From Ulva prolifera (lineage: Eukaryota > Chlorophyta > Ulvophyceae > Ulvales > Ulvaceae), in NCBI GenBank assembly GCA_023078555.1, contig CM041198.1, positions 5,770,924 through 5,834,923 on the forward strand: DNA of 64,000 bases, read 5' to 3'. The position numbers and the translations under genes are program-made. This document shows, one piece after another, positions 1-64,000 of this stretch. The stretch's first letter is position 1. Each line of letters starts with the position of its first letter. The notes under the pieces were generated by a model. That model was given only the letters and a program-made list of their open reading frames with translations. It did no database searches and was not told the origin of the DNA.

Positions 1-935
1 TGTACGTATACGCACCACGTGATCAATTTGGTATACATCAATATGGAGATAGACATGCGCACAAGAGAACAATCATTCGAGTCGAGCATTCATTGCGACT
101 GCTTCTTGCGTTTAGATCTGGGCTGCGGGGCCGCGCAGCTTCGAGGTTCGTGCCGGCGTAAAGCAGCACCGCAGTGGCTACAGGCTGGAATTGGTGGTTC
201 CGGCAGCGGACCACCCGACCGTCAATAACGTCCATGCATTCTTCTTTTCGTGACGCTGACGACATGGACCATGGTTCAGAAGCTCGTGGACCAGATAGGC
301 AGCTCGCTCGTGCCGCTTGTCTTGTCCAGCAACAGAAACTGCGTGCGTTTATTACCTGCATGCAGCTAGTTGGATTCGGTTGATGGATCGTGTGGCCTTG
401 CTAGGAGAGCACCGTGATCTGCGGGCACCTGCAGTGCGCGTGACAGACCAGCCTTTGCGCACCAAAAGTTTTTCAATTTCTCTGGCTGTGACCCTGCGGA
501 TGCTTGGGGCGCCTCGGGCTAGCCTACAGTGAACTCGCCAAGCTTGTAGTGCAGTACAGACATCGGTTACCGCACTACTGGCTACAACACGCTCCGAGAA
601 TTTCACCAGTTGGCACTATGTTGGCGTGTTTGAGAGGTTCCGGGGGAGGTATTGATAGCAGGTGCGGGCAAAGTCACTATAATTGTGCGCTTAGCGAAAA
701 TGCATCGATGCACGCATCACCTTCCTATGAAGCATCCGTACTGCCCCGACTATGCGATAGCCACCAGTCGAAGCCCAGACTTCCAATGACTTACGCAGCT
801 GATCGTGGCAATGGCACTGGTGTTGTTGAGACACGATGTGTACTTTTGGCATGCGCCAGCTGATGTGAATTGCGTCAAGCAGAGTCTAACACGGGGATCC
901 AGAAATGCTCCAAGATCAAAGTAACTGTACTGCAG
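1..935. other. Upstream region, no supported gene
   Basis: Only short overlapping open frames are present, with no recognisable domain. The F-box gene that follows has an in-frame stop at 922-924 and an AG acceptor at 934-935, so its start codon probably lies in an upstream exon somewhere in this stretch. I could not identify that exon. Confidence 0.4.
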
Positions 936-3900
936 GAATGTGGAAGTTGCCGGTGGCGGTGTCCAAGTGTTGCCGGTGGAAGCGGGAACAGAGACGCAGG
1001 CCGGGCAAAACGCCACCGCATTTCATCCCAGACAGGCGCATGGCTTCGGAGACCTGCCCTGGCATGTACTTCGGGTCCTCATGTCTCATGTCGTAGGGCA
1101 TGCAGATGCTGACACTGTCAGGGCAGCACGACTGGTCTGCCGGTCATGGCACGAGGCTCTGTCCGTGAACATAACAGCCGCTGTGTTGCGTCCTTTGACC
1201 AAGCAGTGCCTCGACATCGACAGCAAGAAACGACCTATAATTAACCACTCGCTTGAGGGCTTGCGCGTTCCGACTCGGTGAGTATGCGAGAGCGTCGTTT
1301 CTGTGTCACTGGTGATCGTACCACATACGAGAGCGATTCATGCCGAACACGGCCACGTCTCTGAGTCTTTATGCATGCAGATCCGACTATGTTAGCCTCA
1401 CCGAGGCCATTCTGGAGTCTAGTTATGCCTTCCATTATCCAGAGCCAGATACTGAGTCAGTCCGTCCGGTCAACACTGTCTCAGTCAAAGAGGCTGAAGC
1501 AGCACGAGCAGAAGCTGATGCGCACTGGGATCAGTTGAAGGCGTCCGCTATGTTCCCTAAAGCACGCCTCCAGGCCAGGGACCTCCCCAGAGCAAACTCA
1601 CTGGGCCACTTCCCATGCGAGGTGAGCATCGACAGTGACGTAGATGAAAGCTCATCGGCATCCAGCGACAACGAAGACTGTCTCGACACAGCAGAGGCCA
1701 CCGATGCTCTCCTTCCTACAGCTCATGCAGAGTCATCAGTCCCAGCTACGGCAACCACAGCAGGTACCCCATCCACCAGCCAATTCCGCGCAACATGCTC
1801 CCTCCAACACACAGCTGACACCTCTCCAGCACACCAGCACCACCTCATACCCAGGACTGGCTCTGCAGGCCAACTCCTATCTGTCCCGGAGCCCAGTGCT
1901 GAAAAATATCCGCCCAATCTCAATGGACAGCCTCCAGAATCAACTGGCCGCACAAAGCCGGCGAGGCGCCTGTGGTTCGCATCGAGATCTCGTCGAAGCA
2001 CGGGCGACCCCGCCGCGCAGTCCAGCGCCGCCCCACCTGCCAGTGCATCAGCTCCAGGTCAGCCACCTTCCCAGCACCTCCCCGCCGCTGACCGCGTCAT
2101 CGTCGTCGGCAACCGCGAGCTGGACGAGTATGCTCTGCAGCTGCGACGGCAGTTCCGTCAGCAGTCCAGTCTCGGCGGCGCCGGAGACAGCGATGAGCTG
2201 CCGGAACTTGTCCTGCGTGTCCCCGGCACCCTGCAGCCACGGCCCGGCGCCGCCGCCGCCGCAGCCGTGGCGCCAGGGCCGCGGCCCGCGCGGATCGGCA
2301 GCGGCGTGTCTGACGGCCGGTCGCCGAGTGCCGCGGGCGCGTCCCCGGGGAGCGCGAGCGGCGCGCGGCTGGCCTTCATGAACTTCTGGGGCCGCTCGCG
2401 CAGCGGTCAGATCAGCGGGGGCGGAGCCGCCGAGATCCAGGGGGGGGGCCGGGGAGGAGATCTCCCGGAGGCGCGTCAGAGCGAGGAGCAGGTGCGGACA
2501 GTGCACTTTGGCCCCGGCTGTGGCTCGGTGGCTTGTCTGTCCTCTTGCAATCTGGATCTGCGTCAGGCCTCCACATGCCTTTGCAGCTGCCGTCTCTGGC
2601 GGCTTTGATCACGCTTTGCCTGCACGCGCACGGCGTGCTGACATAAGCCAGGGTGGTGCGCATGCATATGTGCAGCGCCCAATGGCCACTGGGCACCGCT
2701 GAAAGCGGTACATGCATGCAGGCGGGGGAGGAGGGTTCAGGCAGTGGTGATGTGTGCAAGTCCGAGGCGTCCACGTCTGCTGGGGGCGGAGGCGCCGGCA
2801 GCAGCGCCGGGGCCGGTGACGACCCGATCCCGGCCGTCAAGGCTGCGCCGGCCGAAGGCGACGATTGCAGCCGGTGTGTGCCACGTGCCAGTTCCGCTGC
2901 GTCCATGAGGACGCCATCTCCAGCCATGCCAAACACGCTCACACACGACGGCCAGTTGTGCCGGGGGGGGGATTTGTTTGCCTTGTAGCCTCGTGCCGTG
3001 CAGCTGTGCGGTCTGGCATAGAACGATCACAACTGACTCGACGCGCATGTGCATTTTCGAGCGCAGACACGATCCCGGTGTGGATCGCTCCGGGTCGCAG
3101 TCCCATGGGGATGCGCTTTAAATCGACCGGGGGTGGCTACAGGTTTCCCCTGCCGCGGTGCGCGATGCTGCAGCGGCCGGTAGTGGCGCCCGTCACGATG
3201 CGGGCCCGCCGGGACCTCATCGCCCCGCAGCACGCCCCCCTCCGCCCGGCCTTCGTTGCCCTCAGCCCCCTGCGCCCCTTTGCCAACCTCCAGATGCTGG
3301 TGGTGCGGCAGGCGGCGTACGGCCTCGACGCGGCCGCGCTCGCCGCGATGACTGGCCTGACGCACCTTGCCCTGCGGCTGCAGCGGCGGCAGCGCCTCGG
3401 CGTCACCGCGCGCCTGCCGTACGCCCCCCTCCCCTCCCACCCACCATGCATGGGCACGTGCGCGTCACCGCGCGCCTGCCGTACGCCCCCCTCCCCTCCC
3501 TCCCACCATGCATGGGCACGTGCGCGTGGCCGCGCCGCCGCTGGGCGCCCACGCGTAGCGCAGCTCACGCCAGCGGCGGTCACACCAATGTCCCCTTCGC
3601 CGTGCCGTGTTGCTGTTCAGTCGTTGTTGTGGAGCTATGCGCATGCGCATGTAGTTGCGAAGAAGAGAGGCCGGACACCGGGCCGTTCCTAGGAATCCAT
3701 CCGCAAATCCACTCACGCATTCTATGTGCATGTGTACAGGTGCATGTGCACAGGGGCGGTTGGTTTGCCTGTTGTCCTCTCGCCATTGGGGTGGTCCATG
3801 GCCCGGTCCACTTGATTGTGTCTGATGTACTCCGAGGCAGGTAATGCTCGGAGGCACCCACATGTTGCCCACCCCCCCGGGCTGCTGCCGCATCGAGGAC

Positions 3901-5974
3901 TGGCGTAGCACTCGGCACCGTAGTCGCACTGGAGCGTGCCTTCTGATACCAGAACTGATGCAAAGCAGCCGGGGCCTTGACGCGCCGCCGCGCTGCAGGC
4001 TGGCGCTGCTGCCACCCCCAGAGAGCCTGGAGGGCGTGTGGGCGGCGGTCGCGGGGCTGCCGCGCCTGCGCCGCCTCGACCTCTCGCACTCCCACACCGT
4101 CGCGCCCTCCCACCTCGCGCTGCTCGCCGCCCTGCCCGCCCTCGAGGCCCTAGACCTCACCGGCGTGCACCTCCCGCTCTCTGCGCTCGCGCCCCTGGAG
4201 ACACTCACGGCCGTGACGCAGCTGCGCATCCCCAACGTCAAGGTGCGGCTTCGATGCGAACCCCATGCATGCGCCGTTCCTGCGGGTGGTATTCCTGCGT
4301 TCACAGGTGCAGCGCCTTGGGATGCGGGGGTGGCTTTGGACAGTCGAATGTCCATGTATGCGCCGAACCTGCATGCACTCATGCATTCACACGGGCAGGC
4401 GCTGGGTGTTGCTGTGATTGATTGCGGCCGCCATGTGTGGACGAAGATGAGTTTGATTACAAAAGAGTGAACGGGAGAAAACAAACACTGAAACCGAATC
4501 TCATCCGCATCAACACCAACAAGACAAGACAGGACGAAGATGAGTTCGATTGGCGGGGGTGCATGGCGGGGCAACGCAGCGGCCGTGTGCCGGTGAGTGG
4601 ACGTGGAGTGGTGCAGCACGCGATGTGGCGGGTGGATGCGGTGCAGGTCGTGAACGAGTCGTTCATGCCGTTGATCGGCGAGCGGCGCACGGTGCCGGCG
4701 CTGGCGGGCCTGCTCGACGCGATGCCGCAGCTCCGCCACCTCGACCTCTTCTGGCAGGGCGCCGGCGACAACCAAAGCATCATGAAGGACCCGAAGCACC
4801 TGCGCACCCTCGCCCGCGCCACGCACCTCCGGTGCGACCCCCTAGCCACCGCCCCCGTGCGCGCGCTCCCGTAGCGCGATCCACCGCAGCACAGCCCACT
4901 GCAGCACAGGCTGTAGATTCAAAAATACCCCAACACATGCCTCATCCCGCCGCGAACTGCCTGCGCGATCGTCAGCACTCAGTCACAGGATCCTGTGTAG
5001 AACTCCAGCACCGCAGTTCGCGCGTCGATGTGCCGCAGCCTGTCCGGCGCAGGCGGAGGGTAGCACATACAACCCCTCCCTACCCCCCCGAACACGCAAG
5101 GCAATGCTGTGCTTTGATTTACAGGCGGCTAGACATCGCGAAGATCGCGCAGGTTACGGACCGCTCCCTCATGCTGCTCGCGCCGCTGACCGCCGTCACC
5201 GCGCTCAAGCTCGGCTGCAACGCGTGGGACCTCTACCGCCTGACGGGCCGCGCGTTTGCGATGTTCCGGCGGTGGCACGCGCTGCGCGTGCTACACGTCG
5301 AGGCCTGCCGCAACCTCGACCGCTCCGCCCTCGCCGCCGTCGCCGCCTCCTGCCCCGCCCTCGAGTGCCTCCACCTCGACACCTCCTGCCGCGTCGACCC
5401 CGAAACCTTCAAGCTCGTCACCACGTGCGCCCACCCTTCCCGCCCCGCCCCGCCCGCACTGAAATTGATCATCTCGTTGGGTCAGACCGTGTCTGTGTGG
5501 GCTGTGGGGCGCAGGCCCGCACTGGAGCGCGTACGGTGATTCGGTGCACATGCATCTGTGGCTCTGTGGATGCGGCGGGATGCATGGCCGCCGTGTTTCG
5601 GCTTCACACTCGCCGCACTCGGGTTCAATGCTTTCTACGGTTTTGACAGCTCCCTATCCTCGACCTGCGCGCAACCGCCGTCTGCATCATGACCGCCATG
5701 GACCGTTCGCGTCCAGCTTCAGCGGCCGCTCCAGGGGTGCAGGCAAGCTGCACCAGGGTGGCATGCATGCAGGTTGCCGGCGCTGAGCGTGCTGGAGCTG
5801 GTGGAGCTCGTGCAGGTGCCCGACGCGGCGGTGCGCGACACCTGCGCGCAGCTGCCGCGGCTGCGGCCGGGCAGCGCGGACCACATCATCGCCCTGAAGC
5901 GGTGCGGTGGCGCGAACCTCGGCAAGTTCGGCGAGAAGCTCCCCGGCGGCTTCCTCGGCCGAGCGATGTCCTAG
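936..5974 (+). CDS. F-box / leucine-rich repeat protein (8 exons seen, 5' end open)
   Basis: Substrate-recruiting subunit of an SCF-type ubiquitin ligase by family; the substrate is unknown. Exons by splice signals and matching phase: 936-1277, 1381-2491, 2722-2873, 3143-3457, 3999-4242, 4647-4831, 5125-5424, 5773-5974. From codon 940 they sum to 949 codons with no stop. The F-box is at residues about 36-75 (DLPWHVLRVLMSH, then RLVCRSWHEAL). Residues about 110-530 are a low-complexity Ser/Pro/Ala/Gly linker. LRRs fill residues about 535-949 (LRRLDLSHSHTV, LEALDLTGVHL, LRHLDLFW, LRVLHVEACRNL, LECLHLDTSC, LSVLELVEL). The least certain junction is the donor at 3458, which lies in a 62-bp duplication. 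No in-frame ATG precedes the F-box, so a 5' exon is missing. Intron acceptors repeatedly read TGCATGCAG. Confidence 0.82.
3400..3523. repeat. 62-bp tandem duplication
   Basis: Two near-identical 62-bp units (3400-3461, 3462-3523) with a third partial start. They span the end of F-box exon 4, and each unit carries a candidate GT donor in CACGTGCG, so this exon end is ambiguous. Only the first donor (3458) keeps frame with the exon at 3999. Confidence 0.8.
3650..3722 (-). mobile_element. Decayed LINE-B 3'-end remnant in an intron
   Basis: Resembles the reverse complement of the LINE-B tail seen at 60144-60500: GAGAGGCCGG, then GGAAT, ATCCGCAAATCCACTCACGCA. It lies inside an F-box gene intron. 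No clear target duplication. Confidence 0.45.
4458..4531 (-). mobile_element. LINE-A 3'-end micro-insertion (74 bp)
   Basis: Reverse complement of the conserved LINE-A 3' tail (TACAAAAGAGTGAACGGGAG at its left end). It is flanked by a 19-bp target duplication: GGACGAAGATGAGTTTGAT at 4439-4457 and the same with one mismatch at 4532-4550. It sits in the F-box gene intron 4243-4646. Confidence 0.88.
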
Positions 5975-7388
5975 AGCCCACCGGTGACGGTGTTTGAGCG
6001 GAACTCGGTGGATGGACTGGTGACGGTGCGGGCCGTGGGTGGCTTGGCTGGCATGGTCGGCGGTCGGGGGCACGCTTGAGGTGAGATGAATTGTTCCGGC
6101 GAGATCCGGCGAGATCCGCCCGGGGCTGTGTGGCTGCCTGCGCGTGCATGCGCGCGTGCTGCAACGTAAAGCGCATGCAGGGTCATCACATGTGCTGCCT
6201 GCTTTTGGGGTTGTTGTCCTGGGGGGGCAGGGGGGTTCAGTCGGCGCAGGGGGCTGTATGGCGGACAAGGCAATCGGAGCTGTTGTATGCTCTGTGAGTC
6301 TGTGTCATGAGAACTTCAAGAGGAGTGATAGGGATGTATCGAGACAACGAGTGGACGTACGCGTTCGTGATTGTAATTGTGGGTGGCAGTACCGTGGCGC
6401 CGCTGAGGTGCTGCGTTTTCAAGGCACACTCATCATGGAGATCAAAGGTCAACCTGCGAATCCTACAGATCCAGTTGTGAGCCTCAAGGCTATGAACTGC
6501 TGATGGTGCAGCGTTGTAGCAGGAGGTCGGCGGCCGTTTCGAAAATGACGATTCGCGATGGCTTGCCGAAGCTGGGAAGTGGCTACAGCATTTGGCCTGC
6601 TGAGCCTACTGTCTTCATGGAACCCAGCTGCGATGTGCATGTGTAAGGGGCAGTCGCCATCAATCATGGTGGTTGTGAAGCCACAAGTGACATCCGGGCA
6701 CAAGAGTCCACACTCTGGTCCATTCATCATCAAAGCGCAAGGTTCGGGGTGCTGTCGGCGCAGAGCGTCAATGCAATCGTCCACCGCGTCTAGCCTTGAC
6801 GAAGCTTCCATGGCCGCAGACATGATCACATATACCGCTGTTGTAAGAGGTGGCTATCTGCAGCTGTCGTGGAACCAATACTGCCGGCATCTAATCATGG
6901 TGCGGTACGTGCCCATCGAGTTGCCAGACCCCCTCCCCGATCAAGACCTGAAGCAGCCCGATTTAGATGCATTTGTGACGCCGGTTGAGCAGGGGGACTG
7001 CCGATGCCCGAGTGGGCATGCACCGCTGATGCTGATCGCGTGTGGGAGCTGTAGATCGCCCACACCCCGCGGACACCCCGCTGGTATGCGTCTGGGAGGT
7101 GTGACAGCATACCTGAGTGGTTTCGCGTCGGCCGAGACCAAGGTGGACGGCATCCACTGTCGCACACGCCATGCATGACCAGTACCGAGACAGGTGCAGA
7201 CGCCGGTGTGATCGTGCCAGCTACACATTGTACACCGCTCATTCACGTCCACACGAGACTCAAGCCGGTAGTGAAGCGTAGACGATAGGACTGTGTGCGT
7301 GTGGAGACCATGTCAGGCCCTGCCACGTAGTGTGAAGCTTGAGCTCGCGCGCAATTGATCATTATAGTATCTCATCATTTTCAAACGA
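5975..7388. other. Intergenic region with one doubtful ORF
   Basis: No recognisable gene. A 126-codon minus-strand frame (6449-6829, starting MIMSAAMEASSRLDAVDDC) has protein-like composition near its start. It matches no family I know, and there is no splice or paralogue support. A plus-strand frame 6558-7178 overlaps it and is equally unsupported. Confidence 0.3.
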
Positions 7389-9099
7389 ATGAGCTGTTGC
7401 CTTGACCTTCGTTCCTTTCGCGTGTCCTCGAGCCGCAGGGCTTGTGTATTACGATCTTCGACGAGAGTCTTGCAGGCTCAACGGCAGACAATCTGTGTGA
7501 AGGTCCGCTGCTCGGTAAGCAAATTCCCTGACGACCCACTGGATCGTCCAGCTCCCGGAGAGCCTGGGATTCAGCTGCCCAACCAGGGCCAAAGCGTGGT
7601 GAAGGGGCCAGAGCCAGTCGTAACAGTTCTAGAGAAAGAAGACGACGAAAAGAAAGGAAGTGCTGACATCGACTATCTCCAAGTGAGTCTCTAGCCGCCT
7701 GTTCTGCCTGTTTACAATCCCTCGTATCTCTCTGAAGTCCTGTTGGCATTGATCCTCCCCCGCTCTTCAAGGCTTCATCTGCGTGCCGTCGGGGGCGCGC
7801 TGTAGAACGAACGAGCAGCACGCGCTAAATTTAAGTATCTGGTACTTATGTGTATTTCGCTCACGTTTTGCGAAAGTTGTGGTCAGCCATGCCGTATGTC
7901 TGGCTGCGCGACACTGACCGAATGGGATGCGGGGCAGTGTCGCAAGACGGGTCTCTGGCATGACCATGGTACGAATGCTCACATCACAACACGCGGCATG
8001 GCCATAGTGTCCTGTGAATCTGGAAATCACTGCCTTCACTGTCTCAGCATTCGCAGCGGCGACTGCCAAACGCTGGCTCAAGGTCACGACCTATGCCACC
8101 TGCTTGCTCAAGATGACATCCTAACAACAAACTAAACCTAGACCACCGCCACCCACTTGCTGACTACCGTTTAAAATTAACATCTTCGCAGGAACTATTA
8201 GCGATTCAGCAGAATGGCGCAAAGAATATCGGATTCTTCGGGACACGGAACATGGGCTACTTGCACCAACAGCTGATCGAAATTCTTTCCTATGCGATGG
8301 TCATCACTGGCAACCACATCTATACATCTGGCGGCTTGGGTACCAATGCTGCAGTGGTAAGGGGAGCGCTCAGAGCCGAACGCCCAGACCTGCTCACGGT
8401 GATCCTACCGCAGAGCTTAGACAAGCAACCAGAAGAGCTGCATGAGCTCCTAGGCTCCGTCCAGAACTTGATCTGCATGTCCGAAAATGATGATATGATG
8501 CTTCTTGAAGCCAGCAAGTGCGACTCTTCTCATGTCGCATCAAACCCCCCAGCACAGCCACACCTGCTCAAGCATCCTCTTATCCACAAAACCTGGTTTA
8601 AGGTGTCTAGGGTCAAGTGTCACCATTCCTGCATGCAAGTCAACCAGATTTATTGCACGAGTGGCCGTGCATCTGCACCCCTGTCCTGTCGCTGTGTGCT
8701 GCGGAGTTCTCGACTGCAGCACTCGATTTGTCAAACAGCTGCAGTGTCCTCCACATTGGAACAGCCCTGTCTCATCGCATGCATATGGAACCGTACGTCG
8801 GACTGTGTTACCAGGATAAAGGTGGCGAGGCGGGCAGCACCATGGAAGACAGACATCGGACTGCGTGTCCTGGCCCACACCATCAACCCAAACATGTACA
8901 GGTGCAAGGAAGAAGAGCTAACTCAACGAGCCAGGGGGGTGAAAAGGCAGGAGTGTGGTGCAGGCTGTGCAACTCCAAGATCATCAGCGATGTCCAGCAG
9001 ATCATCTGCTTTGCGTTCCACGACAGCAAGGTCCTGCTGGAAACCTGCAGAGAGGCGAAAGAGAACAAAACGATCGTGACGTTGTGCTACCTGGACTAG
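7389..9099 (+). CDS. Plastid-targeted DprA/SMF-like Rossmann-fold protein
   Basis: Three exons, 7389-7682, 8192-8517 and 8964-9099, join in phase to 251 residues. Residues 1 to about 45 are Ser/Arg/Val-rich without acidic residues, as in a chloroplast transit peptide. From residue about 99 the protein has the nucleotide-binding Rossmann core of the family annotated in cyanobacteria and plants as DNA recombination-mediator protein A: IGFFGTRNMG, then GNHIYTSGGLGTNAAVVRGA, then a C-terminal helix/strand set ending TIVTLCYLD. The role of this plastid family is not established; DprA proper loads RecA on single-stranded DNA in bacterial transformation. Exon 1 starts at the first ATG of the frame (7389). 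Intron 2 carries a LINE-C tail remnant. Confidence 0.82.
8810..8854 (-). mobile_element. LINE-C 3'-tail micro-insertion in an intron
   Basis: About 45 bp matching the LINE-C tail reverse complement (TACCAGGATAAAGGTGGCG, then GGCGGGCAGCACC). It is flanked by an imperfect 13-bp repeat, CGTCGGACTGTGT at 8797-8809 and CATCGGACTGCGT at 8855-8867. Lies in intron 2 of the DprA-like gene. Confidence 0.6.
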
Positions 9100-10317
9100 G
9101 AGGCCTAGGTGGAGCGCCACCAAGGCCACACGAACTGCGGCTGGAGCCACAGCGGCCGCATGCCATGCGTGGTGGAGTGCTGTTCTGCATTTTCGCCTTC
9201 GCGCAGAGTCGTGAGATGATCGGTGAGTGATGTGAGGAGTTGTGAGGGATGAGAGACGCAGTTGAGTGGCGTGGTAGAGAGGGCAATTCTGAGTTCCTAG
9301 CAGCATGCACAGACCCTTTTTGCTTGAAGCTGGTTGCTTCTGGGCGGAGGTGCAGGTTGCTGAGTGCGCTGCAACAGTGCGACGATGCGAGCAGATTTTG
9401 AGATGTTTCCTGACAGTGTTACAACAATGCAGCTGGACACACCTCAGCACAAAAAGTAGTTGTATACAACTGCGAGCAGGATTATGCAATTCTTGCTGCT
9501 GCAGCACTGAAGCGCCAGTTCCATGCCGATGTGGTGGAACACATTGGGAACACAACTTCTCAGTAAATGCCTTGGGAGGCAGCACAAAATAACACGGTTC
9601 GGTTTGTGTGTCGATGTGAGATCGCCGCAGCCTTGACTCAGAAACATGTGACCGATGGTCCACCATAAATTCATGAAGACGACAGCTTCAAAACAGCTGG
9701 TAGAAACAGTCTTGGAACGCATGCTTGTCACACATGCTGCACACTGTGGCAGTGCACAACCGCATCCTGTGCGAAGCTGCAGCCACACATACAATCAGCT
9801 GGTCTACCAGCCAGTGTCCACAGCACTGGCCCTACTGACAGCAGTCGGCATTCTCCACAGAACATGCACCACATCATTCGAGCACCTCTCCACACCACAA
9901 CAGAAGCATTACTGCCACGATAGGCAGGGCAGCAGGCGGCCAGGAACAAGGAGATTTGCATCAGGTCCCACCAAGCAGTCCACATTACCAACGCATGAGC
10001 TTCAGAGCAGCCCAAGCGACACCGCCACCATCAACACAGTACTGTCTAACTTCACCTTTGCTGCACAACGATGCGCGACACCGTATGCAGTACCAGGGCC
10101 TTCCGCATCAGTGGCTGGGGCCAGGCCCTCCTCCGCATTGCCCCGGAGGTAGACCCCTACACACACCCTCATCCTGCCGGCCAGCGCCCAACGGTATCGC
10201 CTGCTCCACCTCCCTCGCCGGCTGACTCCACGGCACGCTCATGCTCGCAGAGCATGCGCTTCCCCCGGAGACGCCGGAAGTCACGCGTGGCCGCGGGGTG
10301 GGGCTGTCCAGGGGTGG
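9100..10317. other. Intergenic region between convergent genes
   Basis: Lies between the 3' ends of the plus-strand DprA-like gene and the minus-strand ARMC8-like gene. Open frames here (for example 9655-10152) have no recognisable domain, and I see no repeat. Confidence 0.4.
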
Positions 10318-13300
10318 CTACCGAAACGCCTCAGAGTGGTGCTCCCCCAGTAGGGTCTGCAGGCGCGCGATCGCGGAGCGCAGCCGCGGCCCGAGCTCCG
10401 CCTTTCCGACCTGGCCCGGCCGCCGCAGCGCCTCCTGCATCGCGGCGAGCACGCCGGCGCGGCTGAGGCTCGCGGCGCGGCCCGCCGCGGCCTCGCGGCC
10501 GCCGTGCGGCTCGCCATCCGCCGCCGCCGCGGGGGCCTCCAGGTGCATGAGGTTCGTCGCGAGCCAGCAGGACACCTTGTTCACCTGCATGCTGTGCAGA
10601 AACAACGATGCAGCGGCACCAGGGACTGCAGGCACGCACGACGAGCCTCTGCCGAGCATCGAGGCCAGTGGTGCCGTGCGCGCGACAGCTCCACTGTGGT
10701 TCGTGGCATCCGGATGATGAAGATGATCGCACGAGCACACTCCACAGCGGCAGCACTTGTGGCGCAAACGAGCAGTCGTGGAATGGGAAGCAGTGCCAGT
10801 CGGTGCACGCGATGGTGCAGCTGGGCTCTGTTGGGTGAGGTGTGGGGGGCGCACCTCGAAGGTGGTGGCGTCGTCGGCGCAGCAGAAGCGCAGGCCGGCG
10901 GGGATGAGCTCGTGGAGGCCGGCGGCGAGGATGTCGGCCTTGACCTCGTTGTCGCCCGTCGCGAGGTTGTTCGCCGTGTACAGGGCCGAAATCAGCACCT
11001 GCAGCCAGCACGCGGGTCGCTGCAGCTGCCACGCTGCGTGTGGCGCAGGCGCGGGGGGTGGAGCGTGGTAGCATGCGGTGATACCCTGCCATGCAATGGC
11101 CCGGGCCTCTGTGCTGCGACCGCTGCATGCATGGAGACAGAGGAACGGCACACATTCAGTGTGCATGTGGCGACCGGGATGGGCGTGAACGGTGATGGTG
11201 GCACAGTCCAGGTGCCAACCGAGATATCGCCCGTTTGGCGTCCATGGTCTGAACAGCGGCAGAGCTGTGCAATGGCGGCAGCAGCGCCCCTAGCAAGCAG
11301 GGCACCAAGCGGGTAGATCAGCGACTTGCGCAGCAGGCACGGGTGTGTAGCATGCATGTAACAACAGCCGCTGACGAGGTCACAGCACCTTGCGCTGCCG
11401 GGCCAGCCGTGCGGCATCTTGCCCCCCGTCCACGTCGCGCGCCGCGCCGCCCCCAGACGTGCCACCATGCGCGCTGCCACCCTTCGTGCTGCTGCCCGCC
11501 TTGGACCCCGCCGACGTGTCCCCCGCGCCCCCCGCCGACGCGATTGTCCACCACGACTGCGATTGCAGGAGCCGCTCCGGGTCCGCGAGCAGGCCCCCCA
11601 TCGGGCTGCGCAGGCCCGCGATGTCCGACAGCTCCCGAAGCTCCCCCTGGATGTTGACGCTCGGGTCGGAGTAGTCCCGCTGCACATCCGCCGACGTCCC
11701 GCGGATCCCCCCCAGACCCGCCGCTGCCGCCGGCGTCACCCCGTCCTCCGCGTGCTCCCCCGCCGCCACGGCCGCGTCCGCCACGTTCGCGTCCGCGGCG
11801 AGGGTGGCGGTCGGGGCCGCGTAGGTGACGGGCGAGCCTAGCGGCGGTGCCGGGTTGAGGGGGTCCGTGTCCTGCGCGATCATTGGTGCGGGGCCGTCGG
11901 GGTCTGCGTCTGCGTCCACACCCCCAAGGCTGACTGGCGATGCCAGGATCGGGGTCGGCGCGGTGGCCATCGCCGCCTCCTCCGGCACCGCGGCGGCCGT
12001 GTCGGTCTTGTCCAGGACCTCACCTATACCGCCAGCTGCTCGTGGCGCAATATGTGGGCGCATGCTGCCTGCTGCCCATGCACTCCCACAGCAAATACGC
12101 AAAAAACACCGCACCCACTGAAGCGAAAAAAAACCTCATCGATGGTGCAGCGCACGGAAACAGTGCTGTAGTTTGCATATGTCCCACGAATGGCCTGTAC
12201 TCTCCCGCGGAGCCGCGGTTGCCACGCGTCCCAAATCGGTGCATGAGAGGTCTCCCCACGCTCTCATGCATAAGATCGCGGTGGCGCACCACGGATTACG
12301 TCATGCAGCAGCTGCAGCAGCTCCCCCCGCGACCACTGCAGCACCGGCCGTTGCACCGGCGCGACGTCGCTCGAGTGCGAAAGGTTCTGTAGAAATCCCC
12401 ACGCACTCGCGGCCACCTGTGACGGCCCACCCGCGAGCATCGCGCGCACGCGCGGCCATGGCAGCTTCGCCATCAGCTCCTCCCGGATGGCCTGCGTCGC
12501 GTTGTTGACGGTGTTGCTCAGCGCGGCGATGCTTGCATCGGGCAGATGCGGCGTCTCCTGGCCCTCGGACGCAACTGTGATCGCCGCGAGCTTGCCAACG
12601 GCACCCTGCAGCGGCCGCATGTGTATCTTTTTAAGCATGTGGTTACAAAGGATAGAGGCCGGGCCTGAAGCCGGTTCTCGGATTTCGCTCGCAAACCGAC
12701 TCACTCCTTCATGGCACTAGGCCGGGCATGAGCGCGTACCACAGCCCTTCATGTAAGTACGTATGTATGCATGCGTGTGTGAATGTATCTAGTATTGTAT
12801 GGTCACAAAGCCGTGGCAATGTATGTGTGGTGGGTGCAAACGACTGCACTGAGCCAGGCCGCCCAACTGTTTGGAGACAAGGCGAGCAGGTTGCCGCAAA
12901 TTGAATGCTGTGCACATATGCAAGGTATGAAGGCACAGCAGCCCGGTTTGCTGCTGCAGACACCTGGCAGATGACTCAGCAGAGCTGATGCTTCACAGTG
13001 ACATGGTCACGGGCCACTGTATGGCCAGGCACGATGTCCGAATCCAGGGAACCGGCATCCGAGCAGCAGACACGGATGCTGCGGCGTGCATGGAGCAGGT
13101 CGAGCCACTCACCTTGTCAAGGAGGAGCTGTTTGGCGGGGCACGACGCGGTCGCGCATAGGTTGCACACCGCGAAGCACAGCGCGGCCCTCACCGCGGCG
13201 TTGGGGTCGTCCAGGGCCGCCACGAGCGTGGCCGCGAACTGCTGGTCCCCGAAACACTCCTTCGCTGTCGCCTCGGAGCAGCGCCCAATCACCCGCAGCA

Positions 13301-15913
13301 CCTGCACGCGCAGATTCTGTCCCCCATGTATCGGGAGCCCTAGCCAGGCAAACGCATGCCCGGTGCCTGGAGCCTGACACCGGACGGTGGGAACCTGTGG
13401 CCGGGAAGGAAAGCCATGGGCCAGGCCGAACGCAAGCCCGGTGCCTGGAGCCTGACACCGGACGGTGGGAACCTGTGGCCGGGAAGGAAAGCCATGGGCC
13501 AGGCCGAACGCATGCCCGGTGCCTGGAGCCTGACACCGGACGGTGGGAACCTGTGGCCGGGAAGAAAAGCCATGGGCCAGGCCGGGCGCACCATGGCGGC
13601 AGCGGTGCGGACGGTCGGCTGCGGGTGCTGCAAGCACTTGGCGAAGGCCTGCAGGTTTGGCGTCGTGGCCGCCGCGGCGCAGTTGCGCACGCACTGCGCG
13701 TCCGCAATCGCGGCGCGGGCCGTCTGCAGGCACGGCGACGACAGCTCGGAGTGTGCCGGCGGCTTCGCGCCCGCCGTGCCGCACAGCAGCACGACACACA
13801 GCAGCGCGCACAGCAGCTGCTGCTGCGGCGAGCCATAGCGCGGCGCGGCGCGGCCCGGCTGCACTTGCCCGGCAGAGCCCTGCCCGCCGGCGTGTCCACT
13901 GGGGCGCGGGCTCTCAGCGGAGGCCTTGGCGCCGTGTGGCCATGCTGAGCCCTCCGTCTGCAGCAGCACATCACCCAATAAACCAAGTCTGTTGTTTCCC
14001 CCTGTCTCCCTGACCTAATACTGGATGGAAGCGGATGCAAGGGACCCGGGAACCGCATTACCACCAAAGCTGCGAATGGTGCAAGCTACACAGGAATCAA
14101 TCGCCTGTTCGGTGTGGCTGCAGGTGCACATGTGGTGGGAGAGCCTCCGGGCCCCACCTCAGAGATGATGAACGAGATCAGGTTCTCAAGCGCATCGCTG
14201 TCGGCGACCAGTCGCTGTAGCTCCTCCGAGTTGCAGATGATGCCAAACAGGCGGTACGGGATGCGCTTACGAGCAGCCGGCGCAGCCTGTAGCTTCACCA
14301 GCACGCACAGGCACACTGTCTCCAGCGCCTGCCGCACGCGCTGCTCCCGCGCATCCTCCTCTGACCCCTCCCCCGCCCCCGCTGCCCCCGCCGGAGTGTC
14401 CTCATGCATTGGCTCCGCGGCGCCGCCGCACACGAGGCGCACGTAGAGCTCCTCCCGAACCAGCTGCCACGCCGGCACGCGACGTGCGGCCGCGATGCGC
14501 GGCGGGTGGAGGACCGTCGCGATGACGGAGCATGCCGCGAGCCGCGTCTCGGCGTCTGGGAACTTGACGGCGACGGCGATGTCAGGGAGGGCGGGCACGA
14601 CGGCGGCGGTGAACGCCGCGCCGTGCTGGTTCAGGAGGATGTCCATGGTGGATAGAACGGCGGTTCGAAGCGGTACAAAGCGCGGCGCGGCGGTGCCGGT
14701 GCGAGCGGCGGGGTCTAGAAAGATGCACCGGGGGAGCTGCTTCGCGAGCGTCGCCATGAGATCCTCCGCCATTTGGACGCCTGCAGAACGCGAACGGCGT
14801 GATGTGAGCTTGAGATCGGGGAAGTATGAAAAACAGGGCAATGAGCGCCGAGATGACAGAACTGCTGCTGTGATGGCGGGGTTGGACTAAGGGAGCTTAA
14901 CGCCGTGCGGCTACGTGGCAGGGTGGGGTGGGGAGTGCACCTGCCTCGTGCTCTGGCGGTGTGCTACGCATGCTGACGAGGCCGCAGAGGTGCGTGATGA
15001 ACCTCGCGATCTCGGTGTTGCTGTGGCCGGCGAGGGCGGTCAGCAGCTGCGATGACTGCGGCCGCAGGAGAGGTGCCATGGCTGTCACCGGGCTCTGCAC
15101 ACAGCCTTTCTGTTTATCGATTCTTATCGAATTTTCAACACACCCAGCGGCAGCATCAAGTGCTGTTGACGATGGATCTGATGCAGCAGTCAGGGGCATG
15201 TCGGTTTGACAGAGGGGAGTCGGAGGACTGGAGGATGGCTTGACCGCCTGGGTTCGTCTGGGCATACGGGCATCTGCCCAAGAATAGACTCCTGGCGACA
15301 AGATTTTTGTGACAGGGGCCGGAGACGATTCACACGGCTAGATTATGACTTTCTATAACGGTGCAGATGTATCGCAAGTCGCCACGTGAGCAGAGGACAG
15401 ATTGGCAATGGACGGAAATGGCTTGCTGGGCCGACGCAATGCAGCATTCAGAGGGCTTTGGGAGCAAAGGGACCACTGCAGTTTCTGATTGCTTAAAATG
15501 GAGAAACGTTCACAGCACAAATGCAGAGCATCGTGGGAACGCACGTCATACAATGTAGTCAAGGCTCTTGCAGCGCCCAGGACAACTGGCTCGCTGCCTG
15601 GTCCATCCACGGACAGCATTTGCAGCAGAACCTCTGCTCCATGCGCGTTCTGGATTGCCTGAACAGCTTCTCGGCCTCCACCTGCGGCCATGCTGTAGAT
15701 GATTGCGGATATCTGCTGCCATACTGGGTACGACTTGTGCTCGGAAGCTAGCTCGAGCACAGCTGGAATAATTCCTTCAGCCTGGAATTCGACCTTCTTA
15801 TGTTTATTTCCGATGATCTGGTTCTTGTACTCTCGAATCAGCATGACTAGTGCCGCCTCATCTGCTGCAGATCTGAAGGAGTCCAACAGCTTGCTGCTCG
15901 GCATGTGCGCCAT
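10318..15913 (-). CDS. ARMC8-like: Armadillo-repeat protein, ARMC8/GID5-like
   Basis: Probable scaffold subunit of the GID/CTLH E3 ubiquitin ligase. Nine exons (transcript order): 15913-15545, 15094-14941, 14780-14158, 13723-13592, 13316-13113, 12605-12300, 12018-11389, 10998-10855, 10584-10318. All junctions are in phase, most at phase 0, giving 942 residues; animal ARMC8 is about 670. ARM/HEAT helices are clear: the N-terminal IREYKNQIIGNKHKK resembles the ARMC8 start, exon 8 holds EVKADIL, and exon 9 holds a CWLATNLMH repeat close to the last ARMC8 repeat. The excess length is mainly exon 7, about 210 residues of Ala/Pro/Gly/Asp-rich sequence. The start could also be the ATG at 15940, nine codons upstream. 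Other armadillo proteins (VAC8-type) are the main alternative. Confidence 0.7.
12643..12770 (-). mobile_element. LINE-B 3'-end remnant in an ARMC8-like intron
   Basis: Begins TTACAAAGGATAGAGGCCGG, then GAAGCCGGTTCTCGGATT and CATGGCACTAGGCCGGGC, the same order as the copies at 38.7 and 59.5 kb. It lies in intron 12606-13112. No clear target duplication. Confidence 0.6.
13346..13590. repeat. 78-bp minisatellite, three copies, intronic
   Basis: Three units with period 78 (CGGTGCCTGG recurs at 13361, 13439 and 13517), about 95% alike. It fills most of the intron between ARMC8-like exons 4 and 5 (13317-13591). Because 78 is a multiple of three, both strands stay open through it, which creates long false ORFs. 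Confidence 0.92.
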
Positions 15914-15940
15914 CTTTCGTTTTTCAGAGCACCTTACCAT

Positions 15941-16831
15941 GGACCGAAAAGCCTCCCCTAGGACGCACTCAAATCACTGCATGTATACAATTCCCATTCA
16001 TGTCATGCCTGCATCGATTAGTTGATGGTATCGTGCTATGTCGCTTCCTAAGCTGGGAAAGCAACTCTGTGCAAACCAGGTGGACCTGCGCACCAAAACT
16101 ACAGGTACTGCCGCTATGCAAGGCATTTACAGGCAAGACAGTACTGCGGGAGGGTCGAGACGAACCGGCTTGCATATTTGCTGCATCTCCAGCACGCGCT
16201 CCTCTGTCCGATGGCCTCGCCAGGACAGCACGTATTCAGACCGTGCCGATCACCGCATCAAGCGCAGAGACGTAGACCAGGCATCAATTTTCGGCAAATG
16301 CTAATGATGTATACAGGTCAAGATACGTGTACGTGCGGCAGTGCGTTTGTGTTGCGAGAACAAACAGTGGAAACACGGTGGACGACTAAATGGCAGCCAA
16401 GCGACGTGAGGTGCTCCAGGTCATTCAATTCTATGTGATCGAGCATGCATCGCTCAAAGCAATTCTGCTGGCATCGTGGAGCGTAGAAAACCTGTTGCTG
16501 GAAGGCCTTCTAGACACGGGGCTTGTCATGCAACACGCTCACTTTGAAGAACATCCGACGTGTGTGAATGGCCAGCCGACAGTCAAATGAGAATATACGC
16601 TTGGTGCTTGAATGGTGTCTGTTCCAAAAGCTCTGCCGAAGAGGCAGCCAGACTTTTGCACTGAATCGATTATTACATTGTTTACAGTGCCACATATAGC
16701 CACTTCGCTCACATGCCAACTCTACTCAGGTGGAAATCCCTGCCGACTCTAACCAGGTACCACTCAAAACAGCCAGCCCCTCGTGTGGCAGTAGTGTGTG
16801 ACACCACAGATGGTACCGCAACGCAGCACAG
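15941..16831. other. Intergenic region, nothing recognised
   Basis: Between the 5' end of the ARMC8-like gene and the 3' end of GET4. It should hold the ARMC8-like promoter. Short frames (for example 16390-16590) match no domain. Confidence 0.4.
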
Positions 16832-18485
16832 CTACATTTTACCCAGAAGACCCTCTAGCATCTTCCCCAAGCCCCCCTCCCCTTTGCCACTTGAAAAGTA
16901 TGCAGCCTCGACTCCATGCATCATGTCTTCAAAGTCCGGATCCATATCAACAACACTTCTATACTCCCGCATCAACAGGTCAAAAGCCGGTTTTGAGCTC
17001 TTGCCGAGACATATCAGGAGCAACTCAATGAAATGTCCCACAAACGCGTACTTAGAGCCTTTCGACCTCTCTGGTTCTAATAACGCCCACAAAGCCCTGG
17101 CAGATTGCAGCTGTGTCACACTGGTGGCCTTGGTGGCACATGAGAGCGTCTGCAGCACGCCACGGGCCATGAACATCTCCCGCTCGTCTGGCCTCCCATG
17201 CTCCATGCATCGCTTGATAGCTACAGAAACAGACGATCTATCAGCTGCGGCGTCAGTTGATTTGCAGACCTAATCGACATGGGGTCCTCCAGCTCAATCA
17301 CTGCAGGGACGAGATGCGATCATCGTGCAGAGATGCCTCACATGCCACATTCTGGAAACTGCACTCGAGCATATTTGCACCCTCGTACTCTTGTTGTCTG
17401 TAGACAACACCCAGAAAGCGGAGACTCGAACCAGTGGAACTGATGCACACCTGCGGAAAATGCTTTGACGTTTGTGGAATAGCGGAAGTATAGGGCAGCC
17501 TGCCCAAGGCCTGCAGGACCCAGAATCTGGAATATGAGAGACCCTGCCGTGGAGTGAAAGCTCCTGACATGGCTGCGGTCTCCACATCTGCAGCACACTT
17601 GCAGTTCAACGATAGTGCACTTACAATGCCGCCCCTCAATTCAGCACCGGTGAACTTTCATGAGCCAGGCTGGTGCTAGAGCCTCATACTGTGATGGATG
17701 TCGTGAAATTGCGAATGCCAGTTGGACTGCCATGATCGGCTAGCGGTGGCAAGCTTGGAAGTGCCCAATGCCGCAAGCCTCCACAAAGAATGTCGACGAT
17801 CATAGTGCAAACTGCTTGTGCACACCTCCTCGCCCACTTCAATGAGGAGCCGCAGCACTTTCGGAGCTCTAGCACCACAGCTGCCGTGTCATCACTGTCT
17901 ACATTCGCCAGCAGCTGTAGGAAGCCTTGCACTTCTGAAACAAGTTCCGGTTCCACTGCCACAGAGTTTTCCACGTAAGCCTGCAACGCGATGACAAGGA
18001 TGAAGGCTGAATCGGCAACGACTGCATGGCCAGACTGAGTTGCAGTCACAGCATCATGCTGTCTCGTACCTCGAGGAGCATATTCAAAAGCTCCGACCCA
18101 CAGGTGAGTTGCCCGTGCTGTAACTGTGATGATGTTCCATCCTGCAGGCACGGCTTCCATAAGAATCTTCGCGTGTGACCAGAACAAGGTGGCTGCACCT
18201 CATGCCCGAGTGTTCGATCAGTGCAGATCACTGAGCCATCATACCCGCAAAAGAGCATACGCATCCTCGTGTGCACCCTTCCCCACATAGCGGTAGTATG
18301 TTGCCTTGTAGGTCTGTTGAGCTTCGTAATACGACCCGTCCTTGATCTCTTCCCGCAAACGCAGCCGAATCTGCATGGCAGGCATTTCGTGTGTCGCACT
18401 TTGGCAGCTGCTAGAGTAAGCCGAGAACACAGCTCTTAGTATGGCTCAAATTGTGCTCACGGACCTTTTCTGCCCGACCAGCCAT
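16832..18485 (-). CDS. GET4: GET4 / TRC35 homologue
   Basis: Cytosolic adaptor of the GET/TRC pathway that, with the GET5-type ubiquitin-like protein, hands tail-anchored membrane proteins to the GET3 ATPase. Seven exons (transcript order): 18485-18465, 18370-18245, 18141-18070, 17980-17826, 17739-17690, 17510-17451, 17220-16832. They total 873 nt and encode 290 residues; human GET4 has 327. Diagnostic blocks are DGSYYEAQQTYKATYYRY (N-terminal helical repeat), SSLKWARS, HSQFHDIHH, and EMFMARGVLQTL followed by a C-terminal FVGHFIELLLICL. Splice phases match at every junction. The acceptor of exon 6 is the weakest; an alternative upstream acceptor would add about 12 residues. A 21-nt first exon carries the ATG. 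Confidence 0.85.
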
Positions 18486-18890
18486 TGTCCCTCGCAGAGA
18501 TAGACAGTCCGCGGATGCTAGGCCCGTTGGTCACCTCGGGACCGGCGCTGAACAATCTAGTTTGAGGGAGCGGTACCTTCGACAGGCAGATGTAGAGTAG
18601 AATATTTCATGCTGCTTTGTAGCTGCGGTGAACCGATCTGGCGTGCGCGCTCCAGTCGGGCTTAGACACTATGCATGGGCTGGAATCCTCTGGAAGGTTT
18701 TCTGCCAGGGCAACAGTGCTGCTACATGTCACAAAGCAACAATCGTTCGAGTGAACCAGGACAAGCGCAACTGGACGAGGCATGGGCTGGAGATACACCC
18801 CGTCTTACCTGCTAAGCTGTCGCATTGCGGAGCGTGTTGACTGCAGCATTTTGCATCGTTGCGATCTTTGCACGATAGGCCAGGCTAGGC

Positions 18891-21668
18891 ATGGCACATC
18901 GTGTTCTTCATGATCCAGAAGCCGATGGATGGGAGCGCAGTGACTTCCCTATCGTATGTGAGACATGCCTGGGCCCCAATCCGTACGTGCGGATGCAGCG
19001 GGTGCGCACCGTTCCAGTCTTCACACGCCATGCGAGAGGAAATTACATCTGAAGGCAAGAAATCGATTTATATGCACAAGATTCATTGCTTATTTCAAAA
19101 TTACATGGTCCGTGGCAATTCAAGGGGCTTGGCGTCCGGCCCGATCATACACATCTTGATTGATCCTGCTCCGCCTCGTCAGGACGGCGGCCCATCGATA
19201 ACAATGCTGATGTAAGCTAAATTTTGTGAATGCAGATTGAGTATGGCGCAGAATGCCACATCAGTAAGAGGCCGTACACGAAATTTCGATGGCGCCCCGG
19301 CAGCGACGCGCGATACAAAGCCACGATCATTTGCCAAGAGGTAGCTAAAGCCAAGAATGTTTGTCAAGTATGTCTACTTGACTTGAGCCATAACTTGCCG
19401 GTGCAAGTGCGGGACCAGCTTACAAACGCAGTGGTGGAAGATATCCCCGAGAGCCAAGTCGGCATAGAGTACCAGCTGGCTCTGAAAGAATCACGGGGAG
19501 AGTTAGGAAAGGAATTCGATGTCAACGAAGATGAAGGCAACGACCAGCTGAACCGATTATCCCGCACGACTCCATATTACAAGGTGTGCTCTCCACCTGC
19601 GCCAAACCTGGCTGTGGATCCTACCATATTTGCTGCAATAAAACTTTTAATGGCTATAGCATGAGACCTGATTCCAATTGTGTTTGACTCGGTATCACCA
19701 CACATTCTAGCCTCACCTCACTCGCATAGCCCTACCCAGGGATGCTCAGACACCAGCGTAGCATGACAACATGCTCGTGACCACTGCTGATACGGCAGAA
19801 GTCCAAAGGAAGAGGCAAGAGATTGTGAGATGTGAAATGCTGATTCGGAGCGGCTGGATAGATGCCAAAATCCGCACAGTCCAGGCCAGCTGCACCAATC
19901 AACCACCTGCACCTCCATTATTACACTAGCGTTGCAAGCGTTGACCAAAGCTTTTGCTGAAACCATGCTCACAGCATCGCCCAGCGTGTGTTCCAGTCTG
20001 CGTCGTGTGCTGCAGAGGAATCGGGCCAAGGTATGCACCTACTTCATTCGTGGCAAGTGCAACCGTGGCGCCGAATGCCCGTTCCGCCACGAGATGCCGG
20101 AGGGGGGCGAGCTCGCGCACCAGAACATACGCGACCGCTACTACGGCAACAACGACCCCGTCGCCCGCAAGATGCTGCGCCGGCTCGGCGAGCGCCCGCG
20201 CCTAGAGCCCCCTGAAGACACGGCCATCACGACGCTTTACGTCGGCAACGTCGAGCGCAACTGGGCGGAGGAGGACCTGCGGGCCGTGTTTTCGAAGCAT
20301 GGGGACCTTACGCGCGTGAAACTCGTGCCGAACAAGTCGTGTGCGTTTGTGACGTATGCGACCCGAGACGTGCGATTCTCTCGCCCGTCCCCTCTGCGGC
20401 CGGTGCAGGAACCTGCCTCTGCTCAAGCCCTTTGCGCCTGCTGCGATGTTGCCTCATTCTTCGCTCGGGCATACTGGACAGTCGCTGCCACTGCCGGGCG
20501 CCCTGCTCTTGTACCTTCTGCTGTGCCACGTGGGCTCACCGGGACCTGCCGATCATGCCCCTGGGCTCACGCTGCGGCTGCTCTGACTTGATGCCACGCT
20601 GTCCATGCTGTGTCTGGGTCAGTTGAGCCCCAGTCACCGAGCTGCCGCATGTCCGGTGCAGTGCCACAGCTGCAAACCCGGCGCCCCCTCGTTTCCAATT
20701 CGGGCAACTCACAGCATTGCCTTCACTCGTTCACAGCTGCCCCCGCCCTCTCCATCCCTTTTGCTCTCGCGCTGCAAGCACCTGAGCCCGGGCCGCGGTG
20801 CATCATAGCGCCTGTGCACCGTGTGCTGTGGAGGCGTTTCAGTGCCCGCATGCGCTCCTGCAGCATCTTGACACCGGTTCTGGCCTTGCAGGATGCAGAG
20901 AAGGCAGCGGAGAAGCTCCACGATGCGCTCATCATCAATGGCGTCCGTTGCAAGCTGCTGTGGGGGAAGCCGCAGGCGCAGACCGGGCAGCAGCAGCACA
21001 TGCAGCCGTACCCCGGCGGTGCGGGTGGCCCGCCCGGGGGGCCCGGCGGGCAGCCGGGGGACGCGCCGTTTGGGCAGCCGATGTACGGCCCGGACGGGAC
21101 CCCCCTGCCGCCGCCGCGGCTCTTTGGCGCGCAGCCGGCGCAGTACCCCAGCATGGACCCCTCAATGATGGGGGCGGTGCCGCGGGGGCCGGCCCCAGGG
21201 GCGGGACAGGCGGCGGCGCCGGACGGGGCTGCCGCCCCGCCGATGCATATGCAGCAGCCGCCACACATGCATGGGATGATGCCACCGGCGGGATTCCCGC
21301 CAGGCATGGGGCCACAGGGGCACATGGGGATGCCGATGGGCGGCATGCCGCCGCCGGGGATGCCAATGCGGCCGATGTCGCGGCCTCCGCACATGCATGC
21401 ACCCCCGGCGGGGATGGGGCTGCCGCTGCCTGGCTCGATTGTGCCGCCGGGGGCGATGCCTCCCGTGCATCCGGGGGCTCAGACGGGCTTTGGCATGGTG
21501 GCGAGACCACGCATGGGGGCCGGGGCTGGGGGTTCCGGAGGGCCGGACTCCGCTGCGGCGCGGGGTCCACCAGGAGGTGGTCCGTCAGGAGTCGGCGCCG
21601 CACCCACTGGAGCGGCGGTGCCCCAAGACGCTCCTCCTGGGCCGGAGGTGCAGGGGGCTGCCGCTTGA
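18891..21668 (+). CDS. RBM22: RBM22 / Cwc2-type spliceosome protein (zinc finger, CCCH, RRM)
   Basis: Core spliceosome factor that contacts U6 snRNA and the catalytic centre. Four exons, 18891-19001, 19236-19583, 20016-20369 and 20892-21668, all phase 0, give 529 residues. Order: N-terminal Cys-rich module ([17 protein letters not shown] at 19-35), the conserved RTTPYYK-RNRAK link at exon 2/3, a CCCH finger (C-x7-C-x5-C-x3-H), the [14 protein letters not shown] motif, an RRM (TTLYVGNV as RNP2, CAFVTYATR as RNP1), then about 220 residues rich in Gly/Pro/Met. Several N-terminal zinc ligands conserved in plants and animals are changed: ECHIS where CKIC is usual, and CQEV where CQTC is usual. The RRM ends in WGKP as in homologues. 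Confidence 0.93.
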
Positions 21669-22478
21669 GCACGCGCATGTCATCCATGCATGTGTCCCTC
21701 CCGCCATTCGGTGCCATGCCAATGTCTGGTAGCAGGGACGGATCTAGGAAGCGGAGGCTCGAGATGAAGCGGGGCCGTTGGTGCTGCGGGGGTGCGCAGG
21801 GCTGTGCACAGAGCACAACCTCTCATGCATGTGTTCGGGCTGCCTGCATGGGTTTCCTGCATGGAGTCACGTGGGAGTGCCCAAGATGCTCCTGATGTCA
21901 TACCGTCTTCATACCTTTCCATCACCCGAAGGTTGTGAGTGATGTTCAAAGCCACTGCTGATGGGCTGCGAGGCGGGGTGCTCAGGGCGGGTGGCCTTGC
22001 GACCGTGGAGTCGACAACGCATGTATGGATGTCACAAACGATCCGTTCGACCCCCGAACTTCGAAGTGAATGCTGTGTAGACAGCATGGCCTGTGCTTGC
22101 TGGGGTGCGCTGTAACAGCTGACTGCATGAGTCTGCTGCGTGTGGCAAGTTCGCCAATGGCGTATCGAATGAGCTGGTGTCGGAGTGGCGCGGAGCGGGT
22201 CTCCAGAGACAGTGGTGTTGAAAGGTGATTCAGCATCTTGAGGCATCTGGAAAAAGGCTTGCATGTGTCACGGTCTAGACTTGTGGGACCTGTGCTGGGA
22301 GGACGGGCCACCCTCCAATGGTTCGTTGTGCTGTGGAATCGACGTTGTGCGGGTACAGGGGCGCGGCCTCTGCAATTTCATGCATGTGCGGTTCATGGGC
22401 AGCAAGCGAGGAACGTGTCCCGAAGGGCGCGTGGAAGATTCGTGCATGCACTATTGGAGCTGTTGTGGCCAATGCTCT
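21669..22478. other. Intergenic region, nothing recognised
   Basis: Downstream of RBM22. Several open frames overlap on both strands, with no domain, splice support or repeat. Confidence 0.35.
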
Positions 22479-22490
22479 TGCTATCTGTGT

Positions 22491-22829
22491 TACAAGGACA
22501 AAGCCGGAGGGGGCGGTGGCACCGCCAGGTCAACGAGGTAGCACACGAACAACCCAAAGCACATGCGCCAGGAGAGCGACAGCCACCTCGAATCCGCCCA
22601 GACAGCCAAGTCACAGCACGCACCCACACACCACACCCACACACCCCTCCCCGCTCACCCCCCCCCACACACTCACCCCTGCGCCCACACGCAACATGGC
22701 CCTGCCGCCCGCGTGGCCGCGGCGGCCCAATCTGGCAGCCGGGAGGGCCGCCGCCAGGAGGGCCTGCTCCCCCAGCCCCCAGACCCCAACCCAATCCCCC
22801 AACCATAGCCGCCCCCCGCGGGGCTCCGC
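22491..22829 (-). mobile_element. LINE-C 3'-end copy (339 bp)
   Basis: Flanked by a perfect 12-bp duplication TGCTATCTGTGT (22479-22490 and 22830-22841). On the minus strand it ends GGCTTTGTCCTTGTA plus the duplicated A/C context. It carries a GT-rich 3' UTR (visible as CACACACC runs on the plus strand) preceded by GC-rich sequence. The tail matches the remnants at 8810 and 25942. Confidence 0.7.
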
Positions 22830-22841
22830 TGCTATCTGTGT

Positions 22842-24963
22842 CATTGCTGTGGGGTACTGACATGTATCGGATCTGTGATGTGCAGGTCTGTGATGATTCA
22901 CTGATATGTAATCACCGGAGGCCGGGCTTGTAATTTCGTGTACGTCACTGTGAGCATGGATTGAACGGTGATGCAGCGCACGAGGCTTTGCGAGGTCGCA
23001 GTCCGAGCTAATGAGTGCTCGAGTGCAGCGCTGATGCAGTTTGGCTGTGATTGTGAGCTGTGATTCGGGAGAGTCTGGCTTTATGTTTTTGTCTGCAACA
23101 GTGTTGTCTTCTCTGAAACTGCTCGTTCTTATCATAAGCTTGTCTTTCGACCCGTTAATTTCGTTCAGTCTTCTGCAGCTGCAGCTGCGCGTCACGATCG
23201 CACACACCTTCGACATCACGGCCACGGCGAGATGAGAAAGACCGATGGGCACAGACATATCTTGGCGAATGGCGTCCGTCCGATGCATATGCTTGCTGTT
23301 GACAGTGCCCTTCCTGCCGAGCCCTGTCTGCGATTTCTACCCAGAGCTCTGGCGAGGAAGTCTTCGCTGTTATAATGCAATATTTATCAAGCATGTGCTG
23401 TTCATATCGCGAGAGCTCGATGCCCGGAAGCGCAGAGCGGGCAGTTGTTGGACCGCTGAGGCTGCGGGTTACTGTGATGTTGTCTCGTCGTCAGCTCAGA
23501 TGGACGATCTCTGAGGTGAGTGGAGCTCCATGGAGGTGACCCTCCGATACAGGTCTGAACGTCGACAGCGCAAACTTGAGACTACTCGTCGTTCGAGTGA
23601 TTCGGAGCGAAACACTGAACGGGGCTAAACGATCGTGCGGTGGTAGCATAAAAACAATGCGAAGCAGGCACCCAACTCAAAGTCATTACTTTTCTCGAAA
23701 TAAATTCGGCGAAGATTCGATGAAGAGCACATGTACAGCTCTCGAGTTCTACGCCAAAACGACCAAGCACCAACGGCGTCGACCTAGGAGACAGTACTAG
23801 TATCCCTACATCATCGATGTGCATACTCAGTGTGGGTGCACGACATTGGCGCACGGTATGTGGTGAGAAGGCAGAGCTTTTGGACTGTGTTGGGCGAGTT
23901 TTGCCACCATGGAGACATCCTGGAGACAGGACTGGCAAGCCAGGCCCCGGGGGCGTTGTGTCCGTCACCACAAACGTCCACATATGACGTCTGGCCGTTG
24001 ATCATTGGGCAGCACTTCTTCTGCAGAGGTCTGAATGCTTCGATCCAAACGCCCACATGTGGCCCAAAAACTCACAAAGCAGAAGTAGTGTTCACACTCA
24101 AAAGGATCCCCAAGGCCAATGCAGCAAGGTAGCTCGGACCACTTCCCTCCCACTCCTCCATCCCACCCCAGTCCAGCAGTACAGCAGCCTGCATGCTCTT
24201 ACCTGGTGATGAAAATGGTGGCCATGCTGCAACCGGTGATCAAGCTTGATCGATTCACAGTGACTCCGTCAACTGTGAATCGCAGTGTTACCACAAGCCT
24301 GGCCTGAAGCCCTGATTGCATGCCCCCTGCGAGGTGATCAGCACTGCCCTGCTGTAGACGACACCAAAAGCAAGCTGCGGCAGTGGAGCTGTCTGGAGAG
24401 AGGACTTCGTGCTTGGCCCGTGTATCACAATCCAGCACCAAGGTAATTGTCCAAACATCTCGACCGTTGGGGTAGTCTCTGGTTCGTCTAACTGATACAC
24501 TCGTACTAGCACTCACACCATGTATTCGGTGCAGCTGTACATGCAACTATATACCGGCCCATCTGGCGTAGATGCACATGGGCAGCAACAGATTGCCCCT
24601 CTTGGCCTGCTAGCCACCAGTCGTCCGGCTGATCGGCTGTGCCTGGCGTGTGGTGTGCCTGGCGTGTGGTGTGGTGTGCCTGCAGCTGGCGTGTGATATA
24701 TGTGGCCATGTCAGGCGGTTGCATGGCCTGCTACTAAGCTGCTGGTAGACCATTCGTCTTGCCAGAGCTCTGTGTCAGCTGAGGTGATTGTGCAGCCTGC
24801 CCTGATGAGGCGCGGTGCAGGCTGGGGTCGGCGAGCGCCTCACAGCGGTGAGGCAGCTGCATGGCCGAGGTGTCTAGAGGGGTTGTGGGGTCCGGGGGCA
24901 GCGTGGCAATCTTATGATGTGGCCGCTGTGGCAGTAGGCCCTTGCACATCACGGTGTGCGAAT
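22842..24963. other. Intergenic region, no supported gene
   Basis: No recognised domain on either strand. A short GC/GT tandem (units of TGCCTGGCGTGTGGTG) lies at about 24640-24690. A minus-strand frame 23811-24056 has some protein-like composition but no match. Confidence 0.35.
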
Positions 24964-25065
24964 CAGTGTTGGGTCGTCGGGCCCGATCACATGGAACAAT
25001 TCAGAATATTTAGCTCTAATTTCTGGCTGGCAGCCCTGGAAATGCTGCACCGCGACCCAACACTG
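24964..25065. mobile_element. 102-bp hAT-like MITE, copy 1
   Basis: Perfect 13-bp terminal inverted repeats (CAGTGTTGGGTCG at 24964-24976 and its complement at 25053-25065). Flanked by a perfect 8-bp target duplication GTGCGAAT (24956-24963, 25066-25073). The 8-bp duplication and CAG start fit the hAT superfamily. Too small to code. Confidence 0.92.
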
Positions 25066-25400
25066 GTGCGAATCCTTCAAAGTCGCATGCGGTGCAGCGG
25101 CCATCGCACTGGGTTGCCGGCCTGGCAACCCAGCCTCTGAGAGGCTGAAGCACCCTGCAGCCGCTGGCTGGTGGTCTGGCCCAGCGGCCTCGTCTGTACA
25201 GTGTGGTCATGGTACATTGTTTCCTTGTGTCTTTAAGACAGAGTTGGAGCAGCAACTGTACGTGACACCGCCAGACCACCCGGACACAACAGCAGGGCCA
25301 CCCACGTGCCGCTGCCAGTTGGTGGATCCCAACCAGTCATTGGATCGCCACCCGCGGTAGACCACCACCCATGCGTGCACACCGATGCTTCCATGCGTTG

Positions 25401-25459
25401 GGGACACACAAGCAATTTGGAATGGATCCGGGACCAATTCCAAATTGACTGTGTGTCCC
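25401..25459. repeat. 59-bp hairpin / possible mini-MITE
   Basis: Two 23-bp arms (GGGACACACAAGCAATTTGG start; 25401-25423 and 25437-25459) pair with two mismatches around a 13-nt loop. No convincing target duplication seen. Confidence 0.75.
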
Positions 25460-25589
25460 AAAGATAACTGTGCTGTCAAGTTCAAGGTCGGACAGGAGGG
25501 CAGCACCGCCACGGCAACACACAAGCCCACAAACACATTTGTGGGGGGGGGGGGGCATGGGCATGGGCACATGGGGATCTGCGCGTGTG

Positions 25590-25702
25590 GATGTGAGCGA
25601 TTGTGGTGCGATTGTGTGTGTATGAATGTATTGCTGTTGATTTGGATGGGATTCGGTTCTGTTGTTTGTTTAGCAGATCTTCTTCCGTTCACTCTTTTGT
25701 AA
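25590..25702 (+). mobile_element. LINE-A 3'-end copy, diverged
   Basis: Short TG tract followed by GTTGATTTGGATGGGATTCG and the ending TTCACTCTTTTGTAA, the order of other LINE-A tails. It carries an 8-9 nt insertion relative to them. Target duplication not identified. Confidence 0.75.
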
Positions 25703-25941
25703 GACTGTACGTATACGCACGTGTACGTACATGCATATGTCACGCGTGCGGATCCTTCAGTTGGAAAATTCGTGCGTCTCGGAGTGGTTGCTTTGGGTTT
25801 GGTGCGTGCTGACTCAGGCGTGGGTGCGTGGTGCTGGGTTGCAGTAGGTGGACGCTCATCCCCTTCCGGCGGGTGACGGTGTGGCCCCATCCAGCGCTGG
25901 TGGGGTCGCCGCTTATCGAGAGATATGTATGTGTGGCTGTG

Positions 25942-25990
25942 TTACAAGGACAAAGGCAGCAAGGCGGGCAGCACCGCGAAAGAAGCAAAT
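25942..25990 (-). mobile_element. LINE-C tail micro-insertion (49 bp) with a 23-bp duplication
   Basis: TTACAAGGACAAAGGCAGCA at its left end is the reverse complement of the LINE-C tail. It is flanked by a perfect repeat of AGAGATATGTATGTGTGGCT plus GTG (25919-25941 and 25991-26013). Confidence 0.75.
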
Positions 25991-26236
25991 AGAGATATGT
26001 ATGTGTGGCTGTGTGGCCGCTCATCGATGTAGTGTGGCCGTGTGTATCTCCCGCGGCCGGCGCCGCGGCTGCCAGTACTACCACGTGGTCAACACGCGGC
26101 CCGAAAGTCGGGTGAAAATATGTACATTTTTGGGAAAATTTCGCGCAGTTTGCTGGGGTGGCGCGGGGGTACTCCAGTGGGCGACGAGCATTTGCAAACT
26201 CGCGGCGTCAGCCGCGTGCACGTGTTTGCGATCGAG

Positions 26237-26258
26237 GAACTCCTCTATGGATAGAGGA
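26237..26258. repeat. Perfect 10-bp-arm hairpin
   Basis: ACTCCTCTAT, a GG loop, then ATAGAGGAGT. Role unknown. Confidence 0.7.
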
Positions 26259-26426
26259 GTCGATCATGAGATCTCACTCCGCGCACAAAGAAAAAATGCA
26301 CCCGACACCCCGAACAGATTGACAAGACAGAGCGGATACTTCCATGTGAAAATCAGAGTGGCCTCGACAGCCCGGGGACAAAACAAACATTTTGTACACC
26401 ACTGCGCCGCGTTGCACCCTCACCGC

Positions 26427-26462
26427 CTACGTACACGAGACATGCCTGTCTCGTGTACGTAG
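26427..26462. repeat. Perfect 16-bp-arm hairpin
   Basis: Arm CTACGTACACGAGACA (26427-26442), loop TGCC, then the exact complement (26447-26462). Too perfect for chance in single-copy DNA; it could be a young foldback element or a structured RNA stem. Confidence 0.85.
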
Positions 26463-26682
26463 AACACGCGAACACACACATACACTGCATGGCCCAGACA
26501 AATCGAGAAATGATGCCCCGCATCATAGTGCAGCCCCTGCACCCTTCTGCGCCCAACTCAAACTCCAGCCGTGCCTGAGCATGCTCATTGCAATTCCTCA
26601 TTGCAATTCATGCAGCATGCCATGATGGCCGTGCACCGCAGCCGCTTGTACATGCACGGCCACGCGTGGCCACGCTGCCGGA

Positions 26683-28425
26683 GTTCAGTTCAACATTTCA
26701 CATAGGCCACGCGCGCACGCTGCTGTGTGCTTCTCGAACGCCGGGGTGCCCGCCGGGGTGTGCGCCTGGCAGGCAATCCGATTCATCCTCGCATATGCAT
26801 GCAGCGGCGTTGGTACGTACCGCATACCGGAGATCGACCAGGCTGACCTGATCTCGTCAGCTGATCAACCGGAGAGCTTCAGCTGGTCGCAGGGTGCAGT
26901 CTGCATGTAATTGGGCCGGACAAACGGAGATCGTGTGAGCCGTCACATGGTGCCGCTTCCGTGCACGGCATGCCGCGGCATCTGTGCACAGATTCGGTTC
27001 CATTGTGCACGTCTAACGCGTTCACGCCGTGACAACGCGTGAACACAAGCTTCCTATGCTGTGCGCACTGCGAATTTGTACGCGCACACATCTCTGAGAG
27101 CACACGTCTCCATGTGAAAAGGGTTTTCTGAGTGATCTTAAGATACATTGTCTGTGGAGACCGGGCGCTGGCTTGCGTGGCCATGGGCTCCTCACCTCGT
27201 ATCTGGTGCGCAGCACAGGAGGCTCTTCCTGGATGACGGTAGTGCGCGTGTAACATCCACAATACCTGGTGGCGCCATCGTAATGCTGACACCACATGAC
27301 GGCGGAGGCTGGCGTAACCCGCGTGCGGCCGCGCACCTGTGCTGCGCCGTTTTCGTTCCCTGTCCGAACCGATTTTCAGCACGTCTTTGTGACACACCAC
27401 GACGGCCGGCGAGCTCGAGCGTGCATCATTCAATGTTAGCTATAGCGATGGTTTCATCAGAATGTGACAGCGTCCATCGCAGGTCTATTGCGATGCATCG
27501 CCTAGCCTGCGCAGCCGTGCATACAGTATGCGTTTTGCATTTGGTGGATTCACGGGGTTGTGCCAAAATGCGCGGCCAATTCCACTGCGCCCCCTCTCCC
27601 AAATCGATGCCCAAAAATTCGACCACAGGAATTCTGCCAAGGTCTCTTTGTGCACTGTCCATATAGTCTTCGCCGTACACCACATTTGCAGTGTGCTTGT
27701 CCGACAGTGGGCATTGTCTAATCCTCGACCTTTTGCGCTATCCTGTAGCGAAAAAAGTATTCTCCTGTAGCACGATCGAGACTCACGCCGACGTCGCGAC
27801 CTCCTACAGGTGTGCTTCGTGCCAAGGCTTTTGTTGAACACCGTGGAAGCACAGTGCCCGAGTGACGGCAGCGAAAGCATATCTGTTGTCACATGTTTGT
27901 GCGCTGGCCGACAGTGACTCTCAAGTCAATACATGTTGTGCGGATGTGATCGTAGAGCGATTTCGATTGTACAAGGTCGAGATGACACCGGTGCCTGGCT
28001 GTAGCCACAGCACAGGAGACTTCATCGGTTGCTGCACCTGCCAGAAGGGACATCAACCGACAGCGCATGCAGTACAGATCACAAGAACTTGGTTATCTGC
28101 CGCACCGGCTGTAAACATACGTTGACTCAATCTCGCGGGGCTGCGGCTCTCTGGCCTGCAGTGCGGAGCGGCCATGGGGCGATGTGGTTTTGAATTTGCA
28201 TCGAACACACGATGCCTCGATCGTCCGATCACGGCGGAGGTCTAGAGGGAGCATATTGAGTCACATCGCATGGCAGTTGGCGGCTGCTGGCGAACCACGG
28301 CTAGCCGAGCAGCCATATGCCGAGGCAGAAGTCTTGACGCACATGCGTTGCAAGGGCAAGCCGTTCATGCAGAATTGCAGCTGCATGTCCACGTTACCGC
28401 ATCACGCGTCAGCGATCGAAGCCGC
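26683..28425. other. Duplicated non-coding block
   Basis: Shared with copy B, split there by insertions. Short frames align between the copies (TVFNK-LGTKHTC on the minus strand near 27830 versus TLFNK-AGPKHTC near 49540), but both have stops. It may derive from an old coding or transposon sequence. No function assigned. Confidence 0.5.
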
Positions 28426-28439
28426 ATAGCCAATGTATT

Positions 28440-28472
28440 TACAAAAGACTGAATGGAAAGAAAAAAATACGT
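28440..28472 (-). mobile_element. LINE-A tail micro-insertion (33 bp)
   Basis: TACAAAAGACTGAATGGAAA is a diverged reverse complement of the LINE-A tail. Flanked by a perfect 14-bp duplication ATAGCCAATGTATT (28426-28439, 28473-28486). Confidence 0.8.
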
Positions 28473-28705
28473 ATAGCCAATGTATTCTATTATCAGTTCG
28501 ATACGCTCTTTTACGTTTTCTTTTGGTGCGATACGTCGGCCCTTGTGTGCCGACGATTGCACGCGTGATGACGCCTGTTGCATTTTTTTGGTACCATGGC
28601 GTCGACGTCCTCTTTCGAAAAAAATGAATTCACGCCCATTGCGACGGGACCACATGTCTCTTTACACAAAATGTCTTGGACGCAGCGACTGCCTGCACGC
28701 CGCTG

Positions 28706-28732
28706 ATTGTCTTCTCCCGTTCACTCTTGTAA
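28706..28732 (+). mobile_element. LINE-A tail micro-insertion (27 bp)
   Basis: Contains CTTCTCCCGTTCACTCTTGT then AA, the LINE-A 3' end. Flanked by GCCTGCACGCCGCTG (28691-28705) and the same with one mismatch (28733-28747). Confidence 0.8.
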
Positions 28733-28823
28733 GCCTGCACGCCACTGGCTGGGCTTTTCCGGTGGACAGTCCAATGCAATCCGTCATGACAGCTTGAAGC
28801 CTACTCCATTGGCATGACCATAG

Positions 28824-29104
28824 TGTTGTGATTCAGCAGATGACCTGTGCAGTACACATTACAGCACTCATATGCTTAGATCTATCTATAGATCTATCTG
28901 AACCGATAGTGTATCTTCGATACACCACATACTTATTGTCAATTGCATGTCACAGTGCTCTGCATGGCTGCCGCATCAACTGCGCAGCCATCATCGCTAA
29001 ACACTCATCAGACGTGTCATGCATGCAGTACACGCTATGCCTGACACCCCTCACGCCATGATTATTTATGCGTGCACATGTACCACGGCTGGTACATCAC
29101 AACA
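28824..29104 (-). repeat. 3' LTR of the copia element
   Basis: 281 bp, no difference seen from the other LTR. Contains an internal AGATCTATCTATAGATCTAT palindromic stretch. Confidence 0.95.
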
Positions 29105-29110
29105 CTCCCC
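29105..29110 (-). other. Polypurine tract
   Basis: Minus strand GGGGAG directly next to the 3' LTR start (TGTTGTGA), where plus-strand DNA synthesis is primed. Confidence 0.7.
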
Positions 29111-29147
29111 ATGGAAGGCATTGCTTGAATTGAATGCATCCCATTGC

Positions 29148-32100
29148 TTATGCTGGTCTGTTGGTTAGTCCCATGTCCCGGATGTTCTCCCACAACTTAG
29201 CCATGGGCACTCCCTTGGTCATGCAGTCGGCCACCATATCATGAGTAGATATGTACTCTACTTGAAGCTCCCCACGTTCCACTCTGTCCTGAACAAATCG
29301 GTGGGCCACATCAATGTGCTTGGTGCGTTGATGCGCATGCGGGTGATGAATCAGCTTGAGAGCTCCCTGATTGTCACCAAACATCATCACTGGGTCAACG
29401 CGTCTTCTGAATTCTGCTTGAAGGTCGCGCAACCACAAAGCTTCCTTTGCTGCATGTGCCGCGGCTATGAATTCAGCCTCACACGTGGACTGTGCCACTG
29501 TGCTCTGCAATTTGGAGCTCCATGAAATAGCTCCCCCGGATCTAGTGAACACATATCCAGACGTGGACTTGCGTTTATCTAAATCCCCTGCATAGTCGGC
29601 ATCACAATATCCCTTGATGCTGTTAGGGCTGGACCTTTTAAACGATAGCCCCAGCTCCTTGGTACCTGCAAGGTACCTGAGAACCTGCTTGCCAGCTTCC
29701 ATGTGCTCCTGCGACGGATTTGACATGAAGCGTGCCAGCAAACCCACAGACTGCGCCAAGTCTGGCCTTGTGCAGTTTGCTAGATAGAGAAGACTTCCAA
29801 TCAAACTCTGATAATGCTTCAGATCTTTCTGATTGGCAGTTCCATCAAACTTCTGCAAACTGAGTTTGACATCCAATGGAGTTTTTCTACCCTTTGCCTG
29901 AGTCATCCCAAACTTGCTGAGTAAATCAGATGCATGCTGACTCTGACCTAGCCACAGCGTTCCGGCGGCTCTGTCTCGAATGATTTCCATTCCCAAGAAC
30001 AACTTTGCATCTCCTTTGTCAACGATTTCCAGCTGTTTCTTAAGAGACTCAATGATCCACTGAATTTTGTTTCTCTTCCCTGCAAGAATGAGGTCATCCA
30101 CGTACACGAGCACATACGTGGGTTCCCTATCGTCACCATCAGCTCTGAAAATGTACAGGCTCTCATCTGCGTGAGCCACTGTCATCCCCAGATTGAGCAG
30201 GCATCTCTTGAGGTGCATAAACCATGCACGCCCTGCTTGCTTTAGACCATTCATGGCCTTGTTAAGCTTCCAAACCTTTCCTTTGATTGGATAGTCTGGC
30301 GGAGGTTTGACATAGACAGTTTCTTCGAGGTCACTGTGCATGAACGCTGCTGTGACATCTAGCTGCACCAGATCCAAGTCATTCTGCACTACCTCTGACA
30401 TAAGCATCCTGGCCGTAGCATACTTGCTGACCGGTGCATAAACCTCAACGTAGTCAATGCCCTCCTTTTGCTCACATCCCATGGCCACGAATCGGGCTCT
30501 GAATCGCTCAATTCGGCCCAGTTCATCCTTTTTGAACTTAAACACATACTTTGTTGGAATTGCCTTGGTTCCCGGTGGCATATCGCTGCAGTCAATGACA
30601 TCATACATCCCGTTTTTGATCATGTCCTGATTTTCCTTTGCGATTGCCTCATACCATTGCTCCTTGTCCAGTCTGAACTTGATTTCATGGAATGTTCTGG
30701 GTTCCTCCTGCAAATCTGCATGATATGCCCTGTAATCTGCATATCTAGCTGGTGGCCCGGTGTTTCGCTTTGGCCTGCCAAATTGTGCTGGTGGCTCCCC
30801 AGCCTCTGGCTCATGTGCTATCTGATCCTGCATCACCTGCTCCCCAGGAGCATGATCGTCCAGTTCCTCTGGGTCCTGTAGATCTGATGCGACTGATGCA
30901 TCTTCCAATTCTGGCATGTCTGCATCAATCATTCCCTGTTCCTGTGCAGCTACCGGCAGGTCCTGTGCAGCTGCCACCTGACCATCGTTGTCATGTGCAT
31001 TCAGCTCAGCCTCATCTAGATGTTCATGCGGTTCATGCACTTCATCTGCATCATCTATTTGCTGTCCTGCAACTTCTGGCTCATGCATAGGCATTTCATC
31101 TTGTTGCTGTACGTCTTGTTGCTGAACACCTGCACCTTCCTGCTGCTGGATACCTGCGGCTGCAGGGTGGAAATCCTGCTGCTGCAACATTCTCCCCATG
31201 TTCGGCATCAATACGTTGTCACTGAAATCGATGCCTTCGTCTGTGCAAGACTTGTTCGTCATCCATGGCCCAGGCGCATTTTCGTCGAATCTGACGTGTC
31301 TAGATTCTGTCACTTTGAACCTGTCACCATCCGGAATCAGGATCCGGTACGCCTTGGATGACTGTGAGTAACCAATCATGGTACCCACCACTGATCGCTC
31401 ATCAAGCTTATTTCTCTTCTGTTCGGGTACTTGAACAAAAGCCTTGCACCCAAAAACTCTGAGTGCATCGCAGCTTGGTTTAATCCCCCAGAATAACTCA
31501 TATGGAGTCTTCTTTCTGCGTGTGGAGGCTGTCATGTTGTACAGCTTCACAGCCGTATTCAAAGCCTCCTCCCACATGCATGCTGGTGCATGTGATTCGA
31601 ACATCAAAGCCCGCAGTTTTTCCATAAGTGACCGATTTGATCTTTCAACTCTGCCATTCTGCTCTGGTGTGTAAACGCAGCTTTTCTGATGTTTGATGAA
31701 TTGCGAGTCCAAAAACTTTCGAACTCTGGCATTTATGAACTCAGACCCGTAGTCTGACCTCATGAACAACATCTGCTGCCTGGACAAATGTTGCAGCTGC
31801 CCCAGCGCGAACGTCAATCGCTCCGGTATGTCAGCTTTTGATTTGACACATACCACTGCTATCATGCGAGAGTAGTCATCGATCATGACCACAGCATATC
31901 TTGCACCTGACATACTCGGCAGTGGGAATGGACCCATGGTGTCCACGTGAACCAGTGTCATTGGCTTGTCAGCGATTGAGTCAGATTCATCGAAAGGCAA
32001 CTTGGCTTGATGCGCTTTCATGCAAGACTCACAGACATGGCTTGGTGCACCTAGCTTCTCTGGCATGCATTTCAAACAATCATGTTTGCACATGTGTTTG

Positions 32101-32261
32101 ATAACAGTGGGCGATGGATGCCCTAGTCGCTTGTGAAACAAGTCATATGAGACATGAAAAACTTCCAGCGGTTCCGCCCATGACACAGTCTTGGGCTTCT
32201 CATAACTCTGCTGAGTTACAGATGTCTCGACTGGCGTTTTGGTCAGTAGGAGTTTGCATTT
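29148..32261 (-). CDS. pol: copia pol: integrase, reverse transcriptase, RNase H (no protease)
   Basis: Open from upstream of 32186; the first residues overlap the gag end in another frame. Domains in order: GAG-pre-integrase zinc module (LFHKRLGHPS, then C-x2-C at CESCMKAH); integrase with the D-D-E triad (VDTMGPFP, RSDYGSEF, NGRVERSNR); reverse transcriptase (QLDVTAAFMHSDLEE, YVDDLI); RNase H (GYCDADYAGD, STCEAEF). The frame is intact to the stop at 29148. Normally 250 or more residues carrying the aspartic protease (DSGA motif) lie between the gag zinc knuckle and the pre-integrase module; here fewer than 50 remain. The element therefore could move only with protease supplied in trans. Confidence 0.95.
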   Translation of the reverse strand, partial: KCKLLLTKTPVETSVTQQSYEKPKTVSWAEPLEVFHVSYDLFHKRLGHPSPTVIKHMCKHDCLKCMPEKLGAPSHVCESCMKAHQAKLPFDESDSIADKPMTLVHVDTMGPFPLPSMSGARYAVVMIDDYSRMIAVVCVKSKADIPERLTFALGQLQHLSRQQMLFMRSDYGSEFINARVRKFLDSQFIKHQKSCVYTPEQNGRVERSNRSLMEKLRALMFESHAPACMWEEALNTAVKLYNMTASTRRKKTPYELFWGIKPSCDALRVFGCKAFVQVPEQKRNKLDERSVVGTMIGYSQSSKAYRILIPDGDRFKVTESRHVRFDENAPGPWMTNKSCTDEGIDFSDNVLMPNMGRMLQQQDFHPAAAGIQQQEGAGVQQQDVQQQDEMPMHEPEVAGQQIDDADEVHEPHEHLDEAELNAHDNDGQVAAAQDLPVAAQEQGMIDADMPELEDASVASDLQDPEELDDHAPGEQVMQDQIAHEPEAGEPPAQFGRPKRNTGPPARYADYRAYHADLQEEPRTFHEIKFRLDKEQWYEAIAKENQDMIKNGMYDVIDCSDMPPGTKAIPTKYVFKFKKDELGRIERFRARFVAMGCEQKEGIDYVEVYAPVSKYATARMLMSEVVQNDLDLVQLDVTAAFMHSDLEETVYVKPPPDYPIKGKVWKLNKAMNGLKQAGRAWFMHLKRCLLNLGMTVAHADESLYIFRADGDDREPTYVLVYVDDLILAGKRNKIQWIIESLKKQLEIVDKGDAKLFLGMEIIRDRAAGTLWLGQSQHASDLLSKFGMTQAKGRKTPLDVKLSLQKFDGTANQKDLKHYQSLIGSLLYLANCTRPDLAQSVGLLARFMSNPSQEHMEAGKQVLRYLAGTKELGLSFKRSSPNSIKGYCDADYAGDLDKRKSTSGYVFTRSGGAISWSSKLQSTVAQSTCEAEFIAAAHAAKEALWLRDLQAEFRRRVDPVMMFGDNQGALKLIHHPHAHQRTKHIDVAHRFVQDRVERGELQVEYISTHDMVADCMTKGVPMAKLWENIRDMGLTNRPA

Positions 32262-33012
32262 TCAAAGCTGGACAATCCGGTTTACGATGTCCTTTCTTTC
32301 CACAGTTGAAACATTTCCCTGTAAAACGCTTCGATTTTGGTGGATCCTCTGCTTTTGGCTTATGCGATCTCCTCGGTGGCGGGGCTTTGGCTTGTCTGGC
32401 ACCTGAATTCTGCACATGGAACGCTTGGAGCTCCGATTCCAATTGTTCCATCGAAGAGTCTGGCTGCTCCTCGAGCAGTCGATTGCAAAATTCATTTAGA
32501 GTCATGCTCTTGACGGTTTGAGACATGCATCTTTTGAAAATTGTATACTCCGGACCAAGCCCTCTCATGACCGCGTGAATGATTTCATCATCCGGGACAC
32601 GAATTCCACAGCCATCTAACATTCTGCATTGCAGAGTCTTGGCTCTGCTAGCGAACTCAAATGCTGTTTCTTTTTCTTCCCGCCGCAACGCGTGCAGCTC
32701 ATCCCTCATCCGATTCTTTGCACCGAGAGATTCAGTCGTGAATATGCTTTCCAGTGCTTCCCAAGCGTCCTTTGCTGAATTGGCACTGTCGATATGAATC
32801 CTCAGACCTGATGACGTGTTCATTCGTATCACTGCAAGGGCTTTTTGTGACATCTTAAGCTTCCCGGCAGCGTCGAGCGCCGCGTACTCTGCGTTCTGTT
32901 CCACAGCCGGCCAGAATCCACAGAGAATTAAAGCAGAATGAATGTCCCCTTTCCATCGGTGATAGTTTGTCATGGTCAATTGAGTGACTTTCATAAAGTC
33001 TGACATTCCCAT
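32200..33012 (-). CDS. gag: copia gag
   Basis: Capsid protein with UBN2/gag-type helices (NYHRWKGDIHSALIL, DAWEALESIF) and a C-terminal zinc knuckle CFNCGKKGHRKPDC. The ATG at 33012 starts MGMSDFMKVTQ; the frame is open upstream without an ATG. It stops at 32200 in a different frame from pol, just after the knuckle, so pol would need a frameshift or a separate start. Confidence 0.92.
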   Translation of the reverse strand: MGMSDFMKVTQLTMTNYHRWKGDIHSALILCGFWPAVEQNAEYAALDAAGKLKMSQKALAVIRMNTSSGLRIHIDSANSAKDAWEALESIFTTESLGAKNRMRDELHALRREEKETAFEFASRAKTLQCRMLDGCGIRVPDDEIIHAVMRGLGPEYTIFKRCMSQTVKSMTLNEFCNRLLEEQPDSSMEQLESELQAFHVQNSGARQAKAPPPRRSHKPKAEDPPKSKRFTGKCFNCGKKGHRKPDCPALKMQTPTDQNASRDICNSAEL

Positions 33013-33290
33013 CGTTGCGTCGATTTGACTTGTTGCGTCGATAGTCGAACCAAAAAAAACTTTGACCGACACACAACCTGCGTCACACTGCGTCAAACAG
33101 TATCTTATGCACTGCGCTCCCGCAGATTCAAATCTGTGCACAGCGGTGCTTCTCAGTCCTCAGCGACCAGTCGATGGCCGTTTGACCGAACCTGAAGCTC
33201 TACCTACCAGGCTTTCACCTACCGTAAGAAACCGGCATCACTATCGAGTCTCAAGACCTAGGAGCCTTTCTATAAACGGTACCGGCTAAG

Positions 33291-33316
33291 CAGTGGAAGG
33301 CGGCAGGCCCATAACC
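33291..33316 (-). promoter_or_regulatory. copia primer-binding site (half-tRNA type)
   Basis: Minus strand GGTTATGGGCCTGCCG directly follows the 5' LTR. It matches the anticodon-arm complement of initiator tRNA-Met (CCCATAACC), as in Drosophila copia, which is primed by a tRNA-iMet fragment. The plus strand CAGTGGAAGG upstream also resembles the tRNA-iMet D-arm region. Confidence 0.8.
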
Positions 33317-33597
33317 TGTTGTGATTCAGCAGATGACCTGTGCAGTACACATTACAGCACTCATATGCTTAGATCTATCTATAGATCTATCTGAACCGAT
33401 AGTGTATCTTCGATACACCACATACTTATTGTCAATTGCATGTCACAGTGCTCTGCATGGCTGCCGCATCAACTGCGCAGCCATCATCGCTAAACACTCA
33501 TCAGACGTGTCATGCATGCAGTACACGCTATGCCTGACACCCCTCACGCCATGATTATTTATGCGTGCACATGTACCACGGCTGGTACATCACAACA
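33317..33597 (-). repeat. 5' LTR of the copia element
   Basis: 281 bp, no difference seen from the 3' LTR. It supplies the promoter for gag-pol on the minus strand. Confidence 0.95.
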
Positions 33598-33668
33598 CAT
33601 AGCTGGACCGTTACTAGACTCATCTCGTGCTTCACCGTGGCGATCGAGCAGTGGTTCCGATAGGGCTT

Positions 33669-33706
33669 TACAAAAGAGCGAACGGGAGAAAATAAACACT
33701 GAAAGG
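33669..33706 (-). mobile_element. LINE-A tail remnant
   Basis: TTACAAAAGAGCGAACGGGA and then AAATAAACACTGAAA match the LINE-A tail reverse complement. Flanking duplication not found. A related GAGTGAACGGGAG occurs at 33763, between two AGGCCCCGAAC repeats. Confidence 0.6.
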
Positions 33707-34525
33707 GAAGTTGTTAGATAACACCGACTTGGCAGCTGCTACCAGGCCCCGAACCTGAATGAGTGAACGGGAGGCCCCGAACATTATATCTCTATATCTC
33801 GATCACATCTGTGTTATCCACGTATCGCCGACACGTGTGCGTGTTAATTTTTCTCCGCGCTTGGGCTCTGTATTATGGCTCTGGCTTCGGCGAGTCGTCC
33901 TGAGAAAGAAAGCACTTCTGCAAGCTGGAGCAGTGCTGCCCTCAGCGTCCGAATGATGGTATTTCACCCACTGTACCCATGATCACGCATGCGCTCGTAA
34001 GAGGCGATGCTGAACGTGCAAACCTTGGACGCATGACTTCAACCTCGGACCATCGACGCCGAGCTTGTGCACATCTTCCTTTGGTGATTGGGCACACATC
34101 TCACACCCGGCGCCCTCGACCGTCCAAGGCTGCCGTGTTCTTCGCCCTCCCTGTCGACTCGCACTTGAGCAAGCCCCACTCATCTAGCAGCGTCCCTGCG
34201 CGCGTGGCACGCGTTATGGCCCATGCATAGCTATATGAGTAACGTCTGTAGCCCGAGGCTGCCGGCCTATGCACTGGTGACAGGTCTGTTCATGTGTTCC
34301 ACAACACTAGCATGAGTTGGTTTGTTTACTAGCTTGGCCATATACTGGCCTGGCATGTTGTAAAGTTGGTACACAACACTGGGTAATCACAGCCCGCACT
34401 CGATAGATACTGACATACGGCTTTCCCTACCAGGGCTCAAACACAATGTGAAACACACACAACATCATGTGTATGTTTTTGCCTCTAATAAACCCAATGA
34501 AACTGGTGTGCAGGTTGAAGAGAGG
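33707..34525. other. Region upstream of Pro-rich gene 1
   Basis: From about 34277 it resembles 56797 onward in copy B (GGTGACAGGTCTGTTCATG, GCATGAGTTGGTTT). Immediately 5' of the ATG, ACTGGTGTGCAGGTT is conserved in both paralogues, either 5' UTR or an intron acceptor. The promoter probably lies here. Confidence 0.5.
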
Positions 34526-35350
34526 ATGAAGGCCACTGCCATGTTAGCTGCCCTTGTGGCCACCCTGGTAATGTCTGGTTCCTGCAGTGCCCGGACGCTC
34601 GATGTCTCTTCAGGCAGTAGCAGGGAACTGCAGCAGCTCCGGTTTTCCTTCAGCACCTCCGGAGGTACCACCGGAGGTAGCACCGGAGGTGGTGTTGTTA
34701 ATGAGGCCACGACAAGTGATGCCTCAGAAATCGATGCTGATGCTGAAGTTTCCGAATTCTCGGCCCCTGGAGGTGTCCTGACTGAAGCTGCCGAACCGCC
34801 CCCACCACCCCCCCCAGAAGACGATACCCCACCCCCCCCACAAGATGACACCCCGCCTCCTCCGGCCGAAGGTACCCCACCTCCGCCGCCTGAAGACACC
34901 CCGCCTCCGCCGGCCGAAGGTACCCCACCTCCGCCGCCTGAAGACACCCCACCTCCTCCGGCTGAAGTCACCCCGCCTCCGCCGGCCGAAGCCACCCCAC
35001 CTCCTCCAACACCTTCCCCCACACCGCTACCACCATCCGATATTAACCCGGAGCCCGATACTGCCACGCCCTCTGGACAGGCACCACCCATTGTTGAGGA
35101 CATCTTTGACAGAAATGACATGAGGGCACAGCCTGCACAGTTCACCTTCCAGAATTGTGGTTTTGATGGTGCAGCATGCTGTATCAGCAAGTTCCCATTC
35201 ACTGTGCCGTTCGGTTACTGCTTTGGTGCCCGGGTGTGTGAGACAGACACCACCTACCCACGTTGCACTGATGTGACCCCCGGTGCGACATGTGGTGTTG
35301 CTCCTCAACCTGGTATCAAGATCGGGGAGACCTGCAATTTCTCATTCTAA
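34526..35350 (+). CDS. Secreted Pro-rich protein with 8-Cys C-terminal domain, paralogue 1
   Basis: 274 residues. Signal peptide residues 1-22 (MKATAMLAALVATLVMSGSC then SA) with a likely cut after ARTL-preceding Ala. A short Ser/Gly region follows, then a Pro/Glu/Asp/Thr repeat block (units such as PPPPEDT, PPPAEGT; residues about 90-170), then a compact domain of eight Cys: C-x6-CC-x12-C-x5-C-x8-C-x8-C-x13-C. Extracellular, hydroxyproline-rich-glycoprotein type, likely a cell wall or matrix component. I do not recognise the 8-Cys domain. The ATG at 34526 is chosen because it begins the signal peptide; the frame upstream has no ATG. A paralogue lies at 57039-58235. Confidence 0.85.
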   Translation: MKATAMLAALVATLVMSGSCSARTLDVSSGSSRELQQLRFSFSTSGGTTGGSTGGGVVNEATTSDASEIDADAEVSEFSAPGGVLTEAAEPPPPPPPEDDTPPPPQDDTPPPPAEGTPPPPPEDTPPPPAEGTPPPPPEDTPPPPAEVTPPPPAEATPPPPTPSPTPLPPSDINPEPDTATPSGQAPPIVEDIFDRNDMRAQPAQFTFQNCGFDGAACCISKFPFTVPFGYCFGARVCETDTTYPRCTDVTPGATCGVAPQPGIKIGETCNFSF

Positions 35351-36002
35351 TGTGGTTGTACAATTGTACGAACTCCATCATCAATACATAGTGCAAATGC
35401 TGAGCAAGCGTTTGTATGTTACGACGCAGACCTAGTTGAATGATTTATGTGATTGCATAAAAAAGTATTGTTTGTTGTCTTAAATTGCGGTGGTTATAAC
35501 GTGTAATTTCTGATTTATTGATGAGTTTAGTATGAACTGTGATTGTGATGATTTGCTGACGTGAACAGTTTGTAATATCAGATGTGTGCAACTGCCTTCC
35601 ACAAGTAGCACAAAAGCTGTTGTTAGTGTACAGATTGTTTTGGAATGTGGTGACATACACTTGACATCCTGTAGGCACTGAGATTCATCCAGCCATATGA
35701 CCAGCATGCTCCCTGGATGGTTACTATAAACACCATAGACTCTGTCATGTCCACGCCTGTTCATGTAATGGCTACGTAACGACATGCAAGCACATGGTTC
35801 CTCATCTGTCAACCCCCACCCGGCCTTTGAAGATGCGGTCTCTATCCCCCAACTGATGGCATGGTATGGCAAGGGAAAATTGCCCACATAATCATTGTTC
35901 AGCTCGTAGCGTTTATTTTGCTGATGTTGTATACTTGGAATGTGTTGCCGTTTGCCATTCTTTGCTTGCCAGGCTACATGTTTATCTTATGCTCGCCCCA
36001 CA
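35351..36002. other. 3' flank of Pro-rich gene 1
   Basis: AT-richer than the surroundings, with no gene seen. Ends at the hAT-like element's target site GCCCCACA. Confidence 0.4.
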
Positions 36003-37578
36003 AGGGGGGTCGGCACTCAGGCCTTATGCACGTCCAATTGAACCGCGAGCAGCTCAGAACGCTCGAGACATCGCTGGGAACGTCTATAGACTCACAATGA
36101 CCTTCTGAATGCTGCTGTATCTTTTGTTAAACTCGCTGGGCGAAATGGACCTTTGGCCCGAAATCCGTGTGCATGGCTGGGCGAAAAGCCCCATTGTGCC
36201 CAGCGAGCGCGAGAACGCGCCCAGCGGGACCGGAAGCATGCCCAATGGCCTCAGAACACCCTTATATGCCTGTAATGCATCCTGATGCGTTATAAATGGT
36301 CTATGTGTTGCTGCGGGCGGTACTAGTACATGCTCTGCCATGTTTGCTTCCCTTGGACACCATCGACCGCGTAGTTAGGAGCTACTACACACAGAATAAT
36401 TACCGGAGATAGTTGACATGGCTTTCCGGGTCTGGCGAGACTGTTGCTTGCCCGATGTGGCTGGGGGGCAGCTTGGCTGCTGCAATTTGTACTCCACAGC
36501 GCTGGGCGTTGTCAACAGTTGATCACAACAGAGCCAAGCACAGGTTCTACAGCACATCAGATTGCCATGTCCTGATAGCATGTGTGATACTTGTCCTTCC
36601 ATCCAGCGTATTTGTGATGACCTGGTTGCATACATGTGTGACTCTGTACCACTGGAAATCAGTGTATCGCCTTCGTCAACAGATCAGGCATGTTTAGGAC
36701 CATGGCAGAGTCTTAAGGACCATGGCAGACTGTCTCTGGTAACACTGTGCGTGGATCTACTGCATGATGGTGTGGATTCAGGCGAACAATGACGTGCCTA
36801 CGCAAGCCTTCCATTCTGTAGAATGGTGTTTGCTTGCAGACCATGCTGATGATAGGCATGTACATTTCAAATTTGTATTCTGATCGCTTTTGAAGAACAT
36901 GTCTGGTCGGTGGTGCTGCTGTCCCTTCGATCTTAAGGTGCAAAGGTGCACTGCTATGCAGTGTAGCATGCTACACTGACTGACCCGGAGGTTCACTCAG
37001 TACCGTATGGGCAGGCACCAAAGCGTGGGTAGTCTCACAACAATGCCATCTTAAGATGAAGTTCACAACACTGGAGCTGCTGCGATGTTTTGAGCATCTC
37101 AGCAAGGAGCACGTCGCCCACCTGCTCTTTGATCACCACACAAGACAGCTGCATATGTGCCAATAGTCCGGTAAGCTAGTCGAAATCATGGTAATCGATG
37201 GGATGTTTCCCGGTAGTATGGACGCCCGCCATGACGCTGGTCGGACGCGAACACCGCACGGTGACACAAGTCGAGGTGGCAGCCAGTTGAACATCAGGGC
37301 AACATATTATGGTGTTTTTCGAGTGCTCTCTGCCCACTGAGCACGATGGGCATACGCTGGGCACCGTTTGAGGCCATCTGAGGCGTCGCTGGGCAAAACG
37401 GGCTTTTTGGTCCAAAAATCCCGGTTTCGCTGGGCGTTTTCACCTGTTTCGCCCACACTACATACAATCGATTCAGAAGGTTATTGCGAGTCTATAGGAC
37501 TTTTCCTTGTGTTCTGGAGCGCTCTGAGGTGCTCGCGGTTCAATTGGACGTGCATGAGGCCTGAGTGCCGACCCCCCT
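36003..37578. mobile_element. 1.58-kb hAT-like non-autonomous element
   Basis: The terminal inverted repeats start AGGGGGGTCGGCACTCAGGC; 22 bp are perfect, about 48 bp have one or two mismatches, and weaker similarity extends past 100 bp on both sides (CGCTGGGC repeats). Flanked by a perfect 8-bp duplication GCCCCACA (35995-36002, 37579-37586). No transposase found; inner frames (36375-36635, 36713-36943) match nothing. Absent from copy B. Confidence 0.88.
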
Positions 37579-38382
37579 GCCCCACACTCTGTAACTGGCG
37601 GTCCCTATGCCAGGAGTGCCAATGATAGGACACGAACTGTTACGGTAACCGGAACTTTGCATCTGTAGTGACACGATGTGTATGACATGTCACGCCATTT
37701 CGGTAGCTGGGCCCGTAATGAGTAAAGCTGCTGGCATGCCACTCACGAAGTACTATGTAGGCATCCTATCCTCATCAGGTGACAATTGACTCTCCAGGGT
37801 TGGTGATTCCGTTCGGCGCTTTCGTTCAACAGGACTGTGAGTAACGAAGTGGTTACATTGCTCAACTGCTACATTGGTGTCGGAGGAGGTGGTGAACATG
37901 CATAAGGGTGCTGTGGAATGGTATGACGGTGCAGACCATCACCAATACAGCGTCTTGCTACCGCTGTAGCGTCCACCCAGTTACAAATCCGCAGACAATC
38001 ACAAATCCGAAGACGGGTCGCGCGTCCTCGCTCCAACCCAGGCAAACACACTGCACCCGTGCACGTTCACCACCCCACGCACATGCACCCTGCCCCGCAT
38101 CGCATCCTCAGCAGGGCAAGCACGCAAACCAGCATGGCCCGCCCTCCTCCAACTCCCCACAAGCCCACCCTCAATATATACATACACTGAGTGCGATGGC
38201 GTTGATGGTGTCTGGTTGTGTAGTCCCAGCGGCGTACCCTGCCTCCCTGCCCCTCCAGGGTGCCCTGGAATCTGCCAGATGTGACCAGACAGTGGCCTGT
38301 GCCCGGGCAACTGCATCAGCTGTGTACGCGGCATCTGCGGGCACCCTACCTTTCCGACTGCCTCGGAGAATCACGGCTGCCC
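37579..38382. other. Intergenic region, partly duplicated
   Basis: From about 38080 it aligns with 58920 onward in copy B (CTCCAACTCCCCACAA; GCATCAGC, CGGCATCTGCGG). This is the 3' flank of the FAD synthase gene. No gene seen. Confidence 0.5.
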
Positions 38383-41300
38383 TCACACGAGGGTGTCCGT
38401 GTCGCGAAGTACAGACAGGATCTGCTCGCCACCGCCCCCGTGCTCGCCCAACACCTCGCGATACCGGCCCACCGCGCGGTCGAGCTGCGCGCTGTCCTTT
38501 GACTCGAAGCTGATCACGACCACAGGGCCGTGCTCCGGTGACGCGACGGGGTAGCTCCCCGCCGCGACGTCCGGGAACTCCCCGACGATCGCCTCAAACA
38601 CCGGCGCGATGCTCGCCTCATCCCCGGACTGCACCTTGATCAGCCTGCACACACCCACCTGTCAGCCCCTCTTTCGATGTACGTCTACAGGTGTACTTTC
38701 AAAGGACCGAGGCCGGGCGTGGTGCCGGTTCTCAGAATCCTTTCTCAAACCTGTTCACTCAATCATGGCACTAGGGTGGTCACGAGCTCGCACTACGGCT
38801 AGACCAGCATGTGTATGGATGCACTCATCAAGGACAGAGGAAGGGAATGATCGTAGGTACCACCGAAGGCGTATGTAGTTACAAAGGGCAGAGCCGGGTC
38901 ATGGAGCTGGTTCTCGGATTCGACTCAAGCCCGTGTACGTATGCATGTGTGTTTTCATGTACATGTATACATACACATCTAGGCGTACTCCGGCTTGTGT
39001 CTGTGAAGTACACTGCAGCCGCCCGTGGAGTGGCCGCCGACGAGCCTCTCGGACTGTCCTAGAGCTGGGACCGCCGCATCACCGCCGCTATAGCGCACAG
39101 CATGCAGCAACCAAGTAGGGCAGACGCCACGAGATACGTGCTGCGGTGCCACCTCGGTCGCGGTGCGTCCCCGCAATCCGCCCGGCCCCGCCACGGCTAT
39201 CTCCTGTTCTGTTGACCCCGGCAGCTCCTTCATGTGCACTACCCCCTCGTGGGCAGCAAAACGACTGCGCAGTCGCAATCCTGATCACATAGGACGCGAC
39301 CCTGCCGGACTGAGGTGTGGGTGCGGTTGTAGTGTGACCGTGTGTGTATGTGTTGCTGTTGATTCGGATGAGATTTGGTTTGGGTGTCTGTCTCCTCCCG
39401 TTCGCTTGTAAACTGCGCAGACGCACGACAGTGCAAAGCACAGCACGGCGTTACGTGATGGCACAGATACCGATCCTCACAAGCCCGTGCCGCAGAATCC
39501 CCCACATGGAAGCCTGGGGGGAGGGGGGGATGCGCACCTGTTGTGGTACTGGGCGGTGGTGGTCCCGCCGAGGCGCTGCAGCTGCGCACGGAGCGGCCCC
39601 CACTTTGCGCGCACGAGCTCCGGCACCCCCGGCAGCACAAACACGTTGCCGACCTGCAGCAGCGGGAAGGGGCTCTCCCGGCCGTCGGGCAGGGTGTGCG
39701 GCAGCAGCTCGGAGCAGCCCTCCGGCACGCGCGCCATCTTCAGGTGGCTCTCCGTGACCTGCACCCTCGCACTGTTGTTGGGTCTTCCGGCCCGACCACA
39801 TTGAACACTTCCGAACCTTCAGGTTTACAGTGCAGGCGGCAGCCCTGGACGCTTATTGCACAGCGGCCTCGCACCCCGCGGCGTGAATGTGTGCGCATGC
39901 GGCGCGAGCCCGACACGGCCAGGCGCGCAAGACGGAGTCACAGCTTGAGATGAATAACAGCATTGCCCGGTGTGTTTTCACGAAACGGTGCCCGCGGTCA
40001 TCTCGTGGTCCCCAAATTGCGGTGACAAGGCAGCTCCAGAGCTGCCGCATGTGTCTACCGGGGCGCATCCGGAAGGGGAGGGGTGTGATCTGTGTGTCAG
40101 GTGAACAGCAAGGCGGGCAGCCCCAGAACAGACCTCGGGGCTCAGGCCATTGCATGACAGAGCGCCGAATCAACTACTAGGCGCTGTAGAGGTGGGCCAC
40201 GCCGGTGGGGCGCGTACGGCATCGCCGAAGTAGCCACGCAGGGCAGCCTCGAAGGCCTGGTGCGTCGCGACGCGGGTGCCCGAGGCCGCCGCGACGGCCT
40301 CTATCGTGCAGTCGTCAACTGTCGGGCCGACGCCGCCGCACGTGATCACCGCGTCCGCGGCCTCCATCAGCTCCCCCAGCTCCCTGCACAGCATGCAGCA
40401 CTCTCGGCACAGCCAGCTCCACGGCCGTAACGCAGACGCGCACGCGCGGACTCTCTGAGCTGGACGCGCATCGTCATGTGCATGCATGTGTTCCATGCAA
40501 GGAGGATCCGGCGTGACAGTGCCGGGCATGCGGAGGGATGTCCGATCCATGGAAACCAACATGGCTGCATGGCGATGGGGGCTACTGGACGTACTCCCGT
40601 TGGACCGTATCCGCAACCCCGACCACCGCCGACATTAAGATCTGCGTCATCGCGTGGCGACTTGGACATCAACAGCAGATACGCGCACGGTCGTATTCAC
40701 AGGTACCGGCAGCCGCAGACACTTGCGCTCCACACAGCGTGGCACCCACTCACCAGCTCAAGTGCGGCCGGTGGCAGCAATAGCGTCACACTGCAGTGCA
40801 CCTCGCCGGGCCGGTGTGAGCTCTCTGTGCTCCTGACCTCAGAGGCAGCGACAGCCAGCCGTGGCCGACATTCACTTCCGGGCCAGGACGAGGGCTATGC
40901 CGACTGCAGTGCAGCCATTGCACATGTGCGATGACAAACCGGTGACTCGCACACCATCCCCACCAACACCTCAACACTACCGTCATACATTATTGCTATT
41001 ATTCCGCATGTGCGAGGCAGCTCTGGCGAGTGCATGCCCTCACCCATAACACACTCCCCCCAGCCGACATGCATCGTCATGTTTCAAGGTACATCTCAAC
41101 AGGGACCAGTTGCGTTGCGGCAAACTGCTATGCACCACGTCCGCCCTTGCCACCGCGCCCGGTAGCCCGCACAGCCGTCTCAGCACGAGGCTCCTCTGGC
41201 GAGTTCGCCAGCTGCCATCCTTCGATGGCTGCACCTCCTGAACAAACCGAACGAAGTATTGGCGCGCTGTTGACATCTGGAGCACACCGCGCGATCGCAT

Positions 41301-43253
41301 CGACACTGTCCGGAAGCACAACCGCCTTCGTGACGCGCCACCCGAGCTTGTGCAGCTCCGCACAGAGGAACGGCGAGTTGACGTCGGTGACCTTGCCGGC
41401 GAGGAGTTCGTCTCCGATGATCGCGAGCGCCGCCCGCGGCGCGTGCTCGGCGCCCGTGCTGTGCTGCCGCCGCACCGCGCCGCCGTTCGCGCGGCCGGTT
41501 CGCTCCAGCCGCCCGTCTGCACACCGCAGCATAATAAACCAAAACATTCCCAGGGAACGGGCCATTCATTTGACAGAGCACCGAAGCTGACTACGGAGCG
41601 TATCGATCAATGCGGAGCACAGCAACAGACCACACAATGGCGGGCCGCTGTTCAGCAGCGCACTGGAGCAGACGAGTAGGCACAGCAGGCGAAGCGCAGC
41701 ACAGCGTGCAGGAGGTGCGGGTGGCAGTGGACTCGCCGCCTCATGACCAGCAGCGTGGGCGGCTCGGGTGTGGGGCATCCGGGCTGTGGGCGCTGTGTAT
41801 GCTCCCGGCTGAGGAGGACCTGAGGAAGCGCCCGGACAGTGTCACCGCAAAGCATGGCCGGGGCTACGAGCATGCAACTCCAAAGGGGCAGACGCTACGA
41901 TTGCGAGGCGGCTACAAGTGGCGACGGTGGGGACGGGCATCGATGCATGTGCCCACGGCCTCGGGGACGAGACGATCGCGGTGCAAGGCAGAGCGAGCCT
42001 TGGAGGAGCGTGCTCACTCGCTTCTCTGGCGCAGGGGCAGGCTGTCGGGACACGCTGATGGTTGGTCATGGTATCATGCTCTTCGTGCACTTGCCATTGG
42101 CCAGTTCGACTGCAAAAACAAAGGCGAAGCAGATGGCGTGGAAGCGGTGAGGCAGGGCGTGCCATTGAGAGTGTAAGCTGGCGCGTACGAGCCATCTGAC
42201 CGGCGGAGGGCGCTGTTGGGGGCGGTGTCCCTTGTCGTCCCGAGGGACGTGTAGCCCTCGAGGTAGAGGTGGCAGAACTTGGCTTCGACGGCTCTCAGGT
42301 AGGCCCAGACGTCGCTGTATGCCCAGTTGAGCACCGGGTTGACTCGCATGAAGGGTGGCCAGCCCCTGCTTGATGGGCAGAAAAAGTCCTGCAGTGATTG
42401 AAGGCAGGTGAGAGACACCACGGCGTGGTACTGTGAGCGCACAGAGTGACGTAGGCCGCATCTAGACGCTGGTACTGTGCTCTCAGGAAGCGGCACGGCG
42501 TAGACCGGGGTGAAGCAGTGGTCCTGTGCCCTGCCTGTGTGCTGGGTGTCATGAGCAAGCGCTACAGCTGCGCGGAGGGAGATTCGAGCATGTTGAAAGT
42601 TAGGAAATTTCACCTGATCCTTGCAGTTGGGATCACCGTGTCGTGTTCCCAGAAACACGGCCTTGATGGACCTCTGCTCGACCATCTCTCGCAGCCCCTC
42701 CTTGAATCCGCAGGTGTAGGTGTGCATGCTAAGATTATATTCCCTGTCACTCTCTTCAGCGAAATCTTGGACCTCTTGGAACTCATCCTTGCCAAGAAAG
42801 AAGAAAGTGTGAATGCCAGCTAGACCGTCATCTGCGGACCATGGCTCCCCTCTTGCCTGTTTCCACTCGCGCACGCCTTGCAGGAGAAGTCGAAGCACGG
42901 CGGTGCTATCTTTACCTCCGTTGAAACTGAATGCCAGCTGGGATGGCCTGGATGCCACTCAATGGGTTCCGTAAACGTTGCGAGCGTGCACTTCAGCGAG
43001 TGAATACACCGCGCGCAATCAGCTCCCTGCAACTAGGTAATACAAAGCAAAATAGTCACTTCATAACTTTGTGTGAGCCTGCAGTCATATCTGCGCAGCA
43101 TTTCTGATGCAGAAGCTGTTCACACCCGAAGAGCTCCAGGGAGCGAGTAATCATGTCCACGGCATGTCTCACATGGCGGTCTAGATGATCGCCATCGGAA
43201 GCACCCGCATTGTTACATTTTCCATTTGACGCGCATGGCCCAAATTTACTCAT
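38383..43253 (-). CDS. FLAD1-like: FAD synthase (PAPS-reductase domain + MoCF-biosynthesis-like domain)
   Basis: Makes FAD from FMN and ATP. Seven exons (transcript order): 43253-43126, 42947-42614, 42388-42163, 41516-41288, 40383-40218, 39758-39538, 38644-38383. They total 1566 nt and encode 521 residues, in phase throughout. The N-terminal PAPS-reductase/FADS domain has the PP-loop SFNGGKDST (about residue 50), then LGTRHGDP, PPFMRVNPVLNW, GYTSLGTTRDT and PAYTLNDGRLERTGR. The C-terminal MoaB/MogA-like domain has IIGDELLAGKVTDVNSPF, TCGGVGPTVDD, and EGCSELLP to the end. This domain order is that of plant homologues; the animal enzyme has the reverse order. Intron 3 appears to use a GC donor (42162-42161). 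The last intron holds LINE-A and LINE-B pieces. Confidence 0.9.
38690..38960 (-). mobile_element. LINE-B 3'-end remnants (two, intronic)
   Basis: Two pieces: CTTTCAAAGGACCGAGGCCG (38697) through CATGGCACTAGG, and AGTTACAAAGGGCAGAGCCG (38877). The same pair lies in copy B at 59474-59660, so they predate the segmental duplication. Confidence 0.65.
39278..39411 (+). mobile_element. LINE-A 3'-end insertion in the FAD synthase intron
   Basis: GGACGCGACCCTGCCGGACT, a short TG tract, GATTCGGATGAGATTTGGTT, ending CTTGTAA. Flanked by ACTGCGCAGTCGCA (39264-39277) and ACTGCGCAGACGCA (39412-39425). Copy B has the uninterrupted site of equal length at about 59968-60020. Confidence 0.88.
39772..39852. mobile_element. 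Decayed hAT-like MITE remnant
   Basis: TTGTTGGGTCTTCCGGCCCGA then CACATTGAACA and GCAGCCCTGGA follow the layout of the 102-bp MITE at 24964. Its counterpart in copy B (62397-62520) is split by a palindromic element. Confidence 0.6.
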
Positions 43254-44107
43254 ACGTGCCTTGCTAAGCCGGAGGAGACCGCGCAGGACAGGACAGTATC
43301 AGTTCGAGTTCTAAGCGGAGCGGCTACTGCAGTTCGCGATCACGCAGGGGGCGATGCACATGATTATAGCAACAGTCATATGCTTGGCATCTGGACGTGA
43401 GATGGACGTGTGTGAGTGAGATACTCCTTTCCCGGGCACCCCTGACCCCGGGATACTGTCCATTGGGCCCTGCGGCCACACTTTGCGGAGACGGGTGCTA
43501 CATCCTGCATACGACTTGGCCGATAACGCTAACTGAGCAGTCACCTACATGTTCTCCTGTCTACACGTACCGCATGACTCGCCGTCGGGGACTCGTCTTG
43601 CCAGTCACCAGCGGAGTGTCGCTCGCGGTCAGCACTGCTGCGTTGAAAGTGGGATCCGGTCACGCACAACACATCTAACGAAAGCCACTATTCCATACCG
43701 ATGTTAGTAGCCTGACGGAAGAATTGCGTGTGAGAATGAAGCAGTGCCGTATGCACGGACCACGGATGTCCAGTCGTTCGTTATGTGGCAGGTTCGCCGG
43801 AACTGTGATGCGTTCCCGAGTTTGTTCTGCTGGCAGTCACATTCCAGATTCAAGCGCAGGTGGTACGCCCTTTTCATGTTCTTCATATCCTATTGTGACG
43901 ACGCAACGTCTGGTCGCCAGTGGAGACTTGAGGCTGACAACTATCTGCATTCGGGGCTAACTTGGTAGAACATATGCGCATGACCTCCGCAGTTGTCAAA
44001 TGTATATAAACGCTTTGTCGCCTAACCCGCTTATGTGCTGTCGTCAACGCACGAGGGCATATTGCAGTCCAGCAGTGCGCCATGCAGATCAGCAGTCCTG
44101 TGTGCAG
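43254..44107. other. Bidirectional upstream region of FAD synthase and the TPR gene
   Basis: Divergent genes start on either side. The first exon(s) of the TPR gene, with its ATG, should lie here; a Ser/Arg-rich frame near 43733-43900 (RMSSRSLCGRFAGT) is a candidate transit-peptide exon, but no splice junction could be fixed. Confidence 0.35.
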
Positions 44108-45667
44108 GAACCGCATCTCGAAGAGGAGCTCTGCTTGTGGCCTTGCTCACGCTTGTACCTCAGGAATGCTTTGCAGAGCAAGTAGCAGTGGGTATGCTTA
44201 CCTCTGTGTCCCGACGAGCGTGGCTCCCAAGGGTGCTGCACTCATTCATTCGCTCGCCGCGCAACCTGCTGCACACGCCCAAGAGGAAAACTCCCAGCTC
44301 GCTAAACAAATAATCGCGTATTCCTGGCTGCAGGGAAAGTGACAGTCCGGCCAGAGCTGACACCGGACCAGAGTAAATATGACCCATCGGTATGTGGTCA
44401 CAGCTTTCCCCTGCCATCTGCATGCCAGTCCAGAGAGGTCATCCCGTATCGCGTCCAGCGTTTTCTATGTACCACAGCTTCACGAGCGCAGGAGTCTCGT
44501 TGCTTTGTGGTGCATCGCCACACCTGGTGTCACTATGCTGCAGGATCCTCAACTTCGGGCTGCTGCACAGATGCTCCAAGATGCTCTGAATGCATCAACA
44601 GTGGAGCAAGAGGAGGCCCTGTGGTGTGCGTCCCATTGCACATCACACTAGTCCACATCACATGCATCAGACACTTCCCAGGCATCGCATCCTTCTACAT
44701 GTAATTGGCCCTGTGATCATGCATACAAACATAAATACATGTAGCAAGCCCTTGGCAAGGATTGTTTCCTCCTGCACCTCGAGATGATGCCCAGGTGCGT
44801 TCACATGAGTGGTGCAGTGGGCCTCGGAGACAGTTGCACTGGGCGACACATACTCAGTGTGCAGCCACTGCCCCTGGACAGGGGAGCCAGCACGTGCCTT
44901 GCTCTGCCATACAATGACCCTAGATGTTGTAGTTTGATCGAGGCACGTGTCTAGCGTCTGGTGCTGTGTGAATATTTGCTGCACCGTGCACGACAGGCAG
45001 ACCTGCTCCAAAGCCTCGCACGACACAGCTCCGCCATCGTGTGCCATCGAGTAGCATACCTGCTGCCACAGTCCACAGCAGCAACCTCAGAGTTCACACG
45101 GCTACAGTGCATGCTCGGCGGAGTGTGGCTCTGGAGCTGCAGCAAGAGACCATGAGCTGACAATCGCACATTTCGCGTACAAACGTCCGGATGCAGTAGA
45201 TCCAATGTCGTCATGCAGCTGTGTCACAATGCATACATACACATGCATAAATACTCTCAGGGAGTCAACACCTGACGCGCCTGCAGCTAGTAACAGCACC
45301 TGATCATGGTCCTCGAGGTGATCATCCCCCATCACCGACCCCCCGGCCCGTGGCACATCCGCTTGCGGGTCAGTGCATGCATGCGGCGCAGACGCACTGC
45401 AACACTCACTGCGCGGCCGTGGTGTGCAGGACGCAGATCATCGAGAAGTACGGCGCAGTGGAGGCGCCGTGGGGGCCAGACATCGTGGGCCGCGCCTGGG
45501 GCAACCGCGGCAACGCGCGCTCGCGCCAGGGCAAGCTGCAGGCGGCACTGCAGGACTACAACACCGCGATCGAGCTGTGCCCGTGGAGCGTGGACCCGCT
45601 GCTCAACCGCGGCGCCGTCCTCGAACAGCTCGGCCGGTGCGGCCGCCGTGATCCTGGCCATAGCCCC

Positions 45668-45706
<39 letters not shown>

Positions 45707-46588
45707 TACCCGCATGCAAACAACCTGCATCTTATCTCCATCTATCTCGGAGAGCGATGTGGCCAGTGTATGCTTCAAGTGGTGTCGGCTGCGTTGCGCG
45801 GGGGCTTCGGGATGTGGTCGCCTTGCACGCCTCTGTGTGTGACGTTCCGATCAGCTGCATTGTGAGTGGGACCTCTGGCACATGGGTGGCTGCGGTGGCT
45901 TTTTTACCGGAAGAGCGGGGGGCTGGAGTTCAGTGAGTGATGCAGTGACATCAGAGGCACTCGCACAGTCGGCCTGCTGGATTCATGCGTGCCGGTGTGT
46001 GGAGCGGACGGCAGAGCCAATTCACTGCTCTGCCGCCAGCGGGCCTCGTCGAGGGATCCAGGCTGCGCAAGCGCGCCCGCATGAGCACACAATGCCGCCG
46101 ACGACGCAGCAGCACCTTAGACACTATTCCGCCCTACGCTGCGGCGCCCTGCACCCATGGGCGCACGTCTTGCACACACAACCCCAGGCCCTTCTGTGAA
46201 CTGTGAAAGGATTCCTGTACACCCCGGCTGATGCTGCAGGTTCAAGGAGGCGGAGGATGACTACCTCTCGATCCTCGCCGTTTCGCCGGACGACCCTGCC
46301 GCGTGGAACAACCTCGGGAACACGAACCTCGGGATGGGGAACTACGATGCGGCGGCGCAGTACTTCGGGCGGGCCGCGTCGATGGCGCCGGCGTTCTCGT
46401 TCGCAGCGGCGAACCGCTGCGTGGCGCTGTTTGCGGCTGGGCGCACGAACGAGAGCATGCGTGAGATGCGTGCTGTGCTGCGGCGGTACCCGGACTTCCC
46501 AGACACACGTGCCGCGCTCACGGCCGCGCTGTGGTCGATCGGCAAGGAGGCTGAAGCTGAGAGCAACTGGTGCGACTCTGTTGCCTGA
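44108..46588 (+). CDS. Thylakoid-lumen-type TPR protein (5' exon missing)
   Basis: Exons 44108-44191, 44334-44389, 44544-44623, 45430-45636 and 46240-46588 join in phase. Exon 1 encodes a twin-arginine lumen signal: SRRGALLVALLTLVPQECFA with A-x-A-like cleavage before EQ. Next come a DPQLRAAAQMLQDALN helix and TPR units (WGNRGNARSRQGKLQAALQD, NLGNTNLGMGNYDAAAQYF, NRCVALFAAGRTNES). The closing stretch RYPDFPDTRAALTAALWSIG is typical of a plant chloroplast TPR family with no settled function. No ATG lies in exon 1's frame (stop at 44023), and an AG acceptor sits at 44107, so an upstream exon is needed. The end CDSVA is shorter than in plant homologues. TGTAA occurs at 46805. Confidence 0.8.
45669..45704. 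repeat. Poly-C tract (36 C)
   Basis: Uninterrupted C run in the TPR gene intron 45637-46239. Its length is unreliable in most sequencing. Confidence 0.9.
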
Positions 46589-46722
46589 TCTGCTGCTTTT
46601 GGCCGGGTCTTCTGTGCAGCCCTCTCGAGTCACCATTGGAGCTCGGCATGCAGCTGGACTCTGCACGTCCCACTAGCTATCTGAAAGAGCACCAGGACGT
46701 GAACAGCAGTTTATGTATGTCC

Positions 46723-46824
46723 CAGTGTTGGGTCGTCGAGCCCGATCGCGTAAAACAATTCCGAGTATTTAGGTCTAGTTACTGGATGTGAGCCCTGGAA
46801 GTTTTGTAAGGTGAGCCAACACTG
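46723..46824. mobile_element. 102-bp hAT-like MITE, copy 2
   Basis: Same length and layout as 24964-25065: ends CAGTGTTGG and CCAACACTG. Flanks GTATGTCC (46715-46722) and GTATGTAA (46825-46832) share six of eight bases, a decayed target duplication. Confidence 0.85.
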
Positions 46825-48622
46825 GTATGTAAGTGCAGGCAGCGGGTGAACGATCCGCGATATCGGGATAAGCAATGGCTCAGCGATGATCGCCGGTGGC
46901 CGCCCGCGTTGGTGAAGGCCCTGACAGCGTTCCTAGAGATCAAGACCATTGGATAATGGCTGGGCGGGCGTGCCTGGGCACAGCTTCACTTCCGGGGTGT
47001 CCGGACTGGGAGTGGGGGGCAAAGTTTGGAGATCCTTGATTATCTTCAAAGTCTGCTGCTGATCCAGCAGCCAGCGCCAACGGCAAGGAACCAAGCTTTG
47101 CGAATCTCTGCTGATATCTGTGAAGGCTACATGTGACGGAATCATGGTGCATAGAGTCGTTCAGTTGACAGCCGTCTGAGGCGCTGGCAATTTTACACAT
47201 ATTCTGTACCAATGTGTGGTGCTCATCAGCTTCCGCCAATCGTGTTTGCATAGATTGCGAGAATGCATCACGTGCTGCTAGAACTTGCTCACGTCAGACT
47301 ACACAAGATGCTGCTGGGACATGGCTGTTGGGGACGCCAGAACAGAATCTCGAGGTCTTGTACAACAGTCTGCATTCTTATGCGAGATGCCTGACTCCCG
47401 GCTTTGACAGTGCCCTTCGCCGCTAGCGGGCCTGAGTGGGTAATCCTCGTGGATCAAGATGTATCCCTGCCAAGCTATCCTGCCCCACAGTGACATGAGC
47501 ATGCAAGTCTACCATCTGATCAAACATTCAAGGGCACCCATGCCACAGTTTGCACACGGAGGCATCTCCTTCCGGCGCGCCGGAGACATCCTATGCAGTG
47601 CGTTTCAACATCCCCCATTCAGACATGGCCCACTAGAAGATCTAAAAATGCCATCCCTCGGACAGACATCGATTGTGCTGGGTGTTTGAGGCCCAACAAA
47701 CCTCCTGGATGACCACTCCCGTGCGCTGCTAGCAGTCACATCCGGCTGCTACAGCAGCGTACAGCACAAGTGCTGCTGCGCCGAGCGCCAACACTCGTGC
47801 CGTTGAGGCACGATTGCCGTTGAGGCGGGGGCGTGCCGTTGAGGCGGGGGCGGGAGCTGCCGCAGCCGTGATGCTCCACTGGCCGCCTGGATATCCGATC
47901 GGTGATCATGATCTTGCAGCGCCTCATATAATACACAAAACGAGTCCGCTGCGCAGAAGCGCTGTCAGGGGCAAGACGTCGTCACTGCTAGCCAAGGTAC
48001 AATCAGTGTCCAGCACAGCCGCCTCTCGCAGTGTTCGAGCTTCCATGGACTGGAATTCCAGTCGGTATTCACAGTCGGCATTCACACATGCCGATGCAGC
48101 AATCACACGTCGGATCGAAAGAACATCGACAGCGCGCAGCCTGCACATGTAGTCGCGGAGCTCCTAACATCAGGTCGTGCAACAGAGCTGCGTTACAGAG
48201 CCGCTAGGACGGTGCAGGTACAGCCAGTGCGACGCGCTCGCCGCCGCCTCTGGGCCAGCCCAACCTTCACGAAACGCGTGGGGAGCGTGAAAAGGCGTGG
48301 TCATAGGTGTGAAGCAACACGTGGGCAGGGACAGCGGGGGAACCAAACAGTGGAAGCGCGTGGTGCGCGTGGGATTCGGTGGCCAGGGGGGTGAAGCGAC
48401 ACGGCCTCCGGGGCTAGTGCTCTACAGTTGGGTCTTTTTTGGCGGGAAAACCGATGCCAACCCCTTATTTTGGTTGGGCTGCCTCCTCCAAGACGGTCAG
48501 TAGATGTCGGGGTTTCCCGCCAACGCTGTGGCAATCGGTCGGGGGTGTACAAGGTCGGACCGGGACGCCAGGATCTAAGCCCGGTGGGCAACAACACTAC
48601 AACCGAACGCACACCTGGAATG
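46825..48622 (-). other. Possible unknown gene, minus strand (uncertain)
   Basis: Two minus-strand frames have protein-like, helix-rich composition: 48148-47940 (RLRAVDVLSIRRVIAASACV and on) and about 47280-46990 (ARDAFSQSMQTRLAEADEHH then TLVQNMCKIASASD, SLHRYQQRFAKLGSLP). They could be exons of one gene, but I recognise no family and could not fix splice junctions. A 20-22 bp tandem (TGCCGTTGAGGC, three copies) lies at about 47800-47862. Otherwise nothing seen up to the LINE-A copy at 48623. Confidence 0.3.
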
Positions 48623-48772
48623 TTACAAAAGAGTGAACGGGAGAAAACAAACACCGAAACCGAATCTCATCCGCATCAACACCAACACACACTCACACAC
48701 ACACGAACGCAACAACCACACTCACACACACGAACGCACACCTCAGTCCGGCAGGATCGCGTCCTCCAGGCC
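48623..48772 (-). mobile_element. LINE-A 3'-end copy
   Basis: TTACAAAAGAGTGAACGGGA at the left, two short CA tracts, then CTCAGTCCGGCAGGATCGCG and CCTCCAGGCC: the full LINE-A 3' UTR in reverse. It lies at the left edge of duplication copy B. Confidence 0.85.
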
Positions 48773-49102
48773 AGAGCTCAGTTCGATCGACGTTCCACAG
48801 AGGCCACGCGCGCAGGCTGCTGTACACATGTGTACTTCTCCAACGCCGAGGTGCGTGACTCGCAGACAATTCGATGCAGGCTCGCATGCAGCGGCGCTGG
48901 TACCCGAGATCGACCTGGCCATATGGCTCACCTGATCTCGTCAACCCATGGACTGGAGAGGCTCCGCTGACTCAGCGGCGCTGAGCTGAGCTCAGCTGCT
49001 CTCAGTCTGTATGTCACTGGACCGGGCGCACGGACATCGTGTGAGCCGTCACATGGTGCTGCTTCCGTGCAAGGCAGCTGCGTACAAATTCGATTCCATT
49101 GT

Positions 49103-49215
49103 AAGGACGCCATCCAGCCAGACTGAGGTGGGAGTGAGGTTGCAGTGTTCGTTTGCTGTTGATTCGGATGAGATTCGGTTTCAGAGTTTGTTTTCTCCCG
49201 TTCACTCTTTTGTAA
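49103..49215 (+). mobile_element. LINE-A 3'-end copy without a TG tract
   Basis: AGGACGCCATCCAGCCAGAC, then directly GTTGATTCGGATGAGATTCG and the end CACTCTTTTGTAA. Target duplication unclear. Confidence 0.8.
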
Positions 49216-49797
49216 CACATGACGGGCATTCGTGTTGGTGGTGGACAGTGGTCACGGTACACAGGACCTTTTGGTGGATTTACGGGTCGTGCCAAAAAGC
49301 TCGGCCAATTCCGCTGCGGCCCCTCCCAAATCGATGCCCAGAAGTCAACCGCCGGAAATCTGTGAAGGTCTCATGGTGCACTGTGCATATACTGTTCAAT
49401 GTACCCGACCCGGATACGTATTTGCAGTATACATATGCATGTCCCAAGGAGGACGTGGTCTGCACCTGGACAATACGCGCGAACCTGAGGCTGACGCCGA
49501 CTTCGCGACATCTTACAGGTGTGCTTCGGGCCAGCGCCTTTGTTGAATAGCGTATAAGACCATTGTCTAAGTCGTGGCAGTAAAAGCATATATGTTGCAA
49601 CGGTGTTGCAAAATGGCCGACAGTGACTTGTCAACACATGCTGTGCGCAATTGATCGTAGATCGACGCCCAGATGGTCCGGATCCCTGGCTAAGGCCATT
49701 GAGCAAGAGACGTCATCGGTCGCTGCCCTTCCGTGAAGGTATATCAAACGGCAGAGCATCCAGTACAGAGCATACGATTTGGTGTATTTGCATTATG

Positions 49798-50138
49798 AAT
49801 CGTGTGGCTTCATGGGCAAGGCTGCCGTGAGGTTCGTCGGTCAGTTGGGGGATGTGGCCGCTGCCAGTGGGCGCATCTCCAAAGGCGCGTTTGTCCAGTG
49901 GGCGCTGCGGGTGTTGTCGGTGTCATTGCAGCGCGGCAATGCGATATGTATCGGAAGTCTGGGCTTGTCATCTCTCGGGAGCAAGGGTTGCGATATGATG
50001 CGGGCCTGGAGGACGCGATCCTGCCGGACTGAGTTGTGAGTGCGGTTGTAGTGTTCGTGTGTGTGTGAGTGTATGTTGCAGTTGATTCGGATGAGATTCG
50101 GTTTCAGTATTTGTTTTCTCCCGTTCACTCTTTTGTAA
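49798..50138 (+). mobile_element. LINE-A 5'-truncated copy with ORF2 C-terminus (341 bp)
   Basis: Flanked by a perfect 13-bp duplication TATTTGCATTATG (49785-49797, 50139-50151). It encodes the last about 80 residues of a LINE ORF2 (GKAAVRFVGQLGDVAAASG, then ALRVLSVSLQRGNA) ending at TGA 50037, similar to the LINE-B C-terminus at 60.5-60.7 kb. The 3' UTR has a short TG tract and the tail ending CTTTTGTAA. This copy links the dispersed tails to a LINE. Confidence 0.9.
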
Positions 50139-50283
50139 TATTTGCATTATGGCCCGCGCGGGGATGGTCTCCCCCGGGCTGGGTCTATCTGGACTGCAGT
50201 GCAGAGAGCGCACGAGGCACCACTTCCGTTTACTCTTTCCTAACGCATGGGGCACTGTGGTTTTCAAGTTGTTTGAGCGTTCG

Positions 50284-50361
50284 TGTGGCAATCCAGTGAT
50301 ATGGCCGCTATACCACTGGATCCTTGCACGTCGCGAGGATATATATCACTGGATTGCCACA
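50284..50361. mobile_element. 78-bp palindromic MITE
   Basis: Perfect 19-bp inverted ends TGTGGCAATCCAGTGATAT, flanked by a 5-bp duplication GTTCG (50279-50283, 50362-50366). The first about 37 bp match the 45-bp element at 62411-62455. Confidence 0.92.
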
Positions 50362-50449
50362 GTTCGTCACCTCGGTGGTCCCAACACAGCAGAGGTGTAA
50401 AGCATTTTCAACTGAATAATCCGAGTCACGTCGCATGGTAGTCGGTGGC

Positions 50450-53400
50450 CCCCCGTGTTATTTTCCCCGACGGTTATACACCACGCCACCCTCGCTAGCT
50501 TGCAGTCTCAACAAAACTCAAAGCGAAAGCATCAGGGCCACCACAGAGACACACTAAATCGATTGTTGGTTATCAGTTAGGACATCGTGGCCTTCGCGGC
50601 GTGATTGCGACTCGGTGGCTGCGACTCAATGCAGATGTGGCATTGGACGACCGTTTATGGACAGCACTCCTCGAAACTCCGTCGTAACTTTGCACAGCTA
50701 CGTTTTAACACATATCTGAGCTTTTCGTGATGTATCTGGGGCCCACACAACTCGACCTGTTGGGTCGGGTGCCTCGACCTGCCACAAGTTCACGTCAGAT
50801 ACTCAATTTGTTGAAAGCTTGTCCTGTCAACGCCAATAGACGATAGCACTGGTGCATCAATCGTAGCGGGACAAATGGCATTTGTAAGGTGTGCTGAACA
50901 TTGCTACAGACGATGGCCAGCCCACAGCACTTACACTCTTTAACACTTCTACATACTGGACATAGAATTCTGTATCCCATTTGTCAGTAAATACACCATG
51001 TCGTCCATCTCGACGCCCTGAGATTCGATTGTATCGGCAGCATCGTCGGCTATGATGGGCTGAAGAGGTGGCCTTGCACAGCTCAACGGGGCCTCGCGCA
51101 CTGCAGCTGCGTTCTCCTTCTCCAAAACTTTATCCACCCACTTTGCTGAACGCTCATCGAATGTACTAGCTGTCTTCTTTGTGTCTGCTTTGATCTTCCT
51201 GCTGGTCTTGACAAACTTGGCACCCGAAGTAGGTCGAACACAATGGTTAGCCTCGACTGCATTCGATGATGTTTGTGGTCTGCTGCGCTTTCCAGCACAG
51301 TCATCTCTTCTCTGCAAAGCAGTTTTATGCCTTGTCACCTGTGGAACGTAACTCTGCACACAGTGGCCTTCTCGTGCAGCAATGTGGCCTGTAGCTACCA
51401 CACTAGACCTCCGCGAGTGATGAAGGGCTTGCTTGAGCTCGGCCAAAACTGTTGTGAAGCTGCCGTAAATCCTCCTGCGGAGGTGCGCAGGGAGGTCACG
51501 ATCACTGAACTGTTCAATAATCTCCTGTGCACCAGCCATCAGCTCTGAACCTCTCCTGTCTTGCTCGATCTTAGAAGGCGTTCGCTTTTCAGTGATCACT
51601 GCAGCGCTACTGACAGCAATGCCTTCAGTGTCGCAAGCAGCAGTTCCTGATCCTGCAGCTGCTTTGCAAGGCGTTCTTTGGGACGGTGCACACGTAAGCA
51701 CTTCACAATCTTTTGCCTTTTCACCAGCCTGTGGCGTTTGCATCATACTCAGCGCTCGCACAAGTGGTGCGATTCCACCCTTGCCAAGGTGACAGTGTCC
51801 CATTGCTCCGAAGTTAGAACCAGCATGCTTGACGCACATGTTCAAGAATGCATCTGTGTTCTTCTGAGCGACTTCTGGAAACATAGTAGCGAGCGCCAAC
51901 ATGTGGTGGACACAGAAGAGCTGCTGGCGGCCTGCATCGCAACTACAGCAGTTGTGGTCCTCATCACAAGCAGTGAGCATGTACTGCTTGCCCTGCACAG
52001 TGACACGAGCACTTGTTGAGTTCGTATGCTCATGAGTCAGCTCCACAAGCGACGTCGTCTGCATGCAATGCAGCTCCAGAATCTTTTTTACATCTGTAGC
52101 TATCTCAAGCAGTGCTTCCTCACGTTTATGATTGCGAACCAAGCCTGCACACACATGGACAGTGACATACTGCATTTGCAGCAGGTTGACCTGTTGTGGC
52201 ACATGGCACTTCATGCGCACCAGCTGCGAGTAGTGCTCTGGAGTTGTAGTAGTTTGGCATGATGGTCGAAAACAGGTGGAGAATGAGCTGGTCCACTCGG
52301 AACAGATGTTTTCGACCGGTGACTCGGTCTAGCACACTCTTGGCGGAAGAGTTGAAGCCTTCACATACTCCAGTGGTCCTTTGTGCGGCGAAGCAAGTGA
52401 ATGTGCATACACTCACCACCCACTTTCCTGCATACTCGGGTGCTTTCAGGATGCAGGGCCTTTGGCATGCTACAGATGTCAGTGAAGCGGCAAACTTACT
52501 GAGTTTTGGCTGCCATTGCTTCTTGACGTACTGCACGGCTCCAGGCTGTGTTTCAGACCACCTGCAAATACCTCTGAGCTGATCTAGAAGTAGCGCCTCA
52601 CACAAGTGACACATCTTGAGGATGCGCCTACCTTGTGCACCATTCATCAAGCATCTTTGATGCAAGCGCAAGCGTCTGCTCTTCAGTGTCGCAGGCTTTC
52701 ATATACATGATGGCCACAAGTCCTTTCTCCATGGCGTGATAGGCTTCTGCTCTTTCTGCCGGCCTGCCCGATGTTTTGCCTTGCAATTGCTGCTGCAAAG
52801 CTGCTCGGACATGATAGAGACATAAGCCTTGTACAGCATACGGGAAGACAGAGCTGGCAGCTTTCTGATTAGCTGCTGAATCATCCGTCAGAATGGAGGC
52901 AGGCTGCAAATTGCTGCTTCCTTCTCCACCCTCGTTCAATGCTTGTTTGAAAACTTGAAGCACCTTCTCGAAACTTGCTGCGTCCTCATGCATCATAATG
53001 GCGAAACAGACAGGCAGCCCTTTGCCCCGCTCATCGACTGCAAGCATCACGAGCAAAGAAAACCCATATCTGTTGGTTCCAAAAGTGGTGTCCATCACAA
53101 GGACTCGACCAGGAACGAATTCCCTTGCCCATTTCATCATCTGATCATTTGCTAGGATAATGAGGCAGTCCTGCTCATTGTTGATCACCGGCTCTGCAAG
53201 AAAAATCCTTGGCTCGGAGCTGCCGTCCTGTCCATACTGCAAGGAGTCAAATTCTCAGTGATGAAAGATTGGAGTGGGCGAGTGAGTTATTCTTTGGACA
53301 GGCTTACCCTGATGGTCACAGAAATGGCATCCTCGGGATTCTTTTTAAACATAGCTGTCGCTATCTGCCTGCGCAAATTTGCAAGGAACGTGTTGTCGAT

Positions 53401-54381
53401 CGTAGCGTCCTTTACGAAGGGTGTCTGCACAAGTTGTGACATCAACGTGTGAGGCTCTGCAGAAGGTAGTCCGGCTTCGGTTGCAAGCCGTTGCAGGTTG
53501 CCTGCACATGCGGAATCTTTCCAGTCCCATACATCAGACAGCTTAACCACACCATGTGATGTAGATCGCACTCTGCAGTATCAAAGGATTTGGTACTCCA
53601 TCTGTGATTCTGGCAGCACAGAATGCTCTTGTTGCATCGCTGACCTTCAAAGGCTGGTGTGCACAGCCCTTTTCATTTGGATCACTACTGTGCTTCCCAT
53701 GATTATGCAAGACGATATACAGATCATTGGGATGATTGCGAAACACCCGACAGTGCATGCTGTACCGGCAAGCACAACATGTGGCACCAGTGCCCCTAGC
53801 ATCTTTCCCTACTCGAGTAGGACATTTTTTGCCAGATGCCTGGCCTGAGTTCGTAGCCAGTTTGGCAGCGTTTGCGCCAACCAGCCCCGCACTCTGCTTC
53901 AGTTTAGCTGATTTTTTCCCAGCACCCGAGAAATTGCAATTGAACATTTGATTCAATGTAATTTTTTTACTGGCCTGATCCTTCTCCTTATATAGCTTGC
54001 AACCTCCCCGTTTTTCCTCAGAGAGAACAAAATTCGCAGCCGTGTTGTTGACATCGTCACAGCGAAGACAAGCAGCGACGGCACCCCTGCGCGAATCCAG
54101 GGTCCAAACTATTTGATCATAAGTTGCGGACTCATAAGGCTGAGGTTCGAGGCGCAAATCGCGTACATCCCACGAGATGGACAGGTCCGGCAGTACATTC
54201 GAATTTGGAAGCGCCATGGCATCTAAACGCATCTCGACTGAACGCAATGCCAACTGATTTGAAAAATGATGGATTTAGTGTGTTTCTGTGGTGGCCCTGA
54301 TGCTTTCGCTTTGAGTTTTGTTGAGACTGCAAGCTAGCGAGGGTGGCGTGGTGTACAACCGTCGGGGAAAATAACATGGGG
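50450..54381 (-). mobile_element. Mutator-like element (MULE), 3.93 kb
   Basis: Terminal inverted repeats of about 115 bp (50450-50565 and 54265-54381, about 95% identical) start CCCCCGTGTTATTTTCCCCG. Perfect 9-bp target duplication GTCGGTGGC (50441-50449, 54382-54390), as expected for MULEs. It contains an intron-bearing transposase. Copy A at 28260-28380 has the unbroken site. Confidence 0.93.
50949..54253 (-). CDS. MULE transposase with SWIM zinc finger (about 5 exons)
   Basis: Exon regions (transcript order, approximate): 54253-53560, 53560-53300, 53240-52630, 52610-52200, 52200-50949. The N-terminal part ends in a Cys/His region (CCACRYSMHCRVF, LYIVLHNHGKH) like FAR1/MULE DNA-binding modules. 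The central MULE domain has VLVMDTTFGTNRYGFSLLVM (first Asp), ASILTDDSAANQKAA (second Asp), CLYHVRAAL, and a later Glu in TTGVCEGFNSSAK. A SWIM finger follows (CCSCDAGRQQLFCVHH). The C-terminus is about 300 residues without a known domain. No frame-breaking stop was seen inside the conserved blocks. Exact splice sites were not all fixed. It starts just inside the right terminal repeat. Confidence 0.85.
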
Positions 54382-54584
54382 GTCGGTGGCTGCTTGCAAG
54401 CTACGGTGCACCGAGCAGTGCATCTGCCGATGCAGAACGCTTGACGCACATGCTTTGCGAGGCCGAACCGGCTAGGCTGAATTGCGGCTGCACGCGTTCC
54501 AACGCATGCGAAGTTCGGAAACCGCGGACGCACGAACCCAACGCGTTGCAACGTCGCGACGGACCGTGTACCTGCTCACCCGAG

Positions 54585-56504
<1,920 letters not shown>

Positions 56505-56693
56505 TACCTGCTCACCCGAGCTTATGCACCTGCTTTTATGATCGCACATGCACATAGCTCGCACCTGCTGCTGTCGACCGTTCGAGACTGCCGCTGTCTT
56601 TTCACGCCCACTCGCGACCTGTGGTTGCGCAAAACCATCATGTCTGACCGTGTTCCCTCGCGCGCTGCATGCATAATGCACATGAAAAAACTG

Positions 56694-56752
56694 TTGATGC
56701 GGATGAGATTCGGTTTCTGTGTTTGTTTTCTCCCGTTTACTCTTTTGTGAAT
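56694..56752 (+). mobile_element. LINE-A tail micro-insertion (59 bp)
   Basis: TTGATGCGGATGAGATTCGG to CTTTTGTGAAT, flanked by a perfect 14-bp duplication ACATGAAAAAACTG (56680-56693, 56753-56766). Confidence 0.92.
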
Positions 56753-57038
56753 ACATGAAAAAACTGGTATAGCTTGTGGCCGTCCTTCAATTGTTGGTGA
56801 CATGTCTGTTCATGCGCAGGACATAGTTCCAACAGCATGAGTTGGTTTGGTGAGTAGCTAGGCCATGCAATACTATTAGTAGCCTGATGTAGTACTAGTA
56901 TCCTAATGTTTTGTTATTGAGTAGTACAAAAATCGCCCACACCACTCGTTTCCATGATATGTTTAGCCTTGGCAAAGACATCTTTATGCATACGTTCCTG
57001 CCTCTGGTACAACCAATGCAACTGGTGTGCAGGTTACG

Positions 57039-58235
57039 ATGATGAAGGTCAGTGTTATGTTGGCTGCCCTTGTGGCCACCCTGGGTATGTCTGGGCTCTC
57101 CAGCGCCCGGATACTTGATGGTTCTTCGGGAAGCAGCAGGGAGCTGCAGCAACTGGGATTGTTTACCTTCACCACCTCCGGAAATGGTGCTACAGGAGGT
57201 CGTGTTGGTGATGAGACGTCTGGTGGCTCCACAGCCACAGAAATCGATGCCGATGAAGAAGTTTCTGAATTCTCCGCCCCTGGAGGTGTTCTGACTGAGG
57301 CTGCTGAACCACCCCCACCGCCACCCCCAGAGGCTGATGCCCCACCGCCACCCCCAGAGGACGATTCCCCACCGCCACCCCCAGAGGCTGATGCCCCGCC
57401 GCCACCCCCAGAGGCTGATGCCCCGCCGCCACCCCCAGAGGACGATTCCCCACCGCCACCCCCAGAGGCTGATGCCCCGCCGCCATCCCCAGAGGACGAT
57501 TCCCCACCGCCACCCCCAGAGGCTGATGCCCCACCGCCACCCCCAGAGGACGATTCCCCACCGCCACCCCCAGAGGCTGATGCCCCACCGCCACCCCCAG
57601 AGGCTGATGCCCCGCCGCCACCCCCAGAGGACGATTCCCCACCACCACCCCCAGAGGCTGATGCCCCGCCGCCACCCCCAGAGGACGATTCCCCACCGCC
57701 ACCCCCAGAGGCTGATGCCCCACCGCCACCCCCAGAGGCTGATGCCCCGCCGCCACCCCCAGAGGACGATTCCCCACCACCACCCCCAGAGGCTGATGCC
57801 CCGCCGCCACCCCCAGAGGACGATTCCCCACCGCCACCCCCAGAGGCTGATGCCCCACCGCCACCCCCAGAGGCTGATGCCCCGCCGCCACCCCCAGAAA
57901 ACGAGACTCCCGCACCTCTCCCACCAGGCGACATCACCCCACAGCCAGATAACACCACACCCCCGGGACAGGCACCACCCATTATTCAGGATATTTTCGA
58001 CAGAAATCCACGGGGTCCAAGGTTCGGGTTCCAGCAGTGTGGAACCACTGGTGCAGCATGCTGCATCACAAAGTTGCCATTCGCTGATGATGCATTGGCT
58101 TTCTGCTTTGGCCCACGGGTGTGCGAAACCGAAACCACCTACCCACGTTGCTCTGCGCCAACTCCTGGTGCGACATGCGGGGTTGGTGGTCAACCTGGCC
58201 TCAGGATTGGACAGTCCTGCAACTTCCCATTCTGA
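57039..58235 (+). CDS. Secreted Pro-rich protein with 8-Cys C-terminal domain, paralogue 2
   Basis: 398 residues. Signal peptide at 1-23 (MMKVSVMLAALVATLGMSG then LSSA), Ser/Thr/Gly linker, then 22 nine-residue units (PPPPPEADA or PPPPPEDDS) over residues about 90-290, then the 8-Cys domain C-x6-CC-x13-C-x5-C-x8-C-x8-C-x13-C ending CNFPF. Secreted, wall/matrix type by inference. The repeat block is much longer than in paralogue 1 (34526-35350), which explains most of the size difference. The 5' flank ACTGGTGTGCAGGTT and the Cys domain are conserved. TGTAA at 58314, 79 nt past the stop, is a good poly(A) signal. Long antisense frames over the repeat are shadows. Confidence 0.87.
   Translation: MMKVSVMLAALVATLGMSGLSSARILDGSSGSSRELQQLGLFTFTTSGNGATGGRVGDETSGGSTATEIDADEEVSEFSAPGGVLTEAAEPPPPPPPEADAPPPPPEDDSPPPPPEADAPPPPPEADAPPPPPEDDSPPPPPEADAPPPSPEDDSPPPPPEADAPPPPPEDDSPPPPPEADAPPPPPEADAPPPPPEDDSPPPPPEADAPPPPPEDDSPPPPPEADAPPPPPEADAPPPPPEDDSPPPPPEADAPPPPPEDDSPPPPPEADAPPPPPEADAPPPPPENETPAPLPPGDITPQPDNTTPPGQAPPIIQDIFDRNPRGPRFGFQQCGTTGAACCITKLPFADDALAFCFGPRVCETETTYPRCSAPTPGATCGVGGQPGLRIGQSCNFPF
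57313..57900. repeat. 27-bp coding repeat with 135-bp higher order
   Basis: Twenty-two 27-bp units of two types (A = EADA, D = EDDS). The order A-D-A-D-A recurs three times in units 6-20, a 135-bp super-unit, indicating recent block amplification. Confidence 0.85.
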
Positions 58236-58313
58236 AGTGGTGATACGTTGTGAACACATGCAGTGATATCAATGTCAGTGCGAATGCCCATGTGTGTCTC
58301 ATCGAATGGTTTA

Positions 58314-58318
58314 TGTAA
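58314..58318 (+). terminator. Probable poly(A) signal TGTAA
   Basis: TGTAA in TTTATGTAATTG, 79 nt after the stop of Pro-rich paralogue 2. The motif is the green-algal poly(A) signal. Confidence 0.5.
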
Positions 58319-59163
58319 TTGTCTTTGAAAACTGTGTTGTTCAACCATCTGTCTGAAGGAAATATAATATTGCCGATGCCACGAGTGAAGCAGTCCCCCT
58401 CAGGTAGAGGCATCTTGTCATCTCTGTGTCCCGCCGGATAAGCGAGCTCTCTCCCAGCTTATGCTATGTGAAGGTGATCTTCACACATTGTCGAAATATA
58501 ATGTTCTTTAGCTAGGTATCTATGTAATCAAGGAACAATCCATCTCATCCTGATGATTTATGATGCGTACATGTTAACATTGCCATGTATCTTTCTTAGT
58601 CCACAACCGTGACCGTCGGTTGCTATGCAACGGGACGTTGCACAGCAACCTCGCTCTATTTCTCTCCACTTAGCCAGGCCAGGATATTGTAAAATATCCC
58701 CCAGCTGGGGGAATGTCAACAAGCTCGACTGTAACTTAAGCATAAATAAGCAAGGTGCTCTTGACCAAACAAGTTTTGCTCGTTCATGTCAGCGATAAGG
58801 CAAGCTAAATGACTGTTGTGCCACGGTGGTGACACCTCGCTGCCACCACGAAATGCGGCTACAAACTATTACCCATGGTGACCACTGGTCGCACACTCAT
58901 CAGTGCATGAAAAGAAGAATCAGCATGACCCGCCTCCCTCCAACTCCCCACAAACCTGCCCTGCATCCACTGATAGTGGTGGCATTGATGCTTCTGGTTG
59001 TGTTGTCACGGCGACACGACCTGCCTCCCTCCCCCCCTTGCACGCGCTGGAATCAGCCTCCAGATGGAAGTATGCAGGTTCTCTTGCCCGGAGAACTGCA
59101 TCAGCCGCGTGCGCGACATCTGCGGTGCACCCTACCTGTCCGACCGTCTCGCTGAAACAGGGG
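58319..59163. other. Intergenic region with small hairpins
   Basis: No gene. Hairpins: GGTTGCTATGCAACG pairing with CGTTGCACAGCAACC (about 58617-58650), and the palindrome TCCCCCAGCTGGGGGA (about 58697-58712). From about 58920 it aligns with copy A 38080 onward. Confidence 0.5.
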
Positions 59164-59473
59164 CGTCACTCATACAAGGGTGTCGCGCTGCACAGACAAG
59201 ATCTGCTCGTCACCGCCCCCTTGCTCACGCAACACCTCGCGATACCGGTCCACCGCGCGGTCTAGCTGCGCGCTGTCCTTCGACTCAAAGCTGATCACGA
59301 CCACGTGGCCGTGTTCCGCCAACTCGCCCGCCGGGGTAGCTCCCTGTCGCATCGTCTGGGATTTTGCCGGCGACCGCCACGAACACCGGCGCGATGCTCG
59401 CCTCGTCCCCGGACTGCACCTTGATCAGCCTGCAGACCGCCACCTGTCAGCCCCTCTTTCGATGTAGGGTCAC

Positions 59474-59660
59474 ATGTACTTACAAAGGACGGGGGCCGGG
59501 CATGGCACCAGTTCTCGGAATCGTTTGTCAAACCTATTCATTCATTCATGGCACAAGGGCGGGCATGAGCTCGCACCACAGCCATACCAGCGTGCGTATG
59601 TACGTAGTCACAAAGGACAGAGGCCAGGCATGAAGCCAGTTCTTGTGTTCACTCGCAAGC
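59474..59660 (-). mobile_element. LINE-B 3'-end remnants (two)
   Basis: Counterparts of the pair at 38690-38960: CTTACAAAGGACGGGGGCCG and AGTCACAAAGGACAGAGGCC. They predate the segmental duplication. Confidence 0.65.
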
Positions 59661-60089
59661 CCGTGTCCGTATGCATGTGTGTATGTGTGTGTGTGTATGC
59701 ATCCACATCTAGGCATACTCCCTATTATATCTCTGGACGCTGCAGGCACCCGTAGAATGGCCGCCGGCGACTGTTTTGGAGCAGGGACTGCCGCAGCACT
59801 GCCCCTGTAGCATACAGCATTCAGCAATCAAATAGGGCAGCCACCCTGCAATATACGTGCTTCAGTGTCACCTCGATCGCAGTGCCTCCCTGCAATCCGC
59901 CCGGCCGCACCACGGCCGCCTGATGTCAAGACGACCCCCGCGACTCCTCCACGGGCACGACCCCCATGTGGGGGGCGGCAAGACGATTCCGCTGACACAG
60001 GACACTGCGAAGCACAGCACGGTGGATTGCGATGGCACAGATACAGATCCTCACGAGCTTGTGTCGCATGCGCCTGGGATCCCCCACAT

Positions 60090-60090
<1 letters not shown>

Positions 60091-60125
<35 letters not shown>
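60091..60125. repeat. Poly-G tract (35 G)
   Basis: Uninterrupted G run next to the broken exon 6 copy. Copy A at 39517-39530 has only short G runs, so this expanded after duplication or is a sequencing artefact. Confidence 0.85.
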
Positions 60126-60126
<1 letters not shown>

Positions 60127-60143
60127 TTGCGCACCTGTTGCGG

Positions 60144-60393
60144 TATGTATGTATGTAGTTACAAAGGACAGAGGCCGGGCATCGAGCCATCGCCAGGAAT
60201 TCACACGCATATCCACTCACGCAGTCATGGCACTAGGCCGGGTACGAGCACGCACCACAGCTCGGCCGGTGATGCCAGCCAAAGATTGAAGCCCCGCGCG
60301 CACGGAGCACAAGAGCATTCCCCTTGCACAACGCCACACTCAACCGGCGTAGAGCATTCGTCACAAACAGAGCATGGTTCACCTTACCACAGC
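60144..60393 (-). mobile_element. LINE-B 5'-truncated copy (about 250 bp)
   Basis: Tail at left (GTATGTATGTAGTTACAAAG, GACAGAGGCCGGGC), extending into the C-terminal coding region (about 95% like 60434-60680). Confidence 0.85.
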
Positions 60394-60396
60394 CTG

Positions 60397-60433
60397 TATG
60401 TATGTAGTTACAAAGGACAGAGGCCGGGCAGCG
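60397..60433 (-). mobile_element. LINE-B tail micro-copy (37 bp)
   Basis: GTATGTATGTAGTTACAAAG through GCAGCGAGCC, directly abutting the next tail. Either a nested 37-bp insertion or a tail duplication. Confidence 0.7.
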
Positions 60434-62100
60434 AGCCGTATGTATGTAGTTACAAAGGACAGAGGCCGGGAAGCGAGCCGTTGCCAGGAATACACACGCA
60501 AATCCACTCACGCAGTCATGGCACTAGGCCGGGCACGAGCACGTACCACAGCTCGGCCGGTGATGCCAGCCAAAGATTGAAGCCCCGCACGGAGCACAAG
60601 AGCATTCCCCTTGCACAACGCCACACTCAACCGGCGCAGAGCATTCGTCACAAACAAAGCACGGTTCACCTTGCCACACCGAGACGCAACCTCCGCCAGC
60701 CGATTCAAGTGATTCATGGCAGGCCGTCCCAATCAACCATGCGTCTCATGCGACAACGGCACAAAACTATACGCATCAGGGTCGTACAAACGATAAGCAG
60801 TGCGTTTCTGCACGTCCCGCGTCTCCGCAGCACCCCCGTCCTCGCGGGCCGCACGGCCGCAATAGGAACCAGCACAGGGGTTCACAACCGACACATCTCC
60901 TATGCACAAAGGGTCACCCGGCGGCATAAACATGATGTCCCCCAGTTTCTCCTGGGCCACTGCCCTGAACACCTGATCCAGCGCCGTTGCCTGCGCGGCA
61001 GCGGCCTGCTCCCCAGGCCCCGCCGGATCCTGACCACCCGGCGCCGCCGCCGCCGCCGCCAGGGCCGCAGCCCGCGCTGCGTCTGGCGCGTGGCGCCCCA
61101 TCTGGGCGCTGTGTCCAGCATCGGCGTCGGCAGCCGGAGCAGGCGTAGGTGCCGGCGCCTCGTCCGCGCGCGTGGTTGGCAGCGGCAGCGGGGCTGCAAG
61201 CATCGGCGCCGCGGGCAAGGTCGCCCCACGCGAAGGGTCCGCGACCTGGGAGGCGGGCTGGGGTGGAGCAGGGGGGGTCGGGCCCAATGGGCCAGCATGG
61301 ATCTGCCTCGGAGCGGCCGCGAGCCGCGCGCGGACGAACGGCGCTGTGCGCGGGATGCGCGTGGATGCCACACACGCGAGGGACCCGATCTCGCGCCATT
61401 GTTTTTCAACGATATTGTGGCGTGAAGTCCAGGTCCCCGCATTGTGTGTGCAATTCATCGCGTGGTCGAGATCATGCGGCTGTATGAATGTGCCACATTC
61501 GCAGCGCGAGCCGACCGCATTGGGAGGGGCTGGGGACATGCCCAGGAGATACCTGATGCTCAGCATGATTTCCATGTCAGTCATTCGCAGCGCCTGGGAG
61601 AGCAGCAGGGTGCTCGACCAAAGGGTGGCTGCACGGCAAGCACAGCTGCGAAGCCGTGCCAAGTTGCATGCACCCTCGAGCGTGGCGACGTCATGGCTGG
61701 CAAGCAGAGCCGCCCGGCGGCGCAGGGCAACCACCTTAGTGATACGCTGCTGCATACCAGGTAACACCTTGGCGATGGTGTCGCCGCTCGCCGGCCCGGG
61801 CAGCTCCGGATGGAGCTGCTGAGCGACGTTGAGGGCCTGCCAGGTTTCCTGCAAGTGTTGCCCGTGCGGCCCCCGGAACGACTGCATGCACTCGGGGCCT
61901 CCTGCGAATGCCTTTTGGCTCACCGCAGCTGCAGCGAGGTACGCTCCGTCCGCGACCTCCTGCGGCGTGGACATGATGCCCAGGCCTCCGAGGCGCGCTG
62001 GAAGGACGGCTTGTGCGGCCGCACGCAGGTCGTCCCGCGGGACGCGCATGATTACATTCACCGCAGCCAGGACAGACGCCGTATGTATGTATGTATATAT
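60434..62100 (-). mobile_element. LINE-B 5'-truncated copy (about 1.65 kb)
   Basis: Minus-strand LINE fragment with a long ORF2 remnant and a 3' end in CTTTGTAAC plus (ACAT)n. The 5' limit is near 62100 at a GTATGTATGTATGTATATAT tract; GCATGATTACAT recurs at 62047 and 62100. Inserted into the broken exon 6 copy. Confidence 0.8.
60508..62061 (-). pseudogene. LINE-B ORF2 C-terminal fragment (zinc knuckle, C-terminal domain)
   Basis: Post-RT part of a non-LTR retrotransposon polyprotein: a thumb-like segment (LPARLGGLGIMS) to residue about 170, the RT-linked zinc knuckle CECG then HDLDHAMNCTH, an Ala/Pro-rich insert, then a C-terminal domain GDVSVVNPCAGSY, SFVPLSHETHG, ALRRLSVALCKGNAL. A TGA interrupts the frame at 60732-60730 (HG*LGRPAMN), most simply a CGA-to-TGA change, so the copy is dead. 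No catalytic RT motif (YADD type) is present because of 5' truncation. Confidence 0.82.
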
Positions 62101-62396
62101 GCATGATTACATAGCCGTATCCATTTGGACATTGACAACTCCGAAATCCGAGACCAGTATCGGGCGGCGGAGGGCCCGCCGAGGCGCGGCAGCTGCGCAC
62201 GGAGCGGGCCCCACTTTGCGCGCACGAGCTCCGGCACCCCCGGCAGCACAAACATGTCACAACGGTTGCCGACCTGCAGCAGCGGGAAGGGACTCTCCTG
62301 GCCGTCAGGCAGGGTGTACGGCAGCAGCTCGGAACAGCCCTCCGGCACGCGCGCCATCTTCAGGTGGCTCTCCGTGACCTGCACACGCAAACAAGC

Positions 62397-62520
62397 AGTG
62401 GGTCGTCCGGTGTGGCATTCCAGTGGTATAGCGGCCATATCACTGGATTGCCACATCCGGCCCGACGACATCGGAAATTGTCAAACCTTCAGCTTTACAG
62501 TCTAGATGGCAGCCCTGGAC
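62397..62520. mobile_element. hAT-like MITE remnant split by a palindromic element
   Basis: GTGGGTCGTCCGG, then the 45-bp insertion, then TCCGGCCCGACGACAT and GCAGCCCTGGA. Removing the insertion restores the layout of 24964-25065 and of copy A at 39772-39852. Confidence 0.75.
62411..62455. mobile_element. 45-bp palindromic MITE
   Basis: Arms TGTGGCATTCCAGTGGTAT and ATATCACTGGATTGCCACA pair at 17 of 19. Flanked by a 5-bp duplication TCCGG (62406-62410, 62456-62460). Copy A has the single, uninterrupted TCCGG. Confidence 0.9.
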
Positions 62521-63358
62521 ACTTGTGCACGGCGAACTCACCCGTGCACCCATTGGCATGAATGTACGCGCCTGCGGGCCGAGCCACACTCGGCCGGGCG
62601 TGTAAGCCCGAGTCTCGGCGAGAGATGAATATCAGCTGTAATCGCCCGGTACCGTTTGTTTTCCTGAAATGTTGTCCGCGGTCACCTGTGGTCCCCAAAA
62701 TGTGGTGACAAGTCAACTCCACAGCTGCCGCATGTCTTTACCGAGGTGCATCCGGAAAGAGGGGGGTGTGATCTGTGTGTCAGGTGCCCAGCAAGGTGGG
62801 CGGCCCCAGAACAGACCTCGGGACTGACGCCATTGCATGACACAGCGCCGAATCAACTACCAGGCGCTGCACAGGTGGTCCACGCTGGTGGGGCGCGCGT
62901 ACGGTGTCGCCGAAGTAGTCGCGTAGGGCCGCCTCGAAGGCCTGGTGCGTCGCGACCCGGGTGCTCGCGGCGACTGAGACGGCTTCTATTGTGCAGTCGT
63001 CGACGGTCAGCTCCCCCAGTTCTCTGTACAGCACGCAGCACGCTCCACGGCCACAACCGCGACGTACGCGCGGATTGTTCGAGCTGAACGCGCATCGTGA
63101 GGTGCATGCATGTGTTCCATTCAAGGCGGATCCGGTGTGACTGTGCCGGGCATGCGGAGGGATGTCCAATACATGGAAACCAACATGGCTGCGTGGCAGT
63201 GGGGGCTACTTGACGTACTCCCGTTGGACCGCATCTGCTATCCCAACATTCCTCGTCGTCAAGATCTGCGGCAACGCGTGCCGACTTTGACATCAACAGC
63301 AGACGTGCACGCATGCGCGCGGTCACATTTGCAGGTATCGCCAGCTGCAGACACCTGC

Positions 63359-64000
63359 ACCGGTTTTCAGCCAAACTCGGGGTGTTGGAATCTCGCATGG
63401 GGCGTGCGTCACGCGACACCACTCACCACACCGCTACGCCATGCACTCCACGACATCAGTGTTGACAACTGGATTGCAGATTTGCGAAGCACGCAAAAAA
63501 GCTGCTGCAGCATGGTGAATGCCTTCGATTTGTGAGACTGAGTGCACAGCAACTTTCAGCACAGAAATGGTGCACACGCATGTTCGGGCTCAATAGCACA
63601 CGCAGAATAGCTGTTGGAGCTGGTGTGCAAGGATTGAGGCTCAGATTCGAACAGGATATCACTTGAGGTATGTGAAGTGCTGATCGGGCGGATTTTGGTC
63701 GAGCTGCATGTTGGTTATTTGGCCTTGAGGCTGCGAATTTTCACAACAAAACTACAGTGGTAATGTTCTCTGGGGTGTCACAGTGGCCTGCCGCAAACAT
63801 CCTTGCACTGAGAATTGAAAAGGCCAGTTTTTGGGCATATTTGGAGGTGGCCATGGACAGCACCACACATGGATCCCACCTGCCACATAATTTACATCTG
63901 CTACTCCTACAAGTGCCAAGCAAGCCAGCAAGCTGCTGGAATTGGGGGCTGGCATGGCGGCTCGCTCGGCCTCAGTCTGCTGAGTCATGCCAAACCTGGA
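63359..64000. other. Region right of the duplication, nothing recognised
   Basis: No supported gene or repeat. Minus frames at 63456-63662 and 63752-63988 have no domain. Confidence 0.35.

What the first reader, a model, noticed from the sequence alone, without database searches (positions are those of the whole stretch)
4439..56766. LINE-A: dispersed 27-74 bp 3'-end insertions with full-size target duplications
At 4458-4531, 28440-28472, 28706-28732 and 56694-56752 an insertion made almost only of the last 27-74 bp of a LINE 3' UTR is flanked by duplications of 19, 14, 15 and 14 bp. Longer copies (39278-39411, 49798-50138, 54585-56504) share the same 3' end and also have 13-16 bp duplications. 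Extreme 5' truncation of every copy in one 64-kb window suggests very low processivity, or a mechanism (or host defence) that stops reverse transcription almost at once. Such tiny insertions would be missed by repeat finders and seed short dispersed motifs across the genome.
Basis: seen in the sequence. Interest (0 to 1): 0.82.

Follow-up and report, generated by a model that had tools for sequence, protein, structure and literature searches.

The report
LINE that mostly inserts tiny stubs
A jumping element in this genome usually copies only its last few dozen bases into a new site, yet many of these stubs carry a normal duplication of about 13 bases, which suggests that the copying step can fail early without stopping the rest of the insertion.

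Summary
In detail: the seven named insertions and their duplications are in the window. The source element lies elsewhere in the same 88.9-Mb genome: about 3.85 kb, one 1,199-codon frame with a reverse transcriptase, R2-like by sequence. No endonuclease was found by Pfam; the C-terminus is RLE-like by motif only. The last 21 bp occur exactly 869 times (reversed control 0) and 2,155 times with up to 3 mismatches (control 0). Counts fall to 474, 74 and 34 at 138, 1,000 and 3,787 bp from the 3' end (controls 4, 2, 7). Inserts down to 22 bp carry duplications. Of 116 independent tails 55 have one; its length does not depend on insert length. A constant stopping rate is rejected: stopping is about 37-72 times likelier per base near the 3' end than beyond 1 kb. 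5' junctions show excess microhomology. Tails cluster, and some were hit again. A second family also makes stubs. 5' truncation of LINEs is known; this extreme early-stop form looks like a new variant. RT failure, host end-joining and short RNA templates cannot be separated here.

The parts
4439..4549 (-). LINE-A 3'-end insert 4457-4531 (75 bp) between 18-bp duplications (1 mismatch)
25592..25702 (+). older LINE-A 3'-end copy (73% identity over 115 columns), no duplication found
28426..28486 (-). 33-bp LINE-A insert 28440-28472 between 14-bp duplications (exact)
28691..28747 (+). 27-bp LINE-A insert 28706-28732 between 15-bp duplications (1 mismatch)
33668..33704 (-). 37-bp LINE-A 3'-end match, no duplication found
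39264..39425 (+). 134-bp LINE-A insert 39278-39411 with an altered tail, 14-bp duplications (1 mismatch)
48604..48743 (-).
49104..49215 (+). LINE-A 3' end (79% identity), no duplication found
49785..50151 (+). 341-bp LINE-A insert 49798-50138, 99.7% identical to the 3.8-kb copy, 13-bp duplications (exact); youngest subfamily
54569..56520 (+). LINE-A insert 54585-56504 between 16-bp duplications; holds a (GT)n array of about 1.8 kb
56680..56766 (+). 59-bp LINE-A insert 56694-56752 between 14-bp duplications (exact)
25919..26014 (-). 48-bp insert of the second family (LINE-B) at 25943-25990 between 24-bp duplications (exact)
   Evidence: a shorter duplication for the same insert
60389..62061 (-). 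LINE-B copy: RT/C-terminal reading frame (27-36% identity to LINE-A) with its tail, and beside it a 26-bp tail stub next to copies of AGCC(T)GTATGTATGTAG

Best explanation
LINE-A is a non-LTR retrotransposon of about 3.85 kb with one long frame: an R2-like reverse transcriptase and a C-terminal CxC-DHAMxC plus RLE-like region. It most likely inserts by target-primed reverse transcription from an RNA that ends ...CTCTTTTGTAA, often followed by TA-rich bases, without poly(A). Shown here: the 3' end is fixed, the 5' end is free, a 9-30 bp duplication (median 13) flanks about half of the tails tested, and its length is the same for short and long inserts. 5' junctions have excess microhomology or a few extra bases. 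Inferred: the nick, priming and second-strand cleavage are set by the protein on the target and do not wait for a long cDNA. Most cDNAs are abandoned within about the first 100 nt, before copying has become processive, and the short end is annealed and sealed into the break. The few that pass about 1 kb often reach the 5' end. The cause of the early stop (RT leaving the initiation state, host end-joining proteins taking the cDNA end, or short templates) is not resolved; a second related family that also makes stubs favours a shared or host cause.
For: Two source copies with an open 1,199-codon frame on C2 and C5, 99.7% identical over 3,827 bp with different flanks; one has a 13-bp duplication TATTGTGCTGCCC, read by eye; none was found for the other. 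RVT_1 E 7.5e-11. Of six PDB matches to the RT half, three are named R2 and two 'reverse transcriptase-like protein' (R2 of Bombyx, recalled), best E 3.7e-4 over about 250 residues; the sixth is unrelated. Counts with up to 3 mismatches 2155/474/74/34 at -21/-138/-1000/-3787, controls 0/4/2/7; exact counts 869/590/276/114/33/22, controls 0. Hazard per nt 0.0105, 0.0095, 0.0047, 0.0018, 0.00015 across the exact steps. Youngest subfamily: 27 tagged copies, 22 independent by my count after merging duplicated loci; 8 of 22 at or under 59 bp, 2 near full-length. Duplications: 55 of 116 independent tails, length independent of insert length (Spearman -0.14, P 0.30; median 13 for 26 inserts up to 60 bp and for 29 longer ones). 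Microhomology mean 1.73 nt in the 37 junctions without extra bases against 0.74 expected from both sides by chance, simulated maximum 1.49; 18 of 55 have 1-13 extra bases. LINE-B-like tails: 8 of 35 with duplication, control 0 of 105, inserts 23-340 bp.
Against: 61 of 116 independent tails show no called duplication. In the unbiased sample of 20 exact tails on C1, 9 were called (L060 also by eye), 6 run beyond the fetched stretch, and L053, L054, L057 and L067 are unclear. Upstream words undercount older subfamilies, so the genome-wide decline is partly age; the youngest-subfamily set is small (21 lengths in the fit) but has the same shape. Mismatch counts may be incomplete: four exact places listed are missing from the list. 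The RLE is by motif alone: phmmer of the C-terminus gave only unrelated hits and the profile none (made from a partly mistyped alignment). The RNA fold of the last 156 nt is not special (z 0.77), so no structure explains a stop. The abortive step is inferred from genome structure only.
Confidence: 0.7

Rival explanations
1. Host end-joining cuts copying short: Ku-type proteins take the cDNA end during RT pauses and join it to the upstream target by microhomology.
For: Passages of PMC2666801: zebrafish ZfL2-2 inserts in chicken cells are longer without Ku70 or Artemis, and full-length ones came only from NHEJ-deficient cells. PMC4245944 passages: an annealing pathway with microhomology or extra bases mostly gives truncated inserts. 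Our junctions have both. A second family makes stubs too.
Against: No host gene was tested. A host race at a constant rate would give a constant hazard, but the hazard falls strongly with length; it would have to act mainly on newly primed complexes.
Confidence: 0.35
2. Short templates: RT copies 3' fragments of degraded or cleaved LINE RNA in full, so the stubs are complete copies of short RNAs.
For: Extra bases at 18 of 55 5' junctions would fit addition at a template end. A hazard that falls with length would fit a pool of RNA fragments.
Against: The called insert lengths up to 199 bp spread from 22 bp upward without a pile-up that I could see (by eye), so no single defined small RNA or SINE.
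Confidence: 0.25
3. Constant low processivity of the RT.
For: Most copies are short.
Against: Rejected in the youngest subfamily: difference 19.7 log units, largest of 5,000 simulations 6.0. 22 exact 5'-end words against 33 at -1000.
Confidence: 0.03
4. Shrinkage or selection after insertion: long copies were deleted or removed by selection.
For: Long insertions are likelier to be harmful (general knowledge). The genome-wide counts mix ages.
Against: The called stubs have duplications next to the tail and next to the 5' end, which internal deletions would not give. Copies that share the young tag with near-identical full-length copies show the same spread.
Confidence: 0.1
5. Tandem duplication or gene conversion produced the look.
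For: A few loci are duplicated copies of one another (L022/L023, L051/L055, L074/L080/L081, L075/L076/L079).
Against: Duplications differ at each independent locus: 0 of 243 swapped flanks matched, 0 of 105 for LINE-B, 2 of 310.
Confidence: 0.02

Closest known systems
Zepp LINE of Chlorella/Coccomyxa (passages of PMC8226300, PMC3446292)
   Same: frequent 5' truncation, insertion into existing copies, arrays made mostly of 3' ends
   Different: Zepp is placed with L1 elements and, in Coccomyxa, forms one cluster per chromosome. LINE-A is R2-like by sequence, shows no poly(A), and is dispersed with only local clusters.
Ylli LINE of Yarrowia (passages of PMC5014426)
   Same: 17 full-length copies, 7 sequences over 1 kb, 104 fragments of 30 bp to 1 kb: a similar length spread
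   Different: Ylli has an apurinic-type endonuclease and poly(A) tracts, and that paper says target duplications have not been identified. LINE-A has many more stubs, about half of the tails tested with duplications.
Zebrafish ZfL2 elements in cultured cells (passages of PMC2666801, PMC4245944)
   Same: truncation linked to microhomology or extra bases at the 5' junction; few full-length inserts (6% for ZfL2-1)
   Different: 5-bp duplications for ZfL2-1; L2-type elements; inserts made in cell culture, not a genome census
R2 and other RLE-type LINEs (PDB 8gh6, 8ibw, 9nl3, 9dou, 9nl2; Utopia paper PMC4640811 passages)
   Same: single protein, RT in the middle, C-terminal zinc-finger-like and RLE-like region
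   Different: no fixed target site here (only an AC preference, 16 of 55); regular duplications of about 13 bp

Membership tests
non-LTR retrotransposon (LINE) | reverse transcriptase reading frame in the long copies | tested here: met
   RVT_1 E 7.5e-11 in the 1,199-codon frame of L031
non-LTR retrotransposon (LINE) | fixed 3' end, variable 5' truncation, target duplications | tested here: met
   55 of 116 independent tails with duplication; fall of counts with distance
RLE-type LINE (CRE/R2/R4/NeSL/HERO clades) | RT closest to this group | tested here: inconclusive
   five of six PDB matches at E up to 1 are R2-type (two of them by recalled identity), none is named L1; weak E-values, and no tree with clade references was built
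RLE-type LINE (CRE/R2/R4/NeSL/HERO clades) | C-terminal zinc finger and restriction-like endonuclease | tested here: inconclusive
   CxC...DHAMxC seen in A and B by eye; GD-x(12-13)-DVxV ... AE ... KR conserved in three elements; its reading as RLE is recalled; no Pfam or PDB match; structure prediction not available
RLE-type LINE (CRE/R2/R4/NeSL/HERO clades) | specific target site (usual in most of these clades, not in HERO) | tested here: not met
   dispersed sites; AC at the duplication start in 16 of 55, background 5.9%
L1/Zepp-type LINE | N-terminal AP-type endonuclease | tested here: not met
   only RVT_1 found by Pfam at E up to 0.1 in the one full frame scanned
L1/Zepp-type LINE | poly(A) tail (recalled for this group) | tested here: not met
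   called copies end TTTTGTAA then the duplication or a few other bases
SINE | defined 5' end | tested here: not met
   insert lengths spread widely from 22 bp upward; no Rfam match at gathering score in the window
SINE | own internal promoter | not tested
   no promoter search was made

The most novel reading that the evidence does not exclude
Target-primed reverse transcription here has two regimes, like abortive and productive transcription: a frequent abortive phase that still completes nicking, second-strand cleavage and sealing, and a rare processive phase. The tail itself may be a good target (its opposite strand begins TTACAAAA and holds the preferred AC), so that each stub makes a new landing site and breeds more stubs: three tail-to-tail pairs (L008, L012, L077) among 22 young copies, L069 inserted inside an inverted tail, and 13 neighbour pairs within 500 bp among 100 listed tails where 0.4 (uniform) or 1.3 (50-kb jitter, maximum 5) are expected.
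Probability: 0.35. Interest if true: 0.72.

Novelty: new variant of a known kind. Interest (0 to 1): 0.55.

Why it matters
It offers a genome-scale record of when LINE copying fails, with some 2,000 tails. It indicates that duplication length and sealing do not depend on cDNA length, which would separate target cleavage from cDNA synthesis. It also points to a hidden load of 20-60 bp insertions that repeat finders may discard, and that can bring a TGTAA motif, (GT)n seeds and new target sites into a genome.

Tried and rejected
A stable RNA structure in the 3' UTR as the stop signal: not supported (z 0.77). De novo search for even shorter stubs ending TTTTGTAA, CTTGTAA or TGTAA: gave known copies, LINE-B-like copies and one 7-bp case (L019), but no clear class under 20 bp. 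Other five-letter words also gave hits (2 to 61, against 48 for TGTAA, of which 12 lie in the tandem array L050); I did not look at where theirs lie, so the bare counts there are not evidence. A self-tail target among the deduplicated sites: 6 of 55 by a loose match, which I judge not clearly above chance, so that idea rests on neighbour clustering and on single nested cases. My first microhomology control (0.39) counted one side only and was too low; the report uses 0.74. In some searches the sample locus L069 was read at a neighbouring tail; one search repeats the 20 at the intended tails (9 called instead of 8). Rfam: 0 matches at gathering score. Solved-structure searches for the C-terminus: nothing related. 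Papers: 9 searches were accepted; six papers were opened in passages only. None of the listings I saw names a LINE with such a census of stubs; this is not proof that none is in print.
Full report
Observation. The window belongs to an 88.9-Mb genome in 44 contigs (contig C3); its GC is 57%. One more with an exact 13-bp duplication lies at 48617-48730. By a fuzzy tail search, 11 tails with up to 4 errors lie in the window against 4 in sixteen evenly spaced 10-kb samples; reversed controls gave none.

The source element. Following four long copies upstream gave two of about 3.83 kb (L031, L033), 99.7% identical over 3,827 bp with different flanks, each with an open frame of 1,199 codons; the two proteins differ at 4 positions. 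L031 has a 13-bp duplication by eye; none was found for L033. Pfam finds RVT_1 at residues 483-683 (E 7.5e-11) and nothing else at E up to 0.1. In PDB the RT half has six matches at E up to 1: three named R2, two named 'reverse transcriptase-like protein' (R2 of Bombyx, recalled), one unrelated; best E 3.7e-4. The C-terminus has CxC...DHAMxC and a GD-x(12-13)-DVxV ... AE ... KR pattern shared with the second window family and with L041. I read this as an RLE from memory of such proteins; it is not proven.

Genome-wide profile. Exact 21-base words were counted at growing distance from the 3' end: 869, 590 at -58 (two degenerate letters), 276 at -138, 114 at -327, 33 at -1000, 22 at -3787; the reversed controls were all 0. 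With up to 3 mismatches: 2155, 474, 74, 34, with controls 0, 4, 2, 7. Four exact places listed are absent from the list, so the tolerant counts may be low. The risk of stopping per base falls from about 0.010 to 0.00015 in the exact set and from 0.013 to 0.00035 in the tolerant set. Upstream words are lost faster in old copies, so this alone is not enough.

Age control. A one-letter tag in the tail (AGTATTTG) marks the subfamily of the two full-length copies. The 33-base word occurs 27 times. Eleven were not yet held and were fetched. After merging duplicated loci, 22 are independent by my count. Lengths: about 30-59 bp in eight, 86-166 bp in six, one (L013) undefined because its GT tract is expanded, then 341, 719, 1005, 1164, 1259 and two of about 3.8 kb. 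One of the eight short ones (L071) has no called duplication and is measured by alignment. The fit used 21 of 22, leaving out L013. A constant rate is rejected against a rate falling as 1/length (difference 19.7; largest of 5,000 simulations 6.0). Copies under 33 bp cannot carry the full tag, so stubs are undercounted.

Unbiased sample. Every fifth of the first 100 listed exact tails on C1 was fetched (20 copies). Fourteen of 20 end within 115 bp; six run on, two of these being duplicates of each other. Nine of 20 have a called duplication; L060 has one by eye. One is a 22-bp insert between 14-bp duplications (L058).

Duplications and junctions. Of 116 independent tails, 55 have a duplication scoring 6 or more, 9-30 bp, median 13. 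It is 13 for the 26 inserts of 60 bp or less and 13 for the 29 longer ones. Sites start with AC in 16 of 55 (background 5.9%, P 7e-8). Between tail and duplication there are often a few bases: none in 12 of 55, then C, T, TA and others. At the 5' side, 37 of 55 have no extra base and share on average 1.73 nt; chance from both sides gives 0.74 and at most 1.49 in 10,000 simulated sets, with a match probability of 0.27 assumed. Eighteen have 1-13 extra bases.

Clusters. Of 100 listed exact tails on C1, 13 neighbour pairs lie within 500 bp against 0.4 (uniform, maximum 3) or 1.3 (jitter of 50 kb, maximum 5): eight in the same direction, three tail-to-tail, two tail-out. Three young copies abut an inverted tail within 3 bp (L008, L012, L077). 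In L012 and L077 the duplication itself contains the older tail's end, and in L069 the duplication lies within an inverted tail, so these went into existing tails; no duplication passed the threshold for L008.

Second family. LINE-B-like tails (...CTTGCTGCCTTTGTCCTTGTAA and variants) show 8 of 35 with duplications (0 of 105 control), inserts 23 to 340 bp, four of the eight at 86 bp or less; five of eight duplications start with CACA. LINE-B protein remains are in the window at 60589-62025, 27-36% identical to LINE-A.

Reading. The simplest account is target-primed reverse transcription in which most cDNAs are given up in the first hundred bases while cleavage and sealing go on as usual. Work in chicken and human cells links truncation to annealing-type junctions and to Ku70/Artemis (passages of PMC4245944 and PMC2666801). 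Zepp and Ylli show the nearest natural cases (passages). What appears new is the size of the effect, its shape, and the constancy of the duplication down to 22 bp. The cause is open. After checking, confidence in the best explanation was lowered from 0.72 to 0.70 for the possible undercount and the misread sample locus.

Noticed in passing
window 54630-56440: A (GT)n array of about 1.8 kb sits inside one LINE-A insertion; long GT tracts also precede the tail in L013 and L014, so stubs may seed long microsatellites.
   Followed up: partly
window 60389-60485: A 26-bp LINE-B stub lies beside the tail of a longer LINE-B copy, both next to copies of nearly the same 16-17 bp sequence: perhaps two insertions at one target.
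   Followed up: partly
window 33744-33782: A 17-bp spacer between exact 11-bp repeats has a 13-base match to the tail (counting shared bases) but ends in another sequence: a possible insert under 20 bp.
   Followed up: no
LINE-B-like copies in L013, L014, L016, L032 and the window: Five of eight LINE-B duplications start with CACA, which suggests a target preference of its own.
   Followed up: no
window 29148-33141, minus strand: Copia-type element in two reading frames (gag; integrase and RVT_2).
   Followed up: no
L050 (G000:C4:10500001-10510000): Tandem array of a unit of about 167 bp, possibly a satellite.
   Followed up: no
G000:C2:10966201, 10989875, 11014001, 11039469: Four LINE-A tails about 24-25 kb apart in the same orientation: probably a large tandem duplication.
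   Followed up: no
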